A DNA stretch of 46,772 nt, from contig NZ_JALHMP010000033.1 in assembly GCF_022843985.1 (NCBI RefSeq), forward strand, positions 1 to 46,772, written 5' to 3'. This stretch comes from Phreatobacter sp. GTDB taxonomy: Bacteria > Pseudomonadota > Alphaproteobacteria > Rhizobiales > Phreatobacteraceae. Below the pieces are notes generated by a model that saw nothing but the letters and a program-made list of their open reading frames with translations, searched no databases and had not been told where the DNA came from. Positions 1 to 46,772 of this stretch are shown in pieces (within the stretch, counting starts at the first letter, position 1; each line of letters starts with the position of its first letter). Position numbers and translations under genes: made by a program.

Positions 1-67
1 AACCGCGGTCGCCCCGACTGCGCAATCCCGACCAGCTGCGTCGGGGCGTCCGCTGCCGGACTGCAAG

Positions 68-118
68 GGGGTCAACTTTGGACGCCGAAAAGGGGTCAAC
101 TTTGGACGCCGATTGACA
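68..118. mobile_element. IS21-family-like terminus (rest lies left of window)
   Basis: Two identical 21-bp direct repeats (68-88 and 92-112), spaced 24 bp start to start, are followed by TTGACA ending at 118. Read on the minus strand the end is TGTCAATCGGCGTCCAAAG, then the repeat again. Multiple short direct repeats behind a terminal TGT are the known layout of IS21 (istA/istB) ends. No transposase is visible here, so either the element continues out of the window or only its end is left. Family assignment is from memory of IS21 ends. Confidence 0.6.
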
Positions 119-1213
119 CTCGGCATCAAGCTCGACTCCTTGGATGCGACGCCGGAGCGCGTCGCGACCGCACGGGCTGCCACGATCGAGTTGCGCCAAA
201 GAGACGTCACAGTGGCCGACATGGCGATGCTTGCAGCCATGCCAGGGCTTGCTTCGGTCACTCTCCACGAGACCGTAACGCACGAGCAGATCGCGGCTCT
301 GGCGGCAGCCCCGGCACTGACCAGCCTTTCGTTCGGTGGCAGACCCAACGTCAATGACGACAGCATCGCAGCGATCGCTGCATTTCCGAGACTGCGTCAT
401 CTCCGGCTCGGCGCCGCTACGGGTTTTTCGCCAAAAGGCCTTGCACCGCTCGCGCGCGCGAGCGGTCTTGAACGATTGTCACTGAACAGGTCGCGGGCGC
501 CGGTCGCCGATTTTTCTTTCCTCGCGAACCTGCAGAAGCTGACGGAGCTCGAATTGATTGCCATCGGTTCGATCGAAGACGACGCGCTGGTGCATGTCGG
601 CGCCATCAGCGGGCTGCGCGTGTTGAACCTCAGCGCTACGAATGTGACGGATAAGGGCATCGCTCATCTGCAAGGGCTCAAGGGGCTGACGACACTCGTC
701 CTGGACCGCACCCGCATCACGCCGGCCGTGATGGGAACGCTCGGCGAGCTTCGCAGCCTCGCGACAATCACGCTCGGAGGGTCTCTCCTGACAGACGTTG
801 CACTCCCCTCGCTCCCTGCACTTCATTCCATTTATGTGCATGATTCCCCAGTCGCCGACGTTTTTGCAGAAAGCCTTTCCGGACAGCCCAACCTTTCGAC
901 AGTCTATATGACCAACACCCGGATCACAGATGCTGCCATCAAGCATCTTTCTCTCATACCCAATTTGCGAAACCTGGTTATGATTGGCGGTATGCTGACC
1001 GATGCTGCATTCAGTGGATTGACCTTTCGCGAAGCCGTGAACATCAACCTGGCAGGCAATGGGGCATTGACTGACGCTGTCCTTGCCGCGCTGGCAATTC
1101 AACCCAAGCTCACGAGCCTCGACGTCCGGCGAACGCGCGTCTCGAGAGAAGGGGTCGCGGCCGCTTTGGCGCAAAGGCCTGCCGGCTTGCCGGCGCTCAG
1201 GATTTCAAACTGA
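113..1213 (+). CDS. Leucine-rich-repeat protein, probably 5'-truncated by the IS21-like end
   Basis: The product is about 366 residues made almost wholly of degenerate 23-25-residue leucine-rich repeats, for example LRVLNLSATNVTDKGIAHL followed by LTTLVLDRTRITPAVMGTL. They recall the LRRs of F-box/AMN1-like and planctomycete-type proteins. No signal peptide, membrane segment or catalytic domain is seen. The first possible start is a TTG at 113 that lies inside the mobile-element terminus, and the frame stays open leftwards to base 1. Host-derived coding sequence therefore begins around 119 and the native N-terminus appears lost. ATG codons near 220 could start a shorter product. LRR arrays usually bind proteins; the partner is unknown. 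Stop TGA at 1211-1213. Confidence 0.6.
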   Translation: MTLGIKLDSLDATPERVATARAATIELRQRDVTVADMAMLAAMPGLASVTLHETVTHEQIAALAAAPALTSLSFGGRPNVNDDSIAAIAAFPRLRHLRLGAATGFSPKGLAPLARASGLERLSLNRSRAPVADFSFLANLQKLTELELIAIGSIEDDALVHVGAISGLRVLNLSATNVTDKGIAHLQGLKGLTTLVLDRTRITPAVMGTLGELRSLATITLGGSLLTDVALPSLPALHSIYVHDSPVADVFAESLSGQPNLSTVYMTNTRITDAAIKHLSLIPNLRNLVMIGGMLTDAAFSGLTFREAVNINLAGNGALTDAVLAALAIQPKLTSLDVRRTRVSREGVAAALAQRPAGLPALRISN

Positions 1214-1432
1214 ATGACAGACAACAGCAGCGCAGCCGCAGCGGGCGGCAGCGCAGCGCTGGACAACCATCGACCGAATGGTGAACATTTCCTGCTAGCT
1301 TAACGCGAGACTGCTGGGGGTTGCTCCGGGCAATCCCAGGTCCTGCTCCGATCGCCAGCCAGCTGTCAGGTCCGGGGTCGCGTCGGGTTTGGCAGAATTT
1401 CGCCAGCCCCCGGGAAAGTGGGTCCCATATTG

Positions 1433-1629
1433 ATGACAAGCCCAGCCTACGCCGGAGTGTTGAAGCCGGTGCTCTCCATCGCCGCCGCGCTGTCGGTCGT
1501 CGAGGACGGCATGACCATCATGATCGGTGGATTCGGGGGCGCTGGATCGCCGGTCGAACTGGTTCACGGCCTCATCGATACCGGCAAGCGCGACTTGGTG
1601 GTCGTGAACAACAATGCGGGTAACGGTCT
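1433..1629 (+). pseudogene. CoA-transferase subunit A fragment, interrupted by IS3 element
   Basis: From ATG 1433 the first 65 residues match the N-terminus of family I CoA-transferase A subunits (PcaI/ScoA/AtoD): VEDGMTIMIGGFGGAG is the glycine-rich CoA-binding start and DLVVVNNNAGNG the following strand. The match stops exactly at the left inverted repeat of the insertion sequence. Beyond the element no CoA-transferase sequence resumes, so this is a remnant and not a simple insertion. The intact enzyme would move CoA between succinyl-CoA and a 3-oxoacid such as 3-oxoadipate; the fragment lacks the rest of subunit A and all of subunit B. Confidence 0.75.
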
Positions 1630-1679
1630 GAACCGCCCCGGTTTTGCCGGAGGCTCCAACTTCCAAGTAGGATGGAGCC

Positions 1680-2009
1680 ATGACGAGCAAGACGACGAAC
1701 AAGTTTTCACCTGAGGTCCGCGAGCGGGCGGTGCGGCTGGTGCTCGACCAGGAGGGCGAGCATTCCTCGCGCTGGGTTGCCTGCGCCTCGATCGCCGCCA
1801 AGATCGGCTGCTCGACCCACACGCTGCTGGAGTGGGTCAAGCGGGCGGAGGTCGATGGCGGGAAGCGTGCTGGTGTTCCCTCCGACGTCTCGGAGAAGCT
1901 GAAGGCGCTCGAACGGGAGAACCGCGAGCTGCGCCAGGCCAACGAGATCCTGCGCAAGGCGTCGGCTTATTTCGCCCAGGCGGAGCTCGACCGCCCATTC
2001 AAACGATGA
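1680..2009 (+). CDS. IS3-family transposase OrfA
   Basis: A 109-residue DNA-binding protein of the transposase_8 / HTH_Tnp_1 type. The N-terminal helix-turn-helix ([16 protein letters not shown] through [16 protein letters not shown], residues ~9-60) is followed by a leucine-zipper-like coiled coil ([20 protein letters not shown], residues ~70-90) used for multimerisation. It ends in TGA 2007-2009, overlapping the orfB ATG. Its role is recognition of the terminal repeats. ATG 1680 follows a GGATGGAGCC stretch. It looks full length for the family. Confidence 0.9.
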
Positions 2010-2911
2010 TCGCCTTCATTGATGATCATCGCGACGTCTATGGGGTCGAGCCGATCTGCAAGGTCCTGCCGATCGCCCCATCAACGTACTACGCGCACCG
2101 AGTCCAGCGCCGCGATCCCGCCCGCCGATCTTGTCGGGCTCTGCGTGACGACGAGCTGCGCTCGGAGGTCGCCCGGGTCTTCACCCAGAACTTCGAGGTC
2201 TATGGCGTGCGCAAGGTCTGGCGTCAGTTGATGCGGGAAGGCGTTGACGTTGCGCGTTGCACCGTGGAACGGCTCATGCGTGAGCTGGGTCTGCAAGGCA
2301 TCATCCGCGGCAAGCCGGCTCGCACCACCACCCAGAACAAGGCCGCACCTTGTCCGCTCGATCACGTCAACCGCGTGTTCCATGCCCCAGCGCCGGATCG
2401 CCTATGGCTCTCGGACTTCACCTACGTCTCGACGTGGTCTGGGTTCGTCTATGTAGCCTTCGTCATCGACGCCTACGCGCGGCGCATCGTGGGATGGCGG
2501 GTCAGCCGGACTGCCCATGCCAGCTTCGTCCTGGACGCGCTCGAGCAGGCCCTCCATGAGCGAAGGCCAGCCAGCAAAGCCGGGCTTGTGCATCATTCGG
2601 ACCGCGGATCGCAATACGTCAGCATTCGATACACCGAGCGCCTGGCAGAGGCTGGCATAGAGCCCTCCGTCGGCAGTGTCGGCGACAGCTACGACAACGC
2701 GCTCGCCGAGACCATCAACGGGCTCTACAAGGCGGAGCTCATCCATCGGCGCGGACCTTGGCGGAGCTTCGAGGCCGTCGAGTTCGCGACGCTCACCTGG
2801 GTCGACTGGTTCAACAACCGCCGCCTCCTTGAGCCCATCGGCAACATCCCGCCGGCCGAGGCCGAGGAACGCTACTATGCCTCGTTGGCAGAGCCAGCGA
2901 TGGCCGCATAA
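2006..2911 (+). CDS. IS3-family transposase OrfB (DDE integrase domain)
   Basis: A 301-residue catalytic subunit with an N-terminal HTH_21 region (~40-100) and an rve integrase core (~120-290). The DDE residues are visible: D in [10 protein letters not shown] in [12 protein letters not shown] and E in [14 protein letters not shown]. The orfB frame is open upstream to 1832, so a -1 frameshift could make the OrfAB fusion that IS3 elements use. An ATGA overlap (2006-2009) also allows coupled re-initiation. I do not see a strong A6G-type slippery run. The gene is intact. Confidence 0.9.
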
Positions 2912-2950
2912 CTTGAGACAACCGGCCTCCGGCAAAACCGGGGCGGTTCT

Positions 2951-3130
2951 GACAACCGACTCGCGCTCACCTGGATTGAGACTGGCGGACCACCGGTCAC
3001 CCCGCCTGCTAATGCCGGCTATGGGACAAAACTCATCGAGTCTGCTGTTAACTACAGCTTGGGCCGCGAATGGGAACAAAAGTACGACCCATCAGGTTTG
3101 CGAACGAAGATCACATTCCCGCTCGCATAG
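2951..3130 (+). pseudogene. C-terminal remnant of an HWE-family sensor histidine kinase
   Basis: Directly right of the IS3 element a frame reads LTWIETGGPPVTPPANAGYG, TKLIESAVNYSLGREWEQKY and ITFPLA, then TAG. This is the ATP-binding G1/G2 end of an HWE histidine kinase: the W-x-E signature, GxGT and the closing beta strand. Only 59 codons remain. The histidine box, N box and all sensory domains are missing, replaced by the IS and CoA-transferase debris. It lies 29 bp before a response-regulator gene, so it was probably its cognate kinase. It has no start codon of its own and is not expected to work. Confidence 0.8.
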
Positions 3131-3159
3131 ACGCCGAGCGTCATCAGAAAGCCAGGCGC

Positions 3160-3507
3160 GTGAGCAGAACGATACTGGTTGTCGAGGACGATTTCCTTGT
3201 CGCCTTAGACATCACGCAGCTCCTGGAATCCCACGGCTGGGTGGTGATTGGCCCTGCGCCCTCAGTCAAAGTCGCTCTCGATCTTCTGGACGCAGGTCTG
3301 CCATCGGCCGCATTGCTTGACGTGAACCTGGGCAAAGAGATGGTCACGCCGGTGGCAGAGGCGCTGAAGTTGGCAGGGGTGCCGTTTGCGGTCGCCAGCG
3401 CCTACGAGAAACCTGAACAGTTCGGTGGACCTGTTCTGACGGGAGCCCCCACGGTCGGCAAACCGATCAAAGAGCGTCGCCTGCTGGCAGCGCTGGCGCA
3501 GCTATAA
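3160..3507 (+). CDS. Single-domain response regulator (receiver only)
   Basis: The product is a 115-residue CheY-like receiver. The acidic pair is in ILVVEDDFLVALD, the phospho-acceptor is Asp54 in ALLDVNLG, the Ser switch is in PFAVASAYEK and the Lys is in VGKPI. No output domain follows. I take GTG 3160 as start because it begins directly at the first beta strand; the frame is open further upstream to 3070, but that part overlaps the kinase remnant. Such receivers follow HWE kinases in many rhizobia-like genomes and act as phosphate sinks or by binding a partner. The cognate kinase is destroyed here, so its current donor is unknown. Confidence 0.85.
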   Translation: MSRTILVVEDDFLVALDITQLLESHGWVVIGPAPSVKVALDLLDAGLPSAALLDVNLGKEMVTPVAEALKLAGVPFAVASAYEKPEQFGGPVLTGAPTVGKPIKERRLLAALAQL

Positions 3508-3569
3508 TCCACGGCCTGAGCGCGCTTGCTGCGTAGTCCAATCTTTGGGTAAGTCCGAACGTCGGCTGC

Positions 3570-3594
3570 GGAACAGCCGCAAACACAAGCCGTT
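3570..3594 (+). promoter_or_regulatory. EcfG-type (general stress) promoter of the DUF6894/crp unit
   Basis: GGAAC at 3570-3574, 17-nt spacer, then GTT at 3592-3594 (context CGTTT). It matches the EcfG/SigT consensus GGAAC-N16-CGTT exactly. It lies 54 bp before the ATG at 3649. Confidence 0.75.
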
Positions 3595-3648
3595 TCATTA
3601 GTGATGCTTAAATCAGATGAGATCCTTTAAGGCAGCGGAGTCGACGCG

Positions 3649-3930
3649 ATGGAGCGCTATCTCTTCGATTTCGATGAGGATCGGGCTTCCCAGCCCAACG
3701 AACATTCCCTCGACTTTCCCACGTTCCAGACGGCTTACAGCGAGGCCGTTCGCGCGTTGAGCGAAATCATGGCGGAGAAGCTACCCTCCTACGGCCACGG
3801 CCGCTATCTCGCCATCACGGCCCGCGACGCTGTCACCGCCGCCATTTTCAGGGCGTCTCTGCGCTTCGATTCGCAGGCGCCCAGCTCGCGGCTGCTCGAC
3901 ACGCTCGTTACCCGCGTCGAGGGGAAGTGA
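3649..3930 (+). CDS. Small DUF6894-like protein
   Basis: A 93-residue soluble protein beginning MERYLFDFDED. This layout (MxRYxFDxxD, an acidic turn, then a long helix with Ala/Glu-rich EAVRALSEIMAEKL) resembles the small DUF6894 proteins abundant in Hyphomicrobiales, whose function is unknown. No signal peptide or cysteines. The TGA at 3928-3930 overlaps the ATG of the Crp/Fnr gene, so the two are translationally coupled. It is preceded by an EcfG-type promoter. The family call is from sequence style, not a search. Confidence 0.55.
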   Translation: MERYLFDFDEDRASQPNEHSLDFPTFQTAYSEAVRALSEIMAEKLPSYGHGRYLAITARDAVTAAIFRASLRFDSQAPSSRLLDTLVTRVEGK

Positions 3931-4655
3931 TGCGGGAGCCGATGCAGCCCTTCGTCGCTGCGCTTTCCGTCCGGGACGACCTGTCCGCCGAGGAGGTGCG
4001 CGCCCTCCACGATCTACCGATCCACCTGCGCTCATTCCAGCGGGGCGAGGAGATTGTCGGCGACCACACGCGGCCCGGCCGTAGTTCTCTCGTGATCGAC
4101 GGGACCTGCGGCCGGGTCGTGCAGGCCAGGGAGGGGCGGCAAATCACCGCCGTTCACGTGCCCGGAGATTTCGTCGATCTCCACTCGCTTTTGCTGAAGG
4201 TGATGGACCACTCGGTCGTAGCGCTAAGCGATTGCGTCGTGGGATCGGTGCCGCATGGCCATGTGGCCGGCCTCTGCGAGCGGCACCCCCATCTCGGCCG
4301 GCTGTTGTGGCTTTCCACGGTCATCGACGGGGCGATTCAGCGGAGCACCATCGCCAATATCGGTCGGCGGTCTGCTCTCCAGAGGCTGGCCCATCTCGTC
4401 TGTGAGCTGCATACCCGCCTTGCCGTGATCGGCCTTGCCTCCCCGAACGGCTTCACCTGCTCGTTCACCCAGACGGATCTCGGCGACATCCTCGGCCTGT
4501 CCGCAGTGCACGTGAACCGCACGATCCGCGACCTCAGGCACCGCAAACTCCTCTCGTGGTCTGGAAACCAGGTGCTGTTCTCGAGGTTTGAGAGCCTGGC
4601 TGCCTTCGCCGATTTCGATCCAACCTATCTCAACCTGCAAAAGGAGCCCCGCTAG
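3930..4655 (+). CDS. Crp/Fnr-family transcriptional regulator
   Basis: The product has 241 residues. An N-terminal cyclic-nucleotide-binding-like beta barrel (~25-145) includes FQRGEEIVGDHTRPG and the roll HVPGDFVDLHSLL. A long dimerisation helix follows (~135-165), then a C-terminal winged helix (~170-235) with recognition helix region TQTDLGDILGLSAVHVNRTIRDLR. No Fnr-type N-terminal cysteine cluster is present and the cAMP-contact residues of Crp are not evident, so the ligand is unknown. ATG 3930 is chosen (AGGGGA five bases upstream); GTG 3927 is an alternative. It shares the stress promoter of the preceding gene. FixK-like Crp/Fnr proteins of this shape are common near kinase genes in this order. 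Confidence 0.85.
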   Translation: MREPMQPFVAALSVRDDLSAEEVRALHDLPIHLRSFQRGEEIVGDHTRPGRSSLVIDGTCGRVVQAREGRQITAVHVPGDFVDLHSLLLKVMDHSVVALSDCVVGSVPHGHVAGLCERHPHLGRLLWLSTVIDGAIQRSTIANIGRRSALQRLAHLVCELHTRLAVIGLASPNGFTCSFTQTDLGDILGLSAVHVNRTIRDLRHRKLLSWSGNQVLFSRFESLAAFADFDPTYLNLQKEPR

Positions 4656-4729
4656 CCCATCGCCTCGCCTTAACAAAAAGCAATCCGAGCGCTCCGTCCC
4701 ACCGATATCGTCGTCTCGGAGGTGGACGC

Positions 4730-6397
4730 ATGAGCATCCGTCGGCGCCTGTTCGTAATAGGTGGCATCTTTCTCTTGCCGGTGCTCGGGATAGGGGGCTG
4801 GAACGAATACACCGACTATGCCCAGAGGGAGCGGCATGTACGGGAGACGGTTGCGAAGGAGGCCCGCTACGTGGGAGCCGAATTCGAGCGATTGCTGGAC
4901 GGCGCCCGAAGCCTCGTCGAGACCATCGCCCATGTCCCCGCCGTGCAGCTGGGCGACTGGCCTGCCTGCGGCCAGCTCCTCACCACACTGAGGCCCTTCA
5001 ACCCGGGCATCCTCGCCCTCGCGGCGACCGATCCGGCCGGAACTGTGATGTGCGCCTCCGATCAGCCGCCGGGCGCTAGCCTGCCGACGGTCGGCGACCG
5101 CCATCATTTCCGGCTCGCCCTCCAGCAAGAGAGCTTCGTCATCGGCGGCTACGCATACGGTCGGCAGACGGCAAGCCATGTCATGCATGTGGCGGTCGTA
5201 CGCCGTGACCTCGCCGGCGCAGTGTCTGGAATTGTCTTCGCCACCATCAGCCTCGACTGGATCGCTGGTCGCTACGCCCGCACGTCCTGGAGTGCGGATA
5301 ACGTGGTAACGGTCGTCGACGCCGCCGGGATGATCCTGATGCGCCAGCCGGGCCATGACCGGTTCGTCGGCAAGCCAATTCCCGTGGGCGCCTGGTCCCG
5401 GCTAAGCCAGCTCGCCGGGACCGGCAGCTTCGAGGATGTCTCTCCTCTCGACGGCGTCCGGCGGATCGTCGGCTATGTCGCGCAGGCCTCTCCGTCGCCG
5501 GGCCTGTTCATGGCCGTCGGTATCAGCCGGCAGAGCGCCTTTGCCGATCTCCACAACGCCACCCTGCGCGGTATCCTCGCTTCCGGTATCGGGATCCTCG
5601 CGGCTTTCGGCTTTGCTTGGTTCACGGCGCGCAGCCTGATCACAAGGCCGTTCCGCCAGATCCTCGGGTCGGCAAAGGCCCTCGCAGGAGGTCGGCTCGA
5701 CGCCCGCTCTCCGGTTCCCGGGAGCGGCGAATTCGGACAGCTGGCCGAAGCCTTCAACGTCGTCGCCGACCGGCTGACCTCGGAGATACGCGGCAAGGAC
5801 ATGCTGCTACGCGAACTGAGCCACCGCGTAATGAACAGCCTTCAGATGCTCAACTCCACTGTCTTGCTGCAGCAGCGGGCGATAAAGGACGAGCGCACGC
5901 GGGAACTGCTGGGCCAGATCGGCGGTCGGGTCATGGCGATCGCCGAGGCTTATCGGCAGCTTCACCGGGTGGAAGGCGAGGAAGTCATCGACGTCGGTGA
6001 CCTGATCGCGGAAGTGGCGAAGCAGACCTGCCAGTCCCTGCTGGCGGATGGATCAATGTGCCACATCTCCGTCCAGCCCCTCACTCTCGCCCCGGACCGA
6101 GCCATCCGGGCCGGCTTGATCGCCAACGAGTTGATGATGAACGCCATCAAGTATGGCGGGGGACCGCGGGCCGTGGTGCGCGTCGATTTCGCTTCGGAGG
6201 GCGAATGGGCCGTGCTCTCAGTTCGGAACCGCAAGGTGGAACAGGTGGGACAGGCTGGCGGCGGGTTCGGCTCACGCATGGTCTCCCTCCTCGCCACCGA
6301 TCTCGGCGGGACGGTCGAGATGCTTGAGGAGGATGGCGAAGCGGTCGTGACGCTGAGGTTCCCCGCCCAGGCGCCGACCATTGCGGCCGCCCCCTGA
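4730..6397 (+). CDS. Membrane sensor histidine kinase (HisKA_2 type, dCache-like + HAMP)
   Basis: The product has 555 residues: TM1 at ~8-26 (LFVIGGIFLLPVLGIGGW); a periplasmic Cache-like sensor (~30-275) with the DRHHFRLAL and DVSPLDGVRRIVGY motifs; TM2 (~280-302); HAMP (~303-355, ending in FGQLAEAFNVVADRLT); HisKA_2 histidine box ELSHRVMNSLQML with phospho-acceptor His365; N box NELMMNAIKYGG; and G box GGGFGSRMV. The catalytic domain lacks the W-x-E of HWE kinases, hence HisKA_2. Kinases of this group commonly feed PhyR in the alphaproteobacterial general stress response. No partner regulator is adjacent. I see no EcfG-type box directly upstream; it may read through from the crp gene 74 bp before. 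Confidence 0.88.
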   Translation: MSIRRRLFVIGGIFLLPVLGIGGWNEYTDYAQRERHVRETVAKEARYVGAEFERLLDGARSLVETIAHVPAVQLGDWPACGQLLTTLRPFNPGILALAATDPAGTVMCASDQPPGASLPTVGDRHHFRLALQQESFVIGGYAYGRQTASHVMHVAVVRRDLAGAVSGIVFATISLDWIAGRYARTSWSADNVVTVVDAAGMILMRQPGHDRFVGKPIPVGAWSRLSQLAGTGSFEDVSPLDGVRRIVGYVAQASPSPGLFMAVGISRQSAFADLHNATLRGILASGIGILAAFGFAWFTARSLITRPFRQILGSAKALAGGRLDARSPVPGSGEFGQLAEAFNVVADRLTSEIRGKDMLLRELSHRVMNSLQMLNSTVLLQQRAIKDERTRELLGQIGGRVMAIAEAYRQLHRVEGEEVIDVGDLIAEVAKQTCQSLLADGSMCHISVQPLTLAPDRAIRAGLIANELMMNAIKYGGGPRAVVRVDFASEGEWAVLSVRNRKVEQVGQAGGGFGSRMVSLLATDLGGTVEMLEEDGEAVVTLRFPAQAPTIAAAP

Positions 6398-6421
6398 GCG
6401 GTTTGGGCGGCGCGTTTTTAA

Positions 6422-6446
6422 GGAACGGCCCGCCACACGGGTTGTT
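6422..6446 (+). promoter_or_regulatory. EcfG-type promoter of cinA-like gene 1
   Basis: GGAAC 6422-6426, 17-nt spacer, GTT 6444-6446. It sits 51 bp before ATG 6498, in the gap after the kinase stop codon. Confidence 0.72.
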
Positions 6447-6497
6447 GATCGTCGGAAACTGGCCTGTGGAGGCCAGCCGCAGGGTTGCAGGCTCACC

Positions 6498-7034
6498 ATG
6501 ATCGATCTCGTCGAAGCCGTGATGGAAGCGCTTGAAAGGCGCAAGTGGACGATCGCCTGCGCCGAAGCCTGCACCGCGGGGCGCCTGGCGCATGCGCTCG
6601 CCGGCGGGGGCGGCGCCTCGCACATCTTCCTCGGTAGCATCGTCACCTACAGGCCCTCGACCAAGACGCGGGTCGTTTCCGTCTTCGCCGAAAGCCTTGC
6701 CCGCCCGGAGGGGGCGGTGAGCGAGGACGTAGCGGCGCAGATGGCCCGGGGCGCCGCCGAACTCACCGGCGCCGACCTCGCGCTCGCCACGACCGGTGTC
6801 GCAGGGCCCGCCACCGTTGATGAGGGCAACCCCATAGGACGCATCTTCGTCGCGCTTCACGATGCGACAGAACATCCAGCGAGGGCTACCGTCCGGCGTT
6901 TCGATTTCGGCGATGTCGGTCCCGGCGAGGTCGTGGACAGAGCGGTAGATGCCGCCCTTATCCTCCTCGCAGGCCATATTGCCGCTGCTGCCCCGGACCC
7001 GCGGCCTGGCCAACAGGGTCGTTCGGGCAAGTGA
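6498..7034 (+). CDS. CinA C-terminal-domain protein (NMN amidase family), copy 1
   Basis: A 178-residue stand-alone CinA-C / PncC domain; active members deamidate nicotinamide mononucleotide in pyridine-nucleotide recycling. Recognisable blocks are VMEALERRKWTIACAEACTA, the FLGSIVTYRPSTKTRVV block, EGAVSEDVAAQMA and the hallmark TTGVAGP. The family motif is normally AESCTGG, whose Ser is the reported nucleophile; here it reads AEACTAG, with Ala replacing Ser and Ala replacing Gly. Amidase activity is therefore doubtful. ATG 6498 starts the domain cleanly and falls after the promoter; an upstream in-frame ATG at 6381 overlaps the kinase gene and is not credible. A second paralogue lies at 8673. 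Confidence 0.85.
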   Translation: MIDLVEAVMEALERRKWTIACAEACTAGRLAHALAGGGGASHIFLGSIVTYRPSTKTRVVSVFAESLARPEGAVSEDVAAQMARGAAELTGADLALATTGVAGPATVDEGNPIGRIFVALHDATEHPARATVRRFDFGDVGPGEVVDRAVDAALILLAGHIAAAAPDPRPGQQGRSGK

Positions 7035-7234
7035 TGGTTCGCAGCCGGCTACGCGTGAGAGGCGACGGTTGTCTCAGGCGTCCTTCCGAGGACGGTCCGC
7101 ACCCACGCCTTCTTTTCGGCCATCGGCATCGCGGCCATCACGGCGTTCCGGCTGTGATCGATCAGTGCTGAGCCGGGGGCAAACCCCGGTGGTTCAGACC
7201 ACCCGGAGGCAGAACCTCAGCCGTTAGCCTGATA

Positions 7235-7259
7235 GGAACCCCTTCTGTCTCCCGGGGTT
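7235..7259 (+). promoter_or_regulatory. EcfG-type promoter of the PepSY/YflT-like pair
   Basis: GGAAC 7235-7239, 17-nt spacer, GTT 7257-7259, 30 bp before ATG 7290. The surroundings (ATAGGAAC ... CCGGGGTTGATG) closely resemble the promoter at 19124. Confidence 0.78.
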
Positions 7260-7289
7260 GATGTCGATGGAACACAATGGGAGGCACTC

Positions 7290-7646
7290 ATGAAGACAAC
7301 CATCTCTACCGTGGCATTTGTTGCTCTACTGAGCAGCAATGCACTCGCTCAGACCCCCCCCGCGACCGCACCAGCGCCCACACCGCGCGCGACTCAGGCA
7401 CCTGCCCCGACTCCGTCAGCGCCGGCGACAAACACAAGCGCCGGCATGGTCAATGGCGCGGCGCTGGAAAATGGCGCGAACTCCTTCACCGAAGGGCAGG
7501 CTATGGAGCGACTGCGGGAGGCGGGCATCTCCTCGGTGACCGAACTGAAGAAGGACGACAACGGAATCTGGCGCGGTCGCGGTCAGTGGCAGGGCCGCAC
7601 GGTCGAAGTCGGTCTTGATTTTCGCGGCAACATTTCTGCTCGCTAG
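7290..7646 (+). CDS. Exported small protein with PepSY-like C-terminal domain
   Basis: The product has 118 residues. A classical Sec signal peptide (MKTTISTVAFVALLSSNALA, cleavage expected after ALA near residue 20) is followed by a ~35-residue Pro/Ala/Thr-rich linker and a compact domain (~60-118). The run FTEGQAMERLREAGISSVTE, then GIWRGRGQWQGRTVEVGLD and GNI resembles PepSY-like folds that serve as periplasmic inhibitor or ligand modules. Expected in the periplasm. No lipobox cysteine. It begins 30 bp after an EcfG-type promoter and is followed at 11 bp by the YflT-like gene, so the two form an operon. Confidence 0.7.
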   Translation: MKTTISTVAFVALLSSNALAQTPPATAPAPTPRATQAPAPTPSAPATNTSAGMVNGAALENGANSFTEGQAMERLREAGISSVTELKKDDNGIWRGRGQWQGRTVEVGLDFRGNISAR

Positions 7647-7657
7647 TGGAGGCAAAT

Positions 7658-8212
7658 ATGACCCAGACGATTACCGCCATTTTCGACAGCTATGACGCCG
7701 CAACACTCGCTGTTGCCCGTGTCCGCGGAGAGGGAATCAGCGAGCGGGATATTTCCGTGCTGTCAAACGACACGACGATCGATACGTCGCGGTTCAGCGA
7801 GTACCGCCCTGATGTTGACAGAGAAGAGGATGGCAGTGGGGCTGCGAGCGGCGCCGGACTTGGCGCTGCCGCGGGCGGAGCTGTAGGTCTTCTTGCAGGT
7901 CTTGGTCTGCTTGCCATCCCGGGCCTCGGTCCAGTCGTTGCTGCAGGCTGGCTTGCCGCAACCTTCGTTGGGGCGGGAGCAGGCGGGGCCGCAGGTGGTC
8001 TTGTTGGCGCCATGGTTGGTGCCGGTATGTCGGATGACGATGCCCACGCCTATGCCGAGGGTCTTCGGCGCGGCAGCACCGTGGTAACCGTACGTGCGCC
8101 CGAGGCATCCGCGGCGCGCATCCGTCAGATTCTCCACGAGGGCTCTTATGACATCAGCGAGCGCTCGCGGACCTGGCGTGATGACGGGTGGACAGGTCGC
8201 ACGGCCTACTGA
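7658..8212 (+). CDS. YflT/GS17M-type general stress protein with glycine zipper
   Basis: The product has 184 residues. The N-terminal part (TQTITAIFDSYDAATLAVAR through ISVLSN, ~1-45) matches the heat-induced stress protein YflT domain, including the ferredoxin-like start. The centre (~60-125) is a Gly/Ala-rich zipper pair (GAGLGAAAGGAVGLLAGLG and GAGAGGAAGGLVGAMVGAGM) able to insert in membranes. The C-terminal part (STVVTVRAPEASAARIRQIL) closes the domain. ATG 7658 is preceded by GGAGG at 7648-7652; the in-frame GTG 7646 overlaps the previous stop and lacks that spacing. It ends just before a strong terminator. The role is inferred only from the family name and the stress promoter. Confidence 0.82.
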   Translation: MTQTITAIFDSYDAATLAVARVRGEGISERDISVLSNDTTIDTSRFSEYRPDVDREEDGSGAASGAGLGAAAGGAVGLLAGLGLLAIPGLGPVVAAGWLAATFVGAGAGGAAGGLVGAMVGAGMSDDDAHAYAEGLRRGSTVVTVRAPEASAARIRQILHEGSYDISERSRTWRDDGWTGRTAY

Positions 8213-8231
8213 GTCGACCTCTTCGACATCA

Positions 8232-8260
8232 AAGGCCGCCCATTGCGGGCGGCCTTCTTC
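8232..8260 (+). terminator. Rho-independent terminator after the YflT-like gene
   Basis: A 10-bp perfect stem (8232-8241 with 8247-8256, AAGGCCGCCC/GGGCGGCCTT), 5-nt loop, then a pyrimidine tail CTTC. It lies 20 bp after the stop codon. Confidence 0.8.
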
Positions 8261-8305
8261 GCGCTGGCGCTGTCGGGCTTCATGGAAACCGAGATAGGGT
8301 GTTGC

Positions 8306-8413
8306 ATGAAGCCGAGGTGGCTGATGCATCGAAAACGGTTGGGGCGTGAGTTCAAGGTCCAGGCCGTTCACTTGATCAGCGACAGCGGTGCGCGTCCCGC
8401 AGTCCCGGCGTGA
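8306..8413 (+). pseudogene. IS3-type orfA N-terminal fragment
   Basis: A 35-codon frame containing MHRKRLGREFKVQAVHLISD resembles the start of IS3-family OrfA proteins (KRxxxEFKxxAVxL). It stops after about 30 residues, with no recognisable helix-turn-helix completion or orfB nearby. It is probably transposon debris in the ~450-bp gap between the stress genes. The rest of 8414-8660 shows no gene or EcfG-type box on the plus strand. Confidence 0.45.
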
Positions 8414-8672
8414 TTGTAGGTGCGTTGCGCCAGGCTTTTCTTGCCGAAAACCGCGCAGGGTTACGATCTCGTCGCTCATTGGGGTCGCTCGGTTCAGGAT
8501 TGGCTTTGGCAACCTAAACCTCCCTGGCAATCGCCGATGACCAACCTCGGCTACACCACGCCAGGGGACACGACCGACACGACCCTCTGCTGGGTGACAA
8601 ACCGCCTTCTGAAGCGTTCCACCGCGAGCACCGAACGTGCCTACGGGGGGACCGCGATCCATGGAGTGCATG

Positions 8673-9224
8673 ATGGGAGAGCTCAAACAGTCCCATCCGG
8701 ACGATCAGGCGGCGGCACGTCGCGCCGAAGCGATTGTCGAAGCGCTTCGCTCATCCGGCAGATCGGTAGCAACCGCAGAATCCTGTTCCATCGGACATAT
8801 CGGTAGGTACTTCGCTGGGGCGAGAGGCGCTTCGCGGGTCTATCTCGGGAGCGTCATCGCTTACACTAAGCGCAGCAAGCAGCGCGGCCTCGGCGTGTCG
8901 GACGAATTGCTGACCGGGCCCATGGGCGCAGTCACACGGGACGTCGCGATTGCGATGGCGGAAGGCGTCCTTGACCTCATGGGGGCAAGCATAGCGGTGG
9001 CCACGACGGGCGTCGCCGGACCGACGCCCGACGAGGACGGCAACCCAGTCGGAATGCTCGTCGTGGCGATCGCGGAGCAGGGCAAGGCGTCGGCCGCGGC
9101 AACGTTCGAGTTTAGGAGCCGCGACGTGGACGATTTCAACGCCTGTGCAGTCAGCAAGGCACTTGAAATGGTGGCAGAACGTCTGGGTCTCGACATGGAC
9201 GGATCAAATCGCGTGCCGGTTTGA
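8673..9224 (+). CDS. CinA C-terminal-domain protein (NMN amidase family), copy 2
   Basis: A 183-residue second stand-alone CinA-C domain. It has AIVEALRSSGRSVATAESCS, the YLGSVIAYTKRSKQRGLGV block, GPMGAVTRDVAIAMAEG and ATTGVAGPTPDEDGNPVG. Unlike copy 1 it keeps the Ser of AESC, but the following residues are SIG and not TGG. Several starts are possible (ATG 8661, 8670, 8673); 8673 has the best-spaced GGAG upstream. It is clearly paralogous to the 6498 gene, yet diverged, so this is not a recent tandem copy. I found no EcfG-type box in front of it. Likely function is NMN amidase or a related amidase; unproven. Confidence 0.85.
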   Translation: MGELKQSHPDDQAAARRAEAIVEALRSSGRSVATAESCSIGHIGRYFAGARGASRVYLGSVIAYTKRSKQRGLGVSDELLTGPMGAVTRDVAIAMAEGVLDLMGASIAVATTGVAGPTPDEDGNPVGMLVVAIAEQGKASAAATFEFRSRDVDDFNACAVSKALEMVAERLGLDMDGSNRVPV

Positions 9225-9245
9225 CGCCGTAGTGCCGCTCTAACC

Positions 9246-9270
9246 GGAACACGGGATCGGCGGCGGCGTT
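9246..9270 (+). promoter_or_regulatory. EcfG-type promoter of the ligD unit
   Basis: GGAAC 9246-9250, 17-nt spacer, GTT 9268-9270 (context GCGTTTCC). It lies 28 bp before ATG 9299 of the small gene coupled to ligD. Confidence 0.78.
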
Positions 9271-9298
9271 TCCTTCCTGGATGCGACAGGAGAGGCCT

Positions 9299-9514
9299 AT
9301 GGACGTCCGCGATAAGCTCATCCTGGCGCTGGCGGCACAATTGCGCGCCGAGCGGGACACGCGACAGGCGTTTGCCGACGCGGTGCGCGGCGGACTGCGC
9401 CGCGAGGTGCTGGTGGCTATGCTGGAGGATCCGGTGCCCGCAATCACTCAACTCGACCTTCTGGCCGCGGACGCCGCGGCCAGCAGCATGCCGCGCCGCT
9501 CCAGAGCCGCCTGA
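9299..9514 (+). CDS. 71-aa protein coupled to ligD, function unknown
   Basis: Short, highly charged, helix-rich protein (MDVRDKLILALAAQLRAERD, then QAFADAVRGGLRREVLVAML). No signal peptide, cysteines or known motif that I recognise. ATG 9299 has AGGAGAGG upstream and sits 28 bp after an EcfG-type promoter. Its TGA (9512-9514) overlaps the ligD ATG by one base, which implies translational coupling. That position makes a role linked to NHEJ, or merely as a leader for ligD translation, the simplest guesses. Confidence 0.65.
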   Translation: MDVRDKLILALAAQLRAERDTRQAFADAVRGGLRREVLVAMLEDPVPAITQLDLLAADAAASSMPRRSRAA

Positions 9515-12018
9515 TGGCCAGGGCCCGCACAGCCGCGAAACTGGGGGCCTATCGCTCCAAGCGCGACTTCCGCACCACCTTGGAGCCATCGGGCAGGATT
9601 CCCCCGCGCCGCACAAAGGGGACAGATGGCAGTTTTGTTGTGCAGAAGCACGCGGCTCGCCGGCTCCACTACGATCTCCGACTCGAGCACGACGGCGTCC
9701 TGTGGAGCTGGGCGGTGACGCGTGGGCCGAGCCTCGACCCGGACGACAAGCGCCTGGCCGTCCATGTCGAGGACCACCCTCTCGACTACGGCAGCTTCGA
9801 GGGCAACATTCCAAAGGGCGAGTATGGGGCCGGCGCGGTCATCGTCTGGGACCGCGGGCGCTGGATCCCGGATGGGGATCCGAAAGCCGGAATGTCCAAG
9901 GGGCACCTGTCCTTCACGCTTGAGGGCGAGCGCCTGGCGGGGGGGTGGCACCTCGTACGGCTGAAGCCACGCAAAGGCGAAACGCGGGACAACTGGCTGC
10001 TAATCAAGGCCAACGATGATGCGGCGTCGGATCGCGACATTCTCAATAACGAGCCGACCTCCCTGGTCACGGGCCTGACGGTCGAGGACGTTGCAGCGGG
10101 CAAAGACCCACGGAAGTCGGTTGCTGGAAGGAAATTCCGCAAATCCACAACGCGTGCGCTGGCCCAAGCGGGCAGCGCCGCTCCGGCCTTCGTGCCCCCG
10201 TGCCTCGCGTCGCTCGCCGGCCGACCGCCGAAGGGCGCGGGCTGGGTGCATGAGGTCAAGTTCGACGGCTATCGCGTGCAGGCCGCGCTGTCAGCGCGTC
10301 AGGTCCGGCTTCTGACCCGCACGGGGCTGGACTGGACTGCGCGGTTCGGACGCGGGATTGTCGGCGCCCTCGAAGAGCTTTCTTGCGACAGTGCCGTCAT
10401 CGACGGGGAGATCGTGGTACTCGACGATTCGGGCATATCGGCCTTCACCGACCTGCAGGCGGCCCTGTCCGATGGGCGCCATGAGGGAATGGTCTACTAC
10501 GCCTTCGACCTGCTTCAACTCGACGGCCGGGACCTTACGAGCGAGCCGCTGGTCGCCCGCAAGGACCGGCTGGCGCATGTCCTTGATGGCCTGAAAACGG
10601 GACCGCTGCGCCTCAGCGAGCATTTCGAGGATCCCGGCGAGGTCATGCTCGACCACGCCTGCCGCATGGGCCTCGAGGGCGTGATCTCGAAGCGCCTCGA
10701 CGCGCCCTATCTCAGCGGTCGCCGCGGGTCTTGGATCAAGTCCAAGTGCACCCACGCCCAAGAGTTCGTCATCGTCGGCTACCTGCCATCGAACGCCGGT
10801 CGCGACCGGATCGGGTCTCTGGTGGTGGCCTATCATGACGATCAAAGCCTGCAGTACGCCGGCAGGGTCGGCACGGGCTACCGAGACAACGTGGCACGGG
10901 AGTTGAAGAGGCGTCTCGATCCCCTGCGCCGGACCCGTTCGCCGGTCAGCGCCACTTCGGTTCAGGGACGGGGGGTCGTCTGGGTGGAGCCCATGCTCGC
11001 CGCCGAGGTCGAGTTCCGCGGCTGGACCGGAGACGGATTGGTGAGGCAGGCTGCGTTCAAGGGCCTGCGCGAGGACAAGCCGGTGGCCGAAATCGTTCGG
11101 GAGGAGACGGAAACTCCACCGCCGCAGATGCGTCGCCGAAAGAACGCCACTCCCTGCCAGGCGGTCCCGTCCGCCGTGTCGGCCTCAGTCTCCCTGTCCA
11201 GCCCCGACAAAGTCCTCTGGCCGGATGTGGGACTGACGAAATCGGGGCTGCTGGAGCACTACCAGGCCGTATGGCACCGGATGGAGCCGCTGGTGGTGCG
11301 GCGACCGCTGAGCCTCGTGCGCGCGCCCGACGGCATCGGGGAGCAGACCTTCTTCCAGAAACACGCCTCCCCGGGCATGGGCAAGGCGGTTCGCACCCTA
11401 AAGGCCGGCAAGGCCGGCGCAGCGCTGCTCTACGTCGAGGATTTCGACGGCATCGCATCGCTGGTGCAGATGGGCGTGGTGGAGATCCACGTCTGGGGGT
11501 CCACGATCGACAACGTCGAATGCCCCGACCAGGTCATCTTCGATCTGGATCCAGGGCCGGGGGTCGACCTCGAAGGAGTCCGCGCAGGCGCGCTCGAGGT
11601 GCGGGACCGGTTGAAGGACATCGGTCTGCAGAGTTTCGTCAAACTGTCGGGCGGCAAGGGGTATCACGTCACTGTCCCCCTCATCCCTGATGCCGGCTGG
11701 ACGGAGGTCAAGGCCTTTGCCCGCGGCTTCGCGGACGCGATGGCGAGGGCTGCACCGTTGCGCTACACCGCGACGCTGGCCAGGAATGCGCGGCGAGGCA
11801 AGATCTTCATCGACTATCTCCGCAACGGCCGCGGCGCGACAGCGGTGGCGCCCTATTCGACCCGTGCCCGTGACGGCGCCCCCATTGCCGCGCCGGTGAC
11901 CTGGGCCGAAGTTGAAGGCGGCATCGCGCCGAATGCCGTGAAGGTGGGCGCTGCCCTGCCGAAATCGGATCCGTGGCGGGAGTTCCGCGCTGCGGCCGAA
12001 CGTCTGGGCGAGGATTAG
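9514..12018 (+). CDS. ligD: Multifunctional NHEJ DNA ligase D (PE-LIG-POL)
   Basis: The product has 834 residues in the Pseudomonas/rhizobial domain order. The 3'-phosphoesterase (~30-190) has FVVQKHAARRLHYDLRLEHD. The ATP-dependent ligase (~220-530) has nucleophile Lys249 in EVKFDGYR and motifs VIDGEIVVLD, GLEGVISKR and WIKSKC. The primase-polymerase (~545-830) has metal-binding Asp677 and Asp679 in IFDLDPGPG and the KLSGGKGYHV motif. With Ku it seals double-strand breaks, trimming and filling ends first. All catalytic signatures are present. It is transcribed from the 9246 stress promoter with the preceding 71-aa gene. Its TAG overlaps by two bases the stop codon of the convergent ku gene. 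Confidence 0.97.
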   Translation: MARARTAAKLGAYRSKRDFRTTLEPSGRIPPRRTKGTDGSFVVQKHAARRLHYDLRLEHDGVLWSWAVTRGPSLDPDDKRLAVHVEDHPLDYGSFEGNIPKGEYGAGAVIVWDRGRWIPDGDPKAGMSKGHLSFTLEGERLAGGWHLVRLKPRKGETRDNWLLIKANDDAASDRDILNNEPTSLVTGLTVEDVAAGKDPRKSVAGRKFRKSTTRALAQAGSAAPAFVPPCLASLAGRPPKGAGWVHEVKFDGYRVQAALSARQVRLLTRTGLDWTARFGRGIVGALEELSCDSAVIDGEIVVLDDSGISAFTDLQAALSDGRHEGMVYYAFDLLQLDGRDLTSEPLVARKDRLAHVLDGLKTGPLRLSEHFEDPGEVMLDHACRMGLEGVISKRLDAPYLSGRRGSWIKSKCTHAQEFVIVGYLPSNAGRDRIGSLVVAYHDDQSLQYAGRVGTGYRDNVARELKRRLDPLRRTRSPVSATSVQGRGVVWVEPMLAAEVEFRGWTGDGLVRQAAFKGLREDKPVAEIVREETETPPPQMRRRKNATPCQAVPSAVSASVSLSSPDKVLWPDVGLTKSGLLEHYQAVWHRMEPLVVRRPLSLVRAPDGIGEQTFFQKHASPGMGKAVRTLKAGKAGAALLYVEDFDGIASLVQMGVVEIHVWGSTIDNVECPDQVIFDLDPGPGVDLEGVRAGALEVRDRLKDIGLQSFVKLSGGKGYHVTVPLIPDAGWTEVKAFARGFADAMARAAPLRYTATLARNARRGKIFIDYLRNGRGATAVAPYSTRARDGAPIAAPVTWAEVEGGIAPNAVKVGAALPKSDPWREFRAAAERLGED

Positions 12019-12836
12019 CCACGTTTGCGGGGGGGAGCCGGCGGCTTCCTGGCGGGCGGCCCGCCGAGGCTTTTTCGCAGGGCCGCGAACAGATCCACCA
12101 CGTTGTCACCGCTCCGCGTCGTCGCAGACCCCTTCCGGTGCACCGTCGCCGCCTTCTTCGAGGCGACCAGCTTCAGGAGCGCCTCCTGTACCGGATCATG
12201 GACCATCTTCGGCGTCCATTTACGTGTCCTCTCCTTGATCAGGCTCCGCGCCGGCGCCATCGCCTTGGACGGCGGCGATCGAGCATGGTCGCTGCCGGCT
12301 TCGATGCTCCTGTCGCGAACTTCGTCGCCGAACCGCAGCGTCCAGAGGATGATGCCCTTGCCACGTGGCTCCAGCATCACGGCGCGCTCCCGGCGGTAAA
12401 GAACGAGGCGCGATACCCCGACCACTGCAGACGCCGCCATGGCCTCACGAATGACGGCGAAGGCTTCCTCGCCAACCGGATCGTTCGGCGTGAGGAAGTG
12501 AGGCTTCTCAAGGTAGATCCACGGGATTGACGAGCGGGGGACGAACTGGTCGATGTCAATGGTGCGGGTCGTCTCGAGTGCGACGCTGTCCAGTTCCTCG
12601 TCCTCCAACACCACGAAATCGCCCTCGCCGCGCGCATAGCCGCGGGCCTGATCGTCGTCATCCACCAGTTTGCCTGTTTCCGAATCGACGTAGCGGCTTT
12701 CCACCCGATTGCCGGTCGTGCGGCTGAGGGTGTGAAAGCGGACCTTCTCGCTTTCGGTGGTCGCCGGCGCCATCGCCACCGGGCAAGTCACCAGCGAAAG
12801 CTTGAGATAGCCTTTCCAGAACGACCGATCAGCCAT
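12015..12836 (-). CDS. ku: Ku DNA-end-binding protein, copy A
   Basis: A 273-residue bacterial Ku: start ADRSFWKGYLKLSLVTCPVA, core FHTLSRTTGNRVESRYVDSE, the IDIDQFVPRSSIPWIYLEKPH block, and a Pro/Arg/Lys-rich C-terminus (PPARKPPAPPRKRG) typical of the DNA-contacting tail. Ku rings load on double-strand ends and recruit LigD. The ATG at 12836 has GGAGG six to seven bases upstream. The frame is open ~590 bp further upstream, but that part is the mirror of the divergent ku gene and is discarded. It is convergent with ligD (stop codons overlap) and divergent from ku copy B, sharing a 96-bp control region. Confidence 0.95.
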   Translation of the reverse strand: MADRSFWKGYLKLSLVTCPVAMAPATTESEKVRFHTLSRTTGNRVESRYVDSETGKLVDDDDQARGYARGEGDFVVLEDEELDSVALETTRTIDIDQFVPRSSIPWIYLEKPHFLTPNDPVGEEAFAVIREAMAASAVVGVSRLVLYRRERAVMLEPRGKGIILWTLRFGDEVRDRSIEAGSDHARSPPSKAMAPARSLIKERTRKWTPKMVHDPVQEALLKLVASKKAATVHRKGSATTRSGDNVVDLFAALRKSLGGPPARKPPAPPRKRG

Positions 12837-12855
12837 AGTGCCTCCAAGCTCATCA

Positions 12856-12905
12856 ATGCACGGCGGGTGTCGGCAGTTCCGGAACTCCGTCGCCCAACCA
12901 ACGTT
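12856..12905. promoter_or_regulatory. Divergent ku control region with EcfG-type promoter
   Basis: Plus strand: GGAAC 12881-12885, 17-nt spacer, GTT 12903-12905, 27 bp before the copy B start. The -35 is half of a perfect 10-bp palindrome, GTTCCGGAAC (12876-12885), so the minus strand also has GGAAC (12880-12876) facing copy A. There the 17-nt-spaced -10 reads CATT, not CGTT, a weaker match. Confidence 0.72.
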
Positions 12906-12932
12906 GCTTAGCGGCAACGCGGAGAACGGGCG

Positions 12933-13793
12933 ATGGCGGGCACGAGGGCCAACTGGAAGGGCTTCCTCAAGATCGGCGAATTGTCCTGTCCTGTCGGCCT
13001 CTACACGGCGGCATCGACGTCGTCCCGCATCGCCTTCCACACCATCAACCGGAAGACAGGCAACCGCGTGCGTCGGGAATTCGTCGATCCGGCCACCGGA
13101 AAGCCGGTTCCGCGCCAGGACCAGGTGAAGGGCTATGCGCTCGACGACGACCGCGTGGTCATGCTTGAACCGGAGGAAATCGCCAGGGCGGTTCCCGGAA
13201 GCGACAAGACCCTTTCCGTCGAAGCCTTCATTCCTTGCAATGACATCGACACCCTCTATTTCGACCGGCCCTATTTCCTGGCGCCCTCGGGAAGAGCGGG
13301 GCAAGAGGCCTTTGCGGTCATCCGCGAGGCGATGGGCAGCGCGTCTGTAGCGGCCCTCGCTCGCGCAGTGCTCTTCCGGCGGGTGCGCGCGCTGATGCTG
13401 CGGGCGGACGATGAGGGCCTGATCGCCCACACCCTCAATTACGACTACGAGGTCAGGTCCGCCGCCGATGCCTTTTCAGACCTGCCCGACATCAGGATCA
13501 AGAAGGAGATGCTCGATCTCGCGCGGCACATCGTCTCGATCAAGGCCGGCACCTTCGATCCGTCCACCTTCGACGATCGCTACGAGGAGGCTGTCGCCAC
13601 CCTCGTCATGGACAAGCTTGCCGGCAAGACCCTGAAGCGTCCGAAGGAAAAACGTGCCCCTAAGGTTGTCGATCTGCTGGGCGCCCTGCGCGAAAGCGCG
13701 GCTGGCGCGGGCGGGCCCACGAAGGGACGCGCAAAGTCGGCCGTCGGTGCCTCCAAGGCCAAGAGCAAGCCTCGGAGCAAGAAGGCGGCGTGA
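12933..13793 (+). CDS. ku: Ku DNA-end-binding protein, copy B
   Basis: A 286-residue Ku (RANWKGFLKIGELSCPVGLY, FHTINRKTGNRVRREFVDPA, SVEAFIPCNDIDTLYFDRPY). It keeps the whole beta-barrel bridge region and ends in a lysine-rich tail (GRAKSAVGASKAKSKPRSKK) that probably binds DNA. It is about one third identical by eye to copy A, so the two are old paralogues that may form homo- or heterodimers, as described for multiple Ku proteins in Sinorhizobium. ATG 12933 follows the EcfG-type box. TGA 13791-13793 overlaps the start of the glycosylase gene. Confidence 0.95.
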   Translation: MAGTRANWKGFLKIGELSCPVGLYTAASTSSRIAFHTINRKTGNRVRREFVDPATGKPVPRQDQVKGYALDDDRVVMLEPEEIARAVPGSDKTLSVEAFIPCNDIDTLYFDRPYFLAPSGRAGQEAFAVIREAMGSASVAALARAVLFRRVRALMLRADDEGLIAHTLNYDYEVRSAADAFSDLPDIRIKKEMLDLARHIVSIKAGTFDPSTFDDRYEEAVATLVMDKLAGKTLKRPKEKRAPKVVDLLGALRESAAGAGGPTKGRAKSAVGASKAKSKPRSKKAA

Positions 13794-14338
13794 TGGCGAG
13801 CGGACTACCGGCCGATCCCGTCGGCGCAGCGGAATGGCTCATTGGCAGCACCCTGAGCCACGAGGGCGCCGGAGGCATCATCGTCGAGACCGAGGCATAT
13901 CGGGACGACGATCCCGCGTCGCACAGCTACAAGGGATCCCGCGCTGGCATTGCCTCCATGTTCGCCTGCGCCGGAACTCTTTATGTCTACCGCTCCTACG
14001 GACTCAACTGGTGCCTGAACATCGTCTGCCGGCCTGGGTCTGCCGTCCTTATCCGTGCGATCGCGCCAACCCAAGGCCTCGAAAGGATGCGACAGCGGCG
14101 CGGTGTGGACGATCCGCGGCTTCTCTGCGCCGGCCCGGGGCGGCTTACTCAGGCGCTCGGGATCACCGGCGCCCTCGATGGAGTTGCCCTCCAACACTCG
14201 CCTCTGACGCTTGCACCCCGAAGCGGCGGGTTAGAGGTCGTGAGCGGGCCGCGGATCGGTATAGCGCGGGCCGTCGATCGGCCTTGGCGCTTCGGCCTCG
14301 CGGGGAGCCCCTTCCTGAGCCGCCCGTTCCCCGGTTGA
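13793..14338 (+). CDS. 3-methyladenine DNA glycosylase (AAG/MPG family)
   Basis: A 181-residue alkyladenine glycosylase fold. The catalytic Glu is in GGIIVETEAYRDDDPASHSY, followed by GTLYVYRSYGLNWCLNIV and LLCAGPGRLTQALGI, which match the human AAG active-site and DNA-intercalation blocks. It removes 3-methyladenine and related alkylated or deaminated purines in base excision repair. The ATG overlaps the TGA of ku copy B (TGATG), so the genes are co-translated and both fall under the 12881 stress promoter. It is slightly short at the N-terminus compared with the ~200-residue family norm, but the core is complete. Cytoplasmic. Confidence 0.9.
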   Translation: MASGLPADPVGAAEWLIGSTLSHEGAGGIIVETEAYRDDDPASHSYKGSRAGIASMFACAGTLYVYRSYGLNWCLNIVCRPGSAVLIRAIAPTQGLERMRQRRGVDDPRLLCAGPGRLTQALGITGALDGVALQHSPLTLAPRSGGLEVVSGPRIGIARAVDRPWRFGLAGSPFLSRPFPG

Positions 14339-14563
14339 CGGCAGAAGCGGCGCGCCGGGGAATTGCTTCCCATCCTGCTGCCTAGTCTGCGGCCAATCTA
14401 CAGCCATGGCGTGTGACGCCTCGCCGGCCCTAATGGCTATCCAGGAATCGCCGAATAGTTTGCCGCTTTCCCAAGGCCGCGATCGAACGGCCATTGCTTC
14501 GCCGGTCCGGACCGGCACCGCCTGTGTCCTCCGTCAGACGACCTCGGTAGCAAAACACAGCAC

Positions 14564-14588
14564 GGAACCAGCGGCTGCCTTTGTTGTT
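14564..14588 (+). promoter_or_regulatory. EcfG-type promoter of membrane protein 14619
   Basis: GGAAC 14564-14568, 17-nt spacer, GTT 14586-14588. Transcription would begin near 14595, so the ATG at 14619 is a better start than ATG 14598 or 14406. Confidence 0.72.
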
Positions 14589-14618
14589 GGACCAGGTATG
14601 GAAACGATCGCTGGGACC

Positions 14619-15119
14619 ATGCCCTCATCTGGCTCAACCGCGGTCGGCGCCGCTCCACCCCCTTCGTCCGCGCGCCGCCGACGGCTTGGCCGCATCTTGA
14701 GCCGAGCGGCCGCGATAAGCTTTTCCACTACTGCCGTCCTGGCCCTTGTAGCCCAATGGCAAAGCCGGCACCCGGTCCGCGTCGTCAACAGCACCAGCCA
14801 TTGGTGGCTGGGAGACGAGGGCGCGCGCACCGCGGCGGTGGATGCCAGGCACACGGTCACAGGTTTCGCCATTCACTCTGCGGCCTCTCTGCTCTGGGCG
14901 GCGGTTTTCGAAGCCGTGCGGGAGACGGGCCCCCGCCGCCCGCTCTGGACTGACGCAGTTGCCCTTTCCGCACTTGCGGCCCTTGTAGACTACGCCATCG
15001 TGCCGCGGCGCCTGACGCCTGGCTGGGAGAAAGTGGTCACGCCCGGCGGTATCGCCTGCGCATACGCTACCATGGCAATTTCCCTTGTCATCTGCGGCTC
15101 GGCCAAGGGCGACGCATAG
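14619..15119 (+). CDS. Small membrane protein, paralogue of 20915 gene
   Basis: About 166 residues. After a Ser/Ala/Pro-rich N-terminus, three or four hydrophobic segments: ISFSTTAVLALVA, GFAIHSAASLLWAAVFEA, AVALSALAALVDYAIVP and IACAYATMAISLVIC. The signature VNSTSHWWLGDE ... ALAALVDYAIVPRRLTPGWE is shared with the gene at 20915, so this is a paralogous inner-membrane family. I recognise no function. The start is uncertain; the frame is open to 14406, but ATG 14619 fits the promoter. It carries its own EcfG-type box, as does its paralogue. Confidence 0.75.
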   Translation: MPSSGSTAVGAAPPPSSARRRRLGRILSRAAAISFSTTAVLALVAQWQSRHPVRVVNSTSHWWLGDEGARTAAVDARHTVTGFAIHSAASLLWAAVFEAVRETGPRRPLWTDAVALSALAALVDYAIVPRRLTPGWEKVVTPGGIACAYATMAISLVICGSAKGDA

Positions 15120-15128
15120 TCCGGCCCG

Positions 15129-15614
15129 TTAGCCGATCCAGGGCAGTTCGACGGAGGGACGGGCGATCATCAGCCATAGGATGGCGAGGATCGCGCCGAA
15201 TGCCGGGAACCCGAAAACAAACCAGGACCAGAACAGCCAGTAGTAGCGAGAGGGCAGGGGCGCGCCCGCGGCCTCGGCCGCTTCCGCAATGTCGCGGATC
15301 CCCATCTGGAGGACTACTACCGGCAGCCATAACAGGCCGATCACGACATAAAGAACGATAGACAGCACTATCCAGCCCTCGAGGAGGTGGTAGCCCATCT
15401 CGCGCGCCAGCAGGACGCCGGTGACCGGCTGGGCGATCACGGCGGTGGCCGTGAACAGGAAATCCGCCGTCACCACGATCCGGGCGACGCCGGCGATCCG
15501 TGACGCCTTGCCGGTCGTGTGGGCCGCGACCAGGAAGAAGGCGATGCCCGTCCCGGTGCCGATCAGAACGACAGCTCCCAGAACGTGCAGGTACTTGAGG
15601 ACAAGATGGGTCAT
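15129..15614 (-). CDS. DUF2269-type integral membrane protein
   Basis: A 161-residue protein with four hydrophobic helices: VLKYLHVLGAVVLIGTGTGI, VTADFLFTATAVIAQPVTG, IVLSIVLYVVIGLLWLPVVV and WSWFVFGFPAFGAILAILW. It includes the KYLHVLG histidine and a second-helix region typical of DUF2269 proteins, of unknown function. The ATG at 15614 overlaps the TGA of the upstream gene in an ATGA tetranucleotide, so it is the second gene of a minus-strand pair with the NAD-binding/DoxX fusion. Inner membrane expected. DUF2269 genes often accompany DoxX-like or NAD-binding genes. Confidence 0.8.
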   Translation of the reverse strand: MTHLVLKYLHVLGAVVLIGTGTGIAFFLVAAHTTGKASRIAGVARIVVTADFLFTATAVIAQPVTGVLLAREMGYHLLEGWIVLSIVLYVVIGLLWLPVVVLQMGIRDIAEAAEAAGAPLPSRYYWLFWSWFVFGFPAFGAILAILWLMIARPSVELPWIG

Positions 15615-16897
15615 GACCTCTCCTCCAGAACTGCGAGAGCAGCAAGCATCAGCGCTGTGATAGGCGCGGTCTTCAGGAGTGCGGCCAGCGGGTCCAACCA
15701 AAGCCATGGCGTAAGGATACTGCCCGCCGCCGCATAGGCCGTGGTGACGGCGATGCCCGCCTGGAGGGCCCGCCGCGTGGTCGGACGCCAGATGATTCCC
15801 GCGCCGACCACGAGGTCAGCGATGCCTCCGCCGGCGACGATCAGGGGCGCAAGCCAACCTGTCCCGGCCTCCCTCATCATCGTGACCCCGCCGCCGAAAC
15901 CTGGCCCGAGCGAAGCAAGGCCAGAGCCGATCCAGAAGAGAACGAGACTAACGAAGATCACGGGTTTGATCATGTAGAGCCGCGCGAACCAGCGGTCCTG
16001 CACCGACGGCGGCCTCGCCTGCAGCACCGCCTCGATCCGTCGGGGAATGATACCTGTCGCTTCGATCCACGCGCGGCTGTCGCTTGCCGCGCCTCGCGCC
16101 ACCTCGACACGCGCCGTAGAGCGCACGGCGGGCCGCCATCCGAACTGGCTCACCGCGTCCCCGAAACGAAATGCGAGGGCAGCGAGAACGTCAGGCACCG
16201 CGACCTCTCGGGCAGGCGGAAGTCCGAGCCAACGCCGGTTCAGCCGGACGAGATCGACGACAGAGAGGGTCTCCGGGCCGGACATGTCCAGCACGACCTG
16301 ACCCGGCCTCCTAAGATCGATGAAGTCGAGCACCGTCTGTACGACATCGTCGAGGGCGACCGGGCGCAGGGGTCCCGTCTCGGGCATAACCGGCAGAAGC
16401 GGCAGACCTGCCAGCCCCCGGATCAGCGCGCTGGCTCCACCGACAGGATGGCCCAGAATTACCGACGGACGCAGGATGACGTAGTCGATACCGCTCGCCA
16501 TGAGGGTGTCATCGCCGGTGCGCTTACTCCGGGAGAATGTGGTGGGGCTTTCGCCGCCGACCCCCATGGCAGAAAAGTGGATAAAGCGCGCCACGCCACT
16601 GCCCTGACAGGCCGCGACGAGCTCTGCGAGGCCCTCCATATGAACGCCGGCAAGGTCGTCGGCCGGACTGTCCTGCAATGCGCCGGCGCAGTTGACCACC
16701 ACTGCGGCGCCACGAAGAACGCCGTGCCAGTCCGACGCGTCGGCGCGGGCGAGATCTATTTGTTGCCAGGCAATAAAACCGACGTTCCGCGGCACTGACC
16801 GAGCGACGCCGGTCACAGTGTACCCCAGCGCCGCGAGCCGCGCGACGATCTCGGTGCCTACCAACCCCGTTGCTCCGACCACAACAATTCGGCTCAC
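15611..16897 (-). CDS. NAD(P)-binding epimerase-like domain fused to DoxX-like membrane domain
   Basis: The product has 428 residues. Residues ~1-290 form an atypical SDR / NmrA-like Rossmann domain starting SRIVVVGATGLVGTEIVARL (GxTGxxG), with IHFSAMGVGG and YVILRPSVILG. Residues ~300-428 carry four membrane helices of DoxX_2 type (VIFVSLVLFWIGSGLASLGP, GGIADLVVGAGIIW, ALQAGIAVTTAYAAAGSIL, ITALMLAALAVL). The classical SDR YxxxK is replaced (TFSRSKRTGD), as in NmrA-like members, so catalysis is uncertain. GTG 16897 is chosen: GGAGG lies seven bases upstream and the Rossmann strand begins at once. No GGAAC box lies upstream on its strand. Confidence 0.85.
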   Translation of the reverse strand: MSRIVVVGATGLVGTEIVARLAALGYTVTGVARSVPRNVGFIAWQQIDLARADASDWHGVLRGAAVVVNCAGALQDSPADDLAGVHMEGLAELVAACQGSGVARFIHFSAMGVGGESPTTFSRSKRTGDDTLMASGIDYVILRPSVILGHPVGGASALIRGLAGLPLLPVMPETGPLRPVALDDVVQTVLDFIDLRRPGQVVLDMSGPETLSVVDLVRLNRRWLGLPPAREVAVPDVLAALAFRFGDAVSQFGWRPAVRSTARVEVARGAASDSRAWIEATGIIPRRIEAVLQARPPSVQDRWFARLYMIKPVIFVSLVLFWIGSGLASLGPGFGGGVTMMREAGTGWLAPLIVAGGGIADLVVGAGIIWRPTTRRALQAGIAVTTAYAAAGSILTPWLWLDPLAALLKTAPITALMLAALAVLEERS

Positions 16898-17179
16898 TTC
16901 ACGCCTCCGCGGGTCCACCGGGAGGGAACGCCGTATCGGAAGCGCTGTGCCAATCTGCTGCACGAAATCTGACCCCTTTTCCGACGAGCTCGTCCGGTAG
17001 CTGCCTGCCTGCTTTGGTCGGTAGGAAGGATGGGGTCTGAAAGGAGATGGCAGCTTTTTGGGGGGCTGCGTCGGTGTTTCGCCAGCTGGAGCGCCGTTGT
17101 TTAGACATGTGCCTGCCAGGGCAGTTAAATTGGCCAGAGCCCGTCACCGGCGTGTCCTGTGGGCGCGCAATATCCAATG

Positions 17180-17204
17180 GGAACCTGGCCGCCGGTGTCG
17201 GGTT
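17180..17204 (+). promoter_or_regulatory. EcfG-type promoter of the DUF892 unit
   Basis: GGAAC 17180-17184, 17-nt spacer, GTT 17202-17204, 25 bp before ATG 17230. The remaining 16898-17179 stretch between divergent genes shows no gene. Confidence 0.78.
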
Positions 17205-17229
17205 GCTCCTGCATCAACGGAGGATTCCC

Positions 17230-17736
17230 ATGCCGCGGACCGAAGACCGCTTGGACCAATGGCTGCGCGATGCCCATGCAATGGAGCAGCAAGCCGTAAA
17301 GATGCTCGACGGCATGGCCGATCGCATCCAGAACTATCCCGACCTCAAGGCCCGCATTACCCGCCACGCGGAGGAGACACGGCTGCAGGCGGCCGCCATC
17401 GCGGATTGCCTGAAGCGGCGTGGCACCGACGTGTCCACGTTGAAAGATATGGCCGGTAAGGTCATGGGCCTGGGCCAAGCCTTTAGCGGCCTCGTCGTCG
17501 GCGACGAGATCATCAAGGGGTCGATGGCCGGCTATACGTTCGAGCACATGGAGATTGCCGCCTACAGGGTGCTGGTCGCCACAGCAGAACGGGCGGGCGA
17601 TATCGAGACGCGGGACGCCTGCCAGGCCATCCTCAAGGAAGAGGAGGAGATGGCCGCTTGGCTCGCAGAGCATCTCGCGCCGACCACGTTGCGGTATCTT
17701 GAGCGCGAGGCGAGCGGCCAGACCGCCAAGCACTGA
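17230..17736 (+). CDS. DUF892 (YciE/YciF) ferritin-like protein
   Basis: A 168-residue all-helical protein: LDQWLRDAHAMEQQAVKMLD, LKARITRHAEETRLQAAAI, YTFEHMEIAAYRVLVATAER and EEEEMAAWLAEHLAPTTLRY. The regularly placed Glu/His residues (EQQ, HAEET, EHMEIAAY, EEEEMAAW) correspond to the di-metal four-helix bundle of YciF-like proteins, which are stress-induced and structurally ferritin-like. ATG 17230 has CGGAGGA five bases upstream. It lies directly after an EcfG-type box and heads a three-gene unit with DUF2243 and a 57-aa ORF. Cytoplasmic; enzymatic or storage role unproven. Confidence 0.9.
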   Translation: MPRTEDRLDQWLRDAHAMEQQAVKMLDGMADRIQNYPDLKARITRHAEETRLQAAAIADCLKRRGTDVSTLKDMAGKVMGLGQAFSGLVVGDEIIKGSMAGYTFEHMEIAAYRVLVATAERAGDIETRDACQAILKEEEEMAAWLAEHLAPTTLRYLEREASGQTAKH

Positions 17737-17791
17737 TGCATCGCGGCGGCGCCGGGCGGTTCCGGCGCCCTTGCGCCACGGGAGACCAGCA

Positions 17792-18280
17792 ATGCAGGAC
17801 GGGAGGTCCTTTCCGAAATCAGCAGGCATCCTGTTCGGGCTTGGGCTCGGCGGCTTCTTCGACGGCATTGTCCTGCATCAGATGCTGCAGTGGCACCACA
17901 TGGTGAGCAGCTGGTATCCCATCACATCGGTGGAGGCCCTGGAGCTGAACACGTACTGGGACGGTGTCTTCCACGCTATCACTTACCTCTTCGTCGTCGC
18001 CGGCCTGTTCATTCTCTGGCGCCATGCCCGCAGAAAGCACCTCACCTGGTCCGGCACGCTACTGATTGGCACCATGCTCATCGGCTTCGGCGCGTTCAAC
18101 CTCGTCGAAGGCATCGTCAACCACCACATTCTCGTGCTGCACCGGGTGAACGAATTGGTTCCCCCTTCGCAGCGGATGGCTTGGGATATCGGCTTCCTGG
18201 TCTGGGGGGCGCTGATGCTGCTGGGCGGCATCGCGCTGACCCGGCGCGGCGACCGGCACATGCGGGAGCGGGCGGCGTGA
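17792..18280 (+). CDS. DUF2243 membrane protein
   Basis: A 162-residue protein with four predicted helices (GILFGLGLGGFFDGIVLHQM, FHAITYLFVVAGLFILW, GTLLIGTMLIGFGAFNLVEG, IGFLVWGALMLLGGIAL). Conserved His and Asp residues lie in FFDGIVLHQMLQWHHM and VEGIVNHHILVLHRVNE, a pattern typical of DUF2243 and suggestive of metal or haem binding; that reading is inference. ATG 17792 has GGGAGA upstream. The gene follows DUF892 by 55 bp with no separate promoter seen and overlaps the next small ORF by GTGA. Confidence 0.85.
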   Translation: MQDGRSFPKSAGILFGLGLGGFFDGIVLHQMLQWHHMVSSWYPITSVEALELNTYWDGVFHAITYLFVVAGLFILWRHARRKHLTWSGTLLIGTMLIGFGAFNLVEGIVNHHILVLHRVNELVPPSQRMAWDIGFLVWGALMLLGGIALTRRGDRHMRERAA

Positions 18281-18450
18281 GAGACCTGTTTGATGACTAT
18301 CTCTCCTCGCAGCTCGGCGTCGCCACCGGCTGGTTATGCTTCCTGATGCTGTTGGTCGCCGGATCTACACCGGTCTGGGGGCGCCTCGCCTTCGGCTTTC
18401 ATCCGACTCTCGATCAGCTGCTCCTCGTCGGCTGTCTGAAACCGGCCTAA
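18277..18450 (+). CDS. 57-aa membrane protein coupled to DUF2243
   Basis: GTG 18277 overlaps the TGA of the DUF2243 gene (GTGA). The product has one clear transmembrane helix (GVATGWLCFLMLLVAG) after an acidic start (RDLFDDYLSSQ), then an amphipathic tail (LAFGFHPTLDQLLLVGCL). No homologue recognised. The tight overlap and the membrane character suggest a small partner subunit of the DUF2243 protein. It ends 14 bp before the next EcfG-type box. Confidence 0.5.
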   Translation: MRDLFDDYLSSQLGVATGWLCFLMLLVAGSTPVWGRLAFGFHPTLDQLLLVGCLKPA

Positions 18451-18463
18451 GCCGGCGCCATTT

Positions 18464-18488
18464 GGAACAGAGCCGCTACCGTCCGGTT
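18464..18488 (+). promoter_or_regulatory. EcfG-type promoter ahead of the decayed dehydrogenase
   Basis: GGAAC 18464-18468, 17-nt spacer, GTT 18486-18488, 25 bp before ATG 18513. The promoter is intact although the gene is not. Confidence 0.72.
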
Positions 18489-18512
18489 GGTTGCGGAACA
18501 CGGGAGCCCGGT

Positions 18513-18969
18513 ATGAAGGCACTGACCTTTGCATGGCAAAGCCGACATGCGATGCGAGAGCGTCCCCGATCCGACCATTCAGGACTGCCGCGACGCCATC
18601 ATCAAGATAATGGCCTGCGCTATCTACAGCTCGGACCTGCACATTTACGGGGGCATCATCCCGGAGATGCAGTCGGGCGACGTCATCGGCCAAGAGTCGA
18701 TGGGCGAGGTCCTCAAGGTCGGCAGGGACAACAAGGCGTTGAAGGTCGGCGACCGGGTCATAGTCCCCTTCACTGTCTCCTGTGGCGAGTTTTTCTTTTG
18801 CCGGCGCGGTTTCTTCTCCAGCTGTAATCGCACCAATCCCAACGCCGCCAAGGCGGAGAAGGAGTGGGGCCACGCACCGGGCGGGCGCACCCTCAAGGAT
18901 GGCCCCGAACTCTACAAGACGTTCCGTGAAAAGAAGGACGGCTGCATCAAGGTCGTCCTGAAGCCCTAA
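18513..18969 (+). pseudogene. Decayed formaldehyde-dehydrogenase-like zinc alcohol dehydrogenase
   Basis: The original start MKALT (18513-18527) is followed by a one-base insertion near 18528; the rest of the protein continues in another frame (HGKADMRCESVPDPTIQDCR, GDVIGQESMGEVLKVG, LKVGDRVIVPFTVSCGEFFF). The catalytic-zinc Cys of the CAICGSD motif is lost (CAIYSSD). After WGHAPGG the sequence jumps to a C-terminal-type end (RTLKDGPELYKTFREKKDG, IKVVLKP), so roughly 240 residues including the Rossmann fold are deleted. It is a non-functional relic of a glutathione-independent formaldehyde-dehydrogenase-like enzyme of about 390 residues. Confidence 0.85.
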
Positions 18970-19123
18970 CGAGCCACGGGAGCTCCTGGACGGCCAGGCG
19001 CATCCGGCATCGGGCTGCAACCCGCGCGGCGCGCCGCCGAGAACGCCTGTGACCTGATCCCTGCCGTTGCTGAGGACCTCTGCCCAGCTCCGGCCAGACT
19101 CGGAGATCCAGCAGCGGCGGATA

Positions 19124-19148
19124 GGAACGCCTGTCCGTCCTCCGGGTT
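19124..19148 (+). promoter_or_regulatory. EcfG-type promoter, FAD/Rieske gene
   Basis: GGAAC 19124-19128, 17-nt spacer, GTT 19146-19148. It is about 170 bp before ATG 19317. The 18970-19316 gap otherwise shows no gene. The sequence around it resembles that at 7235. Confidence 0.7.
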
Positions 19149-19316
19149 GATGGTGGCGCATCGGAGTGGATGGCCGACTATTGCCTCGCTCGGACGCGTC
19201 CCTCGCGAGCCCTGCCGTGCCCGGATGTAAGGTGGGCAGGGCCGCATCGGGGGCACCGAACCGCCGAGCCTTCACGTCCCCAGCGAGTGTTCGGCCCCAA
19301 GGGAGGTTGTGCCGCG

Positions 19317-20858
19317 ATGAACGTGCTTACGGAAAACAGCAACTCGATCTGGATGGACGTGAAGGTGGCCCCGGAAGCAACGCCGCTGACCGCGGACACC
19401 GGGGCCGACGTTGTCGTCGTGGGGAGCGGCATCGCCGGCCTGTCCACCGCCTACGAACTCGTCCTCGCTGGATATTCGGTGGTTGTCCTCGACCGCGGCG
19501 TCATCGCCGGCGGGATGACCGCACGCACCACCGCCCATCTCGCTTCTGTCTGTGACGATGGTCTCTCCGACCTCCTGTCCATGCGGGGGCGCGATCTCGT
19601 CCGCGGCTTCCACACGAGCCAGACCGCGGCAATCGACCGGATCCAGCAAATCCAGGAACGGTTGAAGATCGATTGCAATTTCCGCCGGCTGCCCGCCTTC
19701 CTCTTCCTTGATGCCAGCAGTGACGAAAGCGTGCTCGACGACGAGGTTGCGGCGGCGGCTGAAATCGGTGTCGCGGTGGAACGCGGCGTCGGACTGCCGC
19801 TGCGGGGGCTTGGTGGTCACCCCTGTCTCACCTATCCGCGGCAGGCGACCTTCCACCCGCTGAAATACCTGCGTGGCCTCGCCGAGGCACTCGTGTCGGA
19901 CGGCTGCCGTCTTCATCCCTTCAGTGCCGTCACCGCGGTCGAGGAGGTCGGGGACGAGGTGCGGGTGAAAGTGGCGGGAGGACACGCCGTCACTGCCCGC
20001 CATGCGGTTGTGGCCACTAACTCGCCGATCCACGATCTCGTAGCGATCCACACCAAGCAGGCGCCCTACCGGACCTACGCGATGGGGTTCGAGATCGCGC
20101 CCGGACGGCTGGCCGATGCGCTCTACTGGGACACGGCGGACCCCTACCACTATGTGCGGCTGGACTCGGGCCATACGGAGGGGAACGAGGCCGATATCCT
20201 CATTGTCGGCGGCGAGGACCACAAGTCCGGCGAGGCGGACGACGCGCCGGACCGCTTCGATCGCCTCGATAGGTGGATCCGCGCGCTGCTGCCCGATCTC
20301 GGACCAGAGCGCTTCCGCTGGTCCGGTCAGGTGATGGAGACGCTTGATTATTGCGGCTACATCGGCGCCGATGGCGGCAGCAGCCGCGTCTTTGTCGCGA
20401 CGGGCGATTCCGGGCAGGGCATGACCCATGGCGTCGTGGCGAGCCTCGTCATCGCGGATCTCATCGCCGGGCGATCGTCCCCGTTCGCCGACGTCTATGA
20501 CCCGGACCGCAAGCCAGTGAAGGCGGCGACGACCTACATCAGCGAGAATCTGACCGCAGTGACGAACATGGCGCAATATCTCGCGCCGGGAGAAGTCTCC
20601 TCGGTGGATGAGCTGGAGCCGGGTCAAGGCGCCATCGTTCGCGATGGTCTGAAGAAGATCGCCGCCTATCGGGCGCCGGACGGTACCCTCTTCGAGCGCT
20701 CTGCCGTGTGTACCCATCTCGGCTGCCACCTGGCGTGGAACAGTTTCGAGCTGTGCTGGGATTGTCCGTGCCACGGGTCGCAGTTCGCTCCCGATGGAGC
20801 AGTGCTCAACGGCCCGGCGATCACCCCGCTGGCCGTGGTGGAGCGAGACTCAGCATAG
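19317..20858 (+). CDS. FAD-dependent oxidoreductase with C-terminal Rieske domain
   Basis: The product has 513 residues. The N-terminal DAO-type FAD domain (~25-400) carries the dinucleotide motif VVVVGSGIAGLSTAYELVLA and TARTTAHLASVCDDG. The C-terminal Rieske [2Fe-2S] domain (~420-513) has ligands in CTHLGCHLAW (Cys465) and CWDCPCHGSQF. This fusion is known in predicted oxidoreductases beside glycine/D-amino-acid oxidase-like enzymes; the substrate is unknown. No signal peptide, so cytoplasmic. ATG 19317 has AGGGAGG upstream; an earlier in-frame ATG at 19170 starts close to the promoter and adds 49 unconserved residues. It is followed by a gene with its own stress promoter. Confidence 0.92.
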   Translation: MNVLTENSNSIWMDVKVAPEATPLTADTGADVVVVGSGIAGLSTAYELVLAGYSVVVLDRGVIAGGMTARTTAHLASVCDDGLSDLLSMRGRDLVRGFHTSQTAAIDRIQQIQERLKIDCNFRRLPAFLFLDASSDESVLDDEVAAAAEIGVAVERGVGLPLRGLGGHPCLTYPRQATFHPLKYLRGLAEALVSDGCRLHPFSAVTAVEEVGDEVRVKVAGGHAVTARHAVVATNSPIHDLVAIHTKQAPYRTYAMGFEIAPGRLADALYWDTADPYHYVRLDSGHTEGNEADILIVGGEDHKSGEADDAPDRFDRLDRWIRALLPDLGPERFRWSGQVMETLDYCGYIGADGGSSRVFVATGDSGQGMTHGVVASLVIADLIAGRSSPFADVYDPDRKPVKAATTYISENLTAVTNMAQYLAPGEVSSVDELEPGQGAIVRDGLKKIAAYRAPDGTLFERSAVCTHLGCHLAWNSFELCWDCPCHGSQFAPDGAVLNGPAITPLAVVERDSA

Positions 20859-20882
20859 GAACCGCGCCGGCGGGCAGGGGTT
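20858..20882 (+). promoter_or_regulatory. EcfG-type promoter of membrane gene 20915
   Basis: GGAAC 20858-20862, overlapping the last base of the Rieske gene, 17-nt spacer, GTT 20880-20882, 32 bp before ATG 20915. Confidence 0.75.
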
Positions 20883-20914
20883 TTTCCCTTAACCGACCGA
20901 CCGAGGGAGACACC

Positions 20915-21355
20915 ATGTCGTTTCTGTCCCGGGTCCTGCTAACCGGCACCACCGCCAGCCTCTCATCGGCCGGCCTCCTGGGTGTCCTTGCCAAGGCCGA
21001 GGGCCGCGATCCTGTCCAGCCGGTCAACGCGACCAGCCATTGGCTGCACGGGGAGATCGCCGGCCATTCGAAGGTACTCAACGTGCGGTACACCTTGGTT
21101 GGTTTTGCCAGCCACTACGCCGCGTCGGTCTTCTGGAGCACGGTTTTTCAGCGCTTGCGACAGGCGCGGCCGGACCGCTCGCCGGTACCAGACGCCTTGG
21201 GCGTGACGGCGCTGGCCGCTCTAGTGGACTACGCATTGGTCCCCAAGCGGCTGACGCCCGGATGGGAGTCGGTGGTGTCGCCGGCCTCAATCGCGATCGC
21301 CTATGCCGCCCTGACTCTATCCTTCCTCGCGACCTGCCCGCCGCGGGGCAGATGA
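20915..21355 (+). CDS. Small membrane protein, paralogue of 14619 gene
   Basis: A 146-residue inner-membrane protein. The blocks VNATSHWLHGE, VGFASHYAASVFWSTVFQ and TALAALVDYALVPKRLTPGW match the 14619 product closely along the full length. About four hydrophobic stretches. Invariant His, Trp and Asp residues in TSHW and LVDYA suggest a defined active or binding site, but no function is known to me. ATG 20915 has GAGGGAGA upstream. It probably forms an operon with the next gene, 10 bp downstream. Confidence 0.8.
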   Translation: MSFLSRVLLTGTTASLSSAGLLGVLAKAEGRDPVQPVNATSHWLHGEIAGHSKVLNVRYTLVGFASHYAASVFWSTVFQRLRQARPDRSPVPDALGVTALAALVDYALVPKRLTPGWESVVSPASIAIAYAALTLSFLATCPPRGR

Positions 21356-21365
21356 GAGAGCCCCC

Positions 21366-21869
21366 ATGTCGTTGAACGGTAAGCTCGTCCTTAGCGGCCT
21401 CGCCGGCTTTGTCGCAACGTTGCCGATGACCGCGGCGATGTCGCGGCTGCACGCTCGCCTGCCACGTCGCGAACGTTATCCCCTGCCGCCGCGCGAGATC
21501 GCCGAGAACCTGCCGAAGTTCGGTATGCCCACCTCGGTCGCGACGCTGGCGTATCATTTCCTTTATGGTGCCGCCGCCGGCAGCCTCTATGCCGCACTCT
21601 GTAACAGACGCGATCCCATGACCGGCGCATTGTTCGGCGTCGGCGTATGGGGGGCGAGCTATCTCGGCTGGATTCCGGCGGCGCGAATCCTCACTTTCGG
21701 CAAGCGCCACCCAGCCCGGCGCAACAGCTTGATGCTCGTCTCCCATATTGTATGGGGCGCCACACTGGCGATGAGCCTCAGAGAGCTCGAAGCGGCGCGA
21801 GGCAGCGTCTTTTCTCTGGCCGAGGCTAGCCGCCCCAACCTTCTAGACAGGGCGGATCGCCAAGGTTGA
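21366..21869 (+). CDS. YagU/DUF1440-like membrane protein
   Basis: A 167-residue protein with helices at LVLSGLAGFVATLPMTAAMS, ATLAYHFLYGAAAGSLYAAL, GALFGVGVWGASYLGWIPAA and LMLVSHIVWGATLAMSL. The arrangement of a Gly-rich first helix with PMTAAM, a YHFLYGAxxG helix and a SHIVWG helix is reminiscent of YagU/DUF1440 proteins. In this order such genes often neighbour the TSHW-type membrane family, as here at 10 bp. Function unknown. ATG 21366 starts the first hydrophobic block directly. It shares the promoter at 20858. Confidence 0.65.
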   Translation: MSLNGKLVLSGLAGFVATLPMTAAMSRLHARLPRRERYPLPPREIAENLPKFGMPTSVATLAYHFLYGAAAGSLYAALCNRRDPMTGALFGVGVWGASYLGWIPAARILTFGKRHPARRNSLMLVSHIVWGATLAMSLRELEAARGSVFSLAEASRPNLLDRADRQG

Positions 21870-22674
21870 TAAAGCGGGAGTTGAACTCCGAAACCGACCT
21901 GAACAGAGCGCCCCCGTCATTTGGTCGGCCCGGGACGACGCCGGTTCCTCTCGTTGCTGAGGGATGCCATCACTGCAATGACAGGAATGCCGCGGCGTCA
22001 GCCTTCGGTCTATACAATGCTGAATCGGATCTTCACGGTGACCAAGGGCTTGAGGTAAGCGATAAAGCTCCCCGCTCCATCCCCGGGTTTCCAGCCATTC
22101 CTTCTGGAGCCGCTATCAGGTGGTGGCGACGGGACCCGAACGTGTCAGACTGCGGTGCTACGCCGTCTCCGCTGGTTCGCCTTATCCATCAAATCGTCTC
22201 GCTGCCCGCCGGGCTGACTCTCGACATATGCGTCAGCGCGGATCAACTCCTTTTCGGAACGTCTCGAGCCACCGTCCTTGTGCGGAAAGCCCCCTTGCTG
22301 CTTGCGAGCACCCCTCGCCAGCTCTCCCTGTTTGGGGTCGGAATGGGGCACGCGACCGCTATTGAATCGACGGATCATGTTTGGTCCTCTCTCGCATTCC
22401 CTTGGAAAACAGAACGTCGACATCGATGTTCCCTCGGGGACGGCGGAAAATTGGCAAGGGGCGCTTCAAGATCTTGCAAGCCGAGACTGTCTTTAGGCCT
22501 GATGGTCCCTTGCGATGGGAGACCTCCCCCAAAAATCGGAACTTGTTGCGGCAGGCTGAGTCGAACATCTCGGAGAGGCAAGGGGCGTGCATTCGCTTGG
22601 GACTGCCTGCTGCAGGCTGAACGAGAACGCGCCCCAGGGGCCGGCGCCTCTTCCGGTGCCGAGCACACCGGCGA
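21870..22674. other. Long stretch without a supported gene
   Basis: Open frames cross this region on both strands, but none shows a domain, a plausible start or coding-like composition. It may be the remains of older insertions. A tRNA-like phrase near 22121-22175 does not fold into a tRNA on inspection. Confidence 0.5.
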
Positions 22675-22699
22675 GGAACTGGTTCGTCAGCTGCAAGTT
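22675..22699 (+). promoter_or_regulatory. EcfG-type promoter ahead of the YodC-like gene
   Basis: GGAAC 22675-22679, 17-nt spacer, GTT 22697-22699. The leader to ATG 22841 would be about 130 nt, longer than at the other units, so the assignment to that gene is less certain. Confidence 0.55.
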
Positions 22700-22840
22700 G
22701 GGACCGTCTACACGGTCATGGCGATGAGCAGCCATTTGCAGGAGCGAATAGCAGATTGCCCGGCAGACCAATCGCGAAAGCCGACGAAGTAAACACAAAT
22801 GCCGATAAATCTACCGCGTGGTCGGGAGGAGAGTCAGGTG

Positions 22841-23248
22841 ATGAAATTGCTTTTGGAAGGCTATGCCGAAAAGCAACCCCCGTTGGCGCGGGGGGATTGG
22901 GTCAGAACGCTCACCGGCGGTCCGCCCATGGAAGTTGTGGGTCTGGACATCGATGGCTCCCCGATGTGCAGGTTGAATGGCAAGGTCTACAGCATAAGCT
23001 CGGCGATCCTTCGGCGCGTTGATGAAGTGTCGGCGCACGATGGAAGGCCGCGACGTGGCAGGCCTGTCGGAACCCGTTTGCGGCAGACCCACACGCCAGG
23101 GACAAGCGGTAAGATTTTTTGCACGGCCGATATTGCCGCCATGCGCCGGATCTTTTGCGAAGCCCGGGCACGGCTTTGCTCCAATGGAAATCGCGCATTG
23201 GAGCGGAAACTCGCGTTGGCGATTGTGCGGTCGTGGCCAGAGGTCTGA
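22841..23248 (+). CDS. DUF2158 (YodC-like) N-terminal domain protein
   Basis: About 135 residues from ATG 22841 (GGAGGA about nine bases upstream; ATG 22799 is an alternative). Residues ~15-60 (LARGDWVRTLTGGPPMEVVG, then DGSPMCRLNGKVYSI) fit the small beta domain of DUF2158/YodC proteins (GDxVxLxSGGPxMTVxG). The C-terminal half (ADIAAMRRIFCEARARLCSN, RALERKLALAIVRSWPEV) is helical and I do not recognise it. A basic Arg/Gly-rich linker lies between (GRPRRGRPVGTRLRQ). Function unknown. The nearest promoter is the EcfG-type box at 22675. Confidence 0.6.
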   Translation: MKLLLEGYAEKQPPLARGDWVRTLTGGPPMEVVGLDIDGSPMCRLNGKVYSISSAILRRVDEVSAHDGRPRRGRPVGTRLRQTHTPGTSGKIFCTADIAAMRRIFCEARARLCSNGNRALERKLALAIVRSWPEV

Positions 23249-23437
23249 GCGGGATACGCAGAAGACTGCGACCGCTCCAGTTTCTCGGAGACGCCTTGCT
23301 TGATAGACTAAGCGGACAGTGACTTCTCCGCGAGAGGGCCTGATCGAGATAGTCCATTGGCCATGACCAATCGGTTCCGGCCTTTGTCATCGGCCTTTTG
23401 CGCGGCGGGGAGGTGGCGCGACCACCCCCCGTCTCCG

Positions 23438-24580
23438 TTACTTTCGCCTGCTCCGGCCAGGCTGCATTCCGTCGAAGCGGGCCTGCTGGTGCGCCAGTTC
23501 CTCGGCGAAATCAGCATGCAGGGCCCGCTCGCCCAGCGCATCCGGCATGGTAAGGAGGCCCGTCTCGCAGAGCCGGTCATCGTCCCAGCCGGGGTAGTCC
23601 AGCACCGGATAGAGGCAGATGCCCTCGACCGGAACACCGCCGGCAAGGGCCCGCCGCACCTCGGAACAGACATAGTGTAGCCAGGACGACCGGGCGCTGC
23701 GTTCCGACCCGGTCTCAGCAATGACGATGGGCCGGTGGTAGCGGGCGAAGACCTCTTGCAGGATCTCCGAGAAGGGGCGGTAGCCGTGATGGCCGAGTGG
23801 GAGCGTCGAGCCGCGGTGCAGCCACTGGTTCCGCGGGTAGTAGTTCAGTCCGACAATGTCGACGAGATCCTCCCGGCCGCCGAGTTCTGGCGCTACTCGG
23901 CCCGCCATCATGTCGAGAGCCTCGAATTGCGCCAAGCGGTACAGCTCGGCCGTCCTGCGGACCGCTGCTCTTCGCGAATAGCTCTGGATGTGGATGGCCG
24001 GCTCCGCAAGGAGGAAGCGGCTCGCCGGCTGCTCTGCCCTGATCGCGTCGACCGCCGCCACCGAGGCCCGAACGAGTTGCTCCTTGAGCGGCCGGCCGCG
24101 CTGCCGGGCGCAAGGGTTGATTGCTGCGACATCGCCGCCCGCCCAGGCGAGGAACGACATTTCGTTGATCGCGCAAAAGAACGGAACGCTGTCACTCTCC
24201 GCGCTGACGAGCTTGGCCGCAGCCGCCGAAAACCGGGCGAAGCGGTCCACGAAATGCGGTGACCAGATGTCGAGTCCGTCCGGCCAGCCGAAATGGCAGA
24301 GGTCCCAAATTACCTGGACATCGGCTTCCTGCGCGGCGCGCAGCATGGGCAGGACGCTGGACCAGTCGTAAACACCGGGAGCCTGCTCGATGAGGTGCCA
24401 GCGGAACCCGTCGCGGATGGTTCTCAGTCCCAAGCCTGCGACCGTACGGTAGTCGCTTGCGGCGAGGCGGTCGTGCCCTGTCGCCGCCAGGAGGTCGAGC
24501 CTCCGGCCGTCGCGACGCCGGTGCGTGGCGCATTCGAACCCTGCCAGGAAGAAACTCTTGAACAGGGGCTCGTCGGCCAA
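23438..24580 (-). CDS. Clan-A glycoside hydrolase (beta-glucosidase-like)
   Basis: A 380-residue TIM-barrel glycosidase. The strand/Arg motif LRTIRDGFRWHLIEQAPGVY resembles GH1/GH5/GH39-type entries. The acid/base Glu is in FCAINEMSFLAW, the nucleophile Glu in IVIAETGSERSA, and the C-terminal WDDDRLCETGLL helps shape the site. No signal peptide, so it is probably cytoplasmic or acts on an intracellular or lipid-linked sugar. It lies divergent from a glycosyltransferase and UDP-galactopyranose mutase, suggesting work on one glycan. The exact GH family cannot be set by eye. An upstream GGAAC-N18-GTT faces it. Confidence 0.8.
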   Translation of the reverse strand: MADEPLFKSFFLAGFECATHRRRDGRRLDLLAATGHDRLAASDYRTVAGLGLRTIRDGFRWHLIEQAPGVYDWSSVLPMLRAAQEADVQVIWDLCHFGWPDGLDIWSPHFVDRFARFSAAAAKLVSAESDSVPFFCAINEMSFLAWAGGDVAAINPCARQRGRPLKEQLVRASVAAVDAIRAEQPASRFLLAEPAIHIQSYSRRAAVRRTAELYRLAQFEALDMMAGRVAPELGGREDLVDIVGLNYYPRNQWLHRGSTLPLGHHGYRPFSEILQEVFARYHRPIVIAETGSERSARSSWLHYVCSEVRRALAGGVPVEGICLYPVLDYPGWDDDRLCETGLLTMPDALGERALHADFAEELAHQQARFDGMQPGRSRRK

Positions 24581-24621
24581 GTGCTCGGCGCCTTTCGATC
24601 GGGAACAACGGATCCCCCGAC

Positions 24622-24647
24622 AACAGCCGTCCAGGCGGCCCTGTTCC
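24622..24647 (-). promoter_or_regulatory. EcfG-like promoter (N18) of the glycosidase gene
   Basis: Read on the minus strand: GGAAC at 24647-24643, 18-nt spacer, GTT at 24624-24622, 41 bp before the start at 24580. The spacer is one base longer than in most sites here. Confidence 0.55.
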
Positions 24648-24715
24648 TTTTGGCTTTTGCAACCGCGGCGATCGGCTGCGCGGCGCGGAGAGCGACACCG
24701 GACGTCGCGCCTATA

Positions 24716-24741
24716 GGAACTTCGCTTCGACGCCCTGAGTT
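24716..24741 (+). promoter_or_regulatory. EcfG-like promoter (N18) of the glycosyltransferase-glf unit
   Basis: GGAAC 24716-24720, 18-nt spacer, GTT 24739-24741, about 92 bp before ATG 24834. It is divergent from the minus-strand site at 24647. Confidence 0.55.
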
Positions 24742-24833
24742 CAGCATCCAGTCCATGACGACGGTGCCTCGCGCTGGATCATGAAGGTGAAATCTGCCGT
24801 CAGTGAAATCTGCGATCAATGTGAAGGTTGAGC

Positions 24834-26009
24834 ATGAACGCCATCAATCGCCGCACTCAGCTCGTGTGTTTCTCCCATCTGCGGTGGGATTTCGTCTTCC
24901 AGCGTCCACAGCATCTTTTATCCCGTGCCGCGCTGGATCATGACGTATACTTCATTGAGGAGCCCATACTTGAGGAGGGCGCCCGGCCGCAGCTGCGGGC
25001 GAGTCGCCGTCCCGAGGGCGTCACCGTAATTGTCCCGGTCCTCCCTCCGGCGGGCGAGCATGCGGCCGCCGTCATGATTGCCGAACTCCTGCTGCCCATC
25101 CTGCCGCCATCAACGAGGCAAAGGATCCTCTGGTACTATACGCCTATGGCTATGGCCTTCAGCCGGGAGGTGGAGGCTGAGGTCGTCGTCTACGATAACA
25201 TGGACGAACTGTCCGCCTTTCGCGGCGCGCCGGCGCGCCTCCTTGAGCTCGAGGCCGAACTCTTCGCACGCGCTGACCTCGTCTTCACCGGCGGCATGAG
25301 CCTTTATGCCGCCAAGCGGCGCCGACACCACAATGTCCATCCCTTCCCGTCGAGCATCGACGTCGCACATTTTGACCAGGCGCGGCGCAGTCCGGCCGAG
25401 CCCGCCGACCAGGCGGGCATCGGCGCTCCCCGAGCCGGCTTCTTTGGCGTCATCGATGAGCGCATGGACCTCGATCTTGTGGCGGAGACAGCGCGGCTGC
25501 GCCCCGATTGGCAGTTCGTGATGATCGGCCCCGTCACCAAGATCGACCCTGCGAGCCTGCCGAGGGCAGCGAATATCCACTGGCTAGGCCGGAAGTCATA
25601 TATGGAGCTTCCCGGCTATCTCGGCGGCTGGGACGTGGGCCTCATGCCCTTTGCGCTGAACGAATCTACCCGTTTCATCAGCCCCACCAAGACTCCCGAA
25701 TTCCTCGCCGCCGGGCTGCCGGTGCTCTCCACCGCAATTGCGGACGTGATCACTCCCTATGGCGAGAATGGTCTTGTCGACATCGTCGCCGGCGCGGCCG
25801 ACCTTGCCAAAGGTCTCGACCGGCTCAGCAACAGGCCGCGGGCCCCTTGGCTCGCCGCCGTGGACGCGCACCTCGTCGGCATGTCCTGGAACCAGACTTG
25901 GGCCGGCATGCAGCGTCTCGTCCACTGCATGCTGCAGGCGCGGCGCGAGCCGGTCGACTCACGCAGTAGGCTGCGCCCCGCCCTCGTTGGGGAAACCGCC
26001 CATGTTTGA
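24834..26009 (+). CDS. Glycosyltransferase (GT-B fold)
   Basis: A 391-residue glycosyltransferase of the GT-B type seen with UDP-galactopyranose mutase. The N-terminal domain has LVCFSHLRWDFVFQRPQHLL and VVYDNMDELSAFRGAP. The C-terminal domain has FFGVIDERMDLDLVAETARL, WQFVMIGPV and FLAAGLPVLSTAIADVITPY, the nucleotide-sugar end. No membrane segment. ATG 24834 has GAAGG upstream; TTG 24828 is in frame. TGA 26007-26009 overlaps the mutase start by 8 bases, so the transferase may use UDP-galactofuranose made by its neighbour; that link is inference. Confidence 0.85.
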   Translation: MNAINRRTQLVCFSHLRWDFVFQRPQHLLSRAALDHDVYFIEEPILEEGARPQLRASRRPEGVTVIVPVLPPAGEHAAAVMIAELLLPILPPSTRQRILWYYTPMAMAFSREVEAEVVVYDNMDELSAFRGAPARLLELEAELFARADLVFTGGMSLYAAKRRRHHNVHPFPSSIDVAHFDQARRSPAEPADQAGIGAPRAGFFGVIDERMDLDLVAETARLRPDWQFVMIGPVTKIDPASLPRAANIHWLGRKSYMELPGYLGGWDVGLMPFALNESTRFISPTKTPEFLAAGLPVLSTAIADVITPYGENGLVDIVAGAADLAKGLDRLSNRPRAPWLAAVDAHLVGMSWNQTWAGMQRLVHCMLQARREPVDSRSRLRPALVGETAHV

Positions 26010-27168
26010 CTGGCTGGTGGTGGGGGCCGGCTTCGCCGGTTGTGTCCTCGCTGAACGTCTCGCCACGCAGCGCGGCGAGCGCGTACTCATAGTCGACCGG
26101 CGGCCGCATATCGGCGGCAACGCCTATGACCGCTACAACGAGGACGGGTTGCTCATCCACGAGTACGGTCCGCACATCTTCCACACTAATTCCGAGATGG
26201 TCCTCAACTACCTGTCAAAGTTCACAACCTGGCGAGACTACACTCACCGGGTTCTGGCCTATGTCGACGGCCATCTCGTGCCGATCCCAATCAACCGCAC
26301 GACGGTCAACCAGCTCTATGGCCTGTCGCTCGAAACAGATGAGGAAATGGCAGCTTGGCTCGCGGCCCGCGCTGAGCCGGTCGGGCGGATTGAGACCTCG
26401 GAGGACGTGGTGGTCAGCAAGGTGGGGCGCGAGCTCTACGAGAAGTTTTTCCGCGGCTACACGCGCAAGCAATGGGGCCTCGACCCGTCAGAGCTCGATA
26501 AATCGGTAACCGCCCGCGTTCCCACTCGCACGGACACGGACGACCGCTACTTCGCCGACAAGTACCAGGTCATGCCGAAGCACGGCTATACCCGCATGTT
26601 CCAGGCGATGGTGGCCCGAGCAAACATCACCGTCATGTTGCAGGCAGGCTACCAGGAAATCCGCCACCTGATCCCGCACAAGCGGGTAATCTATACCGGG
26701 CAGATCGACGAGTTCTTCGACTTCCGCTTCGGTCGGCTGCCCTATCGTTCCCTGCGCTTCGCACACTTGACACTGGACGCCCCGAGTCACCAAGCCGTGG
26801 CAGTGGTGAACTATCCGCAAACCGAAGAGTTCACCCGCGTCACGGAATACAAGTACCTGACTGGCCAAGCTCACCCCAAGACGGCCATAACCTACGAATA
26901 TCCGACGGCCGAGGGCGACCCCTATTATCCGGTTCCGCGGCCGGAAAACCAGGAGCGCTACGGCCTATACGAGGCGCTGGCGCGCGCGACGCCCGACGTG
27001 TGGTTCGTCGGCCGCCTCGCCACCTACCGTTACTACAACATGGATCAGGTCGTCGGGCAGGCGCTCGCCACCTTCCGTCGCATCGACGAGACGGTACCGC
27101 GCCAGGAGAAGCCGGCCGCCGCGAGCGGGCCCTGGAACGGCACCTTGGCTGAGCTGCCCGGACCCTGA
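26002..27168 (+). CDS. glf: UDP-galactopyranose mutase
   Basis: A 388-residue flavoenzyme interconverting UDP-galactopyranose and UDP-galactofuranose. FAD motif WLVVGAGFAGCVLAERLA (~4-21); GGNAYDRYNEDG; signature YGPHIFHTNSEMV (~48-60); KFFRGYTRKQWGLDPSELD; the mobile-loop/substrate region RTDTDDRYFADKYQVMPKHG; and C-terminal FAD contact WFVGRLATYRYYNMDQVVGQ. All hallmark residues are in place. ATG 26002 lies within the end of the glycosyltransferase gene (8-base overlap, different frame). The product would supply galactofuranose for a surface polysaccharide or glycolipid under stress. Confidence 0.96.
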   Translation: MFDWLVVGAGFAGCVLAERLATQRGERVLIVDRRPHIGGNAYDRYNEDGLLIHEYGPHIFHTNSEMVLNYLSKFTTWRDYTHRVLAYVDGHLVPIPINRTTVNQLYGLSLETDEEMAAWLAARAEPVGRIETSEDVVVSKVGRELYEKFFRGYTRKQWGLDPSELDKSVTARVPTRTDTDDRYFADKYQVMPKHGYTRMFQAMVARANITVMLQAGYQEIRHLIPHKRVIYTGQIDEFFDFRFGRLPYRSLRFAHLTLDAPSHQAVAVVNYPQTEEFTRVTEYKYLTGQAHPKTAITYEYPTAEGDPYYPVPRPENQERYGLYEALARATPDVWFVGRLATYRYYNMDQVVGQALATFRRIDETVPRQEKPAAASGPWNGTLAELPGP

Positions 27169-27357
27169 CAGGATCGGCGGCGGGCCGTCGAACACCTAGG
27201 CCACGATCTGAAGGCGTGGTGCCTGGGCGCGCTAAGGCCGCGGGCCGACCAGCCACGTGGAAATGCGTCATACCGCTCCCTGCTCGGGGAGAACGGCCAG
27301 GGGCCGGACCGACGAAATTCAGGCCCTTGCCGGACATGCCGACGCGGATTGGGATTT

Positions 27358-27383
27358 GGAACAGGTCTATGTGTCGGTCGGTT
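27358..27383 (+). promoter_or_regulatory. EcfG-like promoter (N18) of the Mn-catalase gene
   Basis: GGAAC 27358-27362, 18-nt spacer, GTT 27381-27383, about 115 bp before ATG 27499. The 27169-27498 gap otherwise shows no gene. Confidence 0.58.
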
Positions 27384-27498
27384 GTGCCTCGGACGGCAAC
27401 CCGTAGTGGCGGCCGTCGTGCAGATCCTGATTGCCCAATCAATGCGAGCGATCAGGGCGGAGTATCCTCCTTGACCAAAAACAGCACCGAGGCCTGCC

Positions 27499-28371
27499 AT
27501 GTTCTTCCGCACCAATCAGTTCCAGTATAATGCCCGTCCAGAGGCGCCGGATCCTGTATATGCCCGCAAGCTTCAGGAGGTTCTCGGCGGCCAGTGGGGC
27601 GAGATCAGCGTCATGATGACCTATCTCTTTCAGGGTTGGAACTGCCGCGCACCGGCGAAGTATCGCGACATGATCCTCGACATCGGCACCGAGGAAATCG
27701 CCCATGTCGAGATGATCGCCACCATGATCGCCCGGCTCCTGGAGAGTTCGCCAGTCGAGGCGGCGGAGGAGGCCGCGAAGAATTCGGCGGTCGGCGCCAT
27801 CCTCGGCGGCTCCCGGCTTGAGGACGTCATCGTTGCCGGCATGAACCCGCAGCACGCCATCGTCTCCGGCGGCGGCGCGGTGCCGGCCGACAGCGTGGGC
27901 TACCCCTGGACGGCCCGTTACACTATCGCATCCGGCAATCTCCTCGCCGACTTCCGCTTCAACGTCACCGCGGAATCGCAGGGACGGCTGCAAGTCTGCC
28001 GTCTCTACGAGTTAACTGACGATCCCGGTATTCGCGACATGCTCTCTTTCCTGATCGCTCGCGACACCATGCATCAGAACCAGTGGCTTGCGGCAATTGC
28101 CGAGCTGGAGGCCGATGGCCTCGACGCCACGCCGGTCCCGAAGGCCTTCTCGCGCGAGAAGGAGATGGGCGATGTCGCCTACCAGTTCTGGGACTGCTCA
28201 GGCGGCAGCGAGAGCCGCGAAGGTCGTTGGGCGAGCGGACCCACGCCAGACGGAACAGGTGAGTTCGTCTATCTCGGCAAGCCGAGCCCCCTCGGGGAGG
28301 TGGTGGAGTGTCTCGGCCCCGTCGATCCCCGGCTCTTCGGCACGCCGAAGGCGCTCCAGCCGCCGACCTGA
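27499..28371 (+). CDS. Manganese catalase
   Basis: A 290-residue non-haem, di-manganese catalase. The four-helix-bundle ligands are visible in ALQ-type positions: E in LGGQWGEISVMMTYLFQ, E and H in DIGTEEIAHVEMIATMIA, E in NVTAESQGRLQVCRLYE and H in ARDTMHQNQWLAAIAELE. It disproportionates hydrogen peroxide in the cytoplasm. ATG 27499 begins MFFRTNQFQYNARPEAPDPV, standard for the family. The length is normal. Its promoter is of the EcfG-like kind, as often reported for Mn-catalase genes in this class. Confidence 0.95.
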   Translation: MFFRTNQFQYNARPEAPDPVYARKLQEVLGGQWGEISVMMTYLFQGWNCRAPAKYRDMILDIGTEEIAHVEMIATMIARLLESSPVEAAEEAAKNSAVGAILGGSRLEDVIVAGMNPQHAIVSGGGAVPADSVGYPWTARYTIASGNLLADFRFNVTAESQGRLQVCRLYELTDDPGIRDMLSFLIARDTMHQNQWLAAIAELEADGLDATPVPKAFSREKEMGDVAYQFWDCSGGSESREGRWASGPTPDGTGEFVYLGKPSPLGEVVECLGPVDPRLFGTPKALQPPT

Positions 28372-28653
28372 CCCTAATGGGTGAGCAGTCCCCATCACAG
28401 TCGGCTGTCGCCTTGCGGCGCAGCTTGTCAGAGCCAGCAGTGATAGGCGACCACGCCGGGGGCCGCGGTAGTGGCGGCCCGAATCCTCACTTTCTCCAAC
28501 CACACGCTGAATTGATCCTGCCCGGGCATGACATCGTCCACCGGCTAAACATTGGCGGGGCTGGTTTGCGAGTGCTTATTGACCAGGAATGGGACCATCG
28601 GAGGTGCCGACCGGACTCGACCACCATATTCCCGTTCCATCGCGCCGCGTAAA

Positions 28654-28679
28654 GGAACGTCCGCAAAGAGAACGCTGTT
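28654..28679 (+). promoter_or_regulatory. EcfG-like promoter (N18) of the NDH-2 gene
   Basis: GGAAC 28654-28658, 18-nt spacer, GTT 28677-28679, 35 bp before ATG 28715. The rest of 28372-28653 shows no gene. Confidence 0.62.
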
Positions 28680-28714
28680 TTCGCTTAAGCCCGCAAACAC
28701 GGAGGGGGTAAGGG

Positions 28715-30031
28715 ATGCTGGGTCCAGAGCCTCCACGGCATCGTGTCGTCATTATCGGCGGCGGATTTGCAGGTCTGGAGGCGGCCAGGGCGCTGAAAGG
28801 CGCTGAGGCCGATGTGGTGCTGCTCGACCGCAACAACTACCACTGCTTCCAGCCGCTGCTATATCAGGTCGCCACTGCAGCTCTATCGCCGGGCGAAATC
28901 GCCTGGCCGATCCGCTACCTACTGCGCGGCCAACGCAACCTTGCCGTCTACCAGACGGAGGTTCAGGGCATCGCTCTTGCTACCAAGTTGGTTTATGCGG
29001 GCCGGCATGCCTTCGCCTTCGACCATCTGGTCATCGCCACCGGCGCAACTCATTCCTATTTCGGCCACCCCGAATGGGCGGAACACGCCCCGGGGCTGAA
29101 GAGGATCGAGGACGCTACCGCCATTCGCCGCCGCGTCCTCTGCGCCTTCGAGGAGGCCGAACTCGCACCCGCGGACGAGCAAGCACGCCTCCTCACATTC
29201 GTCGTGGTTGGCGGCGGGCCCACGGGCGTCGAGATGGCGGGAGCCATCGCAGAGATGGCCCATCTGTCGCTTCGCCGCGACTTCCGCCGCATCGACACAG
29301 CAAAGGCCCGGATCATACTGATCGAGGCGGGCCCGAAGATCCTGGCGGCCTTCCCCGATGACCTCTCCAACTATACCGCGCAGGCCCTCGTCGGCCTGGG
29401 TGTCGAGGTTCTGCTCGGTAAGACGGTAGAGCGCTGCGTCCGGGAAGGCGTCATAGTTCAAGGGGTGCTCGTCCCAGCTTCGGTTACCATTTGGGCGGCT
29501 GGCGTCAAGGCATCGCCCGCAGCCGCGTGGCTGGGCGCCCAGGCGGACCGCGCCGGACGCATCATCGTCGGAGAGGACCTCTCGCTTCCCGGCCATCCCG
29601 AGGTCTTCGTCGTCGGCGACGTCGCGGCTGTCGCCGGCGGGAAAGGCCGCCCCGTCCCGGGCATCGCCCCGGCCGCCAAGCAGATGGGGGGCTATGTCGG
29701 TAGGGTCATTGCCGACCGGGTTGCAGGACGGCCTTCTCCAAGGCCGTTTCGCTATCGGCATCAGGGCGATCTCGCTACGATCGGTCGCAACAAAGCCGTT
29801 GTCAGCCTCGGTGAACGGAAGCTCACCGGGCGCATCGCCTGGCTCTTCTGGTCCGTCGCACACGTCTATTTCCTCATCGAGGCGCGGAGCCGATTGGCGG
29901 TCGCAGTGGACTGGACCTGGAGTTATGTCACCAACCGTCGCGGTGCTCGCCGCATCGTCGGCGAGGAAACAGCTGCGTCGCACACAGGTCTGCCAGCCGC
30001 AAAGTCCAAGGCCGAGCCCCTCAACCTTTGA
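28715..30031 (+). CDS. ndh: Type II NADH:quinone oxidoreductase (NDH-2)
   Basis: A 438-residue two-dinucleotide-fold flavoprotein. FAD motif VVIIGGGFAGLEAARAL (~10-26), followed by LLDRNNYHCFQPLLYQVATA, the quinone-site AQ-type region; NAD motif FVVVGGGPTGVEMAGAIAEM; second FAD contact VFVVGDVAAV; and a C-terminal amphipathic membrane anchor (GRIAWLFWSVAHVYFLIEAR). It passes electrons from NADH to quinone without proton pumping, useful for redox balance under stress. ATG 28715 with GGAGGGGG upstream. It is the last supported gene of the accessory region. Confidence 0.93.
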   Translation: MLGPEPPRHRVVIIGGGFAGLEAARALKGAEADVVLLDRNNYHCFQPLLYQVATAALSPGEIAWPIRYLLRGQRNLAVYQTEVQGIALATKLVYAGRHAFAFDHLVIATGATHSYFGHPEWAEHAPGLKRIEDATAIRRRVLCAFEEAELAPADEQARLLTFVVVGGGPTGVEMAGAIAEMAHLSLRRDFRRIDTAKARIILIEAGPKILAAFPDDLSNYTAQALVGLGVEVLLGKTVERCVREGVIVQGVLVPASVTIWAAGVKASPAAAWLGAQADRAGRIIVGEDLSLPGHPEVFVVGDVAAVAGGKGRPVPGIAPAAKQMGGYVGRVIADRVAGRPSPRPFRYRHQGDLATIGRNKAVVSLGERKLTGRIAWLFWSVAHVYFLIEARSRLAVAVDWTWSYVTNRRGARRIVGEETAASHTGLPAAKSKAEPLNL

Positions 30032-30985
30032 CTCGGACGAGAGCTGCGGGAGGCCTGGTGCGAGAAGTTCGTGCTACGTTGAAATTCCCGGCCGCAGTCC
30101 GAACAAGTACATCAAAGCGACGCTCGGGCATGGTGTCGAGTAGGCGCAACTCTCCAAAATGTGAAGCCGCTCGGCCTTCAGGGCAGGCACAGGGGATGAC
30201 GCTCTCATCGCCTTCCGCGGCGTCATGGCTGCAACTTCACATCCGCCAAAAAGAACGTACCATCATTTGTGCCGACGGCCGGTAAAACCATGATCATTTG
30301 AAGTCGGTTGTGACGAACAGCTACTGGCCGCACGATGGTCGAAAAACGCCTCTCAGCGTGCCCGGTCATTCCCGGTTCGGTTCGGCAAATGCGCCAGTCC
30401 AATTTCCGCCTGCAGCATGCCCGCTGAACAGAATGGGCGGGGCTCGTCTCCAGCGCTGTTCTGGCCGCGATGCCGAACCAGTTAGGCCACGCAGCTCAAG
30501 GATCAGTCTCGGCCGCATGCGCAGCCGTTCATTGAAGGTTCGCGAGGAAGTTTGCAATCCTTCGGCCGCGCGCGGCCTTGAAGGGAGCGCTTGTCTGACT
30601 ACGCCGAACCCGATCGATGCGGAAGACCCGGAAAGCACCGCGCATCTCGCACAAGCCTGTCAGCGTGATTTTTTCTGACGAAGCCGCCTGAGCCCAGAGC
30701 GGACATTCTCAATTTCCGCTTGGGGCCGAAAAGCCGACGAACACAGAATTCCCATTACTTCGACGCGATCCACGGCAAACGGCTTCTTCGGCGCCAGCTG
30801 GGTCGCGCGATCAGGTCTGGAGCCATTGCACCGCTAACAGTCCAAAAAAGGCTGCGGCTCGGGCGTGAGGGCGATCATTCGGGTTTTGTGGCAGCTAAAT
30901 CCGGATTTGTGGAAAACCAATGAGGCTCCTCACACCTCACACCGACCCCGCCTGTTGCGATCTGACGGGAAAGGCTCGCTCGTCG
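30032..30985. other. ~950-bp gene-free boundary zone
   Basis: No open frame here (for example 30298-30678 plus) has a recognisable domain, ribosome-binding site or coding-like codon use. I see no tRNA, integrase or attachment-site repeat. It separates the stress region from the core metabolic region, where codon use becomes strongly C/G-ending. Confidence 0.55.
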
Positions 30986-30988
30986 ATC

Positions 30989-31017
30989 TTGACGTTTACG
31001 TAAACGTGAGCTAGCCT
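30989..31017 (+). promoter_or_regulatory. Promoter with MerR-type palindromic operator
   Basis: -35-like TTGACG (30989-30994), 17-nt spacer, weak -10 TAGCCT (31012-31017). Mostly within the spacer lies a perfect 16-bp palindrome, ACGTTTACGTAAACGT (30992-31007). Placement between -35 and -10 is the MerR-family habit, and the motif resembles those reported for LiuR-type regulators of acyl-CoA degradation. It precedes the merR gene by 42 bp. Confidence 0.7.
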
Positions 31018-31059
31018 GCTTTCCGTGAATGGCCGACCAGTCCGGAGGGCGCCTTTCCG

Positions 31060-31539
31060 ATGTCCACGATCGCCGACCACGATCTCGCCCCCCCGGCGGG
31101 CGTCACGCTCGCCGAGTTGCTGGCGCGGACCGGTGCCGCCGCCGGCAAGGACGCCTTCTCCATCCGCGAGATGACGCGCGAGTTCGGCGTCACCGCCCGT
31201 GCCCTGCGCTTCTACGAGGAGAAGGGCCTGCTCGCGCCGGAACGGCAGGGGCAGGACCGCATCTATTCGCGCCGCGACCGTTCGCGCCTGCGCCTCGTCC
31301 TCATGGGCAAGTGCGTCGGCTTCTCGCTGGAGGAGGTCAAGGCGATGCTCGACCTCTACGACCTCGGCGACGGCGGCGTCACACAGATGAAGGTGGCGCG
31401 GACCAAATATCGCGAACAGATCGGCCGGCTGCGGGCGCAGAAGAGCGATATCGACACGGCCATCAGCGAACTCGAACGGGCGATCACCGTCATCGACGGG
31501 CGGCTCGCCGGCATCGGCGCCTCGGCGTCGAAGGACTGA
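31060..31539 (+). CDS. MerR-family regulator of the beta-oxidation operon
   Basis: The product has 159 residues. A ~30-residue N-terminal extension is followed by the MerR winged helix (FSIREMTREFGVTARALRFYEEKGLLAP, split here as two helices, residues ~32-60) with RxYSRRDRSRLRLVLMGK and a long coiled-coil dimerisation helix (YREQIGRLRAQKSDIDTAIS). No cysteine cluster for metals. Its place in front of acyl-CoA dehydrogenase, thiolase and FadB-type genes, and the palindrome in its promoter, suggest an autoregulating repressor or activator of fatty-acid or branched-chain acyl-CoA use, as LiuR does. The effector is unknown. Confidence 0.85.
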   Translation: MSTIADHDLAPPAGVTLAELLARTGAAAGKDAFSIREMTREFGVTARALRFYEEKGLLAPERQGQDRIYSRRDRSRLRLVLMGKCVGFSLEEVKAMLDLYDLGDGGVTQMKVARTKYREQIGRLRAQKSDIDTAISELERAITVIDGRLAGIGASASKD

Positions 31540-31609
31540 TCCCGCCGCCCGCGCGGCGACATTGCGAAACCGGCGCCGGACGGGCGCCCCCTCCCGGAGG
31601 AGATGCGAC

Positions 31610-33406
31610 ATGCCGACCTACAAGGCACCGATCGACGATACGATGTTCGTCCTCTACGACGTCCTCAAGATGGACGGCTATGGCAACCTGCCGGGCTTCT
31701 CGGACGCGCCGCGCGACCTGGTCGAGGCCATCGTCAACGAGGGCGCCAAGTTCTGCGAAGAGGTGCTGCAGCCCCTCAACGTCGTCGGCGACACGGTCGG
31801 GTGCCGGCGCAATGCCGACGGCACGGTGACGACGCCGCCGGGCTTCAAGGAGGCCTACCGGCTTTATCAGGAGGGCGGCTGGATGGGCCTCGCCTTCGAT
31901 CCGGCCTATGGCGGCCAGGGCCTGCCTGCCACGGTCAACACCATCGTCGGCGAGTTCATGTCCTCGGCCAATCTCGCCTGGGGCATGTATCCCGGCCTCA
32001 CCCAGGGGGCCATGGCGGCGCTCAGCGTCCATGCCAGCGACGCGATCAAGCAGATCTACCTGCCGAAGATGACCTCGGGCGAGTGGACCGGCACGATGAA
32101 CCTGACCGAGCCGCATTGCGGCACGGACCTCGGCATGCTGCGCACCAAGGCGGTGCCCAATGGCGACGGCTCCTACCGCATCACCGGCCAGAAGATCTTC
32201 ATCTCGGCCGGCGAGCACGACATGGCCGAGAACATCATCCATCTCGTCCTCGCCCGCATCGAGGGGGCGCCGGCCGGCACCAAGGGCATCTCGCTCTTCG
32301 TCGTGCCGAAATTCCTGCCGACGCCCGACAACAAGCCCGGCGCCCATAACGGCGTCTCCTGCGGCAAGATCGAGGAGAAGATGGGCATCCATGGCAATGC
32401 CACCTGCGTCATGAACTATGACGAGGCCACCGGCTGGGTCGTCGGCCATGAGAACAAGGGCCTCAACGCCATGTTCGTCATGATGAACGAGGCGCGCCTG
32501 TCGGTCGGCGTCCAGGGCCTGTCGCAGTCGGAGGTCGCCTATCAGAACGCGGTGGCCTATGCGAAGGACCGCCTCCAGGGCCGGTCGCTGTCGGGGGTCA
32601 AGGCGCCGGACAAGGCCGCCGATCCGATCATCGTCCACCCCGATGTCCGCCGCACGCTGATGACGCTGCGCGCCGTCAATGAGGCCGGCCGCGCCCTGAT
32701 GCTGTGGACCGCGCTGATGGCCGACGTCTCGCACCGGTCCGAAGATGCCGCCGAGCGGCAGAAGGCGGAGGACCATCTCGGCCTGATGACGCCGGTCGTG
32801 AAGGGTGTCCTCACCGATCTCGGCTTCGACAATGCCGTGAAGGCCCAGCAGATGTTCGGCGGCCACGGCTACATCAACGAATGGGGCATGGGCCAGTTCG
32901 TCCGCGATGCCCGCATCGCCATGATCTACGAGGGCGCCAACGGCATCCAGGCGCTCGACCTCGTCGGCCGCAAGCTCGGCGCCAATGGCGGCCGCGCGGT
33001 GATGACCTTCTTCAACGAGGTCGGCACCTTCTGCTCACAGAACAAGGACGACCCGACCGTCGGCGCCTCTGTCGCCTCGCTCTCCAAGGGCCTGAAGGAC
33101 CTGCAGGCGGCGACCATGTGGTTCATGCAGAACGCCATGGCCAAGCCCGACAATGCCGGGGCCGGCTCGACGCCCTACATGCACATGTTCGGCCTCGTCG
33201 CCATGGGCTACATGTGGGCGAAGATGGCCAAGGTCGCCGCGGAGAAGCTCGCTGAGGGCGCCAACGGTTCCACCGACCGCATGAACGCCAAGCTGGTGAC
33301 AGCACGCTTCTTCTTCGAGCAGATGCTGCCCGAGACGGGTGCCCATCTCGCCCGCATCCAGGCCGGTGCCGACTCGATGATGGCGCTCGCCGCCGACGCG
33401 TTCTGA
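31610..33406 (+). CDS. Acyl-CoA dehydrogenase, long form with C-terminal extension
   Basis: A 598-residue flavin acyl-CoA dehydrogenase of the long bacterial class (ordinary members have ~385). It has an N-terminal helical leader (YKAPIDDTMFVLYDVLKMDG), core FAD-binding TEPHCGTDLGMLRTKA and FISAGEHD, substrate base Glu in MIYEGANGIQALDLVGRKL, and a C-terminal ~120-residue acyl-CoA dehydrogenase C domain (FMQNAMAKPDNAGAGSTPYM on). It introduces the first double bond in acyl-CoA. ATG 31610 has GGAGGAG upstream. It is the first structural gene after merR; a ~300-bp gap with palindromes separates it from the next dehydrogenase. Confidence 0.92.
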   Translation: MPTYKAPIDDTMFVLYDVLKMDGYGNLPGFSDAPRDLVEAIVNEGAKFCEEVLQPLNVVGDTVGCRRNADGTVTTPPGFKEAYRLYQEGGWMGLAFDPAYGGQGLPATVNTIVGEFMSSANLAWGMYPGLTQGAMAALSVHASDAIKQIYLPKMTSGEWTGTMNLTEPHCGTDLGMLRTKAVPNGDGSYRITGQKIFISAGEHDMAENIIHLVLARIEGAPAGTKGISLFVVPKFLPTPDNKPGAHNGVSCGKIEEKMGIHGNATCVMNYDEATGWVVGHENKGLNAMFVMMNEARLSVGVQGLSQSEVAYQNAVAYAKDRLQGRSLSGVKAPDKAADPIIVHPDVRRTLMTLRAVNEAGRALMLWTALMADVSHRSEDAAERQKAEDHLGLMTPVVKGVLTDLGFDNAVKAQQMFGGHGYINEWGMGQFVRDARIAMIYEGANGIQALDLVGRKLGANGGRAVMTFFNEVGTFCSQNKDDPTVGASVASLSKGLKDLQAATMWFMQNAMAKPDNAGAGSTPYMHMFGLVAMGYMWAKMAKVAAEKLAEGANGSTDRMNAKLVTARFFFEQMLPETGAHLARIQAGADSMMALAADAF

Positions 33407-33445
33407 GGCAGCGTTCGGGTCGTGGGAGGGGGCTCCGCCCTGTCC

Positions 33446-33565
33446 GTCATGGCCGCCGTCTTCCCTGCGGGACGCCGAGGTGTAACCTCGGCTATGCTGG
33501 CCATCCACGACTTGAACACCGCCTCGCGAGAGGAATTCGGGGATGCCCGGCACAAGGCCGGGCAT
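33446..33565. repeat. REP-like palindromic element, copy 1
   Basis: Outer arms GTCATGGCC (33446-33454) and GGCCATCCAC (33499-33508), then a 9-bp stem ATGCCCGGC/GCCGGGCAT (33543-33551 with 33557-33565) around loop ACAAG. The same ACAAG-loop hairpin recurs at 45105. These look like dispersed extragenic palindromes. Confidence 0.65.
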
Positions 33566-33599
33566 GACGCGGGGAAGAAAGCTTCCCTCATCAATGACT

Positions 33600-33621
33600 G
33601 CGGGGGAGCCGGCTCCCCCGC
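33600..33621. repeat. Perfect 22-bp palindrome between two acyl-CoA dehydrogenase genes
   Basis: GCGGGGGAGCC joined directly to its inverse complement GGCTCCCCCGC. It could form a cruciform or strong RNA hairpin. There is no U-run after it, so it may attenuate or stabilise the message rather than terminate it. Confidence 0.65.
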
Positions 33622-33707
33622 AAGGCCGTCTTCAGAGCCGCACAGGTCGATGGTGTAACTGCACAATCGCCCCCGAAGCAGCCGAACAGAACATCCGGGA
33701 GAACGAC

Positions 33708-34865
33708 ATGAGCGCCCTCAACCTGCCGAAGCCGGCCTGGCGGACCGAAGAGCATGACATGCTCGCGGAGAGCGCCCGCGCCTTCCTCGCGAAAGAATTC
33801 ACGCCCAACCTCGACCGCTGGTCGGAAGCCGGCGTCATGGACCGCGACGCCTGGATCAAGGCGGCGGATGCGGGCCTGCTCTCGGCCTCGATCCCGGAGG
33901 AATATGGCGGGGTGGGCGGCGACTACAGCCACGAATCCGTCATCGCCCATGAGATCGCCATGGCGGGGGCGGACTCCTGGGGCTGGGCCATCCACGGGCC
34001 GATCGTCGCGCCCTATATCCTCCATTACGGTACGGAAGAGCAGAAGAAGGCCTGGCTGCCGAAGATGGCGACCGGCGAGCTCATCGCCGCTCTCGCCATG
34101 ACCGAGCCCGGCGCCGGCTCCGACGTCCAGGGCATCCGCACCAGGGCCGAGCGCTCCGGCAATGGCTGGGTGCTGAACGGCTCGAAGACCTTCATCACCA
34201 ATGGCCAGCATGCCAATATGGTGGTGGTCGCCGCCAAGACCGACCCTTCAGCCGGGGCCAAGGGCACCTCGCTCTTCGTCGTCGAGACCGAGACTGCCCC
34301 CGGCTTCCGCCGCGGCCGCAAGCTGAAGAAGCTCGGCCTGGACTGGGCCGACACCTCCGAACTCTTCTTCGACGACATGAAGCTGCCGGCCGAGGCGCTG
34401 CTCGGCCCCGAGCCCAACCAGGGCTTCTACCAGATGATGCGCGCCCTGCCGCAGGAGCGTCTCATCATCGCCGCCGGTGCCATCGGCATGATCGAGCGGG
34501 CCCTGATGCTGACCATCGCCTATGTCAAGGAACGCGGCGCCTTCGGCAAGAAGGTCATCGACTTCCAGAACACCCAGTTCGAACTGGCGGACATGAAGAC
34601 CGAGGCGACCATGGCCAAGGCCTTCTACGAGACCTGCGTCGGCCTGCATCTCCAGGGCCAGTGCGACACGGTCATGGCCTCCATGGCGAAGTACAAGCTC
34701 ACCGACCTGCAGAACACCATCGTCGACCGCTGCCTCCAGCTCTTCGGGGGCTACGGCTTCATGGACGAATATCCGATCTCGCGGATGTACCGGGACGCGC
34801 GCATCCAGCGCATCTATGGCGGCACCAACGAGATCATGAAGATCCTGATCGCACGTTCGCTCTAG
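33708..34865 (+). CDS. Acyl-CoA dehydrogenase, standard form
   Basis: A 385-residue acyl-CoA dehydrogenase: leader [34 protein letters not shown]/substrate motif [38 protein letters not shown], and C-terminal base Glu in [18 protein letters not shown]. Normal length and complete. It carries the same reaction as the preceding long dehydrogenase, probably on a different chain length. ATG 33708 has CGGGAGAACG upstream. It is followed by the thiolase gene at 73 bp. Confidence 0.94.
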
Positions 34866-34938
34866 ACAGAATGCGCAGGCCGGCCTGCGGCCCGCGCGGC
34901 GCTCGCGCCCAACCATCAACCGGGGAGAGGAACCCGCC

Positions 34939-36147
34939 ATGACTGACGTCTTCGTCTACGACCATGTCCGCACGCCGCGGGGCAAGGGCAAGTCCGACGG
35001 TTCCCTGCACGAGGTGACCGCCCTCGAACTGGCCACGACCACGCTGCGCGCCCTCCGGGACCGCAACGGCCTCGACACCCGCCTCGTCGACGACGTCGTC
35101 CTCGGCTGCGTCGATCCCGTCGGCGAGGCCGGCAGCGACATCGCCCGCATCGCCGCCCTCAAGGCGGATTACGGCGACATCGTCCCCGGCATCCAGATCA
35201 ACCGCTTCTGCGCCTCCGGCCTCGATGCTGTGAATTTCGCCGCGGCCCAGGTCATGGCCGGCCAGCACGATCTCGTCATCGGCGGCGGCGTCGAGAGCAT
35301 GTCGCGCGTCGGCATGGGCGCCTCGGGCGGCGCCTGGCCGGTCGATCCCTCCATCGCGGTGAAGAGCTATTTCATGCCGCAGGGCATCTCCGCCGACCTG
35401 ATCGCCACCAAATACGGCTTCTCCCGCGACGACGTCGACGCCTATGCGGTGGAGAGCCAGAAGCGCGCGGCGAAATCCTGGGAGGAGGGTCGCTTCAAGA
35501 ACTCCGTCATCCCGGTCAAGGACATGAACGGCCTGACCATCCTCGACCGCGACGAGCACATGCGCCCGACCACGACCATGCAGTCGCTGGCGAGCCTCAA
35601 TGCCTCCTTCGTCATGATGGGCGAGGCCGGCGGCTTCGACGCCGTGGCGATCCAGGCCCATCCCGAGCTCGAGGGCGTCAACCATGTCCACCATGCCGGC
35701 AATTCCTCGGGCATCGTCGACGGCGCCGCCGCCGTGCTGCTCGGCTCGGCCGAGGCCGGCAAGGCGTCGGGCCTGAAGCCGCGCGCCCGCATCCGCGCCT
35801 TCGCCAATATCGGTTCGGAGCCGGCGCTGATGCTCACCGGTCCGGTCGACGTGACGCACAAGCTCCTGAAGAAGGCGGGCATGACGATCGCCGACATCGA
35901 CCTGTTCGAGCTCAATGAGGCCTTCGCCTCCGTCGTGCTGCGCTACATGCAGGCCTTCGACATCCCGCACGACAAGATCAATGTCTGTGGCGGCGCCATC
36001 GCCATGGGCCATCCGCTGGGCGCCACCGGCGCCATGATCCTCGGCACCGTGCTCGACGAGCTGGAGCGCACCGGCAAATCCACCGCCCTCGTGACGCTGT
36101 GCATCGGCGCCGGCATGGGCACCGCCACCATCATCGAGCGCGTGTAA
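34939..36147 (+). CDS. Acetyl-CoA C-acyltransferase (thiolase)
   Basis: A 402-residue degradative thiolase releasing acetyl-CoA from 3-ketoacyl-CoA. Acyl-enzyme Cys in [33 protein letters not shown], His in [18 protein letters not shown], and second Cys in [13 protein letters not shown]. Complete. It forms a unit with the FadB-like gene 14 bp downstream, the alpha/beta pair of a fatty-acid oxidation complex. ATG 34939 with GGGGAGAGG upstream. A FadA-type role is expected; acetoacetyl-CoA thiolase activity cannot be excluded. Confidence 0.94.
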
Positions 36148-36161
36148 GGGGAGCGATCGTC

Positions 36162-38369
36162 ATGAACCTCAAGAACTTCACGTGGGACGTCGATTCGGAC
36201 GGCATCGCCCTCCTCACCTGGGACATGAGGGATAAGTCGATGAATGTCATCGACGAGTCCGTCGGCCATGACCTCAATGCCGCCGTCGACGCGGCGGTCG
36301 CCGATCCCGCCGTCAAGGGCGTCGTCATCACCTCCGGCAAGGACACGTTCTCCGGCGGCGCCGACCTCACCATGCTCGAGCGCCTCGGCCAGACCTTCAA
36401 GGACGCCATCAAGGCCAAGGGCCCCGAGGCGGCCATGGCCGACTTCTTCGAGCAGAGCCGCGCCTATTCGCTGGTGCTGCGCAAGATCGAGACCTGCGGC
36501 AAGCCCTTCGTCTGTGCCATCAACGGCATGTGCCTGGGCGGTGCCTTCGAGATTGCGCTGGCCTGCCACGCCCGCATCGCCTCGGACAATCCGAAGCTGC
36601 GTGTCGGCCTGCCCGAGGTGAAGGTCGGCCTGTTCCCCGGTGCCGGCGGCACCCAGCGGGTGCCGCGCATGGCCGACATCCAGTCGGCGCTGCAGATGCT
36701 GCTGAAGGGCGACCAGCTCAAGGCCGACCGCGCCAAGGCGATGAACCTGATCGACGAGATCGTCCCCGCCGATACCCTGATCGCCGCGGCCAAGGCGCGG
36801 CTCAAGGCCGGCGTCGACCCGGTGAAGCCCTGGGACAAGCCGAAGTTCAAGCTGCCCTCCGGCCCGGTCTATTCGGCCGGCGGCATGATGGTCTGGCCCC
36901 CGGCCAATGCCATCTACCGCAAGGAGACCTACGACAATTATCCCGGTGCCCGCGCCATCATGAGCGCCGTCTACGAAGGCCTGCTGGTGCCGATGGACAC
37001 GGCGCTGCGCATCGAGTCGCGCTATTTCGCCTCCGTCCTGCGCACCCCGCAGGCCCAGGCGATGATCCGCTCGCTCTTCGTCTCCATGGGCGCGCTGGGC
37101 AAGGGCCTGCGCCGCCCGGCCGGCGTGCCGGCGACGCAGTTGAAGAAGGTCGGCGTCATCGGCGCCGGCTTCATGGGGGCGGGCATCGCCTATGTCTCGG
37201 CCCAGGCCGGCATGGACGTGGTGCTGATCGACCGTGACGTCGAAGCCGCCGAGAAGGGCAAGGCCTACAGCCACAAGCTGATGACCGACCAGGTCAACAA
37301 GGGCCGCGCCTCCTCGGCCCAGCGCGAGGCGCTGCTCGCCAAGATCAAGGCGAGCGCCGACTATGCCGACCTCGCCGATGTCGACCTCGTCATCGAGGCG
37401 GTGTTCGAGGATCCGGCGGTGAAGGCCGACGTGATCCGCAAGGCGGAAGCCGCGATCCGCCCCGACGTGGTCTTCGCCTCCAACACCTCGACCCTGCCGA
37501 TCACCGGCCTCGCCAAGGCCTCGGTGCGTCCCGAGCAGTTCATCGGCATCCACTTCTTCTCGCCGGTCGACAAGATGATGCTGGTCGAGACGATCATGGC
37601 CGAGAAGACCGGCGACAAGGCGCTGGCCGTCGCGCTCGACTACGTCAAGGCGATCAAGAAGACGCCGATCGTGGTCAACGACACCCGCGGCTTCTACGTC
37701 AACCGCTGCGTCGGCAACTACATCAAGGAAGCCCATCTGATGGTGATGGAGGGCGTGCCCACCGTCATGATCGACAATCTCGCCAAGCAGGCCGGCATGC
37801 CCGTCGGCCCGCTCACCCTCAATGACGAGGTCGCCATCGACCTGGGTCTCAAGATCCTGAAGGCCACCAAGGCCCAGGTCGGCGCCCAGGCGGTCGACCC
37901 GCAACAGGAGAAGCTGCTGACCTTCCTGGTCGAGCAGGAGGGCCGCATCGGCAAGAAGGCCAAGAAGGGCTTCTACGACTATCCCGACACCGGCAAGAAG
38001 ACCGCCTGGCAGGGGATCAGGGCCTTTGTCGGCAGGCAGCAGGACCCCGACGCGATCGACCGCCAGGAGATCATCGACCGTCTCTTGGTGACGACGGCGC
38101 TGGAGGCCTCGCGCTGCGTCGAGGAGGGCGTGGTCACCGATCCGCGCGAGGCGGATGTCGGCTCCATCCTCGGTTTCGGCTTCGCGCCCTGGTCCGGCGG
38201 CACGCTGAGCTATATCGACATGATCGGCACCAAGGCCTTCGTGGCGAAGTGCGACGCGCTGGCGGCGAAATACGGCGACCGCTTCACGCCCAACACGCTG
38301 CTGCGCGAGATGGCACAGACGGGCCAGACCTTCTACGGCCGCATGGCCGGGACCAAGGCCGCCGCCTGA
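36162..38369 (+). CDS. 3-hydroxyacyl-CoA dehydrogenase / enoyl-CoA hydratase (FadB/FadJ type)
   Basis: A 735-residue bifunctional enzyme. The N-terminal crotonase fold (~1-290) has [16 protein letters not shown] as oxyanion strand, the [20 protein letters not shown] hydratase motif and [11 protein letters not shown]. The NAD-binding domain (~335-510) has [20 protein letters not shown] and the SNTSTLPI / [11 protein letters not shown] blocks, including the catalytic His. Two C-terminal helical domains (~515-735) include [12 protein letters not shown]. It catalyses steps two and three of beta-oxidation. ATG 36162 with AAGGGGAG upstream. It is the last gene before a hairpin terminator. Confidence 0.95.
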
Positions 38370-38396
38370 GGCTTCCGGTCATCGCATGAGACGATG

Positions 38397-38422
38397 CGGG
38401 CGGTCCCACGGGGCCGCCCGTC
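38397..38422 (+). terminator. Probable terminator after the beta-oxidation operon
   Basis: Hairpin with stem CGGGCGG (38397-38403) / CCGCCCG (38414-38420), extended by CCC/GGG inside, about 28 bp after the stop. The tail is TCGTCGTT, not a clean U-run. Confidence 0.55.
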
Positions 38423-38478
38423 GTCGTTCGGGGGTATCTGACCTGGTGTCTGTCCCTCGGGTGCCGACAGGCCGGGCG

Positions 38479-38877
38479 CTACCAGATGGCTGCGACGATA
38501 TCGGTTTGCGCGAAGTCATCACCCTTGAACAGCAGGGGCTCTCCCGAGTCCCGGGCGAGCGCATAGGCGATGCAGTCGCTGTAGTTGAGGCCGGCCTTGC
38601 CTTGCTCCTTGCCGAACAGGCGGAAGGCGCGGCGAGCGAGGTCGGCGTGGCGCGGCGTCAAGGCCACGACCTCAATGCCCAGCTTGGCGACCATCAGGTC
38701 GAGCGCCTGGCTCCCGGCATCGCCCTTGCGGGCCTGAAGGACGATGCCCGCTTCGAGAACGTTGCCCGCCGACATCAGCCGGGTTGCGTCCGCCGCGACC
38801 GCGCGCAGCAGGGCCTCGCCGTCCGCTTCCGACAGGAGAATGGCGAGCAGGGCCGACGTGTCGATCACCATGGTCAT
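38479..38877 (-). CDS. vapC: PIN-domain ribonuclease toxin (VapC)
   Basis: A 132-residue PIN domain: first acidic residue in MVIDTSALLAILL, Glu in NVLEAGIVL, then Asp in LNYSDCIAYALARD and DDFAQTDIVAA. These form the Mg-dependent nuclease site of VapC toxins, which cut tRNA or rRNA. The ATG at 38877 overlaps the antitoxin stop in an ATGA tetranucleotide; ATG 38871 is an alternative. It is transcribed after its antitoxin, opposite to the flanking core operons. Confidence 0.92.
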   Translation of the reverse strand: MTMVIDTSALLAILLSEADGEALLRAVAADATRLMSAGNVLEAGIVLQARKGDAGSQALDLMVAKLGIEVVALTPRHADLARRAFRLFGKEQGKAGLNYSDCIAYALARDSGEPLLFKGDDFAQTDIVAAIW

Positions 38878-39125
38878 CGCCCCGTGGCGTCGAAGCCGAG
38901 GATTTCCTCGTCGCTGCGCGTATCGAGCGTCGGCTGCGCCGAAAGATGGCGGGCGATCGCGAGAACGTCGTCGACCAGCATCCCCGCATCGTTCCGCCGC
39001 CGCTCTTCCCGCGCCAGCTTTTCCTGGAGCGCGATCACGACCGTTCGGGTGATCGATTCTCCCGTCAGACGCGCCACCTGCCGGGCCAGCCGGTCGGCCT
39101 CGGCATCCTTGATGTTGAGCGCCAT
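38874..39125 (-). CDS. vapB: VapB-type antitoxin (PSK_trans_fac / Rv0623-like)
   Basis: An 83-residue antitoxin. The N-terminal ribbon-helix-helix-like segment (ALNIKDAEADRLARQVARLT, then GESITRTVVIALQEKLARE) matches the Rv0623-like family that pairs with PIN toxins. The acidic C-terminal part (DDVLAIARHLSAQPTLDTRS) would occupy the VapC site. The ATG at 39125 is the only good start. It probably binds its own promoter in the ~365-bp gap to atpH. Confidence 0.9.
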   Translation of the reverse strand: MALNIKDAEADRLARQVARLTGESITRTVVIALQEKLAREERRRNDAGMLVDDVLAIARHLSAQPTLDTRSDEEILGFDATGR

Positions 39126-39491
39126 GATGATCTTCCTGTCTTTATCTTCATCTCCCTGTAAAGATAGCACGCGCCTTGTCGGCATGGGAGCCATCATGGG
39201 CGAGGCCCGCCCTTCATCGATATCCAGCGGCAGCGTCTCGCACAGCTCCCGCTTCCAAAACGGTGGAAAGCCCGGCCGCCGCGACCTTTGGCGCAGAGGC
39301 CGATGGCTTTCATGGCGTTGCACCATGAGAATACGTGTGCTACCGGACAGCCGACTTCGGGGGGAAGTCACGTCGGTGACGGTCTCCCGGTGACGAATTT
39401 CCCAGTCGAGACAAAGGTTTGTTGTTGCCTTACGCAAGCGCGGCAGGCAGCGGGACCCGAAGGGCTCGACACGTGAAGCGCGAGAGACGCG
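39126..39491. other. Intergenic region between vapBC and the atp operon
   Basis: It must hold the divergent promoters of vapBC (leftward) and atpH (rightward). I see no clear sigma-70 hexamer pair; a T-rich stretch at 39412-39432 (around GGTTTGTTGTTGCCTTACGC) is the most AT-like place. No gene. Confidence 0.45.
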
Positions 39492-41581
<2,090 letters not shown>

Positions 41582-41591
41582 TCGGGCGGCG

Positions 41592-42044
41592 GTGAGCTAC
41601 GTCAGCGACAGTCTGGGCCCGGGTGAGGAGATCATCCACGAAGCGACGATCCACTGGATCGTCTACTTCTGGCCCATGGTCGCGGTCGTGGCCGGGATCG
41701 CCGCGGCGGTCTTCGTCTGGCCCTACGGGGCCGCGGCCCTCGGGCTCGCCGCGCTCTGGCTGCTGGTCGCCTGGTTCATGAGCCGGACGACCGAACTGGC
41801 GGTGACGTCGCGCAAGGTGGTGGCGAAGTGGGGCTTCATCGCCCGCTCCACCATCGAGCAGCGGCTCGAGAAGGTCGACTCGGTCGCCGTCGACCAGACT
41901 TTCCTCGGGCGCGTTCTCAATTTCGGGAACGTGACCGTGCATGGGACGGGCATCAACGCCACGCCCATCAAGATGATTGCGGATCCGCTGGCCTTCCGCC
42001 GCAAGGTGGAACAGGCCATCGAAGCCAGAAGGGACGTCGGCTGA
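41592..42044 (+). CDS. Bacterial PH-domain membrane protein inserted in the atp operon
   Basis: A 150-residue protein. Short cytoplasmic start ([20 protein letters not shown]), two adjacent transmembrane helices (~22-64: [20 protein letters not shown] and [16 protein letters not shown]), then a bPH_2 domain (~65-135: [55 protein letters not shown]). YdbS/YdbT-like in fold; function unknown. GTG 41592 starts it 10 bp after atpA. Its TGA overlaps the atpG ATG, so it is truly embedded and co-translated. This position between atpA and atpG is not part of the standard operon. Confidence 0.85.
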
Positions 42045-42922
42045 TGCCGAGCTTGAAGGATCTCAGGAACCGCATCGCCTCCGTGAAGGCGACGCAGAAG
42101 ATCACCAAGGCCATGCAGATGGTGGCCGCGGCGAAGCTGAAGCGCGCGCAGAACGCCGCCGAGGCGGCGCGCCCCTATGCCGAGAAGATGGAAGCGGTGC
42201 TCGCCAATCTCACCGGCGCGGTGACCGGCTCCGATGCGCCGGTCCTGCTCAGCGGCACCGGCCAGGACAAGGTCCATCTGCTGGTCGTCGCCACCGCCGA
42301 GCGCGGGCTGTGCGGCGCCTTCAACACCTCGATCGTGCGCCTTGCCCGCGAGCGCGCCCTCGCCCTGCAGGCGGAAGGCAAGACGGTCAAGTTCTTCTGC
42401 GTGGGACGCAAGGGCTATGACCTGATCCGCCGTCAGTTCGACAAGCAGATCGTCGGCTACATCGAGTTCCGGGCCGTCAAGCAGCTCTCCTACGCCCAGG
42501 CCGAGGAGGTCAGCGCCCAGGTGCTGAAGCTCTTCGCCGAAGGCCAGTTCGACATCGCCACGCTGTTCTTCTCCAAGTTCAAGTCGGTCATCGCCCAGAT
42601 CCCGACGGCCCAGCAGATCATTCCGGCGCAGGTCGCCGGCGGTGCCGCCGCCCCGGCCGCCGACAATGCCCCCTACGAGTTCGAGCCCGGCGAGGCCGAG
42701 ATCCTCGCCGACCTGCTCCCGCGCAACGTGACCATCCAGATCTTCAAGGCGATCCTCGAGAACGCCGCGTCCGAGCAGGGCGCCCGCATGTCCTCCATGG
42801 ACAATGCGACGCGCAACGCCGGCGAGATGATCAAGAAGCAGACGCTCAAGTACAACCGTGCGCGTCAGGCGATGATCACCAAGGAACTCATCGAAATCAT
42901 CTCGGGCGCCGAGGCGCTCTGA
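42044..42922 (+). CDS. atpG: F1 ATP synthase gamma subunit
   Basis: A 292-residue rotor shaft subunit. The N-terminal coiled-coil helix ([20 protein letters not shown], then [13 protein letters not shown]) and the matching C-terminal helix ([39 protein letters not shown]) frame the Rossmann-like middle ([20 protein letters not shown]). Complete. Its ATG overlaps the stop of the PH-domain gene. 27 bp separate it from atpD. Confidence 0.97.
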
Positions 42923-44407
<1,485 letters not shown>

Positions 44408-44434
44408 CAGGCCTGACAGAGGGGATCGCATCAC

Positions 44435-44848
44435 ATGGCGACCTTCCATTTCGAACTGGTCTCGCCCGAGCGGCAGCTCTTTTCCGGAGCTGTCGACCAG
44501 GTCATGGTGCCGGGCTCGGAGGGTGACTTCGGCGTTCTCGCCGGTCACGCGCCCTTCGTCGCGACCCTGCGCCCGGGCATCCTGACCATCCATGCCGATG
44601 GCCAGCCGAAGCGCCTCTATGTGCGCGGCGGCTTCGCCGAGATCTCGGCGGGCGGGCTCACGGTCCTCGCCGAGCGGGCGACGGCGGTCGAGGATCTCCA
44701 TGCCGACCAGATCGACCGCGAGATCCGCGACGCCGAGGAAGACCTGACCGACGCCAAGGACGACGCCCACCGGATCAAGGCCTCTGACCGGCTCGACCAG
44801 CTCAAGTCGGTCAAGGCGGCGCTGGCGACCGCCGGCGCGACGCACTGA
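44435..44848 (+). CDS. atpC: F1 ATP synthase epsilon subunit
   Basis: A 137-residue rotor subunit that also inhibits hydrolysis. The N-terminal beta sandwich (FHFELVSPERQLFSGAVDQV, GSEGDFGVLAGHAPFVATLR, YVRGGFAEISAGGLTVLAER) and the C-terminal helical hairpin (IDREIRDAEEDLTDAKDDAH, LDQLKSVKAAL) are both present. Last gene of the operon; the terminator begins 27 bp after its stop. Confidence 0.97.
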   Translation: MATFHFELVSPERQLFSGAVDQVMVPGSEGDFGVLAGHAPFVATLRPGILTIHADGQPKRLYVRGGFAEISAGGLTVLAERATAVEDLHADQIDREIRDAEEDLTDAKDDAHRIKASDRLDQLKSVKAALATAGATH

Positions 44849-44874
44849 AACCCGGCGCATCCGACGGGATAGTG

Positions 44875-44899
44875 AAGGCCGCCTCCGGGCGGCCTTTTT
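44875..44899 (+). terminator. Rho-independent terminator of the atp operon
   Basis: 9-bp perfect stem AAGGCCGCC/GGCGGCCTT (44875-44883 with 44888-44896), TCCG tetraloop, and T-run TTTTT at the 3' side. Confidence 0.9.
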
Positions 44900-45043
44900 C
44901 GTCGCGTCGGGTCATGTCGGCGGCGGTGGGTCTGCTGGTCGTCCGCGGCCGGCGCGGAACGTGCCCCCTGTCTTCCATCCTGCCTGTCCCGGCGGCGTGA
45001 GGTGAGGGCGGCGCGCTCGCCCGGTGACGCGACCCCTTTCGCC

Positions 45044-45127
45044 ATGCCCGGGCTTTTCCCGGGCATCCACCCATTGTCCGGCAGCCGCGGTGGTCAAGCC
45101 GTCGATGGCCGGGACAAGCCCGGCCAT
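45044..45127. repeat. REP-like palindromic element, copy 2 (two hairpins)
   Basis: Hairpin 1: ATGCCCGGG/CCCGGGCAT (45044-45052 with 45058-45066). Hairpin 2: ATGGCCGGG/CCCGGCCAT (45105-45113 with 45119-45127), loop ACAAG, as in copy 1. GGGCATCCAC at 45061-45070 matches the arm motif of copy 1. The gap 44900-45297 holds no gene. Confidence 0.65.
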
Positions 45128-45297
45128 GGCGACCAAGGCAGCGTCATTCCGGAGCGCGAATGGCCTGCCGGTTCCAGCGGGCGTGCCGATGGTCACACCG
45201 GGCGCAGCACCGGAACATGCCCAAACACCTATCAGACAGCGCAACGCTCGTCAAGGACCAAAATCATAGATAGGAAGAAATAAACATAACATCCCCG

Positions 45298-45807
45298 TCA
45301 GGCCGGATGGGCGAAGGGGGCGAAGGCCTCGACGACCTTGCGGTAGACGCCGCGCTTGAAGGGGATGATCAGGTCGGGCGTCGCAGCGAGGGGCTCCCAG
45401 CGCCAGGCCTCGAATTCCGCCTTGTGGCCGCCGCCGGGATGCCGGACGTCGATCTCGGCATCCTCGCCCTCGAAGCGGAAGGCGAACCATTTCTGCGTCT
45501 GGCCGCGATAGCGGCCCTTCCAGGCCTGGCCGGCAACCTCCTGCGGCAGGTCATAGGCGAACCATTCGGCCGCCTCGGCGAGCAGCGTCACCGAGCGGAC
45601 ATTGGTTTCCTCGAAGAGTTCGCGACGGGCGGCGGCGAGCGGGTCCTCGCCGCTGTCGATGCCGCCCTGCGGCATCTGCCAGGCATGGCCGGCATCGACA
45701 TGTTCGGGGGCGGGGCCCTTGCGCTTGCCGACGAAGACCAGGCCCTGGCGGTTGAACAGGGCGACGCCGACGCAGGGCCGGTAGGGCAGATCTTCGAAGC
45801 GGGGCAT
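45298..45807 (-). CDS. rppH: RNA pyrophosphohydrolase (Nudix)
   Basis: A 169-residue RppH-type Nudix hydrolase that removes 5' pyrophosphate from mRNA and starts its decay; also acts on dinucleoside polyphosphates. Start [40 protein letters not shown] leading into the Nudix box (G..., REL, EET in [10 protein letters not shown]), then [13 protein letters not shown]. Complete. On the minus strand, convergent with atp and 27 bp downstream of the deacetylase gene. Confidence 0.93.
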
Positions 45808-45834
45808 GGGGCGGATCCGGGGCGGGAGGGCAGA

Positions 45835-46772
45835 CTAGCCGGCCGGCTGGCGGCGCGCGACTCCGTTGGATACCGGGACCAGCACGAAGCCGCGGCTCTC
45901 GAGCTCGCGGGCCCAGCGGGCGACGCGGTCGATGGTCACCGGCAGGGCGGAACCGACGCCGAGGGCGAAGCCGCGTTCGCGGGCCCTGGCCTCGAGGCGG
46001 CCGAGCTGGGCATCGACCTCGGTCGGGGTCGGGACGCGGTCGAGATGGACGTCGCCGCGCAGCACGGGCTGTTGCAGGGCGGTGGCGATCTGCGGAACGA
46101 GGCTGCGGGCGCTGGTGCCGTCGTCGATCATCATCAGGCCGCGGCGATGAGCCTCCCGCAGGATCGGCGTGACGGCGCTCTCGGTGGCGGTGAACTTGGC
46201 GCCCATAAAGTTGACCAGCCCGACATAGCCCTGGAACCGCGACATCGCCCAGTGCAGCCGCTCGGTGTTGCGCTCGGTGGAGAGCGTCGTCAGCAGGGTC
46301 TGCGGGCCGGGATCGTTGTCGGGATAGTCCATTGGCTCCATGGGGATCTGCAGGAAGGCCTCATGGCCGTCGGCGCGGGCCCGCGAGACGATGCGGTCGA
46401 GGTCGCTGGCATAGGGCGCGAAGGCGAAGGAGATCACGCCCGGCAGCTTGGCGAGTGCCTCCGAGGTGCTCTGCTGGCTGATGCCGAGCCCGCCGATGAG
46501 GATGGCGATGCGCGGCGCCGTGGCATCGGCGCCGGCCGGCAGGCGGAAGGAGCGGGCATAGACGTCGCGCGGCCGGCTGCCGTCGGGAGCGACGCGCGGC
46601 AGCAGGCCCCTCGCCGTGCGCTCGACGAGGCGCGGGTCGAGCCCGGCGGCGGAGTCCTGCGGGGAGGCGGCGATGCGGACGCTGCGCGCCGTGCCCGACA
46701 TGCCGTCGATGATGTTGACGGTCGGGCCCTCCGGTTCGGCAGGCCGGGCGGCGGGGGCGGCGGCGACCGCCT
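45835..46772 (-). CDS. Divergent polysaccharide deacetylase (5' end outside window)
   Basis: At least 312 codons; the frame runs without stop to the right edge, so the N-terminus (probably with a membrane anchor) is missing. The visible start includes an Ala/Pro-rich linker and GPTVNIIDGMSGTARSVRI, standard for this family. The core has PRIAILIGGLGISQQSTSEA, ISFAFAPYASDLDRIVSRAR, AFLQIPMEPMDYPDNDPGPQ, LHWAMSRFQGYVGLVNFMGA and MMIDDGTSARS, the divergent (YibQ-like) NodB-fold barrel. The substrate is unknown; a periplasmic envelope polymer is likely. An ATG at 46701 is internal. Typically next to a ctpA protease gene and rppH, consistent with rppH 27 bp downstream. Confidence 0.88.
   Translation of the reverse strand, partial: AVAAAPAARPAEPEGPTVNIIDGMSGTARSVRIAASPQDSAAGLDPRLVERTARGLLPRVAPDGSRPRDVYARSFRLPAGADATAPRIAILIGGLGISQQSTSEALAKLPGVISFAFAPYASDLDRIVSRARADGHEAFLQIPMEPMDYPDNDPGPQTLLTTLSTERNTERLHWAMSRFQGYVGLVNFMGAKFTATESAVTPILREAHRRGLMMIDDGTSARSLVPQIATALQQPVLRGDVHLDRVPTPTEVDAQLGRLEARARERGFALGVGSALPVTIDRVARWARELESRGFVLVPVSNGVARRQPAG

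What the first reader, a model, noticed from the sequence alone, without database searches (positions are those of the whole stretch)
3570..28679. At least 14 EcfG-type promoters mark a clustered general-stress regulon
Seen directly: GGAAC-N17-GTT stands upstream of, and on the strand of, genes at 3649, 6498, 7290, 9299, 12933, 14619, 17230, 18513, 19317, 20915 and 22841. GGAAC-N18-GTT stands before 24580 (minus), 24834, 27499 and 28715. Known: EcfG of the alphaproteobacterial general stress response reads GGAAC-N16-CGTT-like promoters. With uniform base use, a GGAAC-N17-GTT match is expected about once per 65 kb per strand, so eleven well-placed ones in 20 kb are not chance. Inference: 3.5-30 kb is one physically clustered stress regulon joining NHEJ, peroxide defence, galactofuranose metabolism, NDH-2 and unknown membrane families.
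Basis: partly seen in the sequence, partly recalled or inferred. Interest (0 to 1): 0.88.

Follow-up and report, generated by a model that had tools for sequence, protein, structure and literature searches.

The report
Acquired stress island with EcfG promoters
A 27-kilobase block of stress-protection genes in a Phreatobacter bacterium appears to have been acquired from elsewhere with matching on-switches already in front of its genes, so the host's own master stress switch can probably control it as a set.

Summary
In detail: all 15 named sites exist, and the window holds 17 GGAAC-N17/18-GTT matches against 2.3 expected. Only spacings 17 and 18 are enriched, and 15 of 16 island sites lie 5-150 nt before a same-strand start. 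In contigs C1-C33 only two stretches exceed 5 matches per 25 kb: this one (16) and one on C10 (14) that holds a NepR-like ORF, ecfG, kinases and phyR. The genus is Phreatobacter. The sites recur before relatives of window genes elsewhere: Mn catalase 4 of 4, the small ORF before ligD 4 of 4, Ku 17 of 56; overall 35 of 174 matches. It was not found at this site in 10 congeners, six read for 37 kb and four for 2.6-4.4 kb. Its GC3 is lower, some genes lack close relatives in the genus, and 12 of 30 island ORFs tested match one stretch of a Bosea plasmid. No EcfG gene was found on it. EcfG-dependent transcription is inferred, not shown.

The parts
3570..3594 (+). EcfG-type promoter (N17, CGTT) before DUF6894-Crp-kinase genes
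3649..6397 (+). DUF6894 protein (3649-3930), Crp/FNR-type regulator (3927-4655), dCache-HAMP-HisKA_2/HWE kinase (4730-6397); operon assumed
   Evidence: Pfam
6422..6446 (+). EcfG-type promoter (N17, TGTT)
6498..7034 (+). CinA-family protein
   Evidence: Pfam E 7e-38
7235..7259 (+). EcfG-type promoter (N17, GGTT)
   Evidence: motif before the PepSY-like relative in G003 and close to its estimated start in G001, G006 and G011
7290..8212 (+). weakly PepSY-like protein and YflT-like/holin-like protein (Pfam scores under cut-off)
8637..9224 (+). second CinA-family protein
   Evidence: Pfam E 4e-38
9246..9270 (+). EcfG-type promoter (N17, CGTT) of the ligD operon
   Evidence: motif before the small-ORF relative in 4 of 4 loci
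9299..12018 (+). small conserved ORF (9299-9514) and LigD (9514-12018)
   Evidence: Pfam; relatives
12881..12905 (+). EcfG-type promoter (N17, CGTT) of ku
   Evidence: motif before 17 of 56 Ku matches
12933..14338 (+). Ku (12933-13793) and methylpurine-DNA glycosylase (13790-14338)
   Evidence: Pfam
14564..14588 (+). EcfG-type promoter (N17, TGTT)
14619..15119 (+). unknown family, apparent paralogue of 20915-21355
   Evidence: both match one Bosea plasmid ORF
15129..16963 (-). NAD-epimerase/DoxX protein (15611-16963) and DUF2269 membrane protein (15129-15707); no exact motif upstream
   Evidence: Pfam
17180..17204 (+). EcfG-type promoter (N17, GGTT)
17230..17736 (+). DUF892 ferritin-like protein
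   Evidence: Pfam
18464..18488 (+). EcfG-type promoter (N17, GGTT)
   Evidence: motif before the Bosea relative too
18529..18969 (+). conserved unknown ORF (the 18513 ORF is in another frame)
   Evidence: 54% to Bosea plasmid
19124..19148 (+). EcfG-type promoter (N17, GGTT)
19170..20858 (+). FAD oxidoreductase (DAO) with Rieske domain; no match at E 1e-60 in 11 congeners, though 30% partial relatives exist in G006 and G011
20858..20882 (+). EcfG-type promoter (N17, GGTT)
20915..22792 (+). three unknown proteins: paralogue of the 14619 ORF, DUF6789/DUF1440-like (under cut-off), orphan of 308 aa
22675..22699 (+). possible EcfG-type promoter (N17, AGTT) inside the 3' end of an ORF; weakest
22799..23248 (+). 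orphan 149 aa ORF
   Evidence: no Pfam or NCBIfam hit
24622..24647 (-). EcfG-type promoter (N18, TGTT)
23438..24580 (-). distant glycosidase-like protein; several plasmid relatives are annotated beta-glucosidase or beta-galactosidase
24716..24741 (+). EcfG-type promoter (N18, AGTT) of the galactofuranose genes
   Evidence: motif about 100 nt before the GT of the Skermanella GT-glf-glycosidase genes
24834..27168 (+). glycosyltransferase (24834-26009) and UDP-galactopyranose mutase (ORF 25759-27168; true start probably near 26000)
   Evidence: Pfam
27358..27383 (+). EcfG-type promoter (N18, GGTT) of Mn catalase
   Evidence: motif before 4 of 4 relatives
27499..28371 (+). manganese catalase, 81% to plasmid-borne relatives
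28654..28679 (+). EcfG-type promoter (N18, TGTT)
28715..30031 (+). NDH-2-type NADH dehydrogenase
   Evidence: Pfam
30673..31146 (.). right junction: DNA homology to congeners begins in this stretch (30673 for G007, about 30980-31146 for the others)
1628..2949 (+). IS3-type insertion sequence with ALIL frameshift element, left of the cluster

Best explanation
The stretch of about 3.5-30.7 kb is a horizontally acquired stress-gene island in a Phreatobacter genome. At least 14 of its putative transcription units carry their own EcfG-type promoter (GGAAC-N17/18-GTT). The host's PhyR-NepR-EcfG switch, encoded elsewhere (contig C10), would free EcfG under stress; EcfG-RNA polymerase would then transcribe the NHEJ, peroxide, envelope-sugar and redox genes of the island together. 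The promoters seem to move with the genes, and no EcfG gene was found on the island. Shown by computation: the sites, their statistics, their placement, their recurrence before relatives of the genes, the presence of the switch genes, and the absence of the island next to MerR in the congeners examined. Inferred: EcfG dependence, joint induction, and the acquisition and its route.
For: 17 matches vs 2.27 expected; only N17/N18 enriched and 15 of 16 island sites 5-150 nt before a start, where 7.0% of positions qualify. In C1-C33 only two clusters exceed 5 per 25 kb: 16 here, 14 on C10. C10 holds EcfG (sigma-70 regions 2 and 4), PhyR and a NepR-like ORF with the motif before it. Motif within 200 nt of the start in 35 of 174 matches to window genes, vs 2 reversed and 15 antisense; 0 of 31 for right-flank core genes. 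Acquisition: DNA right of the junction aligns to 10 congeners at about 79-96% but no island gene was found left of it apart from a 33% match to the ligase domain of LigD in G002; the neighbour conserved in 7 of these 10 lies on own contig C44; GC3 0.737 vs 0.901 in flank genes; Mn catalase at most 34% in congeners and the oxidoreductase without a match at E 1e-60, while plasmids have 81% and 69% relatives; 12 of 30 island ORFs tested match one 20-kb part of a Bosea plasmid. Papers: EcfG motif GGAAC-N17-20-GTT and Ku in the EcfG-dependent list (PMC6599016, passages); ku-ligD among direct targets (PMC7083833, section 8).
Against: No expression data. 14 of 17 window sites lack the C before GTT, against 98 of 155 with C in the other Phreatobacter clusters read (Fisher P 0.0004), so some may be weak. 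Only 7 of 51 LigD and 17 of 56 Ku matches have the motif, and 0 of 6 YflT, 0 of 3 MPG, 0 of 3 epimerase-DoxX, 0 of 2 DUF2269 (some are second genes of operons). The Bosea stretch has 13 motifs but also 6 of the reversed control. Gene starts were partly chosen with the motif in view, which inflates the placement test. Several island genes do have relatives in the genus: small ORF 81-86%, LigD 58-70%, Ku 58-68%, PepSY-like 62-78%, YflT-like 51-68%, MPG 59-62%, so part of the content could be old and lost elsewhere. Four of the 10 congener sites could be read for only 2.6-4.4 kb, and G006 was not examined. The insertion is inferred from two unlinked contigs; no attachment sites were looked for.
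Confidence: 0.75

Rival explanations
1. The promoters are real, but the island is an ancestral chromosomal stress cluster that was kept here and lost or moved in the congeners.
For: Relatives of LigD, Ku, the small ORF, PepSY-like, YflT-like and MPG genes occur in congeners at other places, several with the same promoters; dense clusters around ligD in G011 (28 per 40 kb) and G006 (21 per 40 kb).
Against: The island was not found next to MerR in the 10 congeners examined. The two nearest by acyl-CoA dehydrogenase, G007 and G010 (97% and 96%; 85% and 99% complete), gave no LigD match. Low GC3. Mn catalase and oxidoreductase are nearest to plasmid genes of other genera among what was searched.
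Confidence: 0.2
2. Another ECF sigma factor with a similar -35 box, not EcfG, reads these promoters, alone or together with EcfG.
For: In S. meliloti 27 of 40 RpoE6 targets overlap the RpoE2 regulon (PMC6180224, passages). This genome has other ECF-like genes. The window's -10 boxes differ from those of the C10 cluster.
Against: The best other ECF (C7, 36%) is followed by an ORF that looks, by eye, like its own anti-sigma factor, and the 12 kb read around it has no such motif. The same motif stands before the NepR-like ORF and ecfG. TGTT and GGTT -10 boxes are transcribed with EcfG in vitro in Sphingopyxis (PMC7083833, section 11).
Confidence: 0.12
3. The sites were EcfG promoters in a donor but are mostly decayed or poorly read in this host.
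For: C before GTT in only 3 of 17, as in the Bosea stretch (3 of 13), unlike 98 of 155 in other Phreatobacter clusters.
Against: GGAAC and GTT are intact at all 15 named sites, though the search asked for exactly that; non-C -10 boxes are common in a known regulon (PMC7083833, sections 10 and 11).
Confidence: 0.15
4. The motif excess is chance or a side effect of base composition.
For: The motif is short and the genome-wide excess is modest (176 vs 114). In G006 and G011 the CGTT form of the motif is rarer than its reversed control genome-wide (104 vs 155, 123 vs 161).
Against: Shuffles, local reversed pattern (17 vs 2 in the window), spacing scan, placement and recurrence in relatives all speak against it.
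Confidence: 0.01

Closest known systems
Alphaproteobacterial general stress response (PhyR-NepR-EcfG), e.g. Sphingomonas melonis Fr1, Sphingopyxis granuli TFA, Sinorhizobium meliloti RpoE2
   Same: Same promoter motif, same master genes, overlapping targets (Ku, LigD, catalases, Crp-type regulator, glycosyltransferase, PRC-barrel).
   Different: In the S. melonis target table seen gene numbers run across the genome with small local groups; here about 15 promoters sit in 25 kb of apparently acquired DNA. No such dense block was mentioned in the passages read.
Plasmid-borne EcfG paralogue of Rhizobium etli (EcfG2) and the accessory stress genes of rhizobial plasmids
   Same: General stress components on accessory replicons (PMC3892343, passages).
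   Different: The R. etli plasmid carries an EcfG paralogue; none was found on this island.
Bosea sp. Tri-49 plasmid, NZ_CP017947.1 about 273-292 kb
   Same: 12 of 30 island ORFs tested match it at 30-69%; EcfG-type motif before LigD, both Ku genes and the 18529 relative.
   Different: On a plasmid; no match to the Mn catalase, galactofuranose or NDH-2 genes in the 50 kb read; motif excess over control smaller (13 vs 6).

Membership tests
EcfG regulon | GGAAC-N16/17-cGTT-type promoter at the right spacing | tested here: met
   the C of the -10 is present in only 3 of 17
EcfG regulon | EcfG, NepR and PhyR encoded in the genome | tested here: met
   for EcfG and PhyR; NepR only by position and a motif recalled from memory
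EcfG regulon | Promoter recurs before relatives of the genes | tested here: met
   Mn catalase 4/4, small ORF before LigD 4/4, Ku 17/56, LigD 7/51, all together 35/174
EcfG regulon | Transcription depends on EcfG | not testable with these tools
   needs TSS sequencing in ecfG and phyR deletion strains
Genomic island | Absent from the same site in close relatives | tested here: met
   10 congeners; G003, G004, G007 and G010 only over 2.6-4.4 kb upstream of MerR; G006 not examined
Genomic island | Deviating composition | tested here: met
   GC3 0.737 (27 ORFs, one of them in a wrong frame) vs 0.901 (12)
Genomic island | Integrase or recombinase at one end | tested here: inconclusive
   Phage_integrase hit on C44 at 26.9 bits, just under the cut-off of 27.1; C44 not linked to C33; IS3 at the left of the window
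Genomic island | Attachment-site repeats at both ends | not tested
   the left end is not on the window's contig

The most novel reading that the evidence does not exclude
There is a recurring class of mobile stress islands, on plasmids and in chromosomes of Hyphomicrobiales, that carry many EcfG promoters but no EcfG, so that on arrival they join whatever general stress response the host has; their relaxed -10 boxes (GGTT, TGTT) may suit reading by many hosts' EcfG.
Probability: 0.4. Interest if true: 0.72.

Novelty: new variant of a known kind. Interest (0 to 1): 0.58.

Why it matters
It suggests that a general stress regulon can grow by acquiring whole pre-wired blocks rather than gene by gene. 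That would help explain why these regulons differ between species and hold so many unknown genes. It also gives a sequence-only way to list candidate stress genes: any operon in such a cluster, including the unknown families at 14619, 18529 and 20915, which recur next to some of the same genes in Bosea.

Tried and rejected
Chance or composition: rejected. A second EcfG specific to the island: the EcfG search of the own genome gave six places, none on C33; the next best after EcfG is 36% identical (C7) and looks like an ordinary ECF followed by its own anti-sigma factor, the latter judged by eye. Contig ends sharing the repeat of window 1-118 (C39, C30, C20, C11, C14): only one 95-bp match to the congeners' region upstream of MerR. 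LigD loci in named genomes do not in general lie in motif-rich DNA: loci that I took as alphaproteobacterial by title 111 matches vs 69 reversed in 0.98 Mb, other loci 21 vs 15 in 0.27 Mb, with dense exceptions L011 (13) and L012 (9). Plasmid ligD regions of Microvirga, Phyllobacterium and Shinella: 2, 1 and 2 motifs in about 32 kb each, so a dense cluster is not a property of every ligD plasmid. The S. meliloti Ak57 pSymB oxidoreductase region had 0 motifs in 17.5 kb, and the Bosea NBC_00550 region 6 (2 reversed) in 25.5 kb with none before the oxidoreductase. The CGTT form of the motif exceeds its reversed control genome-wide in 10 of 12 Phreatobacter genomes, not in G006 and G011. No structure predictions were made. 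In one search I left out L136 (contained in L142 but for its last kilobase), L006 (taken as the same contig as G004:C97), own-genome loci apart from the C10 stretch, and matches that began after residue 25, covered under half of the query or lacked the full upstream stretch.
Full report
Check of the observation. The window has 17 GGAAC-N17/18-GTT matches against a shuffle mean of 2.27 (100 shuffles, maximum 7). In the island (3.5-30.7 kb) there are 16, in the 15.8 kb to its right none, and 300 block-shuffled islands gave a mean of 1.09 and a maximum of 5. As an internal control, GGAAC-Nn-GTT was counted for n = 10 to 25: 12 at n = 17, 4 at n = 18, and 0-2 at every other spacing. Of the 16 island sites, 15 end 5-150 nt before a gene start on the same strand, where 7.0% of positions would qualify. 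That test is flattered because some starts were chosen with the motif in view; if the oxidoreductase starts at 19317 the count is 14 of 16.

Genome scale. The window is all of contig C33 of a 4.33-Mb genome in 53 contigs. The genome holds 176 matches against 114 for the reversed pattern. In contigs C1-C33 (160 of the 176 places) only two stretches exceed five matches per 25 kb, after merging overlapping pairs: C33 with 16 and C10 with 14; the next are 5 and 4. The C10 cluster (97-122 kb) contains EcfG (sigma-70 regions 2 and 4), PhyR (PhyR sigma2 and sigma-like domains plus receiver), a HisKA_2 kinase after ecfG and an HWE kinase. A NepR-like ORF (65 residues from its inner ATG) lies between phyR and ecfG, recognised by position and by a motif recalled from memory, with an EcfG-type site before it. 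So the genome has the switch, and the second cluster is the switch's own neighbourhood. Across the genus, GGAAC-N16/17-CGTT exceeds its reversed control in 10 of 12 genomes (own: 71 vs 49) but not in G006 (104 vs 155) and G011 (123 vs 161), the two largest.

The organism. The family search held 12 genomes, all one genus. The genus is therefore taken as Phreatobacter; the species of the window is not known.

Recurrence of the promoters. For 174 matches to window genes in fetched loci, the motif stood on the sense strand within 200 nt of the start in 35, against 2 for the reversed pattern and 15 antisense. By gene: Mn catalase 4 of 4 (two plasmids at 81%, two congeners at about 30%), the small ORF before ligD 4 of 4, Ku 17 of 56, LigD 7 of 51 (often second in its operon), PepSY-like 1 of 1, Crp 1 of 4, the 18529 ORF 1 of 1; YflT-like 0 of 6, MPG 0 of 3, epimerase-DoxX 0 of 3, DUF2269 0 of 2, 20915 ORF 0 of 2, and CinA, DUF892, 14619 ORF, DUF6789-like, glycosidase-like and glycosyltransferase 0 of 1 each. 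The six right-flank core genes gave 0 of 31. In the glycosyltransferase case the Skermanella plasmid has sites about 100 and 460 nt before the gene as annotated, which the count missed. Dense clusters also surround ligD in G011 (28 per 40 kb, 3 reversed) and G006 (21 per 40 kb, 2 reversed), with fewer in G002 (9 per 40 kb, 1), G003 (6 per 29 kb, 2) and G004 (5 per 20 kb, 0); around ecfG the five other Phreatobacter genomes read have 11-19 per 40 kb with 0-2 reversed.

An acquired island. From about 30.7-31.1 kb rightward the window aligns to ten congeners at about 79-96% DNA identity over MerR and the acyl-CoA dehydrogenase genes, in G010 on through the ATP synthase genes. Left of that, none of them showed an island gene at E 1e-6, except a 33% match to the ligase domain of LigD in G002; six could be read for about 37 kb upstream of MerR, four for only 2.6-4.4 kb, and G006 was not examined. 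Those seven sites counted have 0-2 motifs. Seven of the ten share another block there, which ends 0.13 to 7.6 kb from MerR, a variable gap that suggests an insertion hot spot. In the window's genome that block lies on contig C44, which departs from the congeners at about 19.1 kb and holds no motif in 25.5 kb. If C44 and C33 flank one insertion, it is about 50 kb or more and not all of it is stress DNA; the link is inferred. A partial tyrosine-recombinase hit (26.9 bits, cut-off 27.1) lies on C44 near that departure. Island ORFs have mean GC3 0.737 (27 ORFs, one later found to be in the wrong frame) against 0.901 (12 flank genes) and 0.836 (16 genes of the C10 cluster). G007 and G010, the nearest by acyl-CoA dehydrogenase, gave no LigD match (G007 is 85% complete). 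Mn catalase has only 33-34% relatives in two congeners, and the DAO-Rieske protein has no match at E 1e-60, although 30% partial relatives lie in the G006 and G011 ligD regions; plasmids of Pelagibacterium and Nitratireductor carry 81% and of Bosea 69% relatives. In one 20-kb part of a Bosea sp. Tri-49 plasmid 12 of the 30 island ORFs tested have matches at 30-69% identity; two of them (14619 and 20915) hit the same Bosea ORF. The pairs epimerase-DUF2269 and 20915-21366 keep their order; the 18529 ORF and the oxidoreductase are neighbours but in the opposite order. A methyladenine glycosylase is annotated just outside that part. The Bosea stretch has 13 motifs per 50 kb but also 6 of the reversed control, so it is a weaker case than the window (17 vs 2).

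A detail that bears on origin and strength. The base before GTT is C in 3 of 17 window sites, 3 of 13 in the Bosea stretch, and 98 of 155 in the other Phreatobacter clusters read (Fisher P 0.0004 and 0.007). The window promoters thus look more like the plasmid's than the host's. In Sphingopyxis granuli the -10 box is flexible, and CGTT, TGTT, CATT and GGTT promoters are transcribed with EcfG in vitro (PMC7083833, sections 10 and 11 read), so non-C sites can work.

Mechanism. Most likely: stress signals reach HWE/HisKA_2 kinases (one of them on the island itself, behind an EcfG-type site), PhyR sequesters NepR, EcfG is freed and transcribes both clusters. The kinase-to-PhyR steps are established knowledge of the pathway, not shown here. 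The likely payoff, by inference from the families, is a joint rise in end-joining repair (Ku, LigD, a glycosylase), peroxide removal (Mn catalase), electron flow (NDH-2), ferritin-like protection and envelope sugar chemistry.

Compared with what is known. EcfG promoters, Ku and LigD as targets, and a plasmid-borne EcfG paralogue are known (PMC6599016 passages; PMC7083833 sections 8, 10, 11 and passages; PMC3892343, PMC3616915, PMC6180224, PMC4167512 passages). I found no description of dense EcfG-promoter islands without a sigma factor in the nine answered paper searches (listings, starts of abstracts and the passages named were seen), which cover open-licence papers only. I therefore call it a new variant of a known kind.

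Noticed in passing
G000:C10:97144-122159 (L003, L004): Second EcfG-promoter cluster around the NepR-like ORF, ecfG, kinases and phyR, with transglutaminase, ABC transporter, PRC-barrel, DUF883, DUF892 and amidase genes.
   Followed up: yes
window 3570-28679: The base before GTT is C in only 3 of 17 window sites, resembling the Bosea plasmid stretch (3 of 13) and unlike other Phreatobacter clusters (98 of 155).
   Followed up: partly
window 30673-31146: Region upstream of MerR is a variable-length site among seven congeners (gaps of 0.13-7.6 kb to a shared block), possibly an insertion hot spot.
   Followed up: partly
window 14619-15119 and 20915-21355: Two apparently paralogous unknown proteins that match a single Bosea plasmid ORF and many Sinorhizobium plasmids.
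   Followed up: partly
window 6498-7034 and 8637-9224: Two CinA-domain proteins in one stress cluster.
   Followed up: no
window 113-1213: Leucine-rich-repeat protein at the left edge, beside a 118-bp repeat also found at five other contigs' ends.
   Followed up: no
window 1628-2949: IS3-type element with an ALIL frameshift structure; a 77% copy lies on contig C17.
   Followed up: no
window 21866-23248: Two ORFs without Pfam or NCBIfam hits; the 308-aa one also has no match in the plasmid collection.
   Followed up: partly
L130 (G002:C1 about 607 kb) and L131 (G004:C115): Another stress cluster in congeners with YflT-like and MPG genes (PepSY-like too in L130) and a distant Mn catalase, EcfG-type motif 30 nt before the catalase in both.
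   Followed up: partly
L011, L012: Motif-dense ligD loci in a Hyphomicrobiaceae MAG (13 in 22.5 kb, 0 reversed) and a Hyphomonadaceae MAG (9 in 22.5 kb, 1 reversed).
   Followed up: no
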